Assembly: GCA_951799425.1 (NCBI GenBank)
Contig: OX637409.1
Coordinates: forward strand, 7,696,960-7,760,959
Origin: Ilex aquifolium
Taxonomy: Eukaryota; Streptophyta; Magnoliopsida; Aquifoliales; Aquifoliaceae
Direction: 5' to 3'
Length of the DNA: 64,000 bases
The first letter of the stretch is position 1. Every line of letters begins with the position of its first letter. Position numbers and translations under genes: made by a program. This document shows positions 1 to 64,000 of the stretch, in pieces. The notes under the pieces are model-generated. The model did not search any database. It was not told where the DNA came from and saw only the letters and a list, made by a program, of their open reading frames with translations.

Positions 1-85
1 ACCGGTACGCGGTACCGGTATGGTTAAGCCACTGGTTCGGGCGTACCGGTACGGTATCGTACCGGTACTGTGTACCGGTACACTT
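1..85. repeat. Array of overlapping GTACCGGTAC palindromes
   Basis: The first 85 bases are built from imperfect repeats of ACCGGTAC and GTACCGGTAC, a self-complementary decamer. They sit inside the presumed Gypsy LTR, and the array may extend to the left of the window. Confidence 0.6.
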
Positions 86-583
86 CAGCTGCTTCGACTT
101 CCAGGGAAGTTTTGACCCATTTAGAGGTCGAATTGGAAAATTTTCATGAGATACACTTTTGTAGCCCTAGATGTCTACTATCTACTATCCAAATTTCAGA
201 TCAATTGGACTTAAGGATAAAAAGTTATGACCAAAATACTAGAAGGTGTCCCAACTCCTTTTTACCCAAATTTTCTCTAAATGTGTTTTCACTCCGGAAT
301 ACTTCCTAACTTCCAATACACCTCATATTACCTCTCCCAAGGTTGTTCGACCTTCCGGATTCAATGAACACCTTATTTTGACCTAAAAATATTTAGAAAC
401 TTCCATAATCCCTCTTCTCAAGTTTACACACCTTCGAAACTTAAACTTTCCAATTCATTCCTAAGCCAACCAAATCCATCCCAAACCTCTCCAACACATA
501 TTTCTACACATATCCACATTTTTACCACAATTATTTATTATATATCTATATACATATATAAAAGAAAAATTACGGGGTGTTAC
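1..583 (-). mobile_element. Gypsy LTR, partial, running off the left edge
   Basis: Read on the minus strand, an LTR appears to begin at 583 with TGTAACACCCCGTAATTTTT, a typical start for plant Ty3/Gypsy LTRs, and continues to base 1 and beyond. It shares phrases (CCGGATTCAAT, TTATTTTGACCTAAAA) with the Gypsy LTR sequence at 62760-63010, so both probably belong to one family or closely related families. The sequence at 584 is LINE, so this LTR interrupts the LINE. The other LTR end and its TSD lie outside the window. Confidence 0.65.
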
Positions 584-2622
584 AACTTTGAATGATTGAT
601 CCTAGATATCTAAATCATTTACTCGTTGGTATTTCTTGATTTTCAATCTTAACTTTTTCGCTATGTCTACTTCTTCTATTACTAAAATTGCATTACATAT
701 ATTCAGTCTTACTCCTACTTATTTTAAATCCTTTCGAGTTGAGTGTCTTTCTCTAAATTTTTAGCTTATTGTTAATCCCCCTTTGAATCATCTGCAAATA
801 GCATACACTGTGGGACATCATCTTGAATGTGTCTAATGAGTTCATCTATAATTAGGGCAAATAGGTATGGACTTAGGGCCGATCCTTGGTGTAATTCCAC
901 CGTGATTGAAAATTCTTTATTTTCTTCCACGAAAAAACTTAATTGTAGTCATAATCTTGTCATACATGTCCTTTATCACCTCAATATACATATTCGTCAC
1001 TCATTTTTTCTTAAACACCCTCCATATTATTTCTAGGCACTTTATCGTATGTCTTTTCTAGATTTATAAATACCATATGAAGATTTTTCTTCTTCTCTCT
1101 ATACTTTTCTATGAGTGTCCTCAATAAATATATAGCATCCATAGTTGATCTACCTGGCATAAACTCAAACTGATTTTCCTACACTATAGTCTCAATTCTT
1201 AGGCGACGTTCAATGACCCTTTCCCATAGTTTCATTGTATGACTCATTAATTTTATCCCTCTATAATTATTACAATTTTGAATATCTTCTTTATTTTTGT
1301 AGATAGGTGCTAAAATACTCTTTCTCCATTCATATGACATTTTTCTAGTAACAATAATTCTATTGAATAATTTTGTTAGTCACGACACCCCCTCATTCCT
1401 TAAGCACTTCTAAACCTTAATTGGAATCTTATCCGGTCCTAAAGCCTTGTCTAATTTCATTTTCTTCAATGCAAATTCTACCTCCAATTTTTTTATTCTA
1501 CAAAAGAACGTTTTTTTATGAATCCTACTATTTTCTATCTCTACTAAGTTTCCTAAATGATTTTCTTTTAATAGTTTCTCAAAATAGTCTTTCCATTGAT
1601 CATTTATTTCCTCATCTTTAACTAAAACTTTTGAGTCATTGCCCTTGATGCACTTAACTTAGTTAAAGTCTCTTGTTTTTCTCTCTCTAATTTTAGCTAG
1701 TTTGTTAATGTCTTTTTCTCCCTATTTACTATCTAATTTTTTGTACAACTCGTCATAGGCTTTTAACTTAGCGTCTCTAACTATCTTTTTGACCTCCTTG
1801 TTAGTTAATTTATATCTTGGGAAATTCTCGTTATTTCTATCATTTTTTCATCTCTTAAAGAAATCTTTCTTTACTTTAATTATATTTTGTACGTCGTCAT
1901 TCCACCACCAAATTTCTTTTCCCATAAACCCTCTACCATTTGACTCCCCAAGAACCTCTTTCCAATTTTCGTAACGTCTTTCGTCATCATACTCTACATA
2001 ACGTTAGTATCATCTTCTAGGTTCCATAAGGCCTCCTTAAACATTCTACTCCTAAATAGTACTAGTTTCTCATCTTTTAGATTCTACCATCTCGTTCTTA
2101 TTTTTCTAATGCTTCTCTTTACTCTATGTTTCCTTTTATATATAAATCTAGGATTGTTAGCCTATGTTAAAATGTTAAGCTCTCTTCTGAGATAACATTA
2201 CAATCTTTAAATGTTAATCAATCTGTTCTTCTACTTAAGAAGTAGTTTACTTGACTTTTGTTTGGTCTGCTCTTAAAGGTTATTAGATGTTCTTCTTGTT
2301 TTCTAAACAAGGTGTTTGCCACTACAAAGTCATATGCCATTGCAAAGTCTAAAGTACTCTCTTTGGCTTCATTTCGATCACAACCATCATACACCCTCTC
2401 ATATTGTGTCTTATCTTTTCCTACATGTCCATTGAAATCTCCACCTATAATTATCTTCTCTCATATAGGTATATGTTGAACTAATTCATCCATTTGCTCT
2501 CAAAATTGCTTTTTAATATGTTTCTCTAACCCTACTTGGGGTGCACAAGTGCTAATTACATTAATTGTATTCTCTCCGACTACAAGTTTGATAGATATAA
2601 TCCTATCTCCTTTCCTTGTAAC
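584..2622 (-). pseudogene. LINE, reverse transcriptase and part of endonuclease (segment 1)
   Basis: Minus-strand remains of a non-LTR retrotransposon. Translation around 880-780 gives the RT core with PYLFALIIDELIRHI and the catalytic FADD box. Translation near 2440 gives GGDFNGHVG, the catalytic GDxN motif of an apurinic-type endonuclease, and 2600-2540 gives RKGDRIISIKLVV and VISTCAPQVG, conserved endonuclease stretches. Stops and frameshifts occur throughout, so it is dead. The order EN then RT along the minus strand is that of plant RTE/L1-type LINEs; the TWNIGTLTGK-type N-terminus in segment 3 suggests the RTE-like group. The left end is cut by the LTR at 583; the right end by a hAT-like insertion. 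Confidence 0.85.
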
Positions 2623-3337
2623 TAGGCTTGTCAAAATTCGACACGACACGACACGATTAACCGACACGAATTAAACGAGTTTGAGTGAGATCTTAACGAG
2701 TTTGGGTGGTAAACAGATTGACCCGCCAAACACGTTTAATAAACGGGTCGTGTTTGAGTGAGACCTGTCAAACCGTTTGTCACACGTTTACCTGTTTAAA
2801 TAAAATTAATATAATAATAAATTAATAATTATTTAAAAAAATTAGCCAAAAAAAAAAGTAAATAAATCAATATAAAAAAAAAAAAAAAGTAAAGTAGTAA
2901 TTCAAAAACAAAGGAGGGGAGATGAGAGCAATTCATGACAAAGGCAAACCAACACCTTTTGTTTTTGTCCCACATCAGTAAATGATGGGAGATGAAGAGG
3001 GTTGCTTTGCCTATAAAAGACAGTGGTCTCTTGCCTGTTTTTTTTTAGCCTTCAAATCTAATTTTTATGTGAAATTTGGCTAGAAATTTCTCTTTTTTGA
3101 GGTAAATAAATTTGACAGTAAAAAAATGGTGTATTAAAATTTGTTAATATAATTTTTTTAAAAATTAAACCGGTTAAACGAGTTGTGTCGTGTTACCCGT
3201 TTATTAAACGGGTCGTGTTCGTGTTGAGATTTTTCACCCGTTTATTAAACGTGTTGTGTACGAGTTTACATATTTTTCACCTGTCACCCGTTTAACCCGA
3301 CACGTAACCGTTTAATCCGACACGTTTGACACCCCTA
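2623..3337. mobile_element. Non-autonomous hAT-like element inside the LINE
   Basis: A 715-bp insertion flanked by a perfect 8-bp duplication CTTGTAAC (2615-2622 and 3338-3345). Ends are short imperfect inverted repeats: TAGGCTTGTCAAA on the left and TAGGGGTGTCAAA on the right complement. An 8-bp TSD with TAGGG-type ends fits hAT. The body is rich in GACACG and AAACGGGT repeats in both orientations, plus AT-rich filler, with no coding potential. The LINE endonuclease sequence resumes immediately on the other side. Confidence 0.85.
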
Positions 3338-3345
3338 CTTGTAAC

Positions 3346-3398
3346 TACTACTATACTATCTTTTAGGCTTTTATCTAGAACTATTCCAACTTTATTTC
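3346..3398 (-). pseudogene. LINE endonuclease (segment 2)
   Basis: Minus-strand translation gives KVGIVLDKSLKDSIVVV, the conserved endonuclease stretch lying between the parts in segments 1 and 3. It is left stranded between the hAT-like element and the 5' LTR of Copia A. Its last five bases, ATTTC (3394-3398), are the Copia target-site duplication. Confidence 0.85.
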
Positions 3399-3970
3399 TG
3401 TTGGAATATGTGACTAAAATTTCTCGATATTAATTAAGCCACGGTTGATAGTAAAATCTAGAATATATAAAATCTCAATCCGTTAGTTAAATATTGCATT
3501 AGTCATGACAAATATCATAGATACATTTTTTATAAAATTATTATGTATTAAATATTATTTTATAATAGTGCATGCATACATATATAATACATTGATATAA
3601 TTGAATATTTGAGTTGGATCTTTTCTAATTAGCACGGGTGACTTGGTTAAATGGACTCATCAAGTAGCGAAAGACTAGTCAATCTTACTTGAAGTATTTT
3701 TAGTCTTCATTGACAATAAAGAGTTGAGGAAATATTGATGAAGTTGAGAAAATATTGGTGGAGTTGAGGATATTATGGTGAGTGTCTTCCACTATAAATA
3801 AGGTTTTCTGAATACAGAAAGAACACACCATAAAATACCCAATTTGAGAGAAAACCCAATGAGAGGAAATTCAAACTCTACTGCTTCCATATCAAAGAGA
3901 GTTTTTAACTCTCAAAGGCTAACTCCTCATTTATCAAATTTATCAAGTTCTGTTCCACAAATTTTCTACA
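3399..3970 (+). repeat. Copia A 5' LTR
   Basis: 572 bp, beginning TGTTGGAATATGTGACT and ending TTTTCTACA. It matches 28033-28622 along its length with many substitutions and small indels. The sequence ACTATAAATAAGG at about 3791-3803 is a plausible TATA box. TSD ATTTC lies directly upstream. Confidence 0.93.
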
Positions 3971-3983
3971 TTGGTATCAGAGC
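3971..3983 (+). other. Copia A primer-binding site
   Basis: TTGGTATCAGAGC follows the 5' LTR directly. TGGTATCAGAGC is the complement of the initiator methionine tRNA 3' end used by most plant Copia elements. Confidence 0.92.
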
Positions 3984-4575
3984 AACATGCGGTCATCAAA
4001 CATCGCAGTTTTTCCAGTCGTTTTTTCGACTGTATCTGATTTTCGTTCCTAATTCTACTTTTCACATCCCATGAAGCCTAGAGGAGTTCACCACTTTTCT
4101 GTCAAAGATTTATTGCTTTTCATCAAGTCCACCAGATTCCATAAGAAGACAAAAACCTAACAATTATTTTACATTTTTAATGGATTGTTTCTTTTACAAT
4201 TCATATTCTACCAAACTAAACCAAAGACTCTGCACATTCCACGAAGTCAAAACAAAATCTTAGACTCTTTTATAGTCTTTTGTCATACTAGGTGTCTTGG
4301 ACACCTACAAATTGTGCCATATTTTGGTCATCAACGTGATTTGATCAGAGTTTATCTATTGTCGAATCCCAGTTTTCGAGTGATTGTTGAAGTGCAACAA
4401 AATTGTCGTGGTATTCCCATCTTGTTGTTATTCGATTGACTAGAACTGGTGGTTAATGTGGAGGAAATAATAGTTCACTTGAAGCACTCTTGAAACCATA
4501 TATTGGTAACAAAATTAAATCGGGTCAGTTTTAACCAATTTTACCTATTAATTTTTTTTTCTATAATTTGTCAAT
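3984..4575 (+). other. Copia A untranslated leader
   Basis: About 590 bases between the primer-binding site and the first gag codon. No ORF of note; this is the usual leader position. Confidence 0.6.
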
Positions 4576-6619
4576 ATGGGGTCAAAGACTGCTAGCGTAG
4601 AACTTAGTAAGACTACGAGACTTAATGGTACAAATTATTCAACTCGAAAACGTAGTATCCATCACATATTACTTCAAGATAAAGTTGAATATGTTATTGA
4701 CAAACCATATCTGAAAGAACCACCCCTTAGGGCCGGAGAGGCCTCTAGAAACACTTACAAAAGATTCGTAGAAAACGACAAATTGGTTAGGTCAATCTTG
4801 CTCACTTTCATGGAATCCGATTTAGAGATCATTTTCTAGGAACATGAAACTGTTAAGTCTATGTTTAATGCTATAACATAAGCCTATGGTGCTGCTTCTA
4901 ATATATATATTCAACTCTTGATTGAAAAATATAATGACACTTTTTTATGAAAGAGATGTGTTTGTTGTTGAACATGTCAATAAATTTGTGGTAATAACTA
5001 AAAAGTTGGCATCTCTAGGCAACCAAATTCTCGATAAAATGCAAGTTTCCACTGTTTTGCACAGTCTTCCTAATTCATGGGAGTCCGTTGTGATTTCTTT
5101 GAATATGTCTGACCAAGATTTATCAATGGCAAAGTTACCTATGTTGCTAGACATTGAGGCCGAGAGAAGGGCTAAAAAAAAAAACTCGTAATGTGTCAAA
5201 CTTAGTTTCTAATGTCCCATCTTCCCAATTTGTCACGGGCACCCCATCTAATAATGTGTCAACTACTCCATATTTTCTTAAGTTGAGACAAAATAAGCAC
5301 TTTAAAAGAAATAATAAGAAATATAACAAGTTCAAGGGACAAAACAATTTTAAGGGAAAATAAATTGGTACTTGTTATAACTGTGGGCAGCTCGATCATC
5401 ACAAAAAAAATTGCACACAAAAGAATAATTGTCAAAATTTTAAAGGATCAAAAGATATTGTGTGTGTGATTTCTGAGTCACTTCTTGCAGACTGTGACTT
5501 TCTTGCATGGTGGGTTGATTTTGCCTCTTCTCGGCATGAGGCTAAGACTAGAGATAATTTTGTTGAAATGAAAGAGGTGAAAACTGGTGACCATAAGTTA
5601 TACATTAGAAATAATAGTTATTGTGATGTGCTCGGAATTGGCACTGTGAGAATTTCGTTGTCTAGGCAAAACAACCTCCTATTGACTGATGTACTTTATG
5701 CGCCTAATATGCGACGTAATCTCTTGTTTGTGCCACGTTTAGATAAGGGTTTTGAAGTCTATTTTCGATCTTCTAAGGTTTCTATTGATAAAGATGGTCG
5801 TATTCTTGCATGAGAGACTAAAGTTGATGGTTTTTACCTTTTGAATGTTGCTAGTGACAATAATAAAATTGGTTCTTCTTCTACTTATATCGATGTCTCT
5901 TGTGATGTTAATGTTGATTATATTTTATGACATATGAGATTAGGTCATATTAATTATAATAAAATGAAAAAGATGACTAACATTGGATTGATTCCAAATT
6001 TAGATTTTCACTTGAAGCCATGTGACTCTTGTATAAGTGAAAAAATGACTAAAAAGTCATTTGAAAAATTAGAAAGAATAAAAGATTTGCTAGAATTAAT
6101 ACATTCGGATATTTGTGGTCCTCTAAATATTAAAACCCATCGTGACATGGAATATTTTATTATTTTCACCGATGATTATTCAAGATATGATTATATATAT
6201 TTACTAAAGAATAGATCGGTTGCCTTACAAAAAATTATTGAATTTAAAGTGGAAGTAGAAAACCAACTAGGTAGAAAAATTAAAATATTAAAGACGGATC
6301 GAGGTGGTGAATACATGGTTGAAATTTTTGAACCTTTTTATAAAAAAAATGGAATAATACATCAACTAACAATTCTTATACACCTCAACAAAATGGTGTA
6401 GTTGAAACGAGAAATAGAACACTTTTTGACATGACTAGATCTATGTTTAGTCATGCACACTTAAACACTACAATTTTGGGTGAGGTTATTTCTATCGCTA
6501 TTTATATTCTTAATCCTCTAGAACAATAGGAATAACACCATATGAAATTTGGAGGGGTACAAAACCAAGTCTTTCTCACTTAAAAGTTTGGGGTAGTTAG
6601 GTTCATGTTAAAATTTTAG
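4576..6619 (+). pseudogene. Copia A gag, protease and integrase, broken
   Basis: Fragments in order: gag from ATG 4576; a CCHC zinc knuckle (CYNCGQLDHHKKNC) near 5373-5415; a decayed protease start near 5508 where the usual DSGA is replaced by DFAS; the GAG-pre-integrase segment from about 5930 (MRLGHINYNKM) with a Cys-rich CDSCISEK; and the integrase core with both aspartates visible (IHSDICGP, LKTDRGGEY). A frameshift near 6390 precedes the glutamate segment (VVETRNRTLF). Frame breaks also occur at about 4839, 5191, 5363 and 5813. The frame stops at 6619 where the solo LTR is inserted and resumes at 9608. Confidence 0.9.
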
Positions 6620-7730
6620 GACCTTGTTGGGCAAAAATTAGAATACTTTGCCGAACATGACTTCACCCATATAACGAAGAATTATACGAGTTTTATTAAA
6701 TGAAGGTTAGACCCATTCTAGATAGTATATATCTGTTAATTATAATCTCTTACTTCAAGAGAATACCCTTTGATTCTAACTAGAAATTATCACACGCTAC
6801 CATTTACACCACAAAGACATTTTATTTGCGATGGTGGCTGGACCTAGGTTAATTGCCTAGGCTGCTCTACGTACCCGTTATCGGGATCAAGCAGATTCGT
6901 AGTTCGGGAATTTCGGAATTTAATTGAAGGTGATTTGGAATTACGACTGTGCCCAGGGTAGTTGTTGGACTTCCTACGTATCCAAAAATTGAATCAAGTC
7001 GGACGTAGTTCGAAAAATAATTTTGAATTTGAGTGGGGTTTTAAATGAGTGAATGACTCATTTAATTTGGTTTGAAATGGGTGAGTAACCCAAAATTTGA
7101 TATTGAATTAGATTTGGTTTAAAATGGGTGAATGACCCATTATTCTTTGGGATGGGTGTTTAAAACAACTTTAACTTATGTGAATTTTAGGATTCACAGA
7201 GGTTGTGACTTAAGATAGAATTAAATTCCATGTAAGATTATTGACTTTATGTGGGTTTGAAACTCAAAAATCTAATAAGAGTCCAAGACTCTTTTCATAA
7301 AGATTGTTGAGCTATAAACCTCCTGAAAATTAGTAAAGAGTTAGAAACTCTTAATTTAATTTTTTTTTGCACTATTTAATTTGTAGGAGTTTAAAACTCC
7401 AAAAATAGTGAAGGATTTAAATAGCTAAATTATTGTAGCATTTGCAGAAATGGGTCAAAGACCCCCCCTTGTTTTGATTTTCATGTGTTTTCGAAAAACC
7501 ACAAAATTTTGTGTCGTTGCACGTTATCGGAGGAGTTAAAAACTATAAACTTTTTTAGAGTTAAAAACTCCGGTGCTTCCCTATTTCTTTTAAGAAGTGG
7601 AGTTAGAAACTCTTTTAAGAAATGAAGTTAAAAAAAAAAAAAAACTCTGTTGATTCATGAATTTTTGAAGAGCCAAAAGCTCTTAATTGCTGTAAAATTT
7701 CTTAGGAGTTAAAAACTCCATTGTTGTTTT

Positions 7731-8232
7731 AAAATGGTCCTTAAAAGACCAAAGCAACATATTTTTTTTAAAATGGTCTTTGAAAAACCAAAGCAGAATT
7801 TTTTTACAATGGTCTTTGAAAGACCAAAGCAAAATTTTTTTAAAATGGTATTTGAAAAACCAAAACAGAATTTTTTTACAATGGTCTTTGAAAGACCAAA
7901 GTAGAAATTTTTTTTTCTTAAAATGGTATTTGAAAGACCAAAACAGAATTTTTTTAAAAATTGTCTTTGAAAGACCAAAACAGAATGTTTTTACAATAGT
8001 CTTTGAAAGACCAAAGCAGATTTTTTTTAAAATGGTCTTTGAAAGACCAAAACATAATTTTTTTACAATGGTCTTTGAAAAACCAAAGCAGAATTTTTTT
8101 TGCAATGGTCTTTGAAAGACCAAAGCAGAATTTTTTTACAATGGTCTTTGAAAAACCAAAACAGAATTTTTTTACAATGGTCTTTGAAAGACCAAAACAG
8201 AATTTTTTTTAAAATGGTCTTTGGAAGACCTG
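7731..8232 (+). repeat. Tandem array, about 14 units of 36-38 bp
   Basis: Units have the form AATGGTCTTTGAAAGACC followed by AAAGCAGAATTTTTTTAC. Each contains the dyad GGTCTTTGAAAGACC, sometimes degraded to GGTATTTGAAAAACC. Apparent ORFs on both strands are by-products of the period. The array lies inside the solo LTR. Confidence 0.9.
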
Positions 8233-9267
8233 AAATCACTGCTATTTTTTAAGGGTTTGCTGCAACATTAAAAAGGTTTGTATCAAACCAAATGGGAGTT
8301 TAAAACTCCACTAAGCCAGAGACTCAAAACCAGAGACTAAAAATCTAATTCAAGATAATTTTGAGGAATTAGAAATTCCTCTAAATTACATAGAAAGAGG
8401 GGATTTGTACACTAGACTATGGTTTTGAAAGAGTCAAAGACTCTTGTGGATGGAAGCTTTTTTGTGTGGGTGCATGAATTACACACCGGGAATCATTACC
8501 AATGCCAGCAATGTCATTTGATGAAACTGGAAGATTCCAAGACTCTTGTGAAACTCTTTGCTGGTTTCATAAAAGAGTGTAACACTCTTCTAATTTTTGG
8601 GCTGCACCAAAGTCAAGGAGTTTGAAACTCCTACTTTTTGTCGCTTCAAAAGCGGCTTGGTTTCGCTGCAACAGAAGAGTCTAAAACTCTTGAACAATGT
8701 CTTGAAAGAAAGAAAAAAATAGGCGAAACGGCCTTTGGCCAAAATTAATTTTCTCGAGTTGGTGGGTGGCTTTTGTGAGAGCAGCTGGAGTGTTGCTGCC
8801 GTAAACGCCTGTAGTGGAGGTTGTTTTTTTTTTTTGGCGACATTCGTGCTTCATGCCGCTGAAATTTTCTAAGAAGAGGCTTGTAGAAATTCTGTTTGGG
8901 CGCGGAGGTTCTTGCGAGAAGAGTATGAAACGCTTGAGACTTCTGCACTGTTTAGACTTTAGGAGTTGAAAACTCCTATAATTAGTAACTTTGGAGGGAT
9001 TTGATCTTGCCGCAAATGCTTCGGATTGTTGTGGTTTTGAACCCATTTGCTGCGATCAAAGATTTAAAAGATTAAATCAACAAGGAAAAGAGTAAACAAT
9101 TTTTTTTTTACCTGTTACCAAGGCTTCAAAAAAATTTTTCTTTGCCTTTCTTCCTTCTCCTCTCTCTGCCGAAATTTCTCTTTCTCCTTTGCTCACTGTT
9201 TTTTTTTTCTTCCTTTGATCACCGTCCGAAAACTCCTCCTTTGATCCCCGTCCCAAAACTCCTCTCA

Positions 9268-9280
9268 GTATATTTATAAG
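9268..9280 (+). promoter_or_regulatory. TATA-like box in the solo LTR
   Basis: TATATTTATAAGG lies about 330 bases before the LTR end, the position expected for the U3/R boundary with a short R-U5. It fits a plus-strand LTR promoter. No transcription evidence is available. Confidence 0.45.
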
Positions 9281-9607
9281 GAATTTTTTTTGCATGCAAG
9301 GGGGCAGTTGGCAACCTTCCACCAAGTCTTATTTGTAGGCAAATGGTGTAGTGGGGAGTTTGGGAAAAAACCGCCCCTAACTCTCGGCTCTCCATTTTTT
9401 TTTTTTCAACATACAGCTTTTAAAATTCATAAGGATGAATTTTAGTGGATCAAATTGAAATGTGCAATTTGGCAATTGAACTTGAAGGGTCAAGTTAACG
9501 ATCAATAATTCAAAGAAATCACGTGTCGAGCATGAACCCGTCATTGATCTCTTAAAATAAAATTTTGCATCGAAAGTTGACAAGTGCTGAATTTTTTTCG
9601 TTTAACA

Positions 9608-10409
9608 GACCTAATAGAAGAAAATTATATCATAAATCAATAAAAAATACTTTTATTGGATATTGTAAAAATTTTAATGGCTATATATTTGTAATTCACC
9701 ATAATGATGAAACAGTGAGAGTAATTGAAAGTAAAGATGAATTTTTCTTTGAAGATGACTTAGATAAAATTGAGAAAATGGTTGAACTATTTGAAATTAT
9801 TAAGGAAAATGCAAATATACAACCACAAGAGCAAATAATAAAAGAGCCTCCACCCAAGGATACTTTAGCTAGAAAACAAAGAGAAATACATCCACCTAAC
9901 TACTTCAAAGATTATTATAAATTCAATAGAGAAGAAATTCCAAATGATCCTATTGATTTTAATGATGATATGAATTCAATTGATCATTTAAAATGGAGAG
10001 AAGCAATTAAAGAAGAAATAGAATCTATAGAGAAAAACAAAATTTGAGAGTTAGTTGATTTACCAACAGATAGAAAAGTAATTGGGTGTAAATGAATACT
10101 TAAAAAGAAATTTAAATCAGATGGATCTATAGATAAATAAAAAGCTAAACTAGTGGTTAAGGGATACACACAAAAGGAAGAAATCTATTATCCGGTAGCT
10201 GAGTTTACCTTAATAAGAATATTAATGTCCTTGGTTGCATACTTAGACATAGAGTTATATCAAATGGACGTTAAGACTACTTTCCTTAATGGTGAACTTA
10301 AAGAAGAAATTTATATGTATCAACCGCAAGGATATGAAGTTGAAGGTAAAGAAGAAAAGGTGTACAAATTGAATAAGTCCTTATATGGCTTAAACCAATC
10401 CTCAAGGCA
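9608..10409 (+). pseudogene. Copia A integrase C-terminus and RT start
   Basis: Continues the Copia A polyprotein. FIGYCKNFNGYIF near 9655 is the conserved segment after the integrase core. SIDHLKWREAIKEEIESI opens the RT domain, followed by QMDVKTTFLNGELKEEIYM (with the first catalytic aspartate) and YKLNKSLYGLNQSSRQ. Stops at about 10045, 10093 and 10138 show decay. The frame is cut at 10409 by Copia C and resumes at 26933. Confidence 0.9.
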
Positions 10410-10414
10410 ATGTT

Positions 10415-10778
10415 TGTTATATATATATATATAGTTATTTACTAATAGTGATATATTGATTAGTAAAACATCATTTGCATGAATTGGCATAACCATTAAA
10501 TACATGTGTATATAAGAGTATATATATAGTATACATAAAGTACAATAGTACTTTCTAAATTGAGATTGGTGGGAAAGTGAAATTTTTCACTTCCCTCCAA
10601 AACATTTGGAGTATATGAGTTGGAGGGCAAAGACATGAATCCCACATTGGATCTTGGAGATGGATTCATCTTCATCTATAAATAGAGGAAAAACTCCATT
10701 CTCCACTCAAGGTCTCAAGGAATCCTCTTAAAGAAGAGGCCTACATAATGAGAGCTTCAAGTTATAATTTTGTATATG

Positions 10779-10821
<43 letters not shown>
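10415..10821 (+). repeat. Copia C 5' LTR, first part
   Basis: Matches 25819-26225 closely, including AATCCCACATTGG near 10638 and CTATAAATAGAGG near 10676, a likely TATA box. It ends in a long TA microsatellite into which the Helitron inserted. Confidence 0.92.
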
Positions 10822-10822
<1 letters not shown>

Positions 10823-10832
10823 TAGTTATTGT

Positions 10833-10850
10833 CTGTGCCTGAAGGCACAG
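10833..10850 (-). other. Helitron 3' terminal hairpin
   Basis: CTGTGCCTGAAGGCACAG on the plus strand: perfect 7-bp arms with a 4-base loop, 7 bases from the terminal CTAG. This arrangement is diagnostic of Helitron 3' ends. Confidence 0.88.
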
Positions 10851-11002
10851 AGTAATAAAAAATGATAAACAATAAACATATTTGTATTCATATCCAAAAT
10901 CAAATCACAAACATAGATGAGAGATAAATGAATTTAAGCATCGGTTGTAGTGGGGGGTGAGAGGTGGTGGTGGTAGGAAATGGTGATGGTTGTGGTGGGT
11001 GG

Positions 11003-12922
11003 TGGCTTGATCCGAAATGTGTACACCCAAGTGCAGGCGGTCAAGCTATAGTAATAATCCGGTTTGAGTCCGGAGTCGAATCCTCAGGGAGCTCTTCTTG
11101 GTGTTTTGGGGTAAGCAGTGGTGCAGACCTATTGATTGTTACCCTTAAGATTTGAAGTTGTGAGGTGTGAGATTCTTTGGACAGAATATAAGATTCTTTC
11201 TAAGAGAATTTTCTAAACGAAATATGAAATAAGCTCTAATGTAAAAGAATCACTCTTTAGTTCAAGGATCTGGACATGTAATTAATTATCTGGTTTGTTA
11301 CACTTGTGCTTGATAACTCAATTAACCCCCGTGTCAACAACAGGTTAATCGAAAGATAAAGGTGGATTAAAAGAATTAAGAACATGATTATGATGTTTTT
11401 CTAGAAGTTTATAAGAATTGCCTGTGCCGAGACTTAACCCATCTACAAATAAGCAAGTGTTTCTACAAGACATCTAATCATGACATTAATGTTCCATTTC
11501 CATTCTTTAATTGAAGCACAATAATGGTGAAGATTGAAGGGTAGTCATGAAGATCTAGCCGGGGTACTTGCCTTGAACCGATGAGTCTTTCTATACAAGA
11601 GTTATCTATGTTATAAAAAGAACTCCTGGTTATACAAAGTACCTTAGCTTTGTTAGATGCAATCAATCATTCAATGAGCATGGGGAATATATAACATTAA
11701 GCATAATCTAAATTGCACAAATATAACATCCGGATAATTTATACATGCCCTTTTCCTCTTACTAAAAAGTGAATGAGAAACTACTCACTCTTCATGACTT
11801 TGGTAAAACTAGAAAAGTGAGTGATGCTCATTCTTCCAAGTAGATGGTTCACCAAACAAAGCACAATAAACTAGGAACCGATCTTCGACAAAGAATGAGT
11901 GAATCACGTTCCATCCTTCACGGCTTTGGCGAAGCTCTAGAAAAGTGGAAGAGTTTCACTCCTCTAAGGGAAGAAAAAAGCTCAAGCAATTGAAGTGAAT
12001 GATACATAAATTAAAAGTAGAAGAAAGATAGTCACTTTTGGAGGGTGATCCACAACCAAAGGTAAGCTATCTCCCTCTATGCATGGAAATGAAAGCATAA
12101 GCATAAGACTAATTTTATAACAAGCTAAGAGATGTTGGACTAAGCCAAACTAATCTCTAGAACAACTACTTCATACAAGGAAATGTAAGCTAATTCTACA
12201 ATATGAGTGGGAGTCTAAGCCTCCATCAACCTCTCTACTTGGTCTCTCTTAGTTCTCCAACAATGGGAGTATTTATAGGCAAGAGGAGGAGACAAGAAGG
12301 GGTGAAGGAATAGTGTATGCCGCCCAAGTCCAAGTGAAAATCCAACTACTCTGCAGCCAGTCTGTGGAGAACGTTTGAACGTGAGTTGGCGTTCGAACGT
12401 TGTCTCTGTTTTTGCTTTATGGGCGTTCGAAAGTTGTCTGCCGTTCGAACGTTTCTTCTGTCTTTGCATTATGGGCGTTCGAACGCCAGATGTGGTCTGA
12501 CCCTCTCACTCAAGTGGTCTATGGTCTTTTGTGAAGTTCATTTCCACACTCTATGCAGTAGTCTGGTCTTCAATCAACTCAAGTGGACATTCGAACGTGA
12601 GTTGGCGTTCGCACGTGGTACTCAAGTGCTTCAGAACCTCAGAGTCTTCTTTCTTGGCTGCAACACGCCTTCTCTCAGCAGTCAGATCTGCTTACAGTTC
12701 AAGTGGACGTTCGAACGTGAGTTGGCGTTCGAACGTTCTTGCAGTGCTCCAAGCTTCTCCAATTTTTGTTCCCTAATGTGCTGGTGTTATACTCAAGTGT
12801 CATACTTATTGTTCTTTGAGTCCTTGTTCACCTAAAGTCCTGAAATGATATCACATAAACTCCATCAAAGTATAATTAGTCTTAAAAAGACATAGTAAAA
12901 TGCTAATTTTAAGTACTAATCA
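11003..12922 (-). repeat. Athila F 3' LTR
   Basis: 1920 bp; on the minus strand it begins TGATTAGTACTTAAAATT and ends CGGATCAAGCCA. It matches 40052-41987 over its full length. A TATA box, CCTATAAATAC on the minus strand, lies at 12269-12279, with an array of CGTTCGAACG palindromes upstream of it at 12371-12740. Confidence 0.93.
12371..12740. promoter_or_regulatory. CGTTCGAACG palindrome array in Athila LTR
   Basis: At least five exact CGTTCGAACG decamers plus several one-base variants, often in pairs spaced by GTGAGTTGG. The array lies roughly 90-470 bases upstream of the LTR TATA box in the minus-strand sense. The same array is in the 5' LTR remnant (19373-19740) and in copy G (41458-41805). 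Confidence 0.8.
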
Positions 12923-12940
12923 CACCCCCAACCTAAATAT
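12923..12940 (-). other. Athila F polypurine tract region
   Basis: On the minus strand AGGTTGGGGGTG abuts the start of the 3' LTR, the expected position for plus-strand primer formation. Confidence 0.8.
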
Positions 12941-14772
12941 TACTAGTCTCTAGTAATACAATAATTGAAAATCTACTCCTAATGCCATTTTCGTAGGTCA
13001 TCCGGTTGCATTTAGGTTATACAACAAACCGTTGAACCCCTAGGTTTACCCTAGCGGACGAGTGTTGTCTCGTGAGGGTTTCCAGTGAAGCTACCCACAA
13101 ACTTCAGTCGAACCGATGTGTATGTGAGATTGCTAATTAAAGTAAATTAGCATCATGGTCGTTGGGACACTCATCCCTCAATTTTGACTTATATCCTGCA
13201 TGCTCCTCTTTCATTGGTATTTATGCTATGCAAAAATTAGCATCTGTTACATTGGTATTTGGAATTCCATGTGTAGTAGGAATGATCATTCTAGCAGCAA
13301 GAATTGTTATATAACAAACACTCCATTTTACCACCTTCCATGGATAGCTTCAATTTCACAAACCTCTCGTAGAATGCTCTCAGCAAAAGTTCGCTCCGAT
13401 TATAATGACTTGTCTCTCACGGGACATGTGATCAGAGGGTGGCTAGTCGAAAAATCACATGCACAATTAGGAAGGGAGTGAAGTTTAAGGAAGCAAACTA
13501 ATCATGTTTGGTATAATCTCATGAAAGAATATTGATGCAATTTAAAGAAATACTATTTATCATACCCCACTTTTGGTTGACGACACATGCATGCAATAGA
13601 CTTAAGATCATTTAGGGCTTTTCATAGGTTGTAATGTGGCCAGAGGTCAGTGGCTAACGAAATGACGTCAATAGTATTCAAAAGATATCATCTGTTTATG
13701 TAGTGTAGCACACCTCTTTCTACCTTTTCGGCATTTTGCCCAGAAATGATATTTCTTTCTTTCATTTTTCTCATTTTTTCACTTTCTTGGCAATTTCCTG
13801 CCTTTTTGCTTCTTTTCTGTTTCAATTGTTCCCATCGATTTTTCTTATCATTGAATAGTAGCCTTCATAGTTATTTCCCTTTTCCTTGCATTTCTGTATC
13901 ATCTAAGAGGGTGCAAGAAAATTAGATAGCAAAGATATGTCAAGTATATTCTCTTGTGGCTTGGTAATCATACGGGTTTATCGAAGAAGAGATCATACAT
14001 TGATGGCTCAAGCATGGCTAACTAGGGATATAATTTTGTAAAAGAAATGGCTAAGGCTCAAAATTAAATCCAAGATGGCCTAAGATCATTTCTCGAGCAT
14101 GTGCACATGTATGTGTCGTATGCGAAGGTTCCCTGTGGGATATGTCAATAGATCACTTTTAATTGCGTCAATCAAAGCAAGGTTAATGAGATTATTCAAA
14201 AATTGAGAGTGAAAGACCTTACTTGAGTAAACGTTAATTGTCTTTCAACAGTAAAGCAAGGCTCAAAACTTACCATGGTATTCCTTGTCATCTCCACTGG
14301 TTATGTCAGGTTTCTCGTGGAATGTTGGTTATATATCAGTTCCTTTTTCAAGCTTGGTCATCTTGTACCTTAGGATTATCAAATACCAATATACATTTGT
14401 CAATTTAAGCATAGAGAGAATACCAGTTTTCCAAGAAATGTGGTTTTAAATCTCGGTTGATAAGTTGAGGTGTCAAACCGATCATGTGCTTAGTCATTTT
14501 AACAAACATTCTTAGCATCCACATTCGTTCCATCATATATCAATATTAAGCTAAATCTACTTATGCATTTTAAAACAGATAAAAGTGATAAATTGAATCA
14601 TTCATTTCATAGAATATGATTTGTTCACACCAAAGATCAACGATCCAATTCATCCACAAAAGAAGTAATAAAACACAGAAAAACTTGTAACTCATAAAGG
14701 AAGGAACCATCATTCACAACAAACTAAAACACAAAACATGAAGAAACAAACACACAAAACCAAGAACAGAAA
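12941..14772 (-). other. Athila F long 3' untranslated region
   Basis: About 1.8 kb between the envelope-position ORF and the polypurine tract. No convincing ORF on either strand. The part from 13664 on is present in copy G (36329-37410), and the part before 13097 is present at 41988-42163, so this is a real part of the element. Confidence 0.75.
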
Positions 14773-15806
14773 TCAATCTCCTCCACCAAGTCCTCTAGGT
14801 CCACCTTGTCCACCCCTCAGAAGGCCAAGGATCTCCTCCTGCTGGTGCTGGGGGCCTGCCTCCTGTGGCTGCTCTCTCTCCTCCTCTACATCGAGCTCCT
14901 CTTGCACCTCGTCCACTCCATGGGTAGGGAGCATCTCCTGTCTGGCTGCTGGGCCACCACTATGACCTTGGCTCCTCCGGAAGGAAGCCTTGTTCAGTGG
15001 CCCCATTGGCTTTTGAATCTCCATTTCTGGCCTTACCCTAACCCCATGATCTTTGCATATTTCAGTCACTAGGGTGCCGAAGGGAAGTGAATTCCGCTTC
15101 ACGTCACACCCTTTCTTCATCTCTGTCAAAACTAGGGATGGGAGGTCGATGATTTGCCCTTTTTCAATTGCATACAATAGTCGGGCCATGTCGGGGAGGA
15201 TTTCATTTTTTTTCCTATTGGAGCAAAGTTGGCAACCGCAATCAAGTTCAACATCTTATATTTATCAGTCAACTCTCCTTGTTTAAAGAATTTCTTCCCA
15301 GTCCAAGAAAAATTAGGCACTCCCGTCTGCTCCTTCCCCACCACATTCATCGCCATATTCTTTCTCGGGGGGTAGGCGGGACTTGGTACCTAAGGCACCT
15401 CTTGCCTTATCCCCCAAATGTAATCTTCATCCACATTTATGTGGATGCCCCTCACATAGCTTTTCAACTCCCCATTGACGATCTCGGCGTTGGAGTAAAA
15501 CTCCCGCACCAAGTCTACTACGACCTCTCCGCCGTTTTGCAAATACAAGACCCAACCCCTCCTCTCCATCTCTGTCATTATACCCAACTCAATAAAATCA
15601 GTCAAAACTACATCCCTCTCACAAACCACAACATATTTTTGGTAGAAATTATCGTACCTGTCAACTTTTAGAGCCGTAGGAAATCTAGTCTTGTCGTATC
15701 TCAGCGTAAGGGGAGGCCTCCCTTCTCTTAATTCAACCACTTCCTCAACGAAATTGGGCTCTTGGGTTGGTGGAATGCGTCTGGCAGGTAGCTTGACCCT
15801 TGGCAT
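14773..15806 (-). pseudogene. Athila F envelope-position ORF, broken
   Basis: Starts at ATG 15806 (MPRVKLPARRIPP) and would encode about 340 residues. A TAG near 15390 and a frameshift near 15190-15210 break it. The core VVDLVREFYSNAEI followed by SYVRGIHINVDE resembles the 'putative plant transposon protein' family (Pfam Transposase_32, as I recall it), common in plant Gypsy elements. The C-terminal part is acidic, with Glu/Gln runs that may form a coiled coil. It lies between integrase and the 3' LTR, where some Athila elements carry an env-like gene; no clear signal peptide or membrane span is visible, so an envelope role is not shown. A better preserved copy is at 37411-38508. Confidence 0.8.
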
Positions 15807-16020
15807 GGTGTTTTTCGGTTTTGAGTTTGTGAGGGTGTTGAAAGTTTTGATTTCTTGGTGAAAATGGAAGTTTTTGATGTGGGAATGGTCGTGGGAGGGT
15901 TGATTTTAGGTAGAAATGGGGAATGAGGGGTGCTTAGTGGTCTGGGTAGTGAAAAGACAGTCTAGGGTTTGGAGGTTTTTGAAGGGTTTTGGGGGTTTTG
16001 AAATGGGGAAGACGATCCAG

Positions 16021-16330
16021 ATATTTATAGTCTGAGAAGTGACGTTCGAACGTTACTGACGTTCGAACGTGTGTAGAAGGATTTTTAAAAGACCGTTCGA
16101 ACGTGGCCTGCTCCCAGTACTTTTGAGTTCTGTCAGAGACCAAAGTACTGCAAGGTCTTCTCGTTCGAACGTTCTATTGGCGTTCGAACATTAACTCTCG
16201 TTCGAACGTTCTACTGGCGTTCGAACGAGCTGAGCTCCTAGTACTTTTAAGTTTCATCAGGAGCTTCATCAGAGGTTGAGTACTATAAGCAGCTGACGTT
16301 CGAACGTCACTTGGCGTTCGAACGTTGAAT
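16021..16330 (-). promoter_or_regulatory. Candidate internal promoter upstream of the Athila extra ORF
   Basis: On the minus strand, eight exact CGTTCGAACG palindromes (16330 down to 16043) end about 10 bases before a TATA box, ACTATAAATAT (16021-16031). The ORF start at 15806 is about 215 bases downstream. CCCAGTACTTTT-type motifs alternate with the palindromes. The same layout is present in copy G. That it drives transcription is inference. Confidence 0.6.
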
Positions 16331-16586
16331 CAAAAATCAAAAATTTCTGCACTACACTATACTATATCCGAGAGGGCTAAACACACAATTTAAAATAAAA
16401 AACCTATGGCGTCTCAGGATAAGTCCCTACCCACGCTTTAGGTTGGTATTCTGGGACATTCCTTACTCGGCCTATATTTTCATTTCCGTCAAAAGAGTTT
16501 GTACAAGAAGATTTTTACACTTTTTACAAAAATTCGGACCTTTGGCTTTCATCCCAACAAAAGTACAATTTCCTACAGAAAATACT

Positions 16587-16997
16587 CTAATCAGAGTCTC
16601 CCTCCGTGTCTGTGTAGTTTGGACAACTAGTGACTCTCCCAATTTTCTCTCTCACAAACCGGTTAAGCAAAGTACCGGAATAGCATGGCGTATCAGGGTA
16701 ATCCTTACTCAACCCATTCACTATCCAGTCTAATCGATCGAGTGCGCGACTGAAAATTGGTTCAGAACACTGGTTATATCTTTTCTCGTGAAAGACTCTA
16801 CCACATTATTTACAGGCACCCAACCTTTTGGCACGACGGCGTTTGACAAAGGTGTTTCTGCCACAGAGGAGTTTCACTTGTTTCTCTTGGATTTCGGTCT
16901 TCCTTACCAGTCTTGCTTTTCTCATAATCACAGTATGCACATCAGATGGAAAAGTGCGTAGAACTCCTAGACTAAACCAAAAAAGTTTAACATCCAT
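16587..16997 (-). pseudogene. Small basic Cys-containing ORF of Athila, copy F, broken
   Basis: From ATG 16997 (MDVKLFWFSLGV) to the stop at 16587, about 136 residues, with one TAA near 16812 inside the CK-CGR motif. Visible features are a basic run (KRRRAKRLGACK) followed by a Cys/His cluster (CGRVFHEKRYNQC) and a conserved acidic C-terminus (TDTEGDSD). Copy G keeps this uninterrupted. I do not recognise the family; a zinc-binding nucleic-acid-associated role is inference only. Confidence 0.6.
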
Positions 16998-17314
16998 GTT
17001 TTCTAAACTTTAAGACTCACTATCTGGTTCTTTAACGTCTACCAGTCACAAAGACGATTGAAGCTGACTCACAGACATAATCATCAATTTATACAAGGCA
17101 AGGTACATAATATGATCAGAACAACAACAAAAACAACAAAAATTTTAAAAATTTACGGGCACATGGTGGCAAATATGAACTGTAGTTCTCACCCCCAACC
17201 TAAACAGAATATTATCCCCAATGTTTCAAATTTACTAGTTCACGGATCTTGGAGATGAGGTTGAATGGTAGAGATCTGTTCATCTGCCGAAACCTACAAA
17301 TAAAAATGCACAAA

Positions 17315-17461
17315 TTACTCATCTTTGCCCAGATCTGGGTTTCGGGTAGGATGAAAATCCTTGTGTGTGAGTGCGAATAAAAGAAGAACACCCGTAAGCA
17401 CATATAAAATTAAAATGCAAAACATGAAGTAAAAGATTGTGTTTGTAGAATGTGTGGTCAT
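17315..17461 (-). CDS. Small transmembrane ORF of Athila F
   Basis: A 48-residue ORF starting MTTHSTNTIF with a clear hydrophobic span (FYFMFCILILYVLTGVLLLF), probably one membrane helix, followed by a charged tail ending LGKDE. A TATA-like TTTATAAGG (minus strand, about 17566-17576) lies roughly 100 bases upstream, followed by a C/T-rich leader. A longer in-frame start at 17641 is also open. Most of this stretch is deleted in copy G, so it cannot be checked there. Could be spurious. Confidence 0.35.
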   Translation of the reverse strand: MTTHSTNTIFYFMFCILILYVLTGVLLLFALTHKDFHPTRNPDLGKDE

Positions 17462-17567
17462 GGGTTGTTTATCAGATAACAGAGAAAACGAAGAAGAAGA
17501 AGAAGAAAAAGAAGGGATGGGGGGCCAACGGCAGTAGCTGGAAAAAAGGGGAAAAAGAGTGGGAGCC

Positions 17568-18362
17568 TTATAAAGGCGCCCCAGTGGGTCGGGTTGGGTT
17601 AGATTTTTTCTGACCCGATCCACTTGAGTGTTGGCAAACACGAATCTCGGAGGAGTATTCTAGTTCCATTAAAAGAATTGTTTCCACATTTTTAACAAAA
17701 TCCTCCAAAAATGGTTTCAACCGCTGACCATTAACAGTAAAGACATTACCGTTTGACGGATTTTCCACTTCAACTGCTTCATTTCCAAACACCTTTTTGA
17801 CAATGTAAGGCCCAGTCCATCTTGACTTCAACTTACCAGGAAAGAGGCGGAGCCTTGAATTAAATAACAGGACTTTTTGAGAAAACTCAAAAGATTTCCA
17901 CACAATGTTTTTGTCATGAAAAATTTTCATCCTGGTTTTAGCAATCATAGCATTCTCATATGCTTCATTTTTTAATTCCTCCAATTCATTTATCTGAAGT
18001 TTTCTTGCTAGTCCAGCCTTGTCCAGGTTAAAATTCATTGCTTTAATAGCCCAGTATGCCCTATGTTCCAATTCCACATGTAGGTGACACGGCTTTTCAT
18101 AGACTAATCGATAAGAAGACATGCCCAAAATTGTTTTAAAAGTAGTGCGGTATGCCCAGAGTGTATCAGTTAGTCTTAACGACCAATCTTTGCGGTCTGA
18201 ATTCACCATTTTTTCTAAAATTAATTTGATCTCCCGATTAGCTAGTTCAGCTTGTCCACTGGTCTGTGGGTGATAAGGGGTTGCAATTTTGTGAAAGATC
18301 AAGTATTTTTTCATCAAATTCCAAAAGGGACGATTGCAAAAATGAGCACCCCCATCACTTAT
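17568..18362 (-). pseudogene. Athila F integrase, C-terminal part
   Basis: The preserved frame starts at the second catalytic aspartate ([14 protein letters not shown] near 18355) and continues through [18 protein letters not shown] with the catalytic glutamate, then [26 protein letters not shown] in pieces typical of Athila integrases, and [17 protein letters not shown] in the C-terminal domain. The reading frame stays open to a stop at 17568. The first part of the domain and all upstream pol are deleted, so it is not functional. Confidence 0.9.
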
Positions 18363-18366
18363 GATT

Positions 18367-19923
18367 GATTAAGAGAATTAAGAATATGATTCCGATGTCT
18401 TTCTAGAAGTTTACAAGAATTGTCTGTGCCGAGACTTAACCCGTCTATAAACAAGCAAGTGTTTCTACAAGACATCCAATCATGACATTAATGTTCTATT
18501 TCCATTCTTTAATTGAAGCACAATAATGGTGAAGATTGAAGGGTAGTCATGAAGATCTAGCTGGGGTACTTGCCTTGAAACGATGAGTCTTTCTATACAA
18601 GAGTTATCTATGTTATAGAAAGAACTCCTGGTTATACAAAGTCCTTAGCTTTGTTAGATGCAATCAATCATTCAATAAGCATGGGGAATATATAACATTA
18701 AGCATAATCGAAATTGCACAAATATAACATCCGGATAATTTATACATGCCATTCTCCTCTTACTAAAAAGTGAATGAGAAACTACTCACTCTTCATGGCT
18801 TTGGTAAAATTAGAAAAGTGAGTGATGCTCATTCCTCCAAGTAGAGGGTTCACCAAACAAAGCACAATAAACAAGGAGCCAATCTTCGACAAAGAATGAG
18901 TGAATCACGTTCCACCCTTCACGGCTTTGGCGAAGCTCTAGAAAAGTGGAAGAGTTTCACTCCTCTAAGGGAAGAAAGAAGCTCAAGCAATGGAAGTGAA
19001 TGATACACAAATTAAAAGTAGAAGAAAGATAGTCACTTTTAGAGGGTGATCCACAACCAAAGGTAAGCTATCTCCCTCTATGCATGGAAATGAAAACATA
19101 AGCATAAGACTAATTTTATAACAAGCTAAGAGATGTTGGACTAAGCCAAACTAATCTCTAGAACAACTACTTCATACAAGGAAATGTAAGCTAATTCTAC
19201 AATATGAATGGGAGTTTAAGCCTCCATCAACCTCTCTACTTGGTCTCTCTTAGTTCTCCAACAATGGGAGTATTTATAGGTAAGAGGAAGAGACAAGAAG
19301 GGGTGAAGGAATAGTGTATGCTGCCCAAGTCCAAGTGAAAAATCAACTACTCTGCAGCCAGTCTATCGAGAACGTTCGAACGTGAGTTGGCGTTCGAACG
19401 TTGTCTCTGTTTTTATTTTATGGGCATTCGAACGTTGTCTGCCATTCGAACGTTTCTTCTGTCTTTGCATTATGGGCGTTCGAACGCCAGATGTGGTCTG
19501 ACCCTCTCACTCAAGTGGTATGTGGTCTTCTGTGAAGTTCATTTCCACACTCTATGCAGTAATCTGGTCTTTAATCAACTCAAGTGGACGTTCGAATGTG
19601 AGTTGGCGTTCGAACGTGGTACTCAAGTGCTTTAGAACCTCAGAGTCTTCTTTCTTGGCTGCAACACGCCTTCTCTCAGCAGTCAGGTCTACTCACAGTT
19701 CAAGTGGACGTTCGAACGTGAGTTGACGTTCGAACGTTCTTGCAGTGCTCTAAGCTTCTCCAATTTTTGTTCCCTAATGTGCTGGTGTTATACTCAAGTG
19801 TCATACTTATTGTTCTTTGAGTCCTTGTTCACCTAAAGTCTTGAAATGACATCACTTAAACTCCATCAAAGTATAATTAGTCTTAAAAAGGCATAGTAAA
19901 ATGCTAATTTTAAGTACTAATCA
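18367..19923 (-). repeat. Athila F 5' LTR, truncated
   Basis: 1557 bp matching about 11365-12922 of the other LTR with few differences. It keeps the palindrome array (19373-19740) and TATA box (about 19268-19278) but lacks roughly 360 bases at the U5 end and the primer-binding site, through the same deletion that removed gag-pol. Confidence 0.9.
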
Positions 19924-19928
19924 GGTGG

Positions 19929-20390
19929 CAATGACCGTGGTGGCAGTGGTGGTGGTGGTGGCGACGATGACATCGGTGGCGGCGGCAGTGAGGGCGACGG
20001 TGGTGACGATGGCGGCGACGATGGTGGTGGTGGCGGCGGCAGCGACAGACAGCGGCAATGGCAATGGTGGTGGTGGTGGCGACGACGGTGGCGGCGGTGG
20101 TGGTGGCGGTGATGGCGATGGTGGTGGTGACGACGGCGGTGGTGGCGGTGGTGGTGGTGGCGATGATGATGGCGGTGGTGGTGGTGGCGACGACGGGAGT
20201 GGTGGTGGTGGCGGTGGCGACGGTGGTGGTGGTGGTGGTGGCGGTGGTGACAACAGCGACGGGGGTGGTGGTGGCGGCAGTGACGGCGGTGGTGGCGGCA
20301 GTGGTGGCGGTGTTGGCAGTGTTGGCGGTGGTGAAGGTGGCGGTGGCGGTGGCGGTGGCGGTGGTAGAGGTAGTGGTGGGGCGGTTTCAA
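19929..20390 (-). repeat. GGT/GGC/GAC triplet-rich stretch of the Helitron
   Basis: About 460 bases of GGTGGTGGC-like triplets, reading as Gly/Asp-rich in one frame and Pro-, His- or Val-rich in others. Copies at 52265-52500 and 52880-53010 in the other Helitrons have the same kind of tract, so it is a simple-repeat component of the family, not a protein gene. Confidence 0.85.
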
Positions 20391-20627
20391 ACACTATTTT
20401 TTTTTTAAAGTACTTATAAGAAATAATTTTTAGAAGTACTTTTAAAAAGTCACTCCAAACACACACCCTTAGGGGCCTATTTTTCCTATTAAATTTAGGG
20501 TGTTAATATCAGCCGTTAGATTAACTTTAAAGTAAAATTTAAAGCGATATGAACCGCGAAAAATAAAAGTCATTTTGTTTATTTTTTGAAATTTGAATTG
20601 TAAGCTACTTTATTATATATATATAGA

Positions 20628-21318
20628 AGAAGAAGAAGAAATAAAAGGAGGGAGGCGATGTTCGAACGCTAAAACAATGCTTCGAACGTGCTTTACTCCC
20701 AGTACTTTTTCAGAATCTCAGTTTCTGACAGAAATTGAGATACTGGGACTTCGGTTCATTCGAACGCAACCCACGTTCGAATGTGACTTACTCCCAGTAC
20801 TTTGGCAGAAATCTCATAATTGAGATACTGAGAGTTGAGTACGTTCGAACGTGGAAATCTCGTTCAAACGTGACAGATATTATGTTTGAAATTAGTCTCT
20901 AACGGCTATATTATTGCAGCCCTTTCAAGGGGTGTCTTCTGCCATGGATTTGAAGGGTTACACTCCGTCATTAAGAGATGTATAGAACACTATAAATAGA
21001 GTTCAAGTGCAAGAACAAAGTATCAACAATTTAATCCTTCTTCTTTTTCTTGATTCAAAGCTTCTATATTTTCTTATTTTCTATTCGGGTTGAGTTTTGA
21101 TTCCAAGATTACTAAGGAGTGTAGTATTTGATAATCTTAAAGTTAGGCATTGTATCATGGGGGTACAATTTCTAAGAGTCCATCTGCATTATAAGTGGGG
21201 AAATTACTATCTTGAAGATAGCGAGTGTCGTGCCTTGTCTAGCGATCTATCTTCTTCGATTTTTAATTCATTGCTTTTCTACTACTTGAAATTATTTACC
21301 ACACTGTATTCTACAACA
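20628..21318 (+). repeat. Copia C 5' LTR, second part
   Basis: Matches 26226-26927. Contains the palindrome-type motifs (20657-20875), CTATAAATAGA (20990-21000) as likely TATA box, and ends TTCTACAACA. Confidence 0.92.
20655..20880. promoter_or_regulatory. TTCGAACG and CCCAGTACTTT module in the Copia C LTR
   Basis: Pairs of TTCGAACG-type motifs alternate with two CTCCCAGTACTTT motifs, each followed by a GAGATACTG repeat. This is the same vocabulary as the Athila region 16040-16330. It ends about 110 bases before the LTR TATA box. The matching 3' LTR segment is 26268-26480. Confidence 0.75.
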
Positions 21319-21343
21319 ATTTCGAGATAGTTATCTTTCTACA

Positions 21344-21971
21344 ATGGATTATGTGGTGGTGAAATCTCATCTTCATGAAGAGGAAAGGCTTGAAAGATTC
21401 AATGGGCTCAATTACAAGCGTTGGAGTATGAAGGTCTTTTATCAAATGACCATAGCAAAGGTTGTGTATGTACTGTCCGTGCCATATCCTCAAGGAGAAA
21501 CATCCAATGGACAATCTTCAAATAATGCAGTTTCTAATGGTGATGAAACTTCTAACAATCTAGGATACTCCAACAACAAACAAATCAAGGAACAAAAGAA
21601 ATGGATGGAGGATGACTATGTTTGTATTTCACCATTCTTAATGCAATGACAAATGCTTTGTTCAATGTGTTTCACAAATATCCTACGGCATGGGAACTAT
21701 GGTATGCGATACAACGAAGGTATGTGAATGAAGATGCCGGTAATAGGTCTTTTCTTATAAACAAGTATGCAGATTTTAAAATGGATGATTCAAAATCTGT
21801 CATAGAACAAGTGAATGCTCTCAACGAGATTGCAACTGAATGTGCTAATTCCGGGGAACCATTTTCTGAGACTTTTCAAGTTTCTATAATTATTGGTAAA
21901 CTCTCATCTTCGTGGAAGGATTACCAAAGAGTTTTAAAACATAAAAAAAAGTCTTTGAATTGGATGAACTA
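21344..21971 (+). pseudogene. Copia C gag, frameshifted
   Basis: Begins MDYVVVKSHLHEEERLERFNG and continues with ERFNGLNYKRW, a typical start of plant Copia gag (UBN2-like). A frameshift near 21640 moves the frame; TAWELWYAIQRRYV and IATECANSGEPF continue gag. A further shift near 21955 precedes the nucleocapsid part. Confidence 0.88.
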
Positions 21972-22725
21972 ATTCAACACATTCAGATTAAGAGTGAAGT
22001 AAGGTTGAGAGAAAAGGTTGAAAATCAAGGAAAGACGAAAAAAGTACATAATGTTGAAGGGTTGGTTACAAAATCTACTAAACCAATCAACAAGTCTCAT
22101 AACGGGAAGAAAAACTTTTCCAACTCAAAGAGGAAACTTCAATAGAAAGGAGTTTCCTAATAAGAAGAAAAAATGTCCTTGTTTCGTATATGGCAAATTG
22201 GGACATTTTGCTAAGGAATGTCGTCATCGAAAAGACTACAAAAAGAATGAAGCCAACTTGGTGAAAAACAGCGAAGACATAGTAGTCATGCTTACCGAAA
22301 TTCTTATGGTAAGTAATGATGAAGGTTGGTGGGTTGATTCGGGTGCAACCTGTCATGTGACTCCTCAAAAGAGTGTCTTCAAGACTTATGAGGCTATTAA
22401 TGGCGAGAAGGCCGTGTTCATGGGAAACTCCTCTACAAGTGCTATCATGGGAAAAGGAACCGTGCAACTTCCTCTCACTTCAGGGAAAGTGATTACTCTC
22501 AAGGATGTTCATCACATTCCGGGATTGAGAAAGAGTCTTATCTCCGTTAAGAAGCTTGAAGATCATGGTTTTAGAGTTGTATTTAATTTCCAAAAAGTGA
22601 TCATTTCAAAGAAAGGATCATTTGTTGGGAAAGGCTATACCAAAGACAATATGTATTTGCTTAGTATGAATAAAGAAGTTTCTATTTCTACTTATATCAT
22701 TGATTCACATGATAATGATGTTTGA
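21960..22725 (+). pseudogene. Copia C nucleocapsid and protease
   Basis: Contains a damaged CCHC knuckle (CFVYGKLGHFAKEC near 22180, second Cys replaced by Tyr) and an intact-looking aspartic protease motif WWVDSGATCHVTP near 22327. HHIPGLRKSLISVKKLEDHG follows. The frame ends at a TGA near 22723 where a Trp codon is expected before HYRLGHI. Confidence 0.88.
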
Positions 22726-23286
22726 CATTATAGATTAGGACACATTGATAGTACTACTATGAATAACATGATTTCACATAATTTTGTGCCGACTAATAGT
22801 TGTATTCTAACTACTCAAAATTGTAAATGTTCTTCTCAAGCAAAGATTGTTAAGCATTCATTTAAATCTGTTTCTAGATCTACTAAGTTGTTAGAATTAA
22901 TTCATACCTACATATGTGATAATAAAGATTTTTTGACTAGAGGAGGGAAAATATATTTTATAACTTTCATTGATGACTATTCTAAGTATACTGATGTGTA
23001 TTTGATTAAAACAAAAGATGAGGCTTTTGAAAAGTTTAAAATATTCAAAGAAGAAGTTGAAAACAGTCTTGGGAAAAGAATTCAAAGGATTAGACCCTAT
23101 AAGGGTGGTGAATATTGCCTAAATGAGTACATTAAATTCTGTGAAATGAATGGAATAGTTAGAGAAGAGTCAGTCCCTAATTCTCCCCCTCAAAATGGTG
23201 TGGCCGAACGAAAAAATAGGACTTTATTAGAAATGGTTAGTGTTATACTATTACAATCTAATTTGTCTGCTAGTTTTTGGGGGTGA
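22726..23286 (+). pseudogene. Copia C integrase with lost catalytic residues
   Basis: The GAG-pre-integrase segment starts HYRLGHID. In the core, ITFIDDYSKYTDVYLI and NGVAERKNRTLLEM (with the glutamate) are clear. The two catalytic aspartates appear replaced: IHTYICD where IHTDICG-type is usual, and IRPYKGGEY where SDRGGEY-type is usual. The frame ends at TGA 23284. Confidence 0.87.
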
Positions 23287-23729
23287 AGCCTTATATACTG
23301 CTTGACATATAACCAATAGAATCTTGCACAAGGATCAAGATAAAACTCCTTATGAGTTATGCAAAAATAGAAGGCCTAACATTAATTATTTTAAGGTTTG
23401 GGGTTGTATAGCCTATGTGTTAGATGCAACACAAAAGAGACCTAAGTTAGGAAGTAAAGCCACAAAGTCTATATTTGTTGGTTATGCTATGCATAGTAAA
23501 GCATCTAGATTTTAAAATTTGAGTACTAATAGTGTTTTTGAATCTACTCATGCCATTTATTTTGAACACTTGACTATTAAAGATGCAAATAGACTTGAAT
23601 TAGAGAAAGACTTAATGATTGAGTTTGATAAATTTGATATCTCTCAAAATAATGAAGAGAATTCTCATGATATAGTTAGTGGAGATAATACTAAAATAGA
23701 AGTAATAGTTCAACCAAGTGTGACCCGGT
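23287..23729 (+). pseudogene. Copia C integrase C-terminal and linker, broken
   Basis: YELCKNRRPNINYFKVWGC near 23350 and KSIFVGYAMHSKASRF near 23466 are the conserved post-core segments. A stop at 23513 and a frame change follow, before an acidic linker leading to RT. Confidence 0.82.
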
Positions 23730-24505
23730 ATGTTCACATATTCTATAGAAGAAGATCCTAAATTTTTTAGTGAAGCCATGTCCCTACCCGATGCCAATTT
23801 ATGGAAAAAGGCTATGGATGATGAAATTAAATCCATTCATGATAATAACACTTGGACATTGACTAATCTTCCTCCTAATACTAAAACTATAGGATGTAAA
23901 TGTGTTTTAAGAAAGAAACTTAAAACTGATGGAAGTATAAAAAGTATAAAGCAAGATTAGTTGCTAAAGGGTTTAGTCAAAAAGAAGGTATAGATTATTT
24001 TGAGACCTTTTTACCGGTGACTAAAATAACATCTATAAGAATAATGTTTGCAATTGCTTCTGTCTATAATTTAGAAGTACATCAAATGAATGTTAAAACT
24101 GCTTTTCTTAATGATACTTTAGATGAAGAGATTTATATAAATCAACTTGAAGGTTATGTAGTTAAAGGAAAAGAAGAGAAGGTATGTAAATTAAATAAAT
24201 CCTTATATGGTCTTAAACAAGCACTAAGACAATGGTATGAAAAGTTTAAGAAAGTGATTAAGAATTTTGGATTTAAAATCTCAAAAGTAGAAAGTTGTAT
24301 GTTCTATAAGACTACAAATGATTGCAAAGTTTTGGTGACCTTATATGTTGATGATTTATTGATATTTGGTTCTAACTTATATTGTGTTAATGAAACTAAA
24401 AGTTTTTTAGCACAAACGTTTGACATTAAAGATATGAGACCTGTGGATACCATTTTAGGGATTAAGGTAATAAAGAACAATGGAGGTTTTATCTTAACCC
24501 AATAA
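23730..24505 (+). pseudogene. Copia C reverse transcriptase
   Basis: Starts with EAMSLPDANLWKKAMDDEI. A frameshift lies near 23945. HQMNVKTAFLNDTLDEEIY (Asn where the first catalytic Asp is usual), KSLYGLKQALRQWYEKF and the catalytic YVDDLLIFGS box near 24347 are visible. Ends at TAA 24503. Confidence 0.9.
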
Positions 24506-25129
24506 CACTATATAGAGAAAGTGTTAAAGAAATTCAATCACTTTGATTGTAAGACTAGTCAAACACCTTTAAATACTAATTGTAAACTTGTACCCAATGA
24601 AGGGGTATCAATAAATCAAGAAGAGTATGCTAAAATCATTAGAAGTTTGAAGTATGCTATGAATAATACAAGACCTAATAATATTGCTTGTGCTATATGA
24701 ATATTGAGTAGATTTACTAGTAATCCTAGTTCTGAACATTTGAAAGAACTGAGCAGAGTTTTGAGATATTTGAAATATACTATGAATTATGAATTACATT
24801 ATCATTGCACAAGTTCTGTTCTTGAATGTTATAGTGATGCTAATTGGGCATCCGATAGAACAAACTCTAAATCAACTAGTGGTTGGTTATTTACTTTAGG
24901 TGGTGCTATTGTTGCATGGTCTTCTAAAAAACAATCATGCATTGCATTACCATCCATGGAATCTGAATACATTGCTATGTCATTAACTAGTAAAGAAACT
25001 ATATGGATGAAGAAGTTTATGAAATACATTCAGTTTATTGATATTACTAAAGGACCTGTTACTTTGTATTGTATAATCAAGCAGAAAAAGGTAAAGTCAC
25101 ACTTGAGTACTTGCCTACTGATCAAATGA
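24506..25129 (+). pseudogene. Copia C connection and RNase H
   Basis: HYIEKVLKKFNHFD-type connection sequence, then SRFTSNPSSEHLKELSRVL, ECYSDANWASDR with the first RNase H aspartate, and SKKQSCIALPSMESEYIA with the catalytic glutamate. A TGA near 24698 separates the parts. Confidence 0.88.
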
Positions 25130-25818
25130 AAGCGGATCCATTAACAAACTCACTAAGAGGTGAGAAGATCAGTAAAACCATGAGAGGTATGAGACTATTA
25201 CCGATTCAATAGAAATAGTCTTGACTGTAGCCCATTTTAACAAGTTGATGCCGACATGTTGGAAATTTCTTGATTAGAGTTCAAAGAAAATTTAGTCAGG
25301 TATTATCAAAGAAATGTTAACGTGAGGTTACATTTCCGGTGCATTGTTTATTTTAGGAATAGTGGGGGTAAGTCTATTCCAACTAAAGTCTCATATTTGG
25401 TTAATGCACTGTTTTTTCCACAACAAGAAGGTTGGACTTTGTCCTTAACAAAACTCATAGATTGTTTGGGGGTGATAGAGCGATTGTGGAACACCCTTGA
25501 TGAGTCTGTCTTTGTGAGTATGGAGGTAAGGGCCACTTCCTGTGGGTTTTCGGTAAAACCCTAGTGTACTTGCTAAGCGGGATCAACGTATGGCCTAATA
25601 ACGCTTTGCCTTAAGAGGATTATTAACTCTGTGTATAGTGCAAATATGTTTCTTAGACTTTGAATGTTACAAGATCAAGACATAGTTCTCTTGTTCTTTT
25701 AAAAATTATAGGTTCATGTTCAACTCTAGGTTTAAGGGATCATCCACCTAAGGCATGCATTATACTGTACCCGAATTTTTCAGTTATTATTATCATATTT
25801 AGTAAATAAGTGGGGGAT
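25130..25818 (+). other. Copia C 3' noncoding region with polypurine tract
   Basis: About 690 bases without a convincing ORF between RNase H and the 3' LTR. AAGTGGGGGAT at 25808-25818 is the polypurine tract. Confidence 0.8.
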
Positions 25819-26927
25819 TGTTCTATATATAGGTAATATATATATATATATATATAGTTATTTACTAATAGTGATATATTGATTAGTAAAACATCATTTG
25901 CATGAATTGACATAAACATTGAATACATGTATATATAAGAGTATATATATAGTATACATAAAATACAATAGTACTTTCTAAATTGAGATTGGTGGGAAAG
26001 TAAAATTTTTCACTTCCCTCCAAAACATTTGGAGTATATGAGTTGGAGGGCAAAGACATGAATCCCACATTGGTTCTTGGAGGTTCTTCATGGATTCATC
26101 TTCATCTATAAATAGAGGAAGAACTTCATTCTCCACTCAAGGTCTCAAGGAATCCTCTTAAAGAGGAGACTTACATAATGAGAATTTCAAGTTATAATTT
26201 TGTATATATATATATATATATATATAGAAGAAGAAGAAGAAGAAGAAATAATAAAAGGAGGGAGGCGACGTTCGAACGCTAAAACAATGCTTTGAACGTG
26301 CTTTGCTCCCAGTACTTTTTCAGAATCTCAGTTTCTGACATAAATTGAGATACTGGGACTTCGGTTCGTTCGAACGCAACCCACGTTTGAACGTGATTTG
26401 CTCCCAGTACTTTGGCAGAAATCTCAGAATTGAGATACTGAGAGTTGAGTATGTTCGAACGTGGAAATCTCGTTCAAATGTGACAAGTATTCTATTTGAA
26501 TTAGTCTCTAACGGCTATATTATTGCAGCTCTTTCAAGGGGTGTCTTCTGCCATGGATTTGAAGGGATACACTCCTTCATTAGGAGATGCATAAAATATT
26601 ATAAATAGGGTTCAAGTGCAAGAACAAAATATCAACAATTTAATCCTTCTACTTTTTTTTTTGTAATAAAAGCTTCTATATTTTCTTATTTTCTATTCGG
26701 GTTGAGTTTTGATTCCAAGATTACTAAGGAGTGCAGTCTTTGATAATCTTAAAGTTAGGCATTATATCTTGGGGGTAGAATTTTCAAGAGTCCATTTGCA
26801 TTATAAGTGGGGAAATTACTATCTCGAAGATAGCGATTGCTGCGCCGTGCCTAGCGATCTATCTTTTTCGGTTATTCATTGCTTTTCTACTACTTGAAAT
26901 TGGTTTACCACACTGTAGTCTACAACA
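25819..26927 (+). repeat. Copia C 3' LTR, intact
   Basis: 1109 bp from TGTTCTATATATAGG to GTCTACAACA. It supplies the uninterrupted version against which the Helitron insertion in the 5' LTR is recognised: a TA run directly followed by GAAGAAG at about 26205-26240. Confidence 0.93.
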
Positions 26928-26932
26928 ATGTT

Positions 26933-28018
26933 ATCATATTTTTCATAATGCAATTATATTTTATAGTTTTGTTCTAAATAACTATGATCATTGTATATAA
27001 TGGGAGTTATTATATTATTCTTTCCTTATATGTGGATGACATTTTACTTACCGAAAATGATATAAATAGAATCTTTGAAGTAAAAGATTGGTTAAACACC
27101 AAGTTTGAAATGAAAGATATGGGTGAAGCACATTATGTACTTGAAATTAAAATTTCTAGAGATAGAAAATAAAGAAAATTGAGTTTATCTCAAAAATTTT
27201 ATTTGAAAAATATTTTAAAGAAATTCAAAATTGATTCTTGTAAACCTATTGAATCCCTCATTTACAAATGAACAAAATTGTCTAAAAATATGGCTCATAA
27301 TATAGAAGAAGAAATACAAGAAATGAAATCAAAATCTTACACGAAAGTTGTTGGTAGTCTCATATATGTTATATTATGCACTAGACCGAATCTTAACTAT
27401 GTTGTTGGTTTGATTAGTCGATATCAAAGTAACCCGAGTATAACTCATTGGTTAGCTGTGAAACATGTACTTTGATACATACAAGGTACATTAGATTTTT
27501 CATTAACATATCAAGTTGATGACATAAATGTTAATGGTTATTGTGATGCTGATTTTACTGATGATATTGATGATATAAAATCCACCACATATTATATATT
27601 TATTTTAGGTGGTAGTGCTATTTCATGGTCTAGTAAAAAATAATGTTGCATAGCTAAAAATACTATGGAGCTGAATATGTTGCTTGTAGTATGACTGTCT
27701 CTGAGACCATATGGTTAAAATGATTTCTAACTGATATAAAACTTACTTGTGTAAATAATATGCCTATTTGTATTTTTTGTGATAATGAGGTTGTGATAAA
27801 AACTATTAAAAATGGAGAAATCAGGCTCGAATGTAAGCATATTGAGTTACAAAATCACTTATATAAGTGATATAATACAAAAAGAGCAAGTTACTATTGA
27901 TTATCTTTGTACAAAATATATGGTTGCAAACCTATTGACAAAACCTATTAGAATCGAAGAATTTAAATGACATATCGTTACTATGGGTTTAAGTTATGAA
28001 TGAACATCTCGAGCTTGT
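26933..28018 (+). pseudogene. Copia A RT end and RNase H
   Basis: Continues Copia A after Copia C. SLYVDDILLTENDINRI near 27010 holds the catalytic YVDD box, followed by NTKFEMKDMGEAHYVL, KVVGSLIYVILCTRPNLNY and an RNase H with NGYCDADFTDDIDD near 27535. TAA/TGA stops at about 27168, 27268 and 27473 and many later ones show strong decay. Ends before a short polypurine stretch AAGTAGGAGA (28023-28032). Confidence 0.9.
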
Positions 28019-28032
28019 AGTCAAGTAGGAGA

Positions 28033-28622
28033 TGTTGGAATATGTTGCTAAAATCCCTCGATATTAATTAAGCCACGATTGGTGGTAAAATTCAGAATAT
28101 ATAAAACCCCAATCCGTTGATTAAATATTGCATTATTCATGACATATATCATAGATACATTTTTTGTGAAATTATTATGTATTTAATATTATTTTATAAT
28201 GGTGCATGCATACATGTGTATTACATTGATATAATTGGATGTTTGAGTTGTATCTTTTCTAGTCAGTATGGGTGACTTGGCTAGAGGGACCCATCAAGTA
28301 GTGAAAGATTAGACAATCCTACTTGGAGTATTTTTAGCCTTCTTTGGCGGTAGAGATTGAGGAAATATTAGTAAAGTTAAGAAAATATTGGTGGAGTTGA
28401 GGATATTATGGTGAGTGGTAACGACTAGCTGATATATTCTCCACTATGAATAAGGTTCTTTGGATACTGAGAGAACACAAAAGAAAACACCCAATTTGAA
28501 AGAAAACACATTGAGTAAAAATCTCAACTCTACTGCTTTCATATCAAAGAGAGTTTTTAACTGTCAAATACTAGTTTTTCATTCATCAAATTTATAAAGT
28601 TATGTTTTACAAATTTCCTACA
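28033..28622 (+). repeat. Copia A 3' LTR
   Basis: 590 bp, TGTTGGAATATGTTGC to TTTCCTACA, followed by TSD ATTTC (28623-28627). It carries a small insertion (about GTGGTAACGACTAGCTGATA near 28415) not seen in the 5' LTR. Confidence 0.93.
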
Positions 28623-29120
28623 ATTTCTTCGTCTATCATTTCCTGTATAATAAACCTTAAATCATGTATTTTCTATCTCTTTTGCCTTCTCACCTACCTA
28701 TTTAGTTTTTTGTAAGCATACTATACTAATTTTTCTCCTGCTCATAGTGTCTACTAATTCCATTCTTTTACCGGTGAGTGTACCTATATTCCATGTTGCT
28801 AATCTAGCCTTCTATGGCGAGGAGACCCTTGCTCATTTATCACCGCACCTGGGCGTCGATGTGGCGCCTCCAACTTATTTGTCAAAATGCCCCGAGGCAG
28901 GCGCAACGCCCCTAATTAATTTTTCGAAATGCCCCGAGGCAGGCGCAACACATCACTTATGGGGAACGACCTAACATTAGAGCATATATCATTGTTTGAA
29001 CTCATCATATTGGATCCGACAAAGTTTTACGCTGATTGTTGGTTACCTAACGTAACCTTCCTCCTTTATCCTTGCTTGGGACAGGTTGTGTTGCATACAA
29101 CACTGGCGGAGTTTTTAAAC
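28623..29120 (-). pseudogene. LINE endonuclease N-terminus and 5' region (segment 3)
   Basis: Minus-strand translation from about 28795 gives ATWNIGTLTGKRMELVDTM and then KISIVCLQKTK, the N-terminus of the LINE endonuclease with its catalytic Asn and (mutated) Glu region. The remaining bases to about 29120 are the LINE 5' leader, containing two copies of AAATGCCCCGAGGCAGGCGC in tandem. The right boundary is approximate. Confidence 0.82.
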
Positions 29121-29589
29121 ACTCCTACCGAAAATCCTAAACCTAAACCTCTTTCATACCCATCAAACGAAGTAGATCAGCAAGCTTTTCGAAAAATCTA
29201 TATTTATGTAATCTATTTTTTATATCAGATCCAAGAGCTTGGTCTCTGAGCTCTTTTCAACAACTTGGTGTCTAATTAGAGGCCAAATTCATAACCATCC
29301 ACAAAATCTTGATTAGCATTTTCAATTGTGCTGACATCTCCACTGGTTATAAGTATCTAATTTGAAAGATTAGGTGGTAATCAGCCCTCTATGAGTTCCT
29401 ATATTCACATAGAAGCCTAGGACAAAACAACAAAGCGCTAAAATAGAAAAACACAGGCTTGTTGGGGGCCCTGAAGAGAATAAACAGATTTAATGGGGGT
29501 CAATCTGTAATTATCCATCCAAATTCTATATTCCTGCTCCAGCGGCCATAGAAGAGCAGAGGCAAATCGGATCCTTTGGCAGTAGCAAA
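29121..29589. other. Intergenic region upstream of the bL17 gene
   Basis: No ORF of note. It should hold the bL17 promoter; AATTCTATATTCC near 29521 is the only weak TATA-like candidate, and none is convincing. A short leader precedes the ATG at 29590. Confidence 0.45.
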
Positions 29590-31821
29590 ATGGCGTGTGC
29601 TTGCACTTGGAGCATGTTATCTCTGAGATCGGCTCTCCCTTCCGTCCACACCCCTCCGACCCTTTCAATCCACTTGTCAGCCGGCTTAGCCTTTCCATCT
29701 TCTTCTTCGTCTCGCCTCAGACCCTCTCGGCCCAAACCCCATCCTAAGCCTCTTCACTCTTTCGTTGGTCTCGCCCCTCTTCACTCCCTTCTCTCCATCA
29801 CTTCTCAAGGTACGTTCTCGTAACTTATTTTCTTTCTTGTCTCTTCGTTATATGATGTGTTAATATACGTATACATAGACAGACACATTCATAACTTCTT
29901 GCAGTATTATCATGTTCTTTAATATTGGTGATGTGTATCGCGTCTTTTTTCCTTTTCTAAGTGCAATTTCAGAATTTTTTTTTGTGAAAATGGCACTTCA
30001 GTGACTGTAATTGTTTCAAGGGTCTGTGAGGCAGCGACCTACTGGGTGCTTGTAATTCTGGGTTTTCGTTGCTTTTTGCAATCCTAGCGACTAAGTGGGA
30101 ATTCAACAACATTGAATTATGACTAATACAGGGGTTATGCGCAAAAGCATTGGAGTTAATTTATGGATTCAAGAATAATCAAGATTATACTGCATGGAGG
30201 GCACATAGGACTTGGTCTCCTTACGATTTGTTTGTTATGATAGCTCCAATAGTTGTTGGTTTTGTGCTTTTCATTGTTAACTGGGCAAATACTGATCCTG
30301 AATCTTTTGCCACTTATGTTTTTTTTTTTTTTGGGTTAGGGACGACAAGGTTCAAACCTGGGTCCAATAGCGGGGGTGGTGGCCATTCAGCCAACTGCTA
30401 ACCTCTTGTGCCACTTATGTTAATCTTGGTGATATATATGCATCTATATATGTATGTGTAATTCATACCCAAATTTGTTAAATCACCCTCCATTGAGTTG
30501 AATTGGTTTAAGGGTATGGTGAGGTAAGGACTAAAGATGTAGTGGGCACCTGGTAAGTCCCTGTGTTCTTTATTGCTTCTTGCATTTATTGTGAATACTG
30601 GTAAATTGGGCATTTAAAGAAATTAAGATTATAGAAAACAACAGGGGTTGATTGGAATAGAAGTGGGGATATTTCAGTCATGATCTAAAAATGGATGCGA
30701 GTCGGAGAGAGCAGTTCATGTTATAATTAACAGAAGTGGTGTTTTCTTTTATATATTGGGATTGTTTTAGGGTTCTCCTAGTTTTGAAGAATAGCTCTAT
30801 AATCAGGGTAGTTTGGATTGTTTGAACTTATTCAAATCATACAAAAAAATCCAATCCCTCTGGAGTGGAACTCTTTTGCACAGAAAGACTTGTACCTCAG
30901 TCCAATGGACGAGCTCTTGTCGTGGCTTTAGAAGCTAACCGCTTAGCCTCTTTGTTGAATGATCTTGTTCTAGCTAAAAGTTGATTGAAGTTTGATTTGT
31001 TCAGGGATTGTGTTATGTGAGGTAGTGACCTAGAGGATGCTTCCAAACATGTTTTTCTGTCGCGTCATGCATTTGCAGGAGCTGACTTGGGATTTTAGAA
31101 AATTGTTTATACTGAACAGGCATTCCTCGGTAGGTTTTGGGATCATTTGGATGATAATGTGGCTGTGGATGTGATTTTTAGCGTCTTATAATCAAAAGAA
31201 GAATGGTTTAGACTTCCAGAAATCCAGAGGAAACAAAATTTACAAACGGTACAAGTATATTCCAAAGGGATTACTTCACAACAAATCAATGGCAAGGGTT
31301 ACAGTTTTCCTTTCCCATTTTTGCATATTGCACCCTGATTAATGACTTTTCTCCGTCCTTGAGGCTCGCTGAACTGTTCAACATCTAATCCAAAATTCCA
31401 AATTGTTGCAGATCTCACCAGTTACGAGCATGGTTTCACCATCATTGACAATGGAGGCCGATTCTTTGCCATGAGACATGGCAAGCGGGTACCAAAACTC
31501 AATCGGCCCCCTGATCAGCGTCGGGCCCTTTTGCGTGGCCTCACAACTCAGCTATTAAAGCATGGACGCATCAAGACTACGAGAGCAAGGGCTAGTGCCA
31601 TGAGGAAGTATGTGGATAAGATGATCACATTGGCTAAAGATGGAACTCTTCATAAAAGGAGGCAAGCCCTCGGTTTCGTTTATGAAAAGCAGATTGTTCA
31701 TGCATTGTTTGCAGAGGTCCCAGAGAGATATGGGGAGAGGAATGGAGGATATACGAGAATTATCAGAACCCTACCAAGGCGAGGGGACAATGCACCTATG
31801 GCATACATTGAGCTTGTTTAG
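29590..31821 (+). CDS. RPL17: Plastid ribosomal protein bL17 (50S L17), nuclear gene
   Basis: Two exons: 29590-29809 and 31412-31821, 209 residues. Exon 1 starts [19 protein letters not shown], Ser/Pro/Arg-rich with few acids, typical of a chloroplast transit peptide. The split codon (G+AT, Asp) joins across a GT-AG intron. Exon 2 gives the bL17 core: [58 protein letters not shown] and the C-terminal [20 protein letters not shown]. This protein belongs to the large subunit of the 70S-type organelle ribosome, near the exit tunnel. The short C-terminus ending IELV fits plastid homologues as I know them. The frame is intact. The intron carries an exon-like ORF and a SINE. Confidence 0.93.
30133..30432 (+). 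other. Exon-like membrane-protein segment inside the bL17 intron
   Basis: After an acceptor-like ACAG at 30132, an open frame reads [20 protein letters not shown], then [20 protein letters not shown] and [19 protein letters not shown], with a strong hydrophobic span. Codon content looks protein-like. Its phase does not fit bL17 exon 1. A SINE flanked by duplications of TGCCACTTATGTT lies inside it, near its end; without the SINE the frame would continue NLGDIYA to a donor-like GGTGAT. It may be a relic or an exon of another gene. I do not recognise the protein. Confidence 0.45.
30321..30408 (-). mobile_element. Short tRNA-derived SINE in the bL17 intron
   Basis: 88 bp flanked by a perfect 13-bp duplication TGCCACTTATGTT (30308-30320 and 30409-30421). 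Read on the minus strand it has a box A-like GGTTAGCAGTTGGC, a box B-like GGTTTGAACC and a terminal poly(A), the layout of a tRNA-derived SINE. Confidence 0.85.
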
Positions 31822-32869
31822 CTCTTGATTTTTTATTTTGCTTGTTGCTGTTGTACTTCATTAGGCCGAACTCTTTTGTGATGGAATTCTCTTGGTCCAA
31901 TTTTGGATGTAAAACATGCCAGTTATTTAAATCATTGTATGTAATGCTTGAAAATTGATTAATTTTAATGCATAGTTTTTCACTGTGTGCAAAATGTAGA
32001 GAGAGTGTACCCATGGCCATTCTCATGTTCAGGAAGTTCATTGGTATTTCAAAGTGATGGGAGTAAAAATTTCGAAAGTGTGGGTGCCAAATATAAATAT
32101 TAGTTATTGTAAGAGGATCAAATAACAAATTTAAAATACCCCTATATCCCAACTAGATTTGTCGATGGATTGGATTTTGATCGGAATTCGATTAGTCGGA
32201 TATGAATTAATAATTTTTATCGATAATTCGAACCCGAATTTGAAATCTTATATTTCACGAATTCGGATATATATATACATATATCCGATCTGATTATGAT
32301 TCGATTTAAATTATTTATATATTTTTATATAAATATTAAAAAAATTAAGTGGTTATTTAAAGAAATTTAGTTGAAATTTAGGTAAAATTTGTTAAAATTT
32401 AGTAAATTAAGTTATTCGGATCAGATTGGATTTTAGAATTGTTAATGGATTCAAATATGAACTACGAAAATAAAAACAACCGAATTATTAGATCGGATTC
32501 AAATCGACCTTCTGAAATCGAATTCAAATCCATCAGAATTTGATCAAAGCCTAGTGAGACCTAATCCCATCATACTCTGTCCCCGAATTTCCCATGTTTG
32601 GACTGTATGGTCAGTACTTGGCCCATGCCCACAAGCCTGAATGAAAACAAAATAATATTTTTATCTTTTTAATAACATAGAGGCAATATGCACAAATAAA
32701 AGCAATGCTACATGAATTTAATTTGGGACCTAATTAAATAAAGTTATTGAATTAATTGTAAGGTTCAATATAAAATGAAGTGCCTTTTTTTTTTCAACGG
32801 TTGTAGGTAATTAGGTCTAAATATTATATTTCTTAAAAAATGTTATTTATTACTTCTTTCTAGGCCGGA
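31822..32869. other. Intergenic, with AT-rich GAATTCGGAT-type repeat at about 32150-32560
   Basis: Downstream of bL17. At 32150-32560 GATCGGAATTCGAT and CGAATTCGGATAT-type phrases recur in both orientations, suggesting an old non-autonomous DNA element: ends near CTAGATTTGTCGATGG and the complement of GATCAAAGCCTAG look weakly inverted. No clear TSD. Nothing else recognised. Confidence 0.4.
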
Positions 32870-33110
32870 CCTATGTGATTGTCAGTTCAAGTGGTAACAT
32901 GGACGAGTTATAAATCCAGACGTTTTAAGTTTAAATCTTGACAATCTCTCGGAGTCAAGTTATGAGAGATTTAATCCTCGTGAATACTCTAGTTCCTGCG
33001 TGAATGACTTGTCTTTAACCAGATCGGTGAAGGGATTGTTGAGGTGTGCGTAAACTAATATAAACAATCTGACCAACTGTTGAACTAAAATAAAAAAATA
33101 AAAAAAAGTG
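32870..33110 (+). mobile_element. SINE copy 1
   Basis: Starts near GTCAGTTCAAGTGGTAACA, contains AAGTTTAAATCTTGACAA and ends in an A-rich tract before 33110. The same family is at 47503-47700 (+) and about 48980-49155 (-). The AGTGGTAACA box A-like and TTTAAATCTTG box B-like parts fit a tRNA-related SINE. Confidence 0.65.
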
Positions 33111-33558
33111 ATGGGCAGTTCTATGTAAGGCTGGTCATGGGGATTAAGCCCGACTAACAAATTTAGTAAATGGGTGACATTATTTGACCCATGGCTAACT
33201 CTTGGACTGGACTGAGTCCTTGGTCCATTTTTTACTCGAGGTGTCTCTGGCCCAGGTCACTCTTTATCAGTGTCTTTGTTTGGGTACCTACACTGTGCAC
33301 AACCCAGATCATCTCTGTTTCGAAACTTCAATCTGTCAATTTTGATTAATATCAATTACAACGTCAAATCTGATAATATTTTTTGCAAATTGATGATTAG
33401 GAAGTTATATAAGTATGGATATTCTGTGTTCAATTCTCATTGGTAACTCATAGATTTAATCGATCTACGTGTTTAGCGGATAAGTGTATATTTTGGCAAT
33501 TTATTCTGTAAAAATGATTTAACGTTGCAGAGATTCATCATGAATTCATAAATATGGG

Positions 33559-34110
33559 GGGCTATCCCACATCGGATAGCCTTTGGGTGTGTGTGTGAAT
33601 TATAAGGACCTATGACACTTCTGCTTTTAAGTAGAAGTGTTGTAGTGTTCTCTGGTAAAAAAAAAAAAATTTGTCGGTAGGCGTGCGTTCCAGGGTGGGT
33701 CCCATGTGGGCTCAGCTACATTCCTCTGAGGCCCGACTAAGATCGGGGAGGCCTTTGGGCCTAGGTGGTGATGGGCTGGGGCTATCTCACGTCGAATAGC
33801 CTTTGGGTGTGTGTGTGAGTTATAAGGACCTATAACACTTCTGCTTTTAAGTAGAAGTGTTGTAGTGTTCTCTGGTAAAAAAAAAAAAATTTGCCGGTAG
33901 GCGTGCGTTCCAGGGTGGGTCCCATGTGGGCTCAGCTACATTCCTCTGAGGCCCGACTAAGATCAGGGAGGCCTTTGGGCCTAGGTGGTGATGGGCTGGG
34001 GCTATCTCACGTCGAATAGCCTTTGGGTGTGTGTGTGTGAGTTATAAGGACCTATGACACTTCTGCTTTTAAGTAAAAGTGTTGTAGTGTTCTCTGGTCA
34101 AAAAAAGAAA
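33559..34110 (+). mobile_element. Trimeric SINE-like repeat, 220-bp period, with 16-bp TSD
   Basis: Two and a half copies (starts near 33561, 33781, 34001) of a 220-bp unit, flanked by a perfect duplication AATTCATAAATATGGG (33543-33558 and 34111-34126). Each copy of the first part ends TCTCTGGT plus an A-run, including at the right end, so target-primed retroposition of a multimer is likely. The first unit has ATCCCACATCG (33564-33574), an exact match to the plant snRNA upstream element RTCCCACATCG, with TATAAGG about 26 bases downstream. Confidence 0.75.
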
Positions 34111-34269
34111 AATTCATAAATATGGGAAGAATAAATAAAACAAAGTGATTTTCTATATAATGTCTCCATCAATTCATGACAGAAAGCTTATGAGCAGGAA
34201 ATGAAGATTGGATATCCCATTGGCCAAATGTTTGATCAAAATCTTAAGGTATCAATCTAGAGTCTATGC

Positions 34270-34445
34270 AGACAAGTTTAGACCGATTAGTTTACACAAT
34301 GTTTAATATAAACTAACATTCAAAGTCTTACCTAACAGATTGAAACTTGCTTTGCCTTCTATCATCTCCGAAACACAGGAGACTTTTGTTCTAAGGAGAT
34401 TTATTACGAATAATGTCCTTGTAGTGAATAATTTTTAGGTTCAGT
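34270..34445 (+). pseudogene. LINE reverse transcriptase fragment
   Basis: Plus-strand translation gives FRPISLHNV, KVLPNRLKLALPSIISETQE and RRFITNNVLV in one frame with a stop, the canonical N-terminal RT motif series of plant L1 LINEs. Only about 60 residues survive; no LINE ends seen. Confidence 0.82.
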
Positions 34446-34861
34446 ACTTACCCAAAAAATAATTCTTAACTTCAATGAGAGAGAATTGGAAAAGTTGAGT
34501 TAGAAGAAGAGATAATAATCGATGGAGAGAGAAAAAGAATGGATGGAAAGTTATGTCGGACACAGATAGTGAAAGGTGGAGAAATTAAGTGAGATAAAAA
34601 GTTGTCACGGGTACGGAATTGATTTGATTGAATTACATTTGTTTAATTAAAAAAATTAAAATTCTATTAAATATAAAATATAAGGAAGGAAAGTTTCTCG
34701 AATCACTCCCATCCAATTATTTTGATCTGTTCAAGATTCTTTGAGCTTCATTGTAATCTCTCTACTTAAGTTAATGACTATCATCTACCAGTCTTTGAAC
34801 TGCCCAAGAATCCCTGGTATTTGAATAATATATATAATCACCCTCGTTCTCATTTTGTCGA
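34446..34861. other. Intergenic, nothing recognised
   Basis: AT-rich, no ORF, RNA gene or clear repeat seen. Confidence 0.4.
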
Positions 34862-34869
34862 ATCACCAA

Positions 34870-35660
34870 TAGGGGTGACTCAACCACGTTTGGGGCCTAA
34901 AGCGGCCAATGAGATTTTTTTATTTTCTTAATAATAATTTATAAAATCTATTATTTATATTTTTTGATGAGATTCGAAATTGTTAATTAATTTTTTATTC
35001 GAATTTTTTTAATTTATTTTTTTGATTAATAATATGACTTTTGATCATAAATATGTATAGGAATAAAATTAATTTCTTCATTGATATTTTAATGTTCTTT
35101 TTATTTTTTTTATATGTTCTTTATCGAAATTGTGGTATTAAATGATTGACTTTATTATAAATAAATTCATTGTTATCTTTCTTTTGGAATAATTTACTAT
35201 CTTTGAATTTTATTTATTTATCTATGCAACTTTCACCTAAATTTTTGTTATATTTTATTTATTACGAATAAGAACTTTATCAAAACATTTTTTTAATAAG
35301 AACAAATGGTTTAATTGGTGTTTTGCATTCAAATAAGAAAAAAAAAATTTAAGAAAAATAGAGAATGTGTTTGGTTTAATTTTTTTTTGGAGAAAGAGAT
35401 GGATTTTGTCAGTACTTTTTTTTGTTAATCTTTTTTTTATCCTTTAATAAATGTGATTGTGTGCCGTGGTCTGGACTTTTGAGCCCAAATTTTTCATTTT
35501 TTTGTTGGTTTACTCTTTCAAAAATTATTTTGTTAGGCTATATTGTAGTAAATTTTATTTTTTAACTTATATTACATTATTGATCTTTAAATTTGAGGTC
35601 TTTTTTTATATGTGGGGCCTAAAGTCCACACTTTTGTTTTTACACTATAGGCCGGCCCTG
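34870..35660. mobile_element. hAT-like insertion, non-autonomous
   Basis: 791 bp between ATCACCAA (34862-34869) and CTCACCAA (35661-35668), an 8-bp duplication with one mismatch. Ends are TAGGGGTGACTC and, on the complement, CAGGGCCGGCC. GGGGCCTAAAG occurs near both ends in the same direction. The body is T-rich without a transposase. Confidence 0.65.
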
Positions 35661-35668
35661 CTCACCAA

Positions 35669-35929
35669 ATATTCCTTAGCCAAAAGGTCGAACATACCAA
35701 CAAACAAAGACAAAAGGAGAATTCTTAGCAATAGTTTAGTGATTAAGTTTATTCTCTAGTAAACAAGAGGTCTTAAGTTTGATACTTTCTATATCCCTAG
35801 GGTCTTTCTATGGTACTGAAATAGGTTTTTCGGCTAGTCGTTAATCACTTCACAGTGTGGATACCAGTTACTTGGTGAAGTAGAAATCAAAAGATGGAGT
35901 TGGGTTTGAGTATAGAATCATATAACCTC
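35669..35929. other. Intergenic, possible SINE-like segment
   Basis: TTTAGTGATTAAGTTTATTC followed by GGTCTTAAGTTTGATACTTT (about 35734-35792) has a loose box A/box B look but no clear TSD or tail. Left unclassified. Confidence 0.3.
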
Positions 35930-35934
35930 ATACA

Positions 35935-36328
35935 AAAAATGTGGTAAACTCATCCTCAAAAATTGCAACCTTTCTCAAACTCAAAAATTGTAATCCCACT
36001 CCAAAATGTCATAACCCAATTTAGAAAAGTTATAATTTCACCTCCATAAGGTTATAACTCAATTCACAAAAGTTGTAATTTCACCACCAAAAGGTTGTAA
36101 TCCAATCCAAAAAGCTTATAATGGATTGTAACCTCACCTAAAAACGTGTTAACCGTACCAAAAAAGTAATAACTCTACCACCCAAAATGTTGGAACCTAA
36201 TCCCCAAAAGATTGTAAGTCAAGCCAGACCCAAAAGTTAGAACCCTACCCCAAAAATTGAAACTCAATCTAGAAAAGTTGGAATTCCACCCCTAAAAGTT
36301 AGAACCCCAGCCCAAAAGTTGGAACCCC
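35935..36328 (+). repeat. Degenerate AAAAGTTGTAACCC-type tandem array, left part
   Basis: About 20 imperfect units of 18-21 bp of the form AAAAGTTGTAACCCCACCC, drifting from GTTATAAC variants on the left to GTTGGAACCCC on the right. It breaks off at 36328 where Athila G starts and resumes at 42163. Confidence 0.82.
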
Positions 36329-37410
36329 GACGTCAGGGATTTTCAAAAGCTATCTTTTGTTTACGTATTGTAGCACACATTTTTCTAACTTCTTGATATT
36401 TTGCCGAGAGATGACATTTCTTTCTTTCATTTTTCTCATTTTTCACTTTCTTGGCAAGTTCTTGCCTTTTTGCTTCTGTTTTGTTTCAATTGTTCCAATC
36501 AACTCTTCTTGGATGATAATCTCGAATGCTCCTTTTCCTTTTCCTTTTTCTGTATCATCTTACAAAGAGGATGTAAGAAAATTAGATAGCCAAGGTATGT
36601 CAAGTATGCTTTCCTGTGGATTGGTAATCATATAGGTTTATCAAAGAAAAATTCATACATTGATGGCTCAAACATGGCTAACGAGGGATAAATTTTGTCA
36701 AAGAAAGGTCTAAGGCTCAATATTATATCAAAGATGGCCTAAGATCATTTCTCAAGCATGTGCACATGTATGTGTCGTATACGATGGTTCCTTGTGGGAT
36801 ATGTCAATAGATCACTTTTAAGTGCGTCAATCAAAGCAAGGTTAATGAGATCATTCAAAAATTGAGAGTGAAAAAAATTTACTTGAGTAAACATTGATTG
36901 TCTCTCGAAAGCATTGTTAGGTTCGAAACTCACCCTGGTGTTCTTTGTTATCTCCACTGTGTATGTCGGGTTTTCCAGGGGGTATTGGTTATATACCAAT
37001 TCCATTTTCGAGTCAGATCCTCCTGTACCTTTAAAATAACAAATATCGATGTACATATGACAATTTAAGTATAGAGAGAATACCAATTTTTTCAAGAAAT
37101 GTGATTTTAAGTCTCGGTTGATAAATGGAGGTGTCAAACCGATCATGTGCATATTTACTCTAGCAAGCATTCTTAACATCCACATTTGTTCCATCACCTT
37201 TTAATTTTTATGCTAAATCTTCAAATGCATTAAAACAAATAAAAGTGATAAATGAAACCATTCATTTCAAAATATCATCTTTTAATATCAACGGTTCGAT
37301 TCATTCACAATCACACAAAAACTTACAACTATCAAAGAAGAAATTCATAAAAAGAAGCACTTTAAACAAACATAAAAAAATACAAGAACAAGAACAGAAA
37401 TCCCTCTCTC
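36329..37410 (-). other. Athila G 3' UTR part
   Basis: Matches 13664-14772 of element F. No ORF of note. Confidence 0.8.
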
Positions 37411-38508
37411 TCACTCTCCTCCTTGTGCATCATCTCCTCCATGTCCACCCCTCAGATACCTAAGGATCTCATCCTGCTTAGCTTCAATGCTAAGCATGAC
37501 GTCCAATAAGGAGCGTCGGGTGCTGGTGCTGGTGCTAGGTCCTGCCTCCGGCGGTTGATCTCTTTCTCTCTCCATCTCTTTCTCCATCTCATCAAGCTCC
37601 TCTTGTACCTCATCCACTCCGTGGGCCGGGGGCTCTTCTTGCCTTGCCGCTGGGCCGTCACTATGACTTTGGCTTCTCCGGAAGGAAACCTTGTTCAGTG
37701 GCTCCATTGGCTTTTGGATTTCCATCTCGGGCTTCACCCTTACCCCATGTTCCGTGCACATTTCAGTCACCAAAGTAGCAAAAGGGAGTGCACTCCTCTT
37801 TACATCACACCCCTTCTTCATTTCATTCAGGATGAGAGAGGGGAGGTCGATGCTATGTCCTTTTCCAATGGCATACAAAAGTCGGGCCATGTCGGGTAAA
37901 ATCTCATTCTTTCTTCCTACGGGAGCGAAGTTGGACACCGCAATCAAATTCATCATTTTATATTTGTCGGTGAGCTCCCCTTGCCTCAAAAATCTCCTCC
38001 CTGCCCATGAAAAGTCAGCTACCCCCGTCAATTCCTTTCCCACCACATTCATTGCTATGTCCTTCTTTGGGGGGTAGGTAGGGTTTTGCATTCGAGGTAT
38101 TTCCTCTCTTATTTCAACGATGTATGCTTCATCCACGTCAATGTGGGTACCCCTAACATATGTCCGGATTGCGCCGTTGATGATCTCAGCGTTGGAGTAA
38201 AACTCACGCACCAAGTCAACAACGGCGTCTCCACCATTCCTCAAGTACCAGACCCACTCCCTCCTCTACATTTCTTGCCTTATTCCAATCTTAGCAAAGT
38301 CATCAATTACAACATCTCTCTCACAAACAATTGCATGCTTATGGTAAAAATTTTCATACCTTTCAGCCTTTAAGGCATTGGGAAACCTGGTCCTATCATA
38401 TCTCTTTGTCCTTTGCCTTCCTTCCCTTTCTTCTATCACCTCTTCTACAATGTTTGGATCTTGGTTCACTGGTGGAGCACGCCTGGCAGGGAGTTTCATC
38501 CTTGGCAT
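37411..38508 (-). pseudogene. Athila G envelope-position ORF, one nonsense codon
   Basis: From ATG 38508 (MPRMKLPARRAPP) to 37411, about 365 codons, open except for one TAG near 38266, where copy F has a Glu codon (TEMERRGW). Contains VVDLVREFYSNAEI and TYVRGTHIDVDE as in copy F, then RLLYAIGKGHSIDLPSLILN and an acidic, Glu/Arg-rich tail ending GDDAQGGE. That two decayed copies keep the same 340-365-residue frame supports a real gene of this family. Function unknown; the resemblance to the Transposase_32-type family is from memory. Confidence 0.82.
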
Positions 38509-38723
38509 GGCGTTCGAACGTGGGTTTTGGTTTGAGAGGGTGCTGAAAAGTGCTGGAAACTTAGGGTTCTTGGTCTGGGATTGATGATTTTGATGTGGAG
38601 AGGAGTTAGGGAGGGTCGAATTTGGGTATTCTTGGGGAATGAGGGCGAGTTGAGGTCTGTGGAGTGAAAATGAGTTCTAGGGTTTTGAAAAATTTGGGGA
38701 TTTTGGCTGAAAATGACGAACCA

Positions 38724-39035
38724 GGATTTTATAGCCTGAGTTGTAACGTTCGAACGTTGGTGACGTTCGAACGTGGGTAGAAGGATTTAAACAGACCGTT
38801 CGAACGTGGTATGGCGTTCGAACGTGGTGAGCTCTCAGTACTTTTGTGTTCTGTCAGAAGCCAAAGTACTGTAAGTTCTCTTCGTTTGAACGTTCTATTG
38901 GCGTTCGAACGTTAATCTCGTTCGAACGGTCTATTGGCGTTCGAACGGACTGAGCTCCCAGTACTTTTAAGTTCCAGCAGAAGCTTCATCAGAGGCTGAG
39001 TACTGTAAGCAGCCAACGTTAGAACGTTACCTGGC
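38724..39035 (-). promoter_or_regulatory. Candidate internal promoter of Athila G
   Basis: GGCTATAAAATCC on the minus strand (38724-38736) lies about 10 bases downstream of a run of about seven CGTTCGAACG palindromes (38747-38945), with CCAGTACTTTT motifs between them. The ORF start is at 38508. The palindrome count and order parallel copy F although the sequences have diverged. Confidence 0.6.
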
Positions 39036-39314
39036 GTTCGAACATTGAACCAAAAATTAAAGTTTTTCTCCACTACACTATATACAATCAAAGAAGGCAA
39101 AACACACAAATTTAATTCAAAAAAAACTAAGGCGTCTCAGGATGAACCCCTACCCACGCTTCAGGTTGGTATTTTGGGGCATTCCTTACTCGGCCCATAT
39201 TTTCATTTTAATCAAAAGAATTTATACAAAAAGATTTTTACACTTTTTACAACAAATTCGAACCTTTGGCTTTCACTCCCCCAACAAAAGTACATATTTC
39301 CTACCGAAAATTAT

Positions 39315-39659
39315 TTAATCCGAGTCTCCCTCTGTGTCTGTGTAGAATGGACAACCAGTAACTCTCCCAACTTCCTCTCTCACAAATCGGTTAAGCACAG
39401 TACCGGAATAGCATGGCGTATCAGGGTAATCCTTACTCAGCCCATTTACTATCCAGTCTAATCGATCAAGTGCACGACCGGAAATTGGTTCAGAACACTG
39501 GTTGTACCTTTTTTCGTGAAAGAATCTGCCACACTGTTTACAGGCACCAAGCCTTTTGGCCCGACGGCGTTTAGCAAAGCTGCTTCTGCCACAGAGGGGT
39601 TTCGCTTGTTTTTCTTTGATTTCAGCCTTCCTTACTAATCTTGTTTTTCTCATGATCAT
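39315..39659 (-). CDS. Small basic Cys-containing ORF of Athila G, uninterrupted
   Basis: 114 codons from ATG 39659 (MIMRKTRLVRKAEI); the same frame is open up to about 39738, covering the extra N-terminal part seen in copy F, which there starts with ATG. Contains the basic run KRRRAKRLGACKQCGRFF, a CxxC followed by HEKRYNQC, a middle segment LDRLDWIVNGLSKDYPDTP and the acidic end YTDTEGDSD. Copy F differs mostly at the nucleotide level. It lies between integrase and the promoter-like array. Not recognised; zinc binding is inferred from the Cys/His spacing. Confidence 0.6.
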   Translation of the reverse strand: MIMRKTRLVRKAEIKEKQAKPLCGRSSFAKRRRAKRLGACKQCGRFFHEKRYNQCSEPISGRALDRLDWIVNGLSKDYPDTPCYSGTVLNRFVREEVGRVTGCPFYTDTEGDSD

Positions 39660-40028
39660 AGTATGTACATCAGATGAAAAAGTACGTAGAACTCCCAGGC
39701 TAAACCAAAAAAGATTTACATCAATGATTGCTAAATTTTAAGACTCACTATCTGGTTCTTTAACGTCTGTCAGTCACAAAGACGATTGAAGCTGATTCAT
39801 AAGCATAATCATCAATTTATACAATCAATGTTCAAACATGATCAACAACGACAATAAAAAATTTAAAAAATTTACGAAAATATGAGAAAAAAATGAACTG
39901 ATGAACTGATCATACCCCCCAACCTAAACTGAACATTGTCCCCAATGTTTCGAATTTACCGGTTCATGAAATGTGGAGACGAGGTTGAATGGTCGAGATC
40001 TGTTCACCGCTGAGACCTTTTAAAGGTT

Positions 40029-40045
40029 CCCCGGCAACGGCGCCA
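40029..40045 (-). other. Athila primer-binding site
   Basis: TGGCGCCGTTGCCGGGG on the minus strand, 6 bases from the LTR end. This is the tRNA-Asp-type site typical of Athila/Tat Gypsy elements. Confidence 0.9.
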
Positions 40046-40051
40046 AAAACT

Positions 40052-41987
40052 TGATGCTTGATCCGAAATGTGTACACCCAAGTGCAGGCGGTCAAGCTGT
40101 AGTAATAATCCGGTTTGAGTCCGGAGTCGAATCCACAGGGAACTTTTGTTGATATTTCTGAGGTGAGCAGTGGTAGAGACCGACTGATTGTAACCTTTGA
40201 GATTTGCTGTGAGATATGAGTTTTCCTGGACAGAATATAAGATTCTTTCCAAGAGGATTTTCTTAACAAAATAGGTGCTAAATAAAAAAAGTCACTCTTT
40301 AGTGTAAGGATCTGGACATGTAGTTAGTTATCCGGTTTGTCATAATTGTGCTTGATAACTCAATTAACTCCCGTGTCAACAGCAAGTTAATCGGAAGATA
40401 AAGATGGATTGTGAGAATTAAGACCATGATTTCGATGTCTTTCTAGAAGTTTACAAGAATTGCCTGTACCGAAACTTAACCCGTCTACAAACAAGCAAGT
40501 GTTTCTACAAGACATCCAATCATGATATTAATATTCCATTTTTTAAATGAAGTGCAATAAGGGGGAAGATTGAATGGTAGTCATGAGGATCTAGCCGGGG
40601 TACTTGCCTTGAACTGATGAGTCTTTCTATGCAAGAGTCATCCGTGTCATAGAAAGAGCCCACAATTATACAAAGTACCTTAGCTTTGCTAGATGCAATC
40701 AATCATCCAATAACAAGAAGAAATAAACGTTAAGCATAAAAACATTGCACAAATATGATTCCCGGATAACTTATACATGCCCTTCTCCTCTTGCTAAAGA
40801 GTGAATGAGAAACTACTCACTCTTCATGGCTTGGGTAAAGCTAGAAAAGTGAGTGATGCTCATCCCTCCAAGTAGAGAACTTATAAGATAAATTAACAAC
40901 AAATGCGTAGCCAATCTTTAACAAAGAATGGGTGAATCACGTTCCACCCTTCACGACTTTGGTAAAGCTCTAGAAAAGTGGAAGAGTTTCACTCTTCTAA
41001 GAAAGAAAGAATGGCAAGCAATGGAAGTGAAATGTATGAACAATAAAAGTAAAAGAAAGCTAGTCACATTTGGAGGGTGGCTTCCTCAACCAAGAATTGG
41101 AGGGTTGCTTCCTCAACCAAAAGGTGAGTTATCTCTCTTCTATGCATGAAAAATGAAAGCATAAACATAAGCATAAGCATAAACTACTGTTATAACAAGC
41201 AAGAGATGTTGGAATAAAGCCAAACTAATCTCTAAAATAAAGACTTCATACAAGGAAAATGAGCTAAATCTACAATGAGAGTGAGAGTCTAAGCCTCCAT
41301 CAACTTTCCTACTTCCTACTTGGCTCCCATAACTCTCCAACAAGGGGAGTATTTATAGGCAAGAGGAGGAGACAAGGGGGGGGGGGGGTGAAGGAATAGT
41401 GTTTGCCGCCCAAGTCCAAGTGAACAGTCAACAACTCTGCTTCCAGTCTTTGGATAATGTTCGAACGTGAGTTGGCGTTCGAACGTTCTTTCTGTTTTTG
41501 CACTACGGGCGTTCGAACGTTCTTTCTGTTTTTGCACTAAGGGTGTTCGAACGCCAGATTTGCTCTGACCCTTTCACTCAAGTGGTCTGTTGGTCTTCTG
41601 TGAAATTCAGTTCCAACTCTTTGCAGTAGTCTGGTCTTCCATCAACTCAAGTGCACGTTCGAACGTGAGTTGGCGTTCGAACGTGACACTCAAGTGCTTC
41701 AGAGCTCCAGTCTTCTTTCCTAACTGCAACACGCCTTCTCTTTAGCAGTTGAGTCTGCTACAGTGTAAGGTGGACGTTCGAACGTGAGTTGGCGTTCGAA
41801 CGTTCTGGCTGTGCTCCAAGCTTCTCCAATTTTGGGCTCTAATGTGCTGGTGCTGCATCCAAGTGTGGTACTTGTTGTTCTTGGGTCCTTGTTCAGTTTA
41901 GGGCCTGAAATGACATCACTTAAACTCCATTAAAGTACAATTAGTCTTAAAATGTCATAATAATATGTCAATTTTAAGTACTAATCA
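40052..41987 (-). repeat. Athila G LTR
   Basis: 1936 bp, homologous to 11003-12922. TATA box CCTATAAATAC (minus strand) near 41348-41358, palindrome array at 41458-41805, and a poly(G) run near 41377-41390 absent from copy F. Confidence 0.92.
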
Positions 41988-42163
41988 CACTCCCCAACCT
42001 AAATATTGCTAGTCTCTAGTAATACGAAAAAGAAAAATCTACTCCTAATGCCATTTTCGTAGGTCATCCGGTTGCATTTAGTTTATGCAACAAGCCGTTG
42101 AACCACTAGGTTTACCCTAGCGGACGGGTGTTGTCTCGTGAGGGTTTCCAGTGAAGCTACCCC
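41988..42163 (-). other. Athila 3' internal end next to the G LTR
   Basis: Matches 12923-13096 of element F, including AGGTTGGGGAGTG (minus strand) as polypurine tract, although it lies outside the only LTR of G. This is the evidence for a tandem or circular origin. Confidence 0.85.
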
Positions 42164-42385
42164 AAAAGTTGGAACCCCACCCCCAAAAAGTTGGAACCCA
42201 ATCCTCAAAAGGTTGGAACCCCACCCTAAATATGTAACTAATTTAGAAAAGTTAGAATCCCACTCTCAAAAGTTAGAACCCAATCCAGAAAAATTAGAAC
42301 CCAATCTAGAAAAGTTGGAACCCAATCTAAAAAAGTTGGAATCCCACCCCACAAAAGTTACAACCCAATCCCTAAGGGCTTGTTT
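42164..42385 (+). repeat. AAAAGTTGGAACCC-type array, right part
   Basis: Continues the array interrupted at 36328. Units such as AAAAGTTGGAACCCAATCC repeat with 18-20 bp spacing. Confidence 0.85.
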
Positions 42386-42719
42386 GGATGAATTTTGGGG
42401 ACGGGTTTAGATTGACTTCTCCAAACTCTTCCAAATCCAAACCCTTTTTTGCAAAGATGAGATTCAACATTCAATCCGGTTCATACCTATATTTGGTTTG
42501 CAATACATACATATGTAGGACCCAATGATATATCATAATTATTAACAACTATTTGTCATGTAAATGACTATTTTACCCTTGATCAATCCAATTCATACTC
42601 ATATTAAGGGGTACAATTGTCTTTTGGATCCTTAACTCTTTACCCATCTTCCCAAACCCACCCCCCTTCCTAGGTTTGAGGAAACCCATGATCATGAATT
42701 TAATCTTCGGGCCAACTAC
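42386..42719. mobile_element. Probable short DNA-element insertion in the array
   Basis: Begins near GGGCTTGTTTGGATGAATTT, a start common to plant MITEs, and ends before ACCCCACCAAAAAGTTGG where the array resumes. Ends and TSD are not clear. Confidence 0.35.
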
Positions 42720-42900
42720 CGGTCGGTACCCCACCAAAAAGTTGGAACAAAAATTTTGTAACCCCTATCAAAATAGTTGTAACCCCATTCCAAAAATTTT
42801 AACATAGCCAAATAAGTTATAACCTACCAAAATTGTTGTAAAACAATAAAGAAGCTTGTAACCCAAAAGGTTAAGTAACCAAAACAAGTTGTAAGAATAA
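42720..42900 (+). repeat. AAAAGTTGTAACCC-type array, last part
   Basis: Further degenerate units (GTTGGAAC, GTTGTAACCCC) up to about 42900. Confidence 0.7.
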
Positions 42901-42934
42901 ATTACGACTGACCGTTGAAAATGGCGACCGATCT

Positions 42935-44480
42935 AATTTAACAATAGGTTAATAACACTTTTATCTTCTAAACATCAATTTTTTTAGTTTCATCCCAAAA
43001 AGATTCAATTTCGTTATTTTATCCTATTAAATTTTAATCCTAATCGTCCTTAATTATTCTTATTGAAATAGAAAACCCAAAATTATAATAGAACACCCAA
43101 AAATTGTAATCATTCTTACTGAAACAAAAAACTCAAAATTATATCGAATTAACACTAAATTAACATTCAATTCATCAAATTAATATTCAATTCATCAAAT
43201 TAACACCAAATTAACGTTCAATTCATAAAATTTATATTCAAATTCATCAAATTAACACTCAATTCATTAAATTATTCAATTTTTTTAATCAACACCAAAG
43301 TAACATCTAATTCCATCCAATTAATATTTAATTCATCAAATTTACACTAACTTAACATTCAATTTCATCAAATTCATATTAAATTTATCTAGTTAACATT
43401 AAATTCATCAAATTAACATTCAATTCATCCATTTAATACCAAATTCATCAAATTAAGACCAAATCAACATTCAATTCATTAAATTTATATTCAAATTTAT
43501 CTAATGAAAACTCAATTCATCAAATTAACATTCAAAATTAACTAATTAACTTTAAATTAATCAAATTAGCATTCAATTAATGTAAATTTAATGTTAAATA
43601 GTTGAATTTGAATGTTAATTTGATGAATTGAATGTTTATTAGATGAAATTGAATGTTAATCTAGTATAAATTTGATGAATTGAATATTAATTGGATGAAA
43701 TTACATGTTACTTTGGTGTTGATTTGATAAATTGAATCTTCATTTGATGATTTTAGATATTAATTTGATGAATTGAGTGTTAATTGGATGAATTTGAATA
43801 CAAATTTTATGAATTGAATGTTAATTTGGTGTTAATTTGATGAGTTGAATATTAATTGGATGAGATTGAATGTTAAGTTGATGAATTAAATGTTTATTAG
43901 TTGAATTTGAATGTTAATTTGATGAATTAAATATTTATTAGATAAAGTTGAATGTCAATTTGAAGAATTCAATGTAAATTTGATGAATTAGATATTAATT
44001 GGATGAAATTGTATGTTACTTTGATTGTGATTTGATAAATTGAATCTTTATTGGATGTTAACGGCTCGTCTGAGACTATTCAAACACAAATTAAATACTT
44101 TAAGGATCAAAGTGACAAATGTGTATAATTTTAGGGATAAAAGTTTTATTAACGATTTGTTAGAAAAAGTAAGTCAGGTCCTAATTTAACAAATGGTTAA
44201 TAACACTTTCATCCCTAAAGTTGTACACATTTGTCAATTTGGTCTCTAAAGTATCAATTTTATCAATTTGATTGCTAAAATATTCAATTTGTGTTTAAAT
44301 AGTCTTAGACGAACCTTTAACATTCAAAATCATCCAATAAAGATTCAATTTATTAAATCAAAACCAAAATATCATGCAATTTCATCAAATTAATATTAAA
44401 TTCATCAATTTTATACTAAATTAATATTCAATTTAACCTAATTAATATTCAAGTCAATAAATTAACATTCAAATTCATTT
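42935..44480. repeat. Alternating inverted-repeat block
   Basis: Three segments in forward, reverse, forward order: about 42940-43575, 43576-44172 and 44180-44480. AACAAATGGTTAATAACACTT (44188 on) mirrors the sequence ending near 44165 and resembles 42941 on. The arms are filled with ATTCATCAAATTAACATTC-type repeats or their complement. The best centre of symmetry is near 44172. It could be a fold-back element followed by a partial copy. No coding potential. Confidence 0.7.
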
Positions 44481-44484
44481 AATT

Positions 44485-44940
44485 AACTTTATTTTTTTTA
44501 GAGAAATAAAATTTTATTCAAGAATACAAAGAATTACAAGAATCACAGGGGAATGACGCATTCGCCGACCCCCAAAGAATACAAGAATCAAGAAAGCAAA
44601 ACAAATTTGTCTAGCTTTTACAATGCAACAATTACAAAGGTAGTAGCTACTCCCCCAAACAGAGCAGGTTGTACAATATTTATAATCCCATTCTTAATTT
44701 GGTGGGATTTGTGGCGAGATCATCGTTTCCTTCCCGTGGTGTCCTGCTTGATTCTAGGCGACGATTATGGTGGTTTAAGGGTTTTGTGCCTGAATTGGAG
44801 CTAGTTTCTGTTTGGGGGGTGTCTCATGACTGCCAGCTGTCATTCATGCGTTCTCCTCGGAACGCAGGTCGAGAGGGTCCCGAATCCGGATTGGCGAGCT
44901 CAGAATCTCTTGACTGAGCTCCCTACCTGACCTCCATATC
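44485..44940 (-). mobile_element. LINE 3' tail
   Basis: Minus-strand sequence ends TGAATAAAATTTTATTTCTC then a poly(A) (T-run at 44490-44499 on the plus strand), preceded by TTCTTGTAATTCTTTGTATT, a common end of plant L1 elements. About 450 bases; RT is missing. The upstream limit is uncertain. Confidence 0.6.
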
Positions 44941-45958
44941 TGAGCTCATATTTAGAATTTTTCTAAGTATTATCAATTACAATCTTTTTAGCGTTACAAC
45001 TCTTTTGGAGTTATAACTTTTTTGTTCAAATATATATCGATTTCACTGATCATATAATTTTTTTAGTGAATACGTATAATGTAAGGAAGACCATTTATTT
45101 TTTGGTAATATATCGAAAAGTAAGTGACGGTATTGAAGTGTAATTCCACCCCTTAAGGGTCAATCAACCTTATTTGTTAAAGAACATGTTTTTAAGCTAA
45201 CTCTAATTACGGTGGTTGACTCAGAGCGAAAGCAAGCCTGAACACTTTGTTAAAAAAAGGCAAAAGGGCCAAAAGGAGAACATGGCCCACAAGTAGTCAC
45301 TATATCAGATGTGTTTATGTTACTGTGTGAAAACCCCCTTCTCCAAACATGTTTAAGATTATTGTACCAAAAAAATTAATATTTTAAAATAAATTATTAT
45401 TTTTTTGAGTTTAATTAATTTTTAAATTGAGTTAAATTATTATTAAATAGTGTTAAATTATGAAAAAATTTAAAATTAATTCTAAATATTAGAATTGATT
45501 ATGAAATGTTAGGATTTAACATAAATAATCTTATTTCTTTTTCAATTTCAACAAATTTAATTGTATAGTAATTTTTGTACTACCCCCAAAAACAACTTTT
45601 CTATAATTACCCAACCTATAGGTTGCATGCATTCTCTAATAACAATTTTTTTTTTGGTTTATCAGGGCATAAGAGTTTCATGTTGTAGACATATGATATT
45701 GGCTAAAACATATTACAAAGCAATGTAGCCATGAAACACAAGAAGCAGCAATGAAATTTGTACACTAAATTAAAGGCAAAAAGGACAACATGAACATCTG
45801 TTGTCCAAATTAACCACCGTGGTGGTACCTCAGTTTGGGAACATCGTTCAATATGAAACAACATAAATATTAATACAACAACTGACGAAGATGACAAAGA
45901 AGAAATACAATATTTATAATCTATCGATTTCCAAACTCAAGACAACCTAGGATTGCAA
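44941..45958. other. Intergenic between the LINE tail and the P450 gene
   Basis: AT-rich. The right side should contain the P450 3' UTR (minus strand). No ORF, RNA gene or repeat family recognised. Confidence 0.4.
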
Positions 45959-48900
45959 TCAAGGCAAGGATGACAACTTCTTCACCAAAAGGTTCGCTCC
46001 ATGTCCAGGCTCGACGACCAAATTCAGAGCAGGTGAGTGAACATATTTTGGGGAGAGAGAGAGAGAGAAATTGGACAAAATGAGAGAGATTAGTATCTTC
46101 AGTTCAACCAAGGCCAAGTTCTGCCCAAGACAGACTCTTGGTCCAACCCCAAATGGCATGTACAAGTGTGGAAGCTTGCAAGCACCTGTGATCCCATTTG
46201 CAAACCTGTCTGGATTGAATTTGTAGGAGTCTGGTCCCCAAATTTCAGGGTCAGTGTGGAGTGTTGTCACCAAGGTCCAGAGATTCACACCCTTGGGAAC
46301 ATTAATGTTTCCAAATTTCATGTCTGTCAAGGCCTCCCTTGACACCACAACCACTGGAGGGTAAAGGCGCAGTGACTCGTTTATCACCATAGTCAGCTGC
46401 AAATCAAGTTGAAATAATAATACACAGTTAGTACATAGTTTGGTATCCTTTAGAACATGGATGACACTAGCCTGACTCATTTGTAAATTACAAATCCACT
46501 CGGTCTAGATGGTTATAAAACCAAGTCACAGTAATCCTCACAAGAATCCATACTATGATACCTGTTTCATCTTCCGAATCATATCAGAGTCTGGAATTCG
46601 ACCTCTGCAAATCTGGACAACCTCGTCACGAATCCGATCTTGCCATTCTAGATTTGAAGCCAACAACATAAGACACCATGTGGCTGAAACCGCAGTGGTC
46701 TCGTACCCAGCCAAATAGATGTTTTTGCAGTTATCAACAATGAATCGGTCAAGAGCATCTTGGCTTAGATCACTGTTTCTAGCACCTTCAAGTACCATTT
46801 GCAATAGGTCCTTCTCATAACCAGCTTCATTCCTCTCCTTCACCACCTTCAAGACTAGTGTGTGAATCTCCTTCTGCAATGCCCATGCTTCCCTGTTGCT
46901 CTTTGTTGGAAGATGTCTGCGATATAGGATTGGATTAAATTAGTTTCCCTCTCTCTTGATCGGGAAAAATGGTTTCATTGGTCAAAATTTTAGGTACATA
47001 ATAATATAGTTCAAAACACGCCCCGAATGGTACTATATAGAACTTTGAATTATTATTATGAATAAATCGAGAATTTGAATGACTTGTATATATTTACTAG
47101 ATCTAACCCTCCAAGGGAGGCGATAGCAAAATATGAACCATGTAAATCTATGTGTTTTTCATATTTACAAAACTTAAAAGTAAAAATGATACCTCATGCC
47201 AGGAATCCCAGCTGTCAAGACTTTCTTGGAAACAATTTCCTGGAGAGCTCTAAGCCTCAAGAAAATTTCTTCCCCCCTAGAATAATTGCTGCCAAAACAA
47301 GCTCTGGAAATCACATCCCCAGAGAAGCTTCTCATGTAATTGTCGATTTTTATGTCCGCCACACCACCCTCAGCCTCAATTAGACCATTCCATGAGCTCA
47401 CCAACGTTATTGCTGAATCTGTAATTAGCCTTGTCATTCCCTACAAATGCCAAACTTGTTACATGAATTTACTCTTTTTTTTTTGCAAAATAAAGTTAAA
47501 AATAATTTAAGGGTAGTTTAAGTGGTAACAGGGATAAACTGTAAGCTCAAACATCTCGATTCAAAATCTTGGCAAACTCTTGGGGTTAAATCACGAGGGA
47601 TATCCTTCATGAATACCTAGTCCCGACGTGGATGGTCTGCTTTTAACCGGACCGAAGAGAAGATTAGTTGAAATGGGCATAAACTGGCCGAAATACAAAA
47701 TAAATAAATAAAGCTAGGAAGCAACATGATTCTTTTTTTCCTTTTTTTAATCAATAAAATTAGATATACAATATAGTGAAGGAGAATTACACTTACACTC
47801 TTTGAGGTTTGTCACTTAAACACTCAGACCTCTTAACATTTGAAATATTACACACAGACCCCTTGAGGTTTGTACGCACGTGACACTTAGACTCCTACCG
47901 TTAGTATATCCGTTAGTAAATTATATCCAGACCCTCTGAAGTTTGTAGGCGTGTAATACTTAGACCCCTCAAGTTTGAAATGTTATACTTAGACCAAAAA
48001 TACTCCAATCAAAGATAGAATATAAAATATTTTAAATTTTACAAAAATTAATGTTTTATTATGTCATTTATTGAAATAAAATAAAAAATAAAAAATTATT
48101 TTTTCTTAAAAGATCATAATTAATATACAATTATACTATCTATTGAAATAAAACTAAAAAATCAAATAAGGGGTCAAATTGTAATAGACACAATATATTC
48201 TAGTTTTAATTGGGGTAATTTGATAGATTAATTTGGTTGTTTAAACGACTAAATTAAATTTTAATAGATAGTATAATTGTATACTAATTAGGATTTCTTT
48301 AAAAAAATAGATTTTTATTTTTGATTTTATTTCAATAAATAATACAATAGAACATGAATTTTAGTTTTAAAATTTAAAATATTTGATATTCTAGTAGTAT
48401 TTTTGGTCTAAGTATAACATTTTAAACTTAAAAGGTCTAAGTGTAATTTACTAACGGATATACTAACGCACATTTGACAGCAAGGGCCTAAGTGTTACAC
48501 GCATACAAACTTCAGGGGCTGTGTGTAATATTTCAAATATTGGAGGGTCTGAATGATTAAATGATAAATTTCAGGGATGTAAGTGTAATTCTCCGCATTG
48601 ATAACGTACCTTAACCTTCTCCATGTACAATTCGGGTGCAATGATTTTCCTCTGGTGAGCCCAGTAAGCGCCATTGGAGGTGAGAATACCATTTCCAAGC
48701 AAAGAACCGCGCTCTTTGGCTTGGTAGGAAGGCTTTCCCAAGTCTAAGGTTGCGGATGTGGTTATCTCTCTCACCATCTCAGGTTGGGTCACCAGAAGTA
48801 TTTGTGTGTTGCCAAGAGCAAACATAAATAATTCCCCTGCACACACATCAAGTTTGGAGAGAGAGAAAATTATTCATCATGAATTGGGCATAACCATCAA

Positions 48901-49856
48901 CTAGTTAAACTATCAAATTAGATTAAAACAATATCTTCTTCTTCTTCTTCTTTTTCAACGTGACAAGTGTTCGGGATCAGCTTACGTATACCTCAACTAA
49001 TTTTCTTCTCGATCTTATAAAGGCAGATCATTCATGTCGAGATTAAGATATTCATGAAAGATAAATCTCTTGTGATTTAACCTTAAAAAATTGTCAAGAT
49101 TTAAATTCAAGACGTTAGAATTTTCAACTCGTCTTTATTACCACTTTAAGTACCTAATTTATTAACAAAGTACCTTCAAAGTTGGCAATTTTTGACTCAT
49201 GGAAGAACTTTGGCCTTTTAAGCAAGGATCAAAATTCTGTTTTATTTCCACTCAAAATTCTGTTTTATTTCCACTCAAAATTCTGTTTCATGTTTCTGGG
49301 TATTTGGCCTCGCCCAATGTCACAAAATATTATCGAATTAAAATTTCTTTGTCTTTTTCAAAATATTTTCAAAAAGTTTGTGTTTCTGAACTAAGTGAAA
49401 ATATACACATAATAATAATTACGTAAAACTTACTTGATGAGACCATGATAAAAAGATACATATGCACACACATATACATACACACTTATGTTTGCATCTC
49501 CAACATTATCAAGGCTGATAGAGTGGTGTTTTATGAGGTCGGTTTTGTATACCATATTGACTCCTCCATTCATCAAGAAAAGGAAGAAGAATAGCTCCAC
49601 AGTTGTGAGAAGCTGGTGGTCCAGTGGTGGTAGCCTTGGCCGCAGCCGCAGCAGCTCGGGCCTTCTTGATATCCAAGATGTTGCCCAATATAAAAGTCGC
49701 CGGCGGTCCATTTATGCCCTGTTTCTTCAGCTCCGAACGGAGCTTACCCGGCTGCGCCACCAGAGCATTATACAGACGCACAAACACTGCCAACACACCT
49801 ACCAGAGCGATGGGTATCAATACCTTATACAGTATGAGGACCTCCATGACCAACAA
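45959..49856 (-). CDS. CYP714: Cytochrome P450, CYP714-like
   Basis: Five exons on the minus strand: 49856-49553, 48836-48610, 47440-47193, 46916-46562 and 46396-45959; all introns GT-AG and the phases match, giving 523 codons plus stop. An N-terminal hydrophobic anchor (about residues 3-25) suggests the ER membrane. Motifs: GPPATFILGN after the anchor; AGYETT in helix I; ESLR (ExxR); FNPDRFANG; heme loop FGVGPRVCLG with the Cys ligand. FSGDVISRACFGSNYSRG and YMPFGVGP-type segments are those of the CYP714 group in clan CYP72. Some CYP714 members inactivate or convert gibberellins; the substrate here is not known. The frame is intact. Confidence 0.92.
47503..47700 (+). mobile_element. SINE copy 2, in P450 intron 2
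   Basis: GGTAGTTTAAGTGGTAACAG, then CGATTCAAAATCTTGGCAAA and an A-rich tail at about 47693-47710. Same family as 32870-33110. Confidence 0.65.
47781..48594. mobile_element. Fold-back element in P450 intron 2
   Basis: 814 bp, starting GGAGAATTACACTTACA and ending with its complement TGTAAGTGTAATTCTCC. The inverted arms match, imperfectly, for roughly 350-400 bases each, covering phrases such as ATTTGAAATATTACACACAG. No transposase. I find no clear TSD. Long arms suggest a Mutator-like or fold-back MITE. Confidence 0.8.
48975..49158 (-). mobile_element. SINE copy 3, in P450 intron 1
   Basis: On the minus strand: AAGTGGTAATAAAGACGAG, then GAATTTAAATCTTGACAA and CACAAGAGATTTATCTTTCA, matching copy 1. 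Opposite orientation to copy 2. Confidence 0.65.
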
Positions 49857-49907
49857 TCTGACTCTCTCTCAGCCTTGACCTTTTTCCATTCTGCAATGAC
49901 CAAAAGC

Positions 49908-49921
49908 TGTTATATAGCGAA
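49908..49921 (-). promoter_or_regulatory. P450 TATA box
   Basis: CGCTATATAACAGC on the minus strand, about 55 bases upstream of the ATG at 49856. It would place the transcription start about 25-30 bases before the ATG, giving a short leader rich in CT (GGCTGAGAGAGAG). Confidence 0.6.
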
Positions 49922-50462
49922 AGTTGCGGGATAGGTTAATTATGTTGTTACTGTTTTTTTTTAAGAGAAATACTATAAAATCTAAATTTGTAACTTAAAT
50001 TTATATCTCAAATGAAATGGACCATTAGATGAGTGAGTTTCATCAATTTTTTTAAATGAGACTCACTGATCCAATGATCCCCATTCATTTAAAATGCAAA
50101 TTTGAATTGTAGATTTGAATTACATAACATTGTTTTATTTTTATTTTTTATGGTGGCGTTGTTTGAGTCGACTTATCACTTTCCTGGTCTAACAGGTAAT
50201 TCACACCGGAATTAGGAATAATTATTTTATAAGTAGTATAAATTTTTATCATAATTATAAATATTTTTATCATTATTATAACAATTATTTTTACTAACTT
50301 TTTCAATATCACAGCAATAATAAATACACTCATAACTTTTTCGATAGCAACTCCTATTTGTGTTATCTTATCTCTTGCAAATGCTTGGCTATTTGTGTTA
50401 TCTTATCTCTTGCAAATGCTGCCAAGCAAGCTTTACATTTCCCAATAGCTATGTCAACACTG
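49922..50462. other. Region upstream of the P450 gene
   Basis: AT-rich, with ATGATAAAAAT-like simple stretches (about 50240-50290) and a tandem TGTGTTATCTTATCTCTTGC (50357 and 50394). No other feature seen. The hAT-like element starts just beyond, about 0.6 kb from the ATG. Confidence 0.4.
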
Positions 50463-50470
50463 ATCACCAA

Positions 50471-51493
50471 CAGGGGGCAGAGGGAGGCATGGGCCAGAGT
50501 GGCCAAGTACCCCCCTAAAAAAAATAAAAAATTATTAGTTATGTATATATATATTATATATTTGTATAATATATTATTTGTGTCCAGCCAAAACTCAAGA
50601 TAAAAATGTTAGGCCCACATTATTTACCCAAAAGAATTAAAAAATTAAGTCCATTTAAAATAAAAAAATTTGAGTCTATCACTATCTACCCAAACTTATT
50701 AAAAATCAAATCTTTGACCTATCACAATCCATCCAAACCTATTAAAAAAATAAAACTTTTGGCCCAATATTAAAAACAAAATTTTTGGCCCACAATGAAA
50801 ACTTTAAAAACAAAACTTTTGGCCTACCATATTTCATTGTATCCACCATAATATTGTATTTTAGTGATATTGATTTAAATAAACTCATACTTAAATGATT
50901 GTTAATTTTTTGAATAATGTTATTGAAACCTAATTTTATGACCTAATACATTGCGACATTAAGTATAATAGTGAGTCTTAATAATTAATAAATTCTACTG
51001 TCTATCAAATAGTCACAAACCATTGGATCTCCATCAATTAAATCTCAAATTAGGTACAACTAATATAATTGTTAACTTTTAAACATGTCCGAATATGTTT
51101 TGAAGATATTGATGTTATTTTATAATTTTTTTTAAATTATAGGGTTAGTTCGTTATTATATAAAAATGTGTGTCGTTATGTAGTAAACTATAGGATCATA
51201 AATGGAAGATTGTTACCGCGATTTTATATATAAAAGAAATATTATTGATAAAATTAATTTGTAGCACTTTCAAATAATAAAAGCATATCAGAGTCAATTG
51301 TAAGTAATAATAATTAGTCACATTCTCGATAAGAAATTTTAATTATTATTTTTTTGTTATTTAGTATATCGATTTTTAATCTTCTATATTTAAAAAGTAT
51401 TAAATATAATTTATGAACTTTTACAGTCTAATAACAAAAAATTAAAACATATTAGTGTACCCACCCTAAAAAAAATTTCTGACTCCGCCCTTG
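50471..51493. mobile_element. hAT-like insertion upstream of the P450 gene
   Basis: 1023 bp flanked by a perfect 8-bp duplication ATCACCAA (50463-50470 and 51494-51501). Ends CAGGGGGCAGAG and, on the complement, CAAGGGCGGAG. The body is AT-rich with repeats of AAAACTTTTGGCCC; no transposase. Confidence 0.82.
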
Positions 51494-52035
51494 ATCACCA
51501 ATAATATACTGTAATGTCATTTGATTTCTTAATTTGATCCTAAAATTTGATCACCATAACATTACTGTTGTTTCATAACTCAAATTTTTTTTGTTGAACA
51601 GTACCTCGGAACTCAACCGACATCACATCATTTCATGTTATTACCTCTTGGCCGACCATGCCGGCGCCCATGGATTGTTTTGTCAGATGGTATTATTACA
51701 TAATTTTGTCGTGGCTGATAAATCTACTACTGTGCCCACAAACTGAATTTGACCTATAAATGTAAATTTTAATTCGATTTGATTTATAAATATTAATTAA
51801 CATAAAAAGAAAAACTCTATGATACCAAATTTTTTTTCTCGATATCGATACCATCGATTATCACTTTGAAAGAAAAAATTACAATCTATTTATACTACTT
51901 CTAAAAGTACCTTAAGGTGAAAATTTTTTGTTTAACTAAAATAACCTCAATAAAATAGTTATTGTATATTATATCTTTTTAGAGTTAATAGCATTATAAG
52001 TAATCTATTTATATCTATATCTATTTATCTATATT
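51494..52035. other. Intergenic, one possible repeat
   Basis: ACTCTATGATACCAAATTTT with CGATATCGATACCATCG (about 51810-51860) resembles phrases at 54540-54575 and 54990-55040, suggesting fragments of one AT-rich element family. Nothing else recognised. Confidence 0.35.
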
Positions 52036-52654
52036 TCTATATAATAAAGTAGCTTACAATTCAAATTTCAAAAGATAAACAAAATGACTTTTGCTATTCG
52101 CGGTTGAGATCGCTTTAAATTTTACTTTAAAATTAATCTAACGACTAATATTAACACCTTAAATTTAATAGGGAAAATAGGTCCCTAAGGGTGTGTTTGG
52201 AGTGACTTTTTAAAAGTACTCCTAGAAATTATTTCTCATAAGTACATTAAAAAAAATATATTATTTGAAATCGCCCCACCACTACCTCTACCACAACCGC
52301 CACCGCCACTGCCACTGCCGCCACCGCCACCGCCACCGCCACCACCGGCACCACTACCACTACCACCACCACCACCACCATCGTCGTCGTCGCCACTACC
52401 GCCGCCACCATCGTCGTCGCCGTCGCCGCCCCCACCGTCTCCCCCAATGCCACCACCACCGCCACCACCACAACCATCACCGTCTCCTACCACCACCACT
52501 GCCGCCCACCACCTCTCACCCCCACTACAAACCGATGCTTAAATTTTTTTATCTCTTCTCTATGTTTGTGATTTGATTTTAGATATGAAAACAAATATGT
52601 TTATTGTTTACCATTTTTTATTACTCTGTGCCTTCAGGCACAGGTAATAACTAG
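52036..52654 (+). mobile_element. Helitron, complete non-autonomous copy
   Basis: 619 bp from TCTATATAATAAAGTAGC to CTAG followed by T. The hairpin CTGTGCCTTCAGGCACAG (52626-52643) has perfect 7-bp arms, 7 bases from the end. It contains the CCACCG-type triplet tract (52265-52500). Same family, opposite strand, as 10822-20627. Confidence 0.9.
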
Positions 52655-52655
52655 T

Positions 52656-53821
52656 ATATAATAAAGTATAATACAATTCAAATCTCAAAAGATAAACAAA
52701 ATGACTTTTGCTTTTCGCGGTTAAGATCTCTTTAAATTTTACTCTAAAATTAATCCGACGGTTAATATTAACACCTCAAATTTAACATGAAAAGTAGGCA
52801 TCTAAGGGTGTGTTTTGGATGACTTTTTAAAAGTACTTCTAGAACTTAGAACTTTAAAAAAAAATAGTATTTGGAATCGCTCCATTACTGCTACCCCCAC
52901 CGCCACACCACCATCACCACTACCACCACCGTCATCGCCACCGCCCTATCACCACCTCTGTCACAATAACCATCACCTCCACCGTTGTCGTTGCCATCAC
53001 CACTGCCACCCTTAGATGTCTATTTAGCTTGTAACCTAACATTATTTTGAAGCGATGTGTACACTTATCATGTCCAATGCAATATTACTTTGAAATATTG
53101 GCAATGAGATTTGAAAAAAATCATAAAATTCGCAAGGTTTACGGATTGTGTTAGAACATTTATTTGTTTTATTTAGAGGTTAAGTCGTCTGCTTTGTGGT
53201 GAGCTCGATAGATATCAGTTGAGTGACATTGAAAACCTTGAAAATCTTCATACTTAGCTACAGAAGTTTATGTGATTGCATTCCGTATGTGCTTATTTCT
53301 TTGCTTAAAATTGTGCCAACTTTTGAGTATGCAGCTGCATAGCAAATAACTTCTGTGATAATTCGGATAAAATCATCTTTCTAAGTGATCGGATGCCTGA
53401 AGACAAGGTTATGAAGATGTATTGTGACGATAAAGATGTTGTACAAATTATTTTCAATAACTTAATATTTTTAGGTAAACTGTTACTTTGTTCGAGCAAT
53501 GGTTATGAGAAGAAAGCAAAATTGCAAACATGTCAAAGTTGAAGTTATCTGACATGTTTACAAAAGACTTGGACATCACCCTTTTTTCTTTTTGGCTATT
53601 GTTCAATTACAATTTAAGTCTTTTTTGAATTATTTGCTTCAACACTTTAAAGTGGGATACTTCAAAAGGTTCAGGTTTTTACTATAACTAGTAACCATTG
53701 TAACCTTTACTGTTTTGTAAATAACCATTATGATTTGTCTCCCTTATGTGCCCAAAAAATTAAAATATAAATTAGTATTACAAACTAAAATATTTTACGT
53801 ACAACGCACGTGTGCATCTAG
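52656..53821 (+). mobile_element. Second Helitron adjoining the first
   Basis: Directly after the first CTAG, a related 5' end begins again (ATATAATAAAGTATAATACA), followed by the same subterminal phrases and a short CCACCG tract (52880-53010). The likely 3' end is GCACGTGTGCATCTAG at 53806-53821, followed by T, a different hairpin from the first copy. The middle carries Copia-like sequence. Confidence 0.7.
53420..53570 (+). pseudogene. Copia RNase H fragment inside the Helitron
   Basis: MKMYCDDKDVVQIIFNN near 53415 and LKLSDMFTKDLD near 53540 resemble the C-terminal RNase H end of Copia pol, separated by frame changes. It may have been captured by the Helitron or inserted in it. Confidence 0.5.
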
Positions 53822-54539
53822 TAGTTATTAAAAAAAAGGTCAAGATTCATCATGAACTCTCAATATTGATCTAAACTTTTTTATGATTGATCATTTCTTT
53901 TAAAATTAATGATGCACAAAAGTAGATTTATGCACCACTTGTCGAGTAATTAATATAGATAATAGATATAGTAAATATAAAGATGAGATCAACACAAACA
54001 ACACAAGTATAGAGTGGTTCGGTCAGGGTGACCTACTCTACTTTGAAGATGGCGACGGTGGTCGGAGAACTTTATTGCTAAAGTAGTAGGCGGGGGAAGA
54101 GAGAGTAAGGGTAAGCTCTAGGTAGAGTGAAAAAACTATGAGAGAGATAGCTGTATAAAAAATGTGTAGAGATGTATACCTCATATGTAGAGGACTTACA
54201 ATTGAATTTATAGACACAAAACTTTAGGTGAGACGGTGGCGTGAGAGATATGTTACTAATCCTTCGGGGATGATAACTACAGTTAAGGATAAATACAATT
54301 AAAGATATGCGTGATCTTCGAGGTGGCTATCCCGATAATGATTCCCCACGTGCGCTGATCTCCCCAGACTCCTTGAACTTTAGACTGGGCCGAATCCATG
54401 AACTGAGTTTGACCTGCCTTTTAATTAATTTGGGCTTACCCATGAATTGAGCTTGGACCTAACTGAATCTGAGCTCATCAAAAATTATAACTTACACTTA
54501 AAAATAAAATTATAATTTAATCTTAAAAAATTATAATTT
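53822..54539. other. Unclassified repeat-like region
   Basis: GAGATCAACACAAACAACAC and GAGTGGTTCGGTC (about 53985-54020) and the GC-richer stretch to 54400 look like part of a retroelement LTR or leader, but no ends, TSD or coding motif were found. Confidence 0.35.
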
Positions 54540-56500
54540 TTAGTAGAGTATCATCGACGGTACCGTAATCTTTCTCATATAAAAAAGTTACATGTATTAA
54601 GCATTTATTAAATAAAAATAGTATTACGATATCGAAATGGACTCCTCCTGGAAAAGTTTGAAGTGGTGGTTGGGATGATGCACTGGCAACCAAAAAACGT
54701 TGAATTTCAGATGGCCGTCCAGGGGCAATTCCAACAGTTTATAAATCTCTTCACATAACATCTATCTTTTCCAACAATTAATCTATTTCATATGGGTAAG
54801 GCATTTCTTATCGCCCGCGGTGCCGATACTAAAAATTATAATTTTTTTGAGATATAAATTATAATTTTAACGGATATAATCGTTCATAAAATGTTGAGAT
54901 TATTGATTATGGGTGATTGTGAACGATAATGACATTCCTTGAGCAATTGTAACTTCTCCTTTCAAAATTATAGATTTATCATATAAGTAATAACCAACGG
55001 TATCGGTACGAATTTTTTTTTAGTACTGTAGAGTTTTCCCTATGTGAATATCAACACTTGTAGGTGACTAATAAATTTAATCAAAATTGATAAACAAACA
55101 TACTCGGGAATTTATATCTATGAGAGACTTGTTTGGACGACCAATACTCAAGGCTCGACTCTTATTATAGAGCTCTAGGCACACAAGGCAAATCGAGGAA
55201 TAGATTAACCCGTTAATCATATATTTGAACTTTAGATTATCCTAAAATTCTGACAAGTGATACAAACTTTCTTCACATGAACACCCTAGGGGCATGTTTG
55301 GTTAATGGGTTAGAAATTTACACGCAAATGTGATTCTCTCTCTCTCTCCAGCTTTTACAGAAAGATGAGCAAATGCGGACCATCAAGATCCACTAAATCA
55401 AGATCAACAATTTATTGCTTTCAATTGTTGCAATTCTCAGTATGCTATCAGCTCACTTAAGTTAACTTTACAAAGCTCAAGGATTTGATGATGAAAAATC
55501 AGTTATTGCAGGTTTAAGAAGTACAAGCATATCTGCAATTAGAGTTACTAGGCATTATCGGGTGGTCAGCTTTTTGTAGCATTTTTTCCAAAAAGTTAGA
55601 ATTTCTTTTTGTATTTTAGAACATGTTGCAGCCAAATGAAATTTTGTATATTTTGTAAGCTAATTTTTTGATGCTGATTATAATTTACGTTCTTTCAACT
55701 TGTATGCCGAATTTTAAATTCAAGCTGGTGTTAGCTTCTGGTTGGAATTAAAAGTTTAGCTTAGGTATTTTCATGGTCTTAAAAGTTTAGCTTTTGGTCA
55801 TTGTTTTATGTATTGTTTTGTATTAATGCTTCAACATCTTTGTTTGTAAAGGGCTTAAGAATTGAACCTTCTCGATAGTCGATACCCCAAAGGTAGGTTG
55901 TGATACAGTTTATCTTGTTTATTTTTCCTTGATAAAAAAATGAGTAATATAATAGTTATAGACTTATAGTTGAGTTAAATGGAATTAGCAGTTCAAAATG
56001 CTAATACTTATATGTTATGGAATTTTGAAAATTTAGAGTTCTTTTTCATTCTATATGTGTGGGTTTGCTGTAGTTAAAGCTCAAGATAGCTTCTGTCATA
56101 ACGTTATAGTAGAGATTAATTAATGTACTGAATATGGTAGTGTTTCTTTTATTATATAACAACATAGATTTACTGTTGATGCTCTTACAAGAATTAGAAA
56201 AGTGTAAAAATGAGTTGCAACATGAAATCATCTTCTAATTTTGATAATATATTAGTCCCTAGCAGAGAATCAATTGAGAGCTTGATATTAATCTATACTA
56301 CTTTAAAATACCAGTATACATGAAAAATATTTTTTTTTCACCTTTGTCCTCCAACAACACAATTATGTCACTCCTATCCTTCACATTTAATAGCAACCTA
56401 ACCCTAATCAACACCTCCACAGACTCCATTTTTTTTTCTTTATGTATTTGGTGATTGGTTTAATGATTTTTCGTTTTGATTGACCACGAACACTGCCAGA
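54540..56500. other. Intergenic, AT-rich with a possible MITE at about 54810-55045
   Basis: GGTGCCGATACTAAAAATTATA near 54820 and its rough complement, GGTATCGGTACGAATTTTT near 54998-55018, suggest an element with GGTACCGATAC-type inverted ends. No gene recognised in the rest. Confidence 0.35.
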
Positions 56501-56900
56501 TTCTTCCTCTGGGCTTCCCTTGCCTGAGAATAATACTTTGGATTTGATCCTTAATAAGGTTTACATTCTATTCTTGAATTATATTTGAATGCTATTATAT
56601 TGTTTTTTTGTTTAGAGCTTTTTTTTTTTTGAAAAAAAAATAATGGTTTGGTTTGGTTGGGGGGGCAGAAAAGATATTTATGGTGTTTATGCGGAACCAG
56701 TTGATCCCGAAGAGGTATGTTTGAATGTTTCCTTCATAATGTTGTGTTATTGGAAGACATTACTTGAATTAGAGTTTGTAATTTGGTTGGTTGTTGTGTA
56801 GCTTCCTGATTATCATGATGTGATTGACCATCTAATGGACTTCGCCACCATTAGGAGCAAGCTGGGAAACGGGTCATATTCAACCTTGGAACAATTTGAG
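56501..56900 (+). pseudogene. Bromodomain gene fragment (BRD7/9-type)
   Basis: Three exon-like pieces: about 56501-56558 (SSGLPLPENNTLDLILNK, donor GT), about 56669-56714 (KDIYGVYAEPVDPEE) and 56802-56900 (LPDYHDVIDHLMDFATIRSK then LGNGSYSTLEQFE), with acceptor and donor sites at the last two. This is the first half of a bromodomain as in plant BRD proteins of SWI/SNF complexes; it would bind acetyl-lysine. The first and second pieces do not join in frame, and the second half of the domain (helices B-C with the conserved Asn) is not found downstream. Probably a truncated gene copy; a gene model with distant exons is less likely. Confidence 0.75.
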
Positions 56901-57600
56901 GTGTGTGCCCTATACTTTTGCTTTATTGGTTCAGTACATGCTTTTGTTGTTCAGGATACTGGAGACCTACGGATTCCATTGCTAATATTTTGCTTATTTA
57001 AGACCATGGGTGAATGTTAGTTAGTCCAATGCATCAATAATGTCTTTAATGCTATATAGGATATGAATTGATCTTCTGTTTACCTTATTTGTTAGCTGAT
57101 GTGTTCAGAATTTTTTTTCTTTTTTGTTTTATTAAAAATTTTCCTAACATGTAATGCTCTTGACTTCTTGAACTATTTATTTAAAGGATGTCCTTTTATA
57201 GCTGACAATGAAGCTAACTACAACTTTTTATTCTTGGGCGCTAGCGTGGCTTCGCTTTTATCATGGAGCTCACTTCTTTTCCTTTTTATAGGAGTAGGTG
57301 CTTGCTGCCTTCTACTTTTTGTTCAAGTTAACTATGTTGCCTACTCCACAAGTTACCACGGCTCTGTCTACACTGCTTGTACATAGACAACAATAGATGC
57401 CCAAGATCTTCCCTTCGTGTAGCTCATTGAACCTTCCAACTTCACATTCTAATTTTCGGGAAGTGATTGCCTCATGAACTGCTTGCCATAGTAAGCATGC
57501 TTTGGAATACACGTTAAAGGGATCAGAAAACTTTGCTTTCGTTTTCCCTCCCTGTTTTCGTGAAAGTTATCTTCTACAAAACATAGTATTGGCTTCTACC
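56901..57600. other. Region after the bromodomain fragment
   Basis: T-rich; no continuing bromodomain exon found. The stretch at 57290-57500 is less AT-rich but has no recognised product. Confidence 0.35.
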
Positions 57601-60098
57601 ACCCAAAAAGAGTATAATTTGGCCATTGTTAAACAGTAGACAAGTTGCCTCTTTGTTATCTAATGTCCTTACAAAAACGTTTCAATATTACCACTAAAGA
57701 ATCAAACAAGAAGTCTTGGAAAACTCTCGTTTTCGTTCTTGTATAAATTATCATCTATTTAAATCCACTACGTAGCATTAAATCCTATGAAAAACCTCAA
57801 GTCGTTGTGATTTGGTGAACACCACAAGATTGTCAATAGTGATAATTTTTAAACTAGACACCTAGTTATCCAAGAAATTGATTTTTACTTCTCAATTGTA
57901 CTTTTCACCTTCATCCGTGTAATCATAACCAAATGGTTAACCCCAATAATATAAATCTAACCAAATGTTTTCATTGTACACTCTGATACTAATTATAATT
58001 TTTCAATTCACATTTTCAATCAATTATAATCAGAACTAACAACCGATAAAAATTATCATGGGTTCTCTCTCATAAGTACAAGATGCATGTAGAACCCTCG
58101 ATTGATACTGTTAGAACTATATAATATCTCCACATTTTCAACCAATTCGATCTACTTTATATCTTTCTTCAACTTTCCAATAAGATTTATCGCCAAACAT
58201 TGTCTTCAAGTGTTAGGCCGCCGCCTAATGCCTATTTCAATTTAAAAGTCATTATTGTCTCCCAAGAGTTAGATGTACAATGCAGTTATGTTAACAAGAA
58301 AGCGCCTTAAGTAATAACCCGTAGCAAAATGTTATAGCTTCCTTACGTCCAAGATTACTACAACACATTTTACGAAACTCTTAAGCCCCCATGATTTAAT
58401 CCAACACCTTAATATTTCTTGAACTATAAAATATAACCAATATAAAGTTATATTCTTAAGAGTCCAAATAATTCTTCAATTCCACACCACTAATCACCAT
58501 AACCTTAAAAATTTCTCATGATTCACGAGATGATAATCATTCACCGACTAATAGAGTAATCTCGTACTTTGATTGAAACTTAATTAACCATTCGTCTGTT
58601 AATATCAAAACCACCATGTGTAATTTTTTACATCGATCTACCATATTAAATCCTTTTAACATTACAACCAACTGCAAAGATTTCTTTTCAAAAATCTATG
58701 AACTTCAATACCAACAATTCTCAACTCCGGCCAATAAAACCTAATAATGGATTGAAAAGATCTAGAGATAAATTTTCAGATTTCTACAATATTTAACTTC
58801 CAAAGACATTAAAAGATCTCATACTACAATAAAAGTTTATGTCGAATATTGAACATCATCATTGTTCTATTAGGTACTCAACATAAATGATCTCAAATTT
58901 TTGAACATCTATGCTCCACAGTCTAACAATATTGAGGGCCAAAAATTTATTAAACTTTGTAGGTTTCCATGGCACGGGACTTCAAAATTTTAGCCCATAC
59001 CTTTGATCTCCATTTTCATTTAAAGTCCATGAGTACAACTTAACTATCAACCCCACACTCAACCAAGGGATTCCCAATTATCACTAGCTTTAGATGGTCT
59101 AAATGTCGTGAACTACAAATACCACAAAATACAATCACATAAGAACCGAACTAATTCATGCTCTGCCCCCAAAGATAACCCCATCCATGTACTTTAAAGA
59201 GTTATTGTCCTATAACGTTTACACGTATTCTAATCCCTCCTACCTTTTCATGTCATTACTAATTTTCTTACTCCATATTTCTTTCCCTTCAAAGGCTTAC
59301 CAGATCATTCTCAATAAATCTTCAAGCAAAGTCATCTAATATAACTCATCAATTATTGCACCACGATCCTCCAATCATACTCTTTCTGAATAATTTTTAT
59401 AACCCAATTGTACAAAAATTAAGTCGTCACTTAAAATTTAATTCTACCCAAAGTAATACTAGGCAACTATCCATATTACTTCTAAACTACTATCGATAAT
59501 CAAATACATGGTCATAAAACAACCTCGAATCCACTCGAAATCAAAATCACAATTTTTACTCGTATTTCAAAACCAACATCAATCCTTAGTTATTTTTATC
59601 ATACTCCTCCAATTGATTGTATTTAAGCATTGTACTATGTTATAGTCTCTTAGTCACCTTCATAGAAGATATATTCATCTCAAAAATTTTACCAACAAAC
59701 CAAAATTTCCAATCTTTCTTCAATTCTTAACCTCTATCAATTCCAATAACTTCACCTAACAAAAATTATATAAAAGATGTCATAGTTGACCTTATCTCCA
59801 AGCAACAAAACTGAATTACCACACATGCTTGACTTCACAAAGTAAAGCAACTAAGGGTCAGGCAAAATAATGAAAATTGACATAACCTAAAAAAAAAAGT
59901 TATAATATCATAAATCGTCATACCTTGAATCATTTTACTTTCATACCTTCTTAACCAAAATACACTAATACTCTCTATGACATCCAAAATTCATGATGCA
60001 AAAAAAATAATTTCCTTGTCACCACACATGTCTCATAACTATCTCCAATATTGGTGCACCCATGTCCCTACAGCTCCCATGGAAGACCTAATTCTTAA
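57601..60098 (-). mobile_element. Decayed 5' internal region of a minus-strand Gypsy element
   Basis: This region follows, on the minus strand, a Gypsy LTR and a primer-binding-like site at 60099-60110, where leader and gag should lie. I find no readable gag or pol; it is full of stops. The lower limit is arbitrary. Assignment rests on position and on the continuous base composition. Confidence 0.4.
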
Positions 60099-60110
60099 GC
60101 TCTAATATCA
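60099..60110 (-). other. Degenerate primer-binding site
   Basis: TGATATTAGAGC on the minus strand, two changes from TGGTATCAGAGC (initiator Met tRNA type), three bases after the LTR end GTGACA at 60114. Confidence 0.65.
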
Positions 60111-60113
60111 ATC

Positions 60114-63100
60114 TGTCACTCCCCAATTTTCATTAAAGCGTGGTATAATAAAAAGAGATATTTACCCCAAATTTTCTTGCCGGTTTACAATAATAATTGA
60201 ATGAAATGAAACATTTGGTTTTATCAAACATATTTTTTTTTCAAAATTTTCGACAGAGTTTTCTTTGAAAATTGGGCTTCCAACCAGTTAGTAAGAGCAT
60301 CTCTGTGAGAGCATAACATAATTTAAACTAACTAAACATCCAAAACATGCCTCCATAAAAAATATAATCCAACTAAATCCGGGGTGGCAACTAGAGGCCC
60401 ACAAAGTCCTCCCAAACCCGGATACATCCAATACCAATATATACTACAACTTAGTGCACAAAGTCATAATTTTACATTACATACCCAAAATAATAATCCC
60501 TCTATGGGATGATCTAGTGTACACCACAAGTGCCTTAAGACAACCTTTTCAAACACAATGTTTTTTTTTTTGAACGCGAGAAAAATTGTTATATTCATTC
60601 AAGTAAGAAAATTTTGATTACAATCAGATGAAAGCAAAACCTTTAACTCTAGCGGGGGACAACTAACCCAATTCGCAACAAGTGAATTGGATAAAATCGA
60701 TACTGCCACCCAATGAGCCGCCCTATTAAGGGCTCTTGGCTTGTATGAGAACCTAAAATCTAGGTGTCTAGCAAAAATTCGAATGTCCTTCACAAAAGCA
60801 GAAATTTCCTAGGGAGGACCCCTTCTGTTGTGCTAAGCTTGATGACTTCCTGATTATCACTCTCAATTGTACAGTGCCGAATCTGGGATGCAGTTGCTAA
60901 TAAACATGCCTCCCTTATTGCTGCTGCTTCTGCATATAGGCTTGAAACAACTGGGATTCTCTTCCCGATTCCGTCCCTAAAACTGTCGTTAGTGTCCCTA
61001 AGAATAACGCCTATAGCAGTGCCCCTATCATTGAATGCCCCGTCGCAGCTGATCTTGGGACCTTGAAGTGTTTGGGAAGGGTAGGAATCTGATCTGTTTG
61101 CCAAAGGCCTGCTCCCATGTACACGCTGAACTAAGAGGAATTCGCTCCACGTATGCTTGGTTTTAATGACAGTGGACAGTGAGTTTGGTTCCTCCCCTTC
61201 CAAATGTTCCACGTAGTCACCGCTACTTTCCCCATAATCTCACATGAGCTTACAGTATTATTGGTCGCATCCAGAATTAAGGAAGCCCACTGGGCTGTTG
61301 TCATATTTAATTCTCTAACAAAATTGAATCCAAAGTCAAGACCAAACCACACTTTCCAAGTCCATTCACAACCAAATAACAAATGTTTGATTGACTCAAC
61401 TTTGTCTTTGTAGATTTGACACCCTGGTGAGTCTGCACATCTTCTTTTGAAAAGGTTTTCTCGGGAGGCCAGTGCATAACATTTCTACATAAGTTCTAAA
61501 GGTATATACAAAAAGGCTCCAAAAGAGATTCTTTCTAGTCCAAGCTCCCACAAGCATTCCATCACCTATGCCCCAGGATGCATGCTAGTCTCTGAAAATA
61601 TTAGTAAGGGATGAACAACCACAACTCAGTAGGATAATCCTTTTCCCAAGCATTTACAAAGTTTTAAATATCAACATTCCACAAACCATACGAATAAGTA
61701 ATGCAAGCTTTCTATAATTAAGTGTAGGTACAAGATAATAAGTAAAACATTTATAAAAAAATTTCCCAACACCTCAACATTAGAAATATACAAGGTATAA
61801 ATTAAAGGTTTATATATTCAAATCTAAACCATCATAGCAAATACCATGCATGCCTCACATATGGACAATATCATCAATCACACCGGTTCACGCATGAACC
61901 ATCCCCGGGGAAATTTTTGGGTCTTCCACCCTAGGGTCTCATCGCCCTTCTTGCTTTTCAAGGGGAATGTATAGGACACAACTTGTGACGCCACATAGGC
62001 CATCACCGAAAATCACTACCATAACCAATCCCCTTTAGGACTAGTAGCCGCCTTGACAACCCACTCAATAGGCCCAATCGTCTACTAACCCTCCGCCTGT
62101 CAATATCGAGCATACATTTTCCAAAAAATATTATTTTCTATATCCATAAATCCTTTTGAAAACCCATGTCATAATCTTGACATTTTATCAAACATATAGT
62201 ATACTCAAATCTCAAAATTTGCATTTTCAAAACAACAACCAATTTCAACAAAATAAGTCATATATATATATGCAAGATCATAGCACACTTCAAAAACTCC
62301 CCAAATCACGGGTTTAATAAAATACCCATAACTAAAATCAAACTAGAGTTTCAAACCCACAACACTAAAAATCATTTTTATGTATGTAGGTTCACAATTC
62401 ATGGCATACTCCACAATAAATCAAGGTTTATAACAAGTATTTTTGCCATCAAACACATAGTAAGCTTTAACTAAAGAAAATAAATGAGGTGCACAATGTA
62501 AATGCAAGAGAGAGGAAAACCCCGCCTAGAAATCAAAATTTCAAGCTTAATCTCTAAGATTCTCGAGCCAAACCCAAGCCCTAAAGCCCTTCTTCTCTCT
62601 TTCTCTCTCTAGTTCTAAGATGGGTGAAGGAGTTTTGGGTGAGAGATGTGAGAAAAAATGGAAGAAAATGGGCTAAAATCTGGGTTTTAAACCAGCAGTC
62701 CCGAATTTTTACTGTTCATGAGCTGAAATTTGGGTTTTCTCCAAAATTACGGTTTTGCCACTACATATTCCAAATTTGATCCATATGACTATCCTAAGGT
62801 TTTTTGACGTTCCGGATTCATTTTTAATGTTATTTTAACCTAAAAATATTTAGTTCTATGATTTATCTCAAAACTAAATGTTAATTTACACCCGAAACAC
62901 TAAAATTACTATTTTATCTCTCTGAACCGCTATATGTGCTAAATATCTATTCCAAGGTTTTCGGACCTCCCGGATTCAATCGTAATTTTATTTTGACCTA
63001 AAAAAATTAATATATTTACTTAATTACCCTTATCAACTTTAAACACCTCAAAAAGTTAAATTTGACTCAAAAGTCAGTACGTATGTAGCTCAAATTTATG

Positions 63101-63197
63101 CGACTATTCATTTAACAACGATTCAAAAATTCTTTCATCATTTTAGTCATTTTAAAAAATACTATCAAGTTAATATCATTTATATTTATATGAAATA
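60114..63197 (-). mobile_element. Gypsy LTR, minus strand, interrupted by a LINE
   Basis: On the minus strand the LTR ends GGGGAGTGACA at 60114. Sequence up to about 63197 includes CCTAAAAATATTTAG and CCGGATTCA phrases shared with the LTR at 1-583. It is split by LINE sequence at about 60561-61600. The start is not clear: the expected TGTAACACCCC is missing and RT coding sequence of another element begins at about 63200. Net about 2 kb. Confidence 0.6.
60561..61600 (-). pseudogene. L1-type LINE with RNase H domain, 5'-truncated
   Basis: Poly(A) end at about 60561-60572 (T-run on the plus strand). Minus-strand translation gives a zinc-finger-like segment after RT (KHLLFGCEWTWKVWFGLDF near 61370), then a retroposon RNase H: ISCDGAFNDRGTAIGVILRD with the first Asp, LYAEAAAIREACL with the Glu, HCTIESDNQEVI with a further Asp, and RALNRAAHWVAV at the end. 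A frame break lies near 60795. RT is missing. Such an RNase H tail is known in plant L1 LINEs. Confidence 0.85.
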
Positions 63198-63199
63198 AG

Positions 63200-64000
63200 A
63201 GATCTCATAGCTTGCCACCAGTTAGAGGGATTGAACACCAGATTGATGTCATTCATGGTGCAATGATTCCCAATCATCCAGCTTATAGGAGTAATCCTAA
63301 GGAGACAAAGGAGCTTCAAAGGCAAGTTGAGGAGGTGATGTCGAAGGGTCATGTAAGGGAGAGCTTGAGTCCTTGTGCAGTTCTAGTGTTACTTGTGCCT
63401 AAAAATGATGGGTCTTGGAGGATGTGCATCGATTGCCTTGCCATGAACAAAATAACGGTAAAGTATCGTCATCCCATTCCTAGACTTGATGACATGTTAG
63501 ATGAATTGCATGGCGCTTGTTTGTTTAGTAAGATTGATTTGAAATTTGGTTATCATCAAATTAGGATGAGAGAAGGTGATGAATGGAAAATAACATTTAA
63601 GACTAAATATGGTTTATATGAATGGCTGGTAATGCCTTTTGGCTTAACCAGTGCACCTAGTACGTTTATGCATTTAATGAACCATGTTTTGCGTGCTTTT
63701 ATTGGTTAGTTCGTTGTCGTTTATTTTGATGATATCTTGATTTACAGTAAGAGCTTAGATGAGCATGTTGAACATTTGAGGCTTGTGTTATGTTCTTTGT
63801 GTGATGCTCAGTTATTTGCTAACCTCAAGAAATGTTCGTTTAGCACTAGTCAGATTGTTTTCTTAGGATATGTTGTTAGTGCTAAGGGCATTGAGGTTGA
63901 TGAGGAGAAGGTTTAGGCTATTCGAGAATGGTCTACACCTAAAACCATTACTGAGGTACATAGCTTTCATGGTCTTGCTAGTTTTTATAGAAGGTTTGTA
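63200..64000 (+). pseudogene. Gypsy reverse transcriptase, runs off the right edge
   Basis: Opens within the region just before RT ([18 protein letters not shown]), then [57 protein letters not shown] with a catalytic Asp, [20 protein letters not shown] and VVYFDDILIYSKSLDEHVEH with the catalytic FDD, then FLGYVVSAKGIEVDEEKV and SFHGLASFYRRFV. In-frame TAG codons at about 63706 and 63914 break it. Chromovirus-like by its motifs. The upstream part (gag, protease) is absent, replaced by the minus-strand LTR. Confidence 0.9.

Follow-up and report, generated by a model that had tools for sequence, protein, structure and literature searches.

Copies of a palindromic decamer, CGTTCGAACG (here P, core TTCGAA), and of an AGTACT-centred 13-mer, CTCCCAGTACTTT, recur in one fixed geometry in three retrotransposon families of Ilex aquifolium, namely Athila, a Ty1/copia element and a chromovirus-like Ty3/gypsy element. 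We consider it probable that the two sites together form a promoter/enhancer module through which a dimeric factor activates the TATA promoter downstream, with the Athila and chromovirus-like versions being related and the Copia version either acquired or converged upon. Judged from the sequence, the protein that binds this putative promoter/enhancer would likely be a dimeric factor of the host. The observation made in a preliminary description of this DNA was confirmed, and it is larger than was described there.

Carrier elements and distribution of the sites

The window, that is, the whole stretch analysed, comprises 64,000 nt of assembly GCA_951799425.1 (contig OX637409.1, positions 7,696,960-7,760,959, forward strand). 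The preliminary description had reported about three dozen exact decamers, far above chance and confined to Athila elements F and G and Copia element C, and both statements hold. Exact copies of CGTTCGAACG numbered 36 against 0.01 expected from dinucleotide shuffles of the window (33 in Athila, only 3 in the Copia LTRs), and CCCAGTACTTT was found 6 times against 0.03 expected. At up to 2 mismatches there were 57 decamers, every one in those stretches, and 0 in the remaining 43,287 bases; the question whether the motif is equally common in non-transposon DNA is thus answered in part, for these 43 kb of the window. A lone decamer at 38511 lies outside all clusters, below the internal TATA box of Athila G. 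Genome-wide, P-N8-P occurred 7,903 times and P followed after 7 bp by the 13-mer 1,239 times, with 0 occurrences of either reversed control. Among the matches listed for P-N8-P, the first on C1 lay at C1:9,296,304, with none in the 9.29 Mb before it, and a search for P-N7..9-P in a viral contig set gave no match.

The Athila features, on the minus strand, are:

11005..12922, minus: Athila F 3' LTR; 11365-12922 pairs with 18367-19923 at 95.8%
11005-11364, minus: 3' part of this LTR, assigned from its homology to G and from where the PBS lies in G
12270..12277, minus: TATA box of the F 3' LTR, 95 bp past the last decamer
12372..12735, minus: U3 decamer cluster of the F 3' LTR; 9 sites at up to 1 mismatch, 5 exact
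14773-15255 and 15390-15905, minus: Athila F ORF pieces that follow the internal cluster; PF20167 (Transposase_32) below cutoff
16022..16029, minus: Athila F internal TATA box, 14 bp past the internal cluster
16043..16324, minus: Athila F internal module; decamers and units 16094-16171 (inner 18) and 16218-16306 (inner 29)
18367..19923, minus: Athila F 5' LTR, 3' part missing
19373..19736, minus: U3 decamer cluster of the F 5' LTR; 9 sites, 6 exact; TATA box at 19278 (minus), 95 bp on
37411..38265, minus: Athila G ORF of 284 aa that follows the internal cluster; PF20167 (Transposase_32) above cutoff, E 1.4e-23
38726..38733, minus: Athila G internal TATA box, 14 bp past the internal cluster
38747..39044, minus: Athila G internal module; decamers and units 38815-38892 (inner 18) and 38938-39026 (inner 29)
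40028..40045, minus: Athila G primer-binding site TGGCGCCGTTGCCGGGGA, exact, marking the LTR 3' end
41476..41802, minus: U3 decamer cluster of the Athila G LTR; 7 sites, 6 exact; TATA box at 41357 (minus), 119 bp on

The primer-binding site TGGCGCCGTTGCCGGGGA, which we take to be Athila-typical and of the tRNA-Asp type, was also present, when up to 4 mismatches were allowed, in 8 further Athila loci of the genome; it was not found at Athila F. No match to Athila gag-pol or PF03078 (ATHILA) was obtained in the 9 minus-strand ORFs scanned from F and G. Since both copies look deleted, this speaks against their completeness rather than against an Athila lineage.

The Copia C features, on the plus strand, are:

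20614..21320, plus: Copia C 5' LTR, limits from BLAST alignment
20659..20870, plus: module of the 5' LTR; units 20679-20766 (inner 28) and 20774-20851 (inner 18)
20991..20998, plus: TATA box of the 5' LTR, 121 bp past the last decamer
26269..26480, plus: module of the 3' LTR; units 26289-26376 (inner 28) and 26384-26461 (inner 18)
26600..26607, plus: TATA box of the 3' LTR, 120 bp past the last decamer

Element C was assigned to Ty1/copia from PF14223, PF22936, PF00665 and PF07727, found in this order on the plus strand (rve slightly below cutoff), with a Copia gag present and the integrase preceding RVT_2. A third carrier, beyond the pair in the window, is element D, which has the unit in its U3, an LTR pair with a target-site duplication, and domains in gypsy order (RVP_2, RVT_1, RNase H, Integrase_H2C2, SH3_Tf2-1). 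As the scanned D ORFs gave no match to a chromodomain, it is called only chromovirus-like, a label resting on SH3_Tf2-1.

Geometry, promoter position and conservation of the module

The complete unit reads P, 7 bp, 13-mer, inner stretch, reverse 13-mer, 7 bp, P, and is near-palindromic across about 80 bp. The reported alternation of decamers with CCCAGTACTTT is real, both in the internal clusters of Athila and in the LTRs of Copia; no good 13-mer was present in the three Athila LTR clusters, which contain decamers alone. Across the examined loci, some of which overlap and 37 of which were chosen through a gap-7 site, the 13-mer followed P after 7 bp at 109 sites and after 6 bp at a single site, and distances of 5, 8 or 9 bp were never seen. 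In Copia loci, chosen by LTR similarity alone, the upstream gap was 7 bp in 19 of 22 second units. Exceptions occur in Copia, with an upstream gap of 6 in two loci (L051 and L056) and loss of a decamer in another (L054). In Copia the second of the two 13-mer arms matches badly, with 4 mismatches in the window.

Inner lengths fell into two classes that differ by about one helical turn: among 90 distinct units from the three families, counted with related copies that are not independent, 47 measured 17-19 bp and 42 measured 28-31 bp, a single unit had 11 bp and none had 20-27 bp. Within the Copia family a 10-bp difference in inner length was seen in 5 of 22 second units, and, as an exception, the first-unit spacing of L060 implies a 5-bp gain. 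These two classes yield a precise prediction on helical phasing.

That the clusters lie upstream of TATA boxes proved true for all seven clusters of the window once strand was respected. The boxes on the sense strand are of the type TATAAATA or TATAAAA, and the distance to them from the last decamer is 14 bp in both Athila internal clusters, 95, 95 and 119 bp in the three Athila LTRs, and 121 and 120 bp in the Copia LTRs. The two internal clusters stand ahead of the env-position (PF20167) ORF. In element D a sense-strand TATA box follows about 53 bp below each of the five clusters examined. The palindromic sites, their rigid spacing and their position before TATA boxes strongly indicate a protein-binding module, in line with the transcription-factor-binding module proposed in the preliminary description.

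The near-palindromic character of the units over about 80 bp would also fit a structural or integration role, with the palindromes forming hairpins, positioning nucleosomes or serving as hot spots of recombination, and the 162-bp QuinCent motif, which contains cryptic inverted repeats, has been proposed as a nucleosome positioner (PMC11302176). We consider such a role very unlikely, as it does not predict the location above TATA boxes, and numerous discrete short sites, set apart by letters that are less conserved, look more like binding sites than like a single long hairpin.

Over the 800 bp at the 5' end of 10 Athila LTRs, likeness was 91.6% in motif columns and 84.6% elsewhere, and Copia decamers (0.78 and 0.88) were barely more conserved than spacers (0.73 and 0.76). 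These figures are tilted towards the motifs, since matching to the motifs was how the motif columns and units had been located. That bias, together with the age and decay of the copies (the Copia C LTR pair is 90.6% identical), would suit a multicopy relic with no function that merely spread along with its elements. This reading is highly improbable to us, given that the same geometry occurs in three families with different proteins and that no inner stretch measures 20-27 bp.

CpG column pairs in the same Athila LTRs were nearly confined to motifs (27 of 29), and CpG retention was not higher inside, at 224 of 258 cells in motifs against 17 of 20 at the two outside CpG column pairs. CpG transitions account for 16 of the 19 single-mismatch decamer sites in the window, from which it follows that the present copies were probably methylated and silent. 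The confinement of CpG pairs to motifs could reflect an anti-silencing array, in which an element-encoded factor, for example from the Athila env-position ORF, would bind its own arrays in the manner of VANC and keep them open, to be parasitised by other families. The location of the array in the LTR and immediately ahead of an ORF agrees with this, as does the occurrence of VANC6 motifs in the unrelated element AT9TSD1 (PMC5735166). Against it, the decayed sites carry CpG transitions, and the 284-aa Athila G ORF has no recognised DNA-binding domain (PF20167 is its sole Pfam match, NCBIfam gave nothing, and its predicted structure, with a mean pLDDT of 38.9, is unusable); we regard an element-encoded factor as unlikely.

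Relationship of the module among Athila, element D and Copia

The preliminary description had suggested that the module moved between superfamilies. Movement between lineages is supported for Athila and element D, a pair beyond its view: the Athila internal module aligned with the D LTR over 157 bp (79%, E 2.8e-23), spacers included, and outside the decamers and 13-mers 7 of the 12 pairs scored above every one of 300 shuffles. This alignment over about 150 bp, spacers included, is good support for the Athila internal modules and the D U3 sharing the module by exchange or common origin.

For Copia and Athila, the segments align past the decamers only at the 13-mers with the same 7-bp distance and at part of the inner core. 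Copia spacers matched those of Athila or D no better than shuffles (best 19/300; Copia-Athila best 33/300), decamer-masked local alignment of the Copia and Athila clusters mostly recovered the 13-mer, and whole-unit alignment with motifs fixed was weak and orientation-ambiguous (Copia-Athila lowest 4/1000). At the inner core, two Athila units (A_F_short and A_G_short) against one Copia unit (C5_long) were each reached by 0 of 2000 shuffles, and the remaining 8 Copia-Athila pairs by 169/2000 or worse; C5_long and D_L12 shared 13 identical bases (0/2000). Over all 20 Copia pairs, these 3 stood at 0/2000, in sense orientation, and the other 17 at 110/2000 or worse.

Each superfamily may instead have built the same sites separately, rewarded by one abundant host factor, Copia being independent of Athila and D. 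The unaligned Copia spacers agree with this, most of the Copia similarity is explained by motif and spacing alone, and the Athila U3 arrays are a case of decamers building up where the 13-mer is missing. We see such convergence as a real possibility that falls short of being probable: the two-site unit with 7 bp on both sides and both inner length classes recur across families, the inner core is partly common in sense orientation, and convergence cannot account for Athila and D, whose spacers align. Module transfer into Copia is plausible on the sequence comparisons, and selection for a common factor is required whether or not template switching into Copia occurred.

Under the promoter/enhancer reading, a dimeric DNA-binding protein, or two partners, would most likely occupy CGTTCGAACG and the AGTACT-centred 13-mers, and the bound array, rigidly spaced and nearly symmetric, would switch on the TATA promoter below. 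Copia C and family D would have their LTR promoter driven by the module; the Athila LTR U3 would use a decamer-only version, and the full version in the Athila interior would probably serve the env-position (Transposase_32) ORF as a second promoter. The sequence homology of Athila and D is good support for their sharing the module through exchange or common origin, and Copia C may either have acquired it at an earlier time or have reached this site grammar by convergence. More speculatively, and this we rather doubt, one trans-acting activation/anti-silencing system could serve at least three retrotransposon lineages, with a helically phased array from Athila or D passed to or imitated by Copia, unrelated elements co-activated, and Athila reusing the array as an internal env-position promoter. 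A module with locked spacing that is present in Athila, Copia and a chromovirus-like element would offer a handle on the co-activation of unrelated retrotransposons, on the expression of env-position genes in plant retroelements and on the factor responsible.

Comparison with known systems

The CHR element, TTYGAA, is bound by LIN54/TCX CXC proteins, and the core TTCGAA fits this consensus, whereas the flanking CG...CG and the 13-mer are left unexplained by CHR. Heat-shock factor sites consist of nGAAnnTTCn or nTTCnnGAAn units; a heat-shock element was rejected, as TTC and GAA abut in the decamer and a following TTC gives GAAnnTTC in some places only. The Pol III B box, GWTCRANNC, has C at its last position and was likewise rejected, GTTCGAACG ending in G on both strands.

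Among mobile elements, the nearest precedents are the repeated motif (RM) boxes of Sireviruses and the QuinCent motif. VANC targets likewise consist of a short motif densely repeated in non-coding regions, there of VANDAL transposons, and one VANC motif also occurs in an unrelated element (PMC5735166); they differ in that VANDAL targets have a known binding protein, whereas the sites here are palindromic and at fixed spacing with a putative binder. QuinCent is an LTR motif with inverted repeats common to a Gypsy family (RLG_Quinta) and a Copia family (RLC_Gisela), for which acquisition of one from the other was proposed (PMC11302176). QuinCent is one 162-bp homologous stretch linked to nucleosome positioning, whereas here an array of short sites at fixed spacing occurs in three families and also at a probable internal promoter, and Copia-Gypsy homology past the short motifs is confined to the inner core in 3 of 20 Copia pairs, with spacers unaligned.

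The RM boxes of Sireviruses are palindromic, multicopy, CpG-rich and located in the LTR shortly upstream of the TATA box (PMC2829016), and a palindrome cluster above an LTR TATA box was likewise found here. RM boxes have a CGG-CCG core and belong to Copia Sireviruses, whereas the present sites combine TTCGAA with a 13-mer at fixed distance and are carried by Athila, a chromovirus-like element and a Copia. Sireviruses also have extra RM clusters 5' of the envelope gene, for which an internal promoter was proposed and none conclusively identified (PMC2829016); the internal clusters of Athila F and G precede PF20167 ORFs, which are putative env genes by position.

Palindromic decamers and the elements that carry them

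The decamer CGTTCGAACG was found 36 times as an exact match in the window (G000:C19:7696960-7760959, from a genome of 800 Mb in 103 contigs), against 0.01 expected from shuffled sequence; the count agrees with the roughly three dozen, well above chance, reported in the preliminary description. Exact copies of CCCAGTACTTT numbered six, against 0.03 expected. With up to two mismatches allowed there were 57 decamers, every one inside the two Athila elements (F and G) or the single Copia element (C), and none in the remaining 43,287 bases of the window, so that the confinement proposed earlier holds. Athila contributed 33 of the 36 exact decamers and the Copia LTRs three. CpG transitions account for 16 of the 19 single-mismatch decamers in the window, a pattern that the decay of methylated copies should leave.

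Pfam domain matches place F and G on the minus strand and C on the plus strand, the latter with gag, Pol_BBD, rve and RVT_2 domains in plus orientation. The LTR pairs are 95.8% identical in Athila F and 90.6% in Copia C. Since the primer-binding site TGGCGCCGTTGCCGGGGA, which we take to be typical of Athila, is matched exactly in G, the segment that it bounds and, by homology, its counterpart in F were assigned as LTRs.

Features of the Athila elements in the window
11005-12922, minus strand, 3' LTR of F, by homology to G
14773-15255 and 15390-15905, minus strand, PF20167 match in F (Pfam, below the family cutoff)
17568-18368, ORF with a weak match to the IS481 transposase model, far below cutoff
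18367-19923, minus strand, 5' LTR of F, 3' part missing (truncated at 18340-18400)
37411-38265, minus strand, PF20167 match in G (Pfam, above the family cutoff)
40028-40045, minus strand, primer-binding site of G, exact match
40046-41987, minus strand, LTR of G, bounded by the primer-binding site

The internal region that G has in common with F follows directly after the primer-binding site. Both elements look internally deleted, with gag and most of pol lost, because no gag or pol domain was matched in their scanned ORFs (Pfam). An ORF inside Athila G (39315-39737, minus strand) matches Viral_NABP (PF05515, E 1.8e-8) and Carla_C4, which is surprising in a retrotransposon. The sole host-gene-like ORF among those scanned with Pfam in the window matches Ribosomal_L17 (31363-31821, E 1.2e-38). 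Other repeats include partly GGT/ACC-rich inverted repeats of about 500 bp (20121-20625 and 52032-52525, 81% alike, 31 kb between them), a tandem array of about 14 copies with a 36-bp period and a small inverted repeat in each copy (7727-8230), and a 220-bp tandem repeat of 2.5 copies with 96% matches (33558-34114).

Geometry of the unit and its two length classes

The decamers had been described as alternating with a second motif in the same way in the Copia LTRs and in the internal clusters of Athila, and the site listing with gaps revealed one arrangement in both: an inner stretch is bordered on one side by the 13-mer CTCCCAGTACTTT and on the other by the reverse complement of that motif (AAAGTACTGGGAG), each with a decamer 7 bp to its outer side. 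Scanned automatically, the window and loci L003-L014 together yielded 20 such units. When decamer-to-13-mer gaps of 0-24 bp were scanned in the same material (13-mers with up to two mismatches, decamers with up to one), 7 bp occurred 22 times and 24 bp three times, the latter being the next decamer; no other value was seen and no decamer lay on the inner side of a 13-mer. Over all loci read except L001 and L002, gaps of 5-9 bp gave 7 bp 109 times, 6 bp once and 5, 8 or 9 bp never, a count that is not choice-free, since 37 of the loci (30 + 7) were picked for having a gap-7 site and some share sequence with others. The 20 Copia loci outside the window were selected solely by LTR similarity; among these and the two window copies, the upstream gap of the second unit is 7 bp in 19 of 22 and 6 bp in two (L051, L056), and L054 has lost the decamer. 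Genome-wide, the exact decamer, 7-bp gap and 13-mer combination gave 598 and 641 occurrences, and its reversed control gave none.

Inner stretches fall into two length classes. Among 90 distinct units in which both 13-mers have their outer decamer at 7 bp, 47 have 17-19 bp, 42 have 28-31 bp and one has 11 bp, with none at 20-27 bp. Short and long units number 13 and 7 in D, a Ty3/gypsy family outside the window, 19 and 21 in Athila (plus the 11-bp unit), and 15 and 14 in Copia. Of the 22 second units in Copia, 16 are short (13 by direct reading, three judged from total spacing), five are 10 bp longer (L053, L056, L062, L063 and L064), and that of L065 is broken. In L060 the first unit, outside the 90, has a 5-bp gain, contrary to the length rule. 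When the 90 units are placed on a midpoint-rooted tree, in which many nodes are weak, the three families come apart, and the long units of Athila and D are nested within groups of short units. The simplest reading is that both halves of the unit have to lie on one face of the DNA helix.

Three carrier families: descent or convergence

Loci were read mostly on contig C1. The genome contains 7,903 decamer pairs 8 bp apart, and their listing, ordered by position, begins at C1:9,296,304, which suggests that such pairs, single decamers being outside the count, are not common in the arm before it. Ten C1 stretches were fetched around listed pairs, and in four (L009-L012) the sequence surrounding the clusters had no match to F, G or C. 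One of these is a complete element of family D, with LTRs at L010:2299-4389 and L015:4467-6644 (90.5% identity), a CAGGG target-site duplication, the primer-binding site TGGTATCAGAGC, and RVP_2, RVT_1, RNase H, integrase zinc-binding and SH3_Tf2-1 domains. We term it merely chromovirus-like because no chromodomain was matched in its scanned ORFs. Two further copies are solo LTRs, each with its own target-site duplication. The D unit lies in U3, with a CTATAAATA box 53-54 bp downstream in the five clusters examined. Beside the D element, an ORF matching the Cauliflower mosaic virus peptidase Peptidase_A3 (L015:2218-2766, minus strand, E 1.3e-21) is probably an endogenous pararetrovirus-type fragment. 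An open frame of 949 aa close to a solo D LTR (L009:7145-9991, minus strand) carries Copia gag and integrase domains and part of RVT_2.

Thirty loci with a decamer 7 bp from a 13-mer comprised 21 Athila internal modules (four overlapping pairs among them) and nine D LTRs, and another seven sites, whose spacers looked unfamiliar, all fell in D. With the Copia C LTR as query, 40 of 175 genome candidates were scored; all 40 (two being the window's own) gave a long match and 27 begin inside the query's first six bases, so the module belongs to the Copia family.

The Athila internal module aligns with the D LTR at E 7e-22 (L044) and E 2.8e-23 (L068; 157 bp, 79%). With decamers and 13-mers excluded, identity over the spacer columns is 64-77% in all but one of 12 Athila-D pairs and 50% in that one; seven pairs exceed all 300 spacer shuffles, and in the other five 2, 3, 4, 13 and 22 of 300 shuffles reach the observed score. 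Judged by these alignments, the two modules are homologous, between two Gypsy lineages. Exchange or common origin of a module is thus well supported, spacers included, for Athila and D. For Copia, including the Copia-Athila pair proposed earlier, no spacer pair beat its shuffles (at best 19/300 against D and 33/300 against Athila). What Copia appears to share with Athila and D, besides the sites and the 7-bp gap, is part of the inner core. Across 45 cross-family inner-core pairs, without multiple-test correction, six gave 0/2000 shuffles, three of them involving Copia (C5_long against A_F_short, A_G_short and D_L12, all in sense orientation, with 13 identical bases in the last); the remaining 17 Copia pairs gave 110/2000 or worse. 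The Copia module may stem from an ancient transfer after which only the bound bases persisted, or may reflect convergence on one factor.

Position above TATA boxes and known systems

A sense-strand TATA box lies downstream of all seven window clusters, as the preliminary description had it. Its distance is 14 bp in both internal clusters of Athila; in the Athila LTRs it is 95, 95 and 119 bp, and in Copia 121 and 120 bp. The Athila internal cluster and its TATA box, at 16029 in F and 38733 in G on the minus strand, precede the PF20167 ORF, at a position that in plant retroelements can hold an envelope-like gene, and the natural reading of the cluster is a putative internal promoter. When 10 Athila LTRs are compared over their first 800 bp, the likeness is 91.6% in motif columns and 84.6% in the others. 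Within Athila and within D it runs at 0.94-0.96 for decamers and 0.43-0.71 for the 7-bp spacers, whereas Copia gives 0.78 and 0.88 for decamers and 0.73 and 0.76 for spacers. Both contrasts are biased upward because motif matching located the sites. In the same 800 bp, 27 of 29 CpG column pairs lie inside motifs; CpG retention is alike in motif pairs (224 of 258 cells) and the two outside pairs (17 of 20). The array would act as a promoter or enhancer, with a dimeric host protein as putative binder. The TTCGAA core of the decamer resembles TTYGAA, which we take to be the CHR/CXC consensus and treat merely as a lead to a binding protein.

Among the full-text matches listed for CGTTCGAACG, or for TTCGAACG with retrotransposon, no title or abstract start, mostly outside subscription journals, concerned the module. 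Neither in those matches nor in the related systems described next did we find two sites at a fixed spacing, a pair of length classes or carriage by three families. A VANC motif is reported also in the unrelated element AT9TSD1 (PMC5735166). Sirevirus RM boxes are palindromes upstream of the TATA box and 5' of the envelope gene (PMC2829016); the holly module has a similar plan, above TATA boxes and, in Athila, ahead of the PF20167 ORF, with a different core. QuinCent is reported as an LTR motif common to a Gypsy and a Copia family (PMC11302176).
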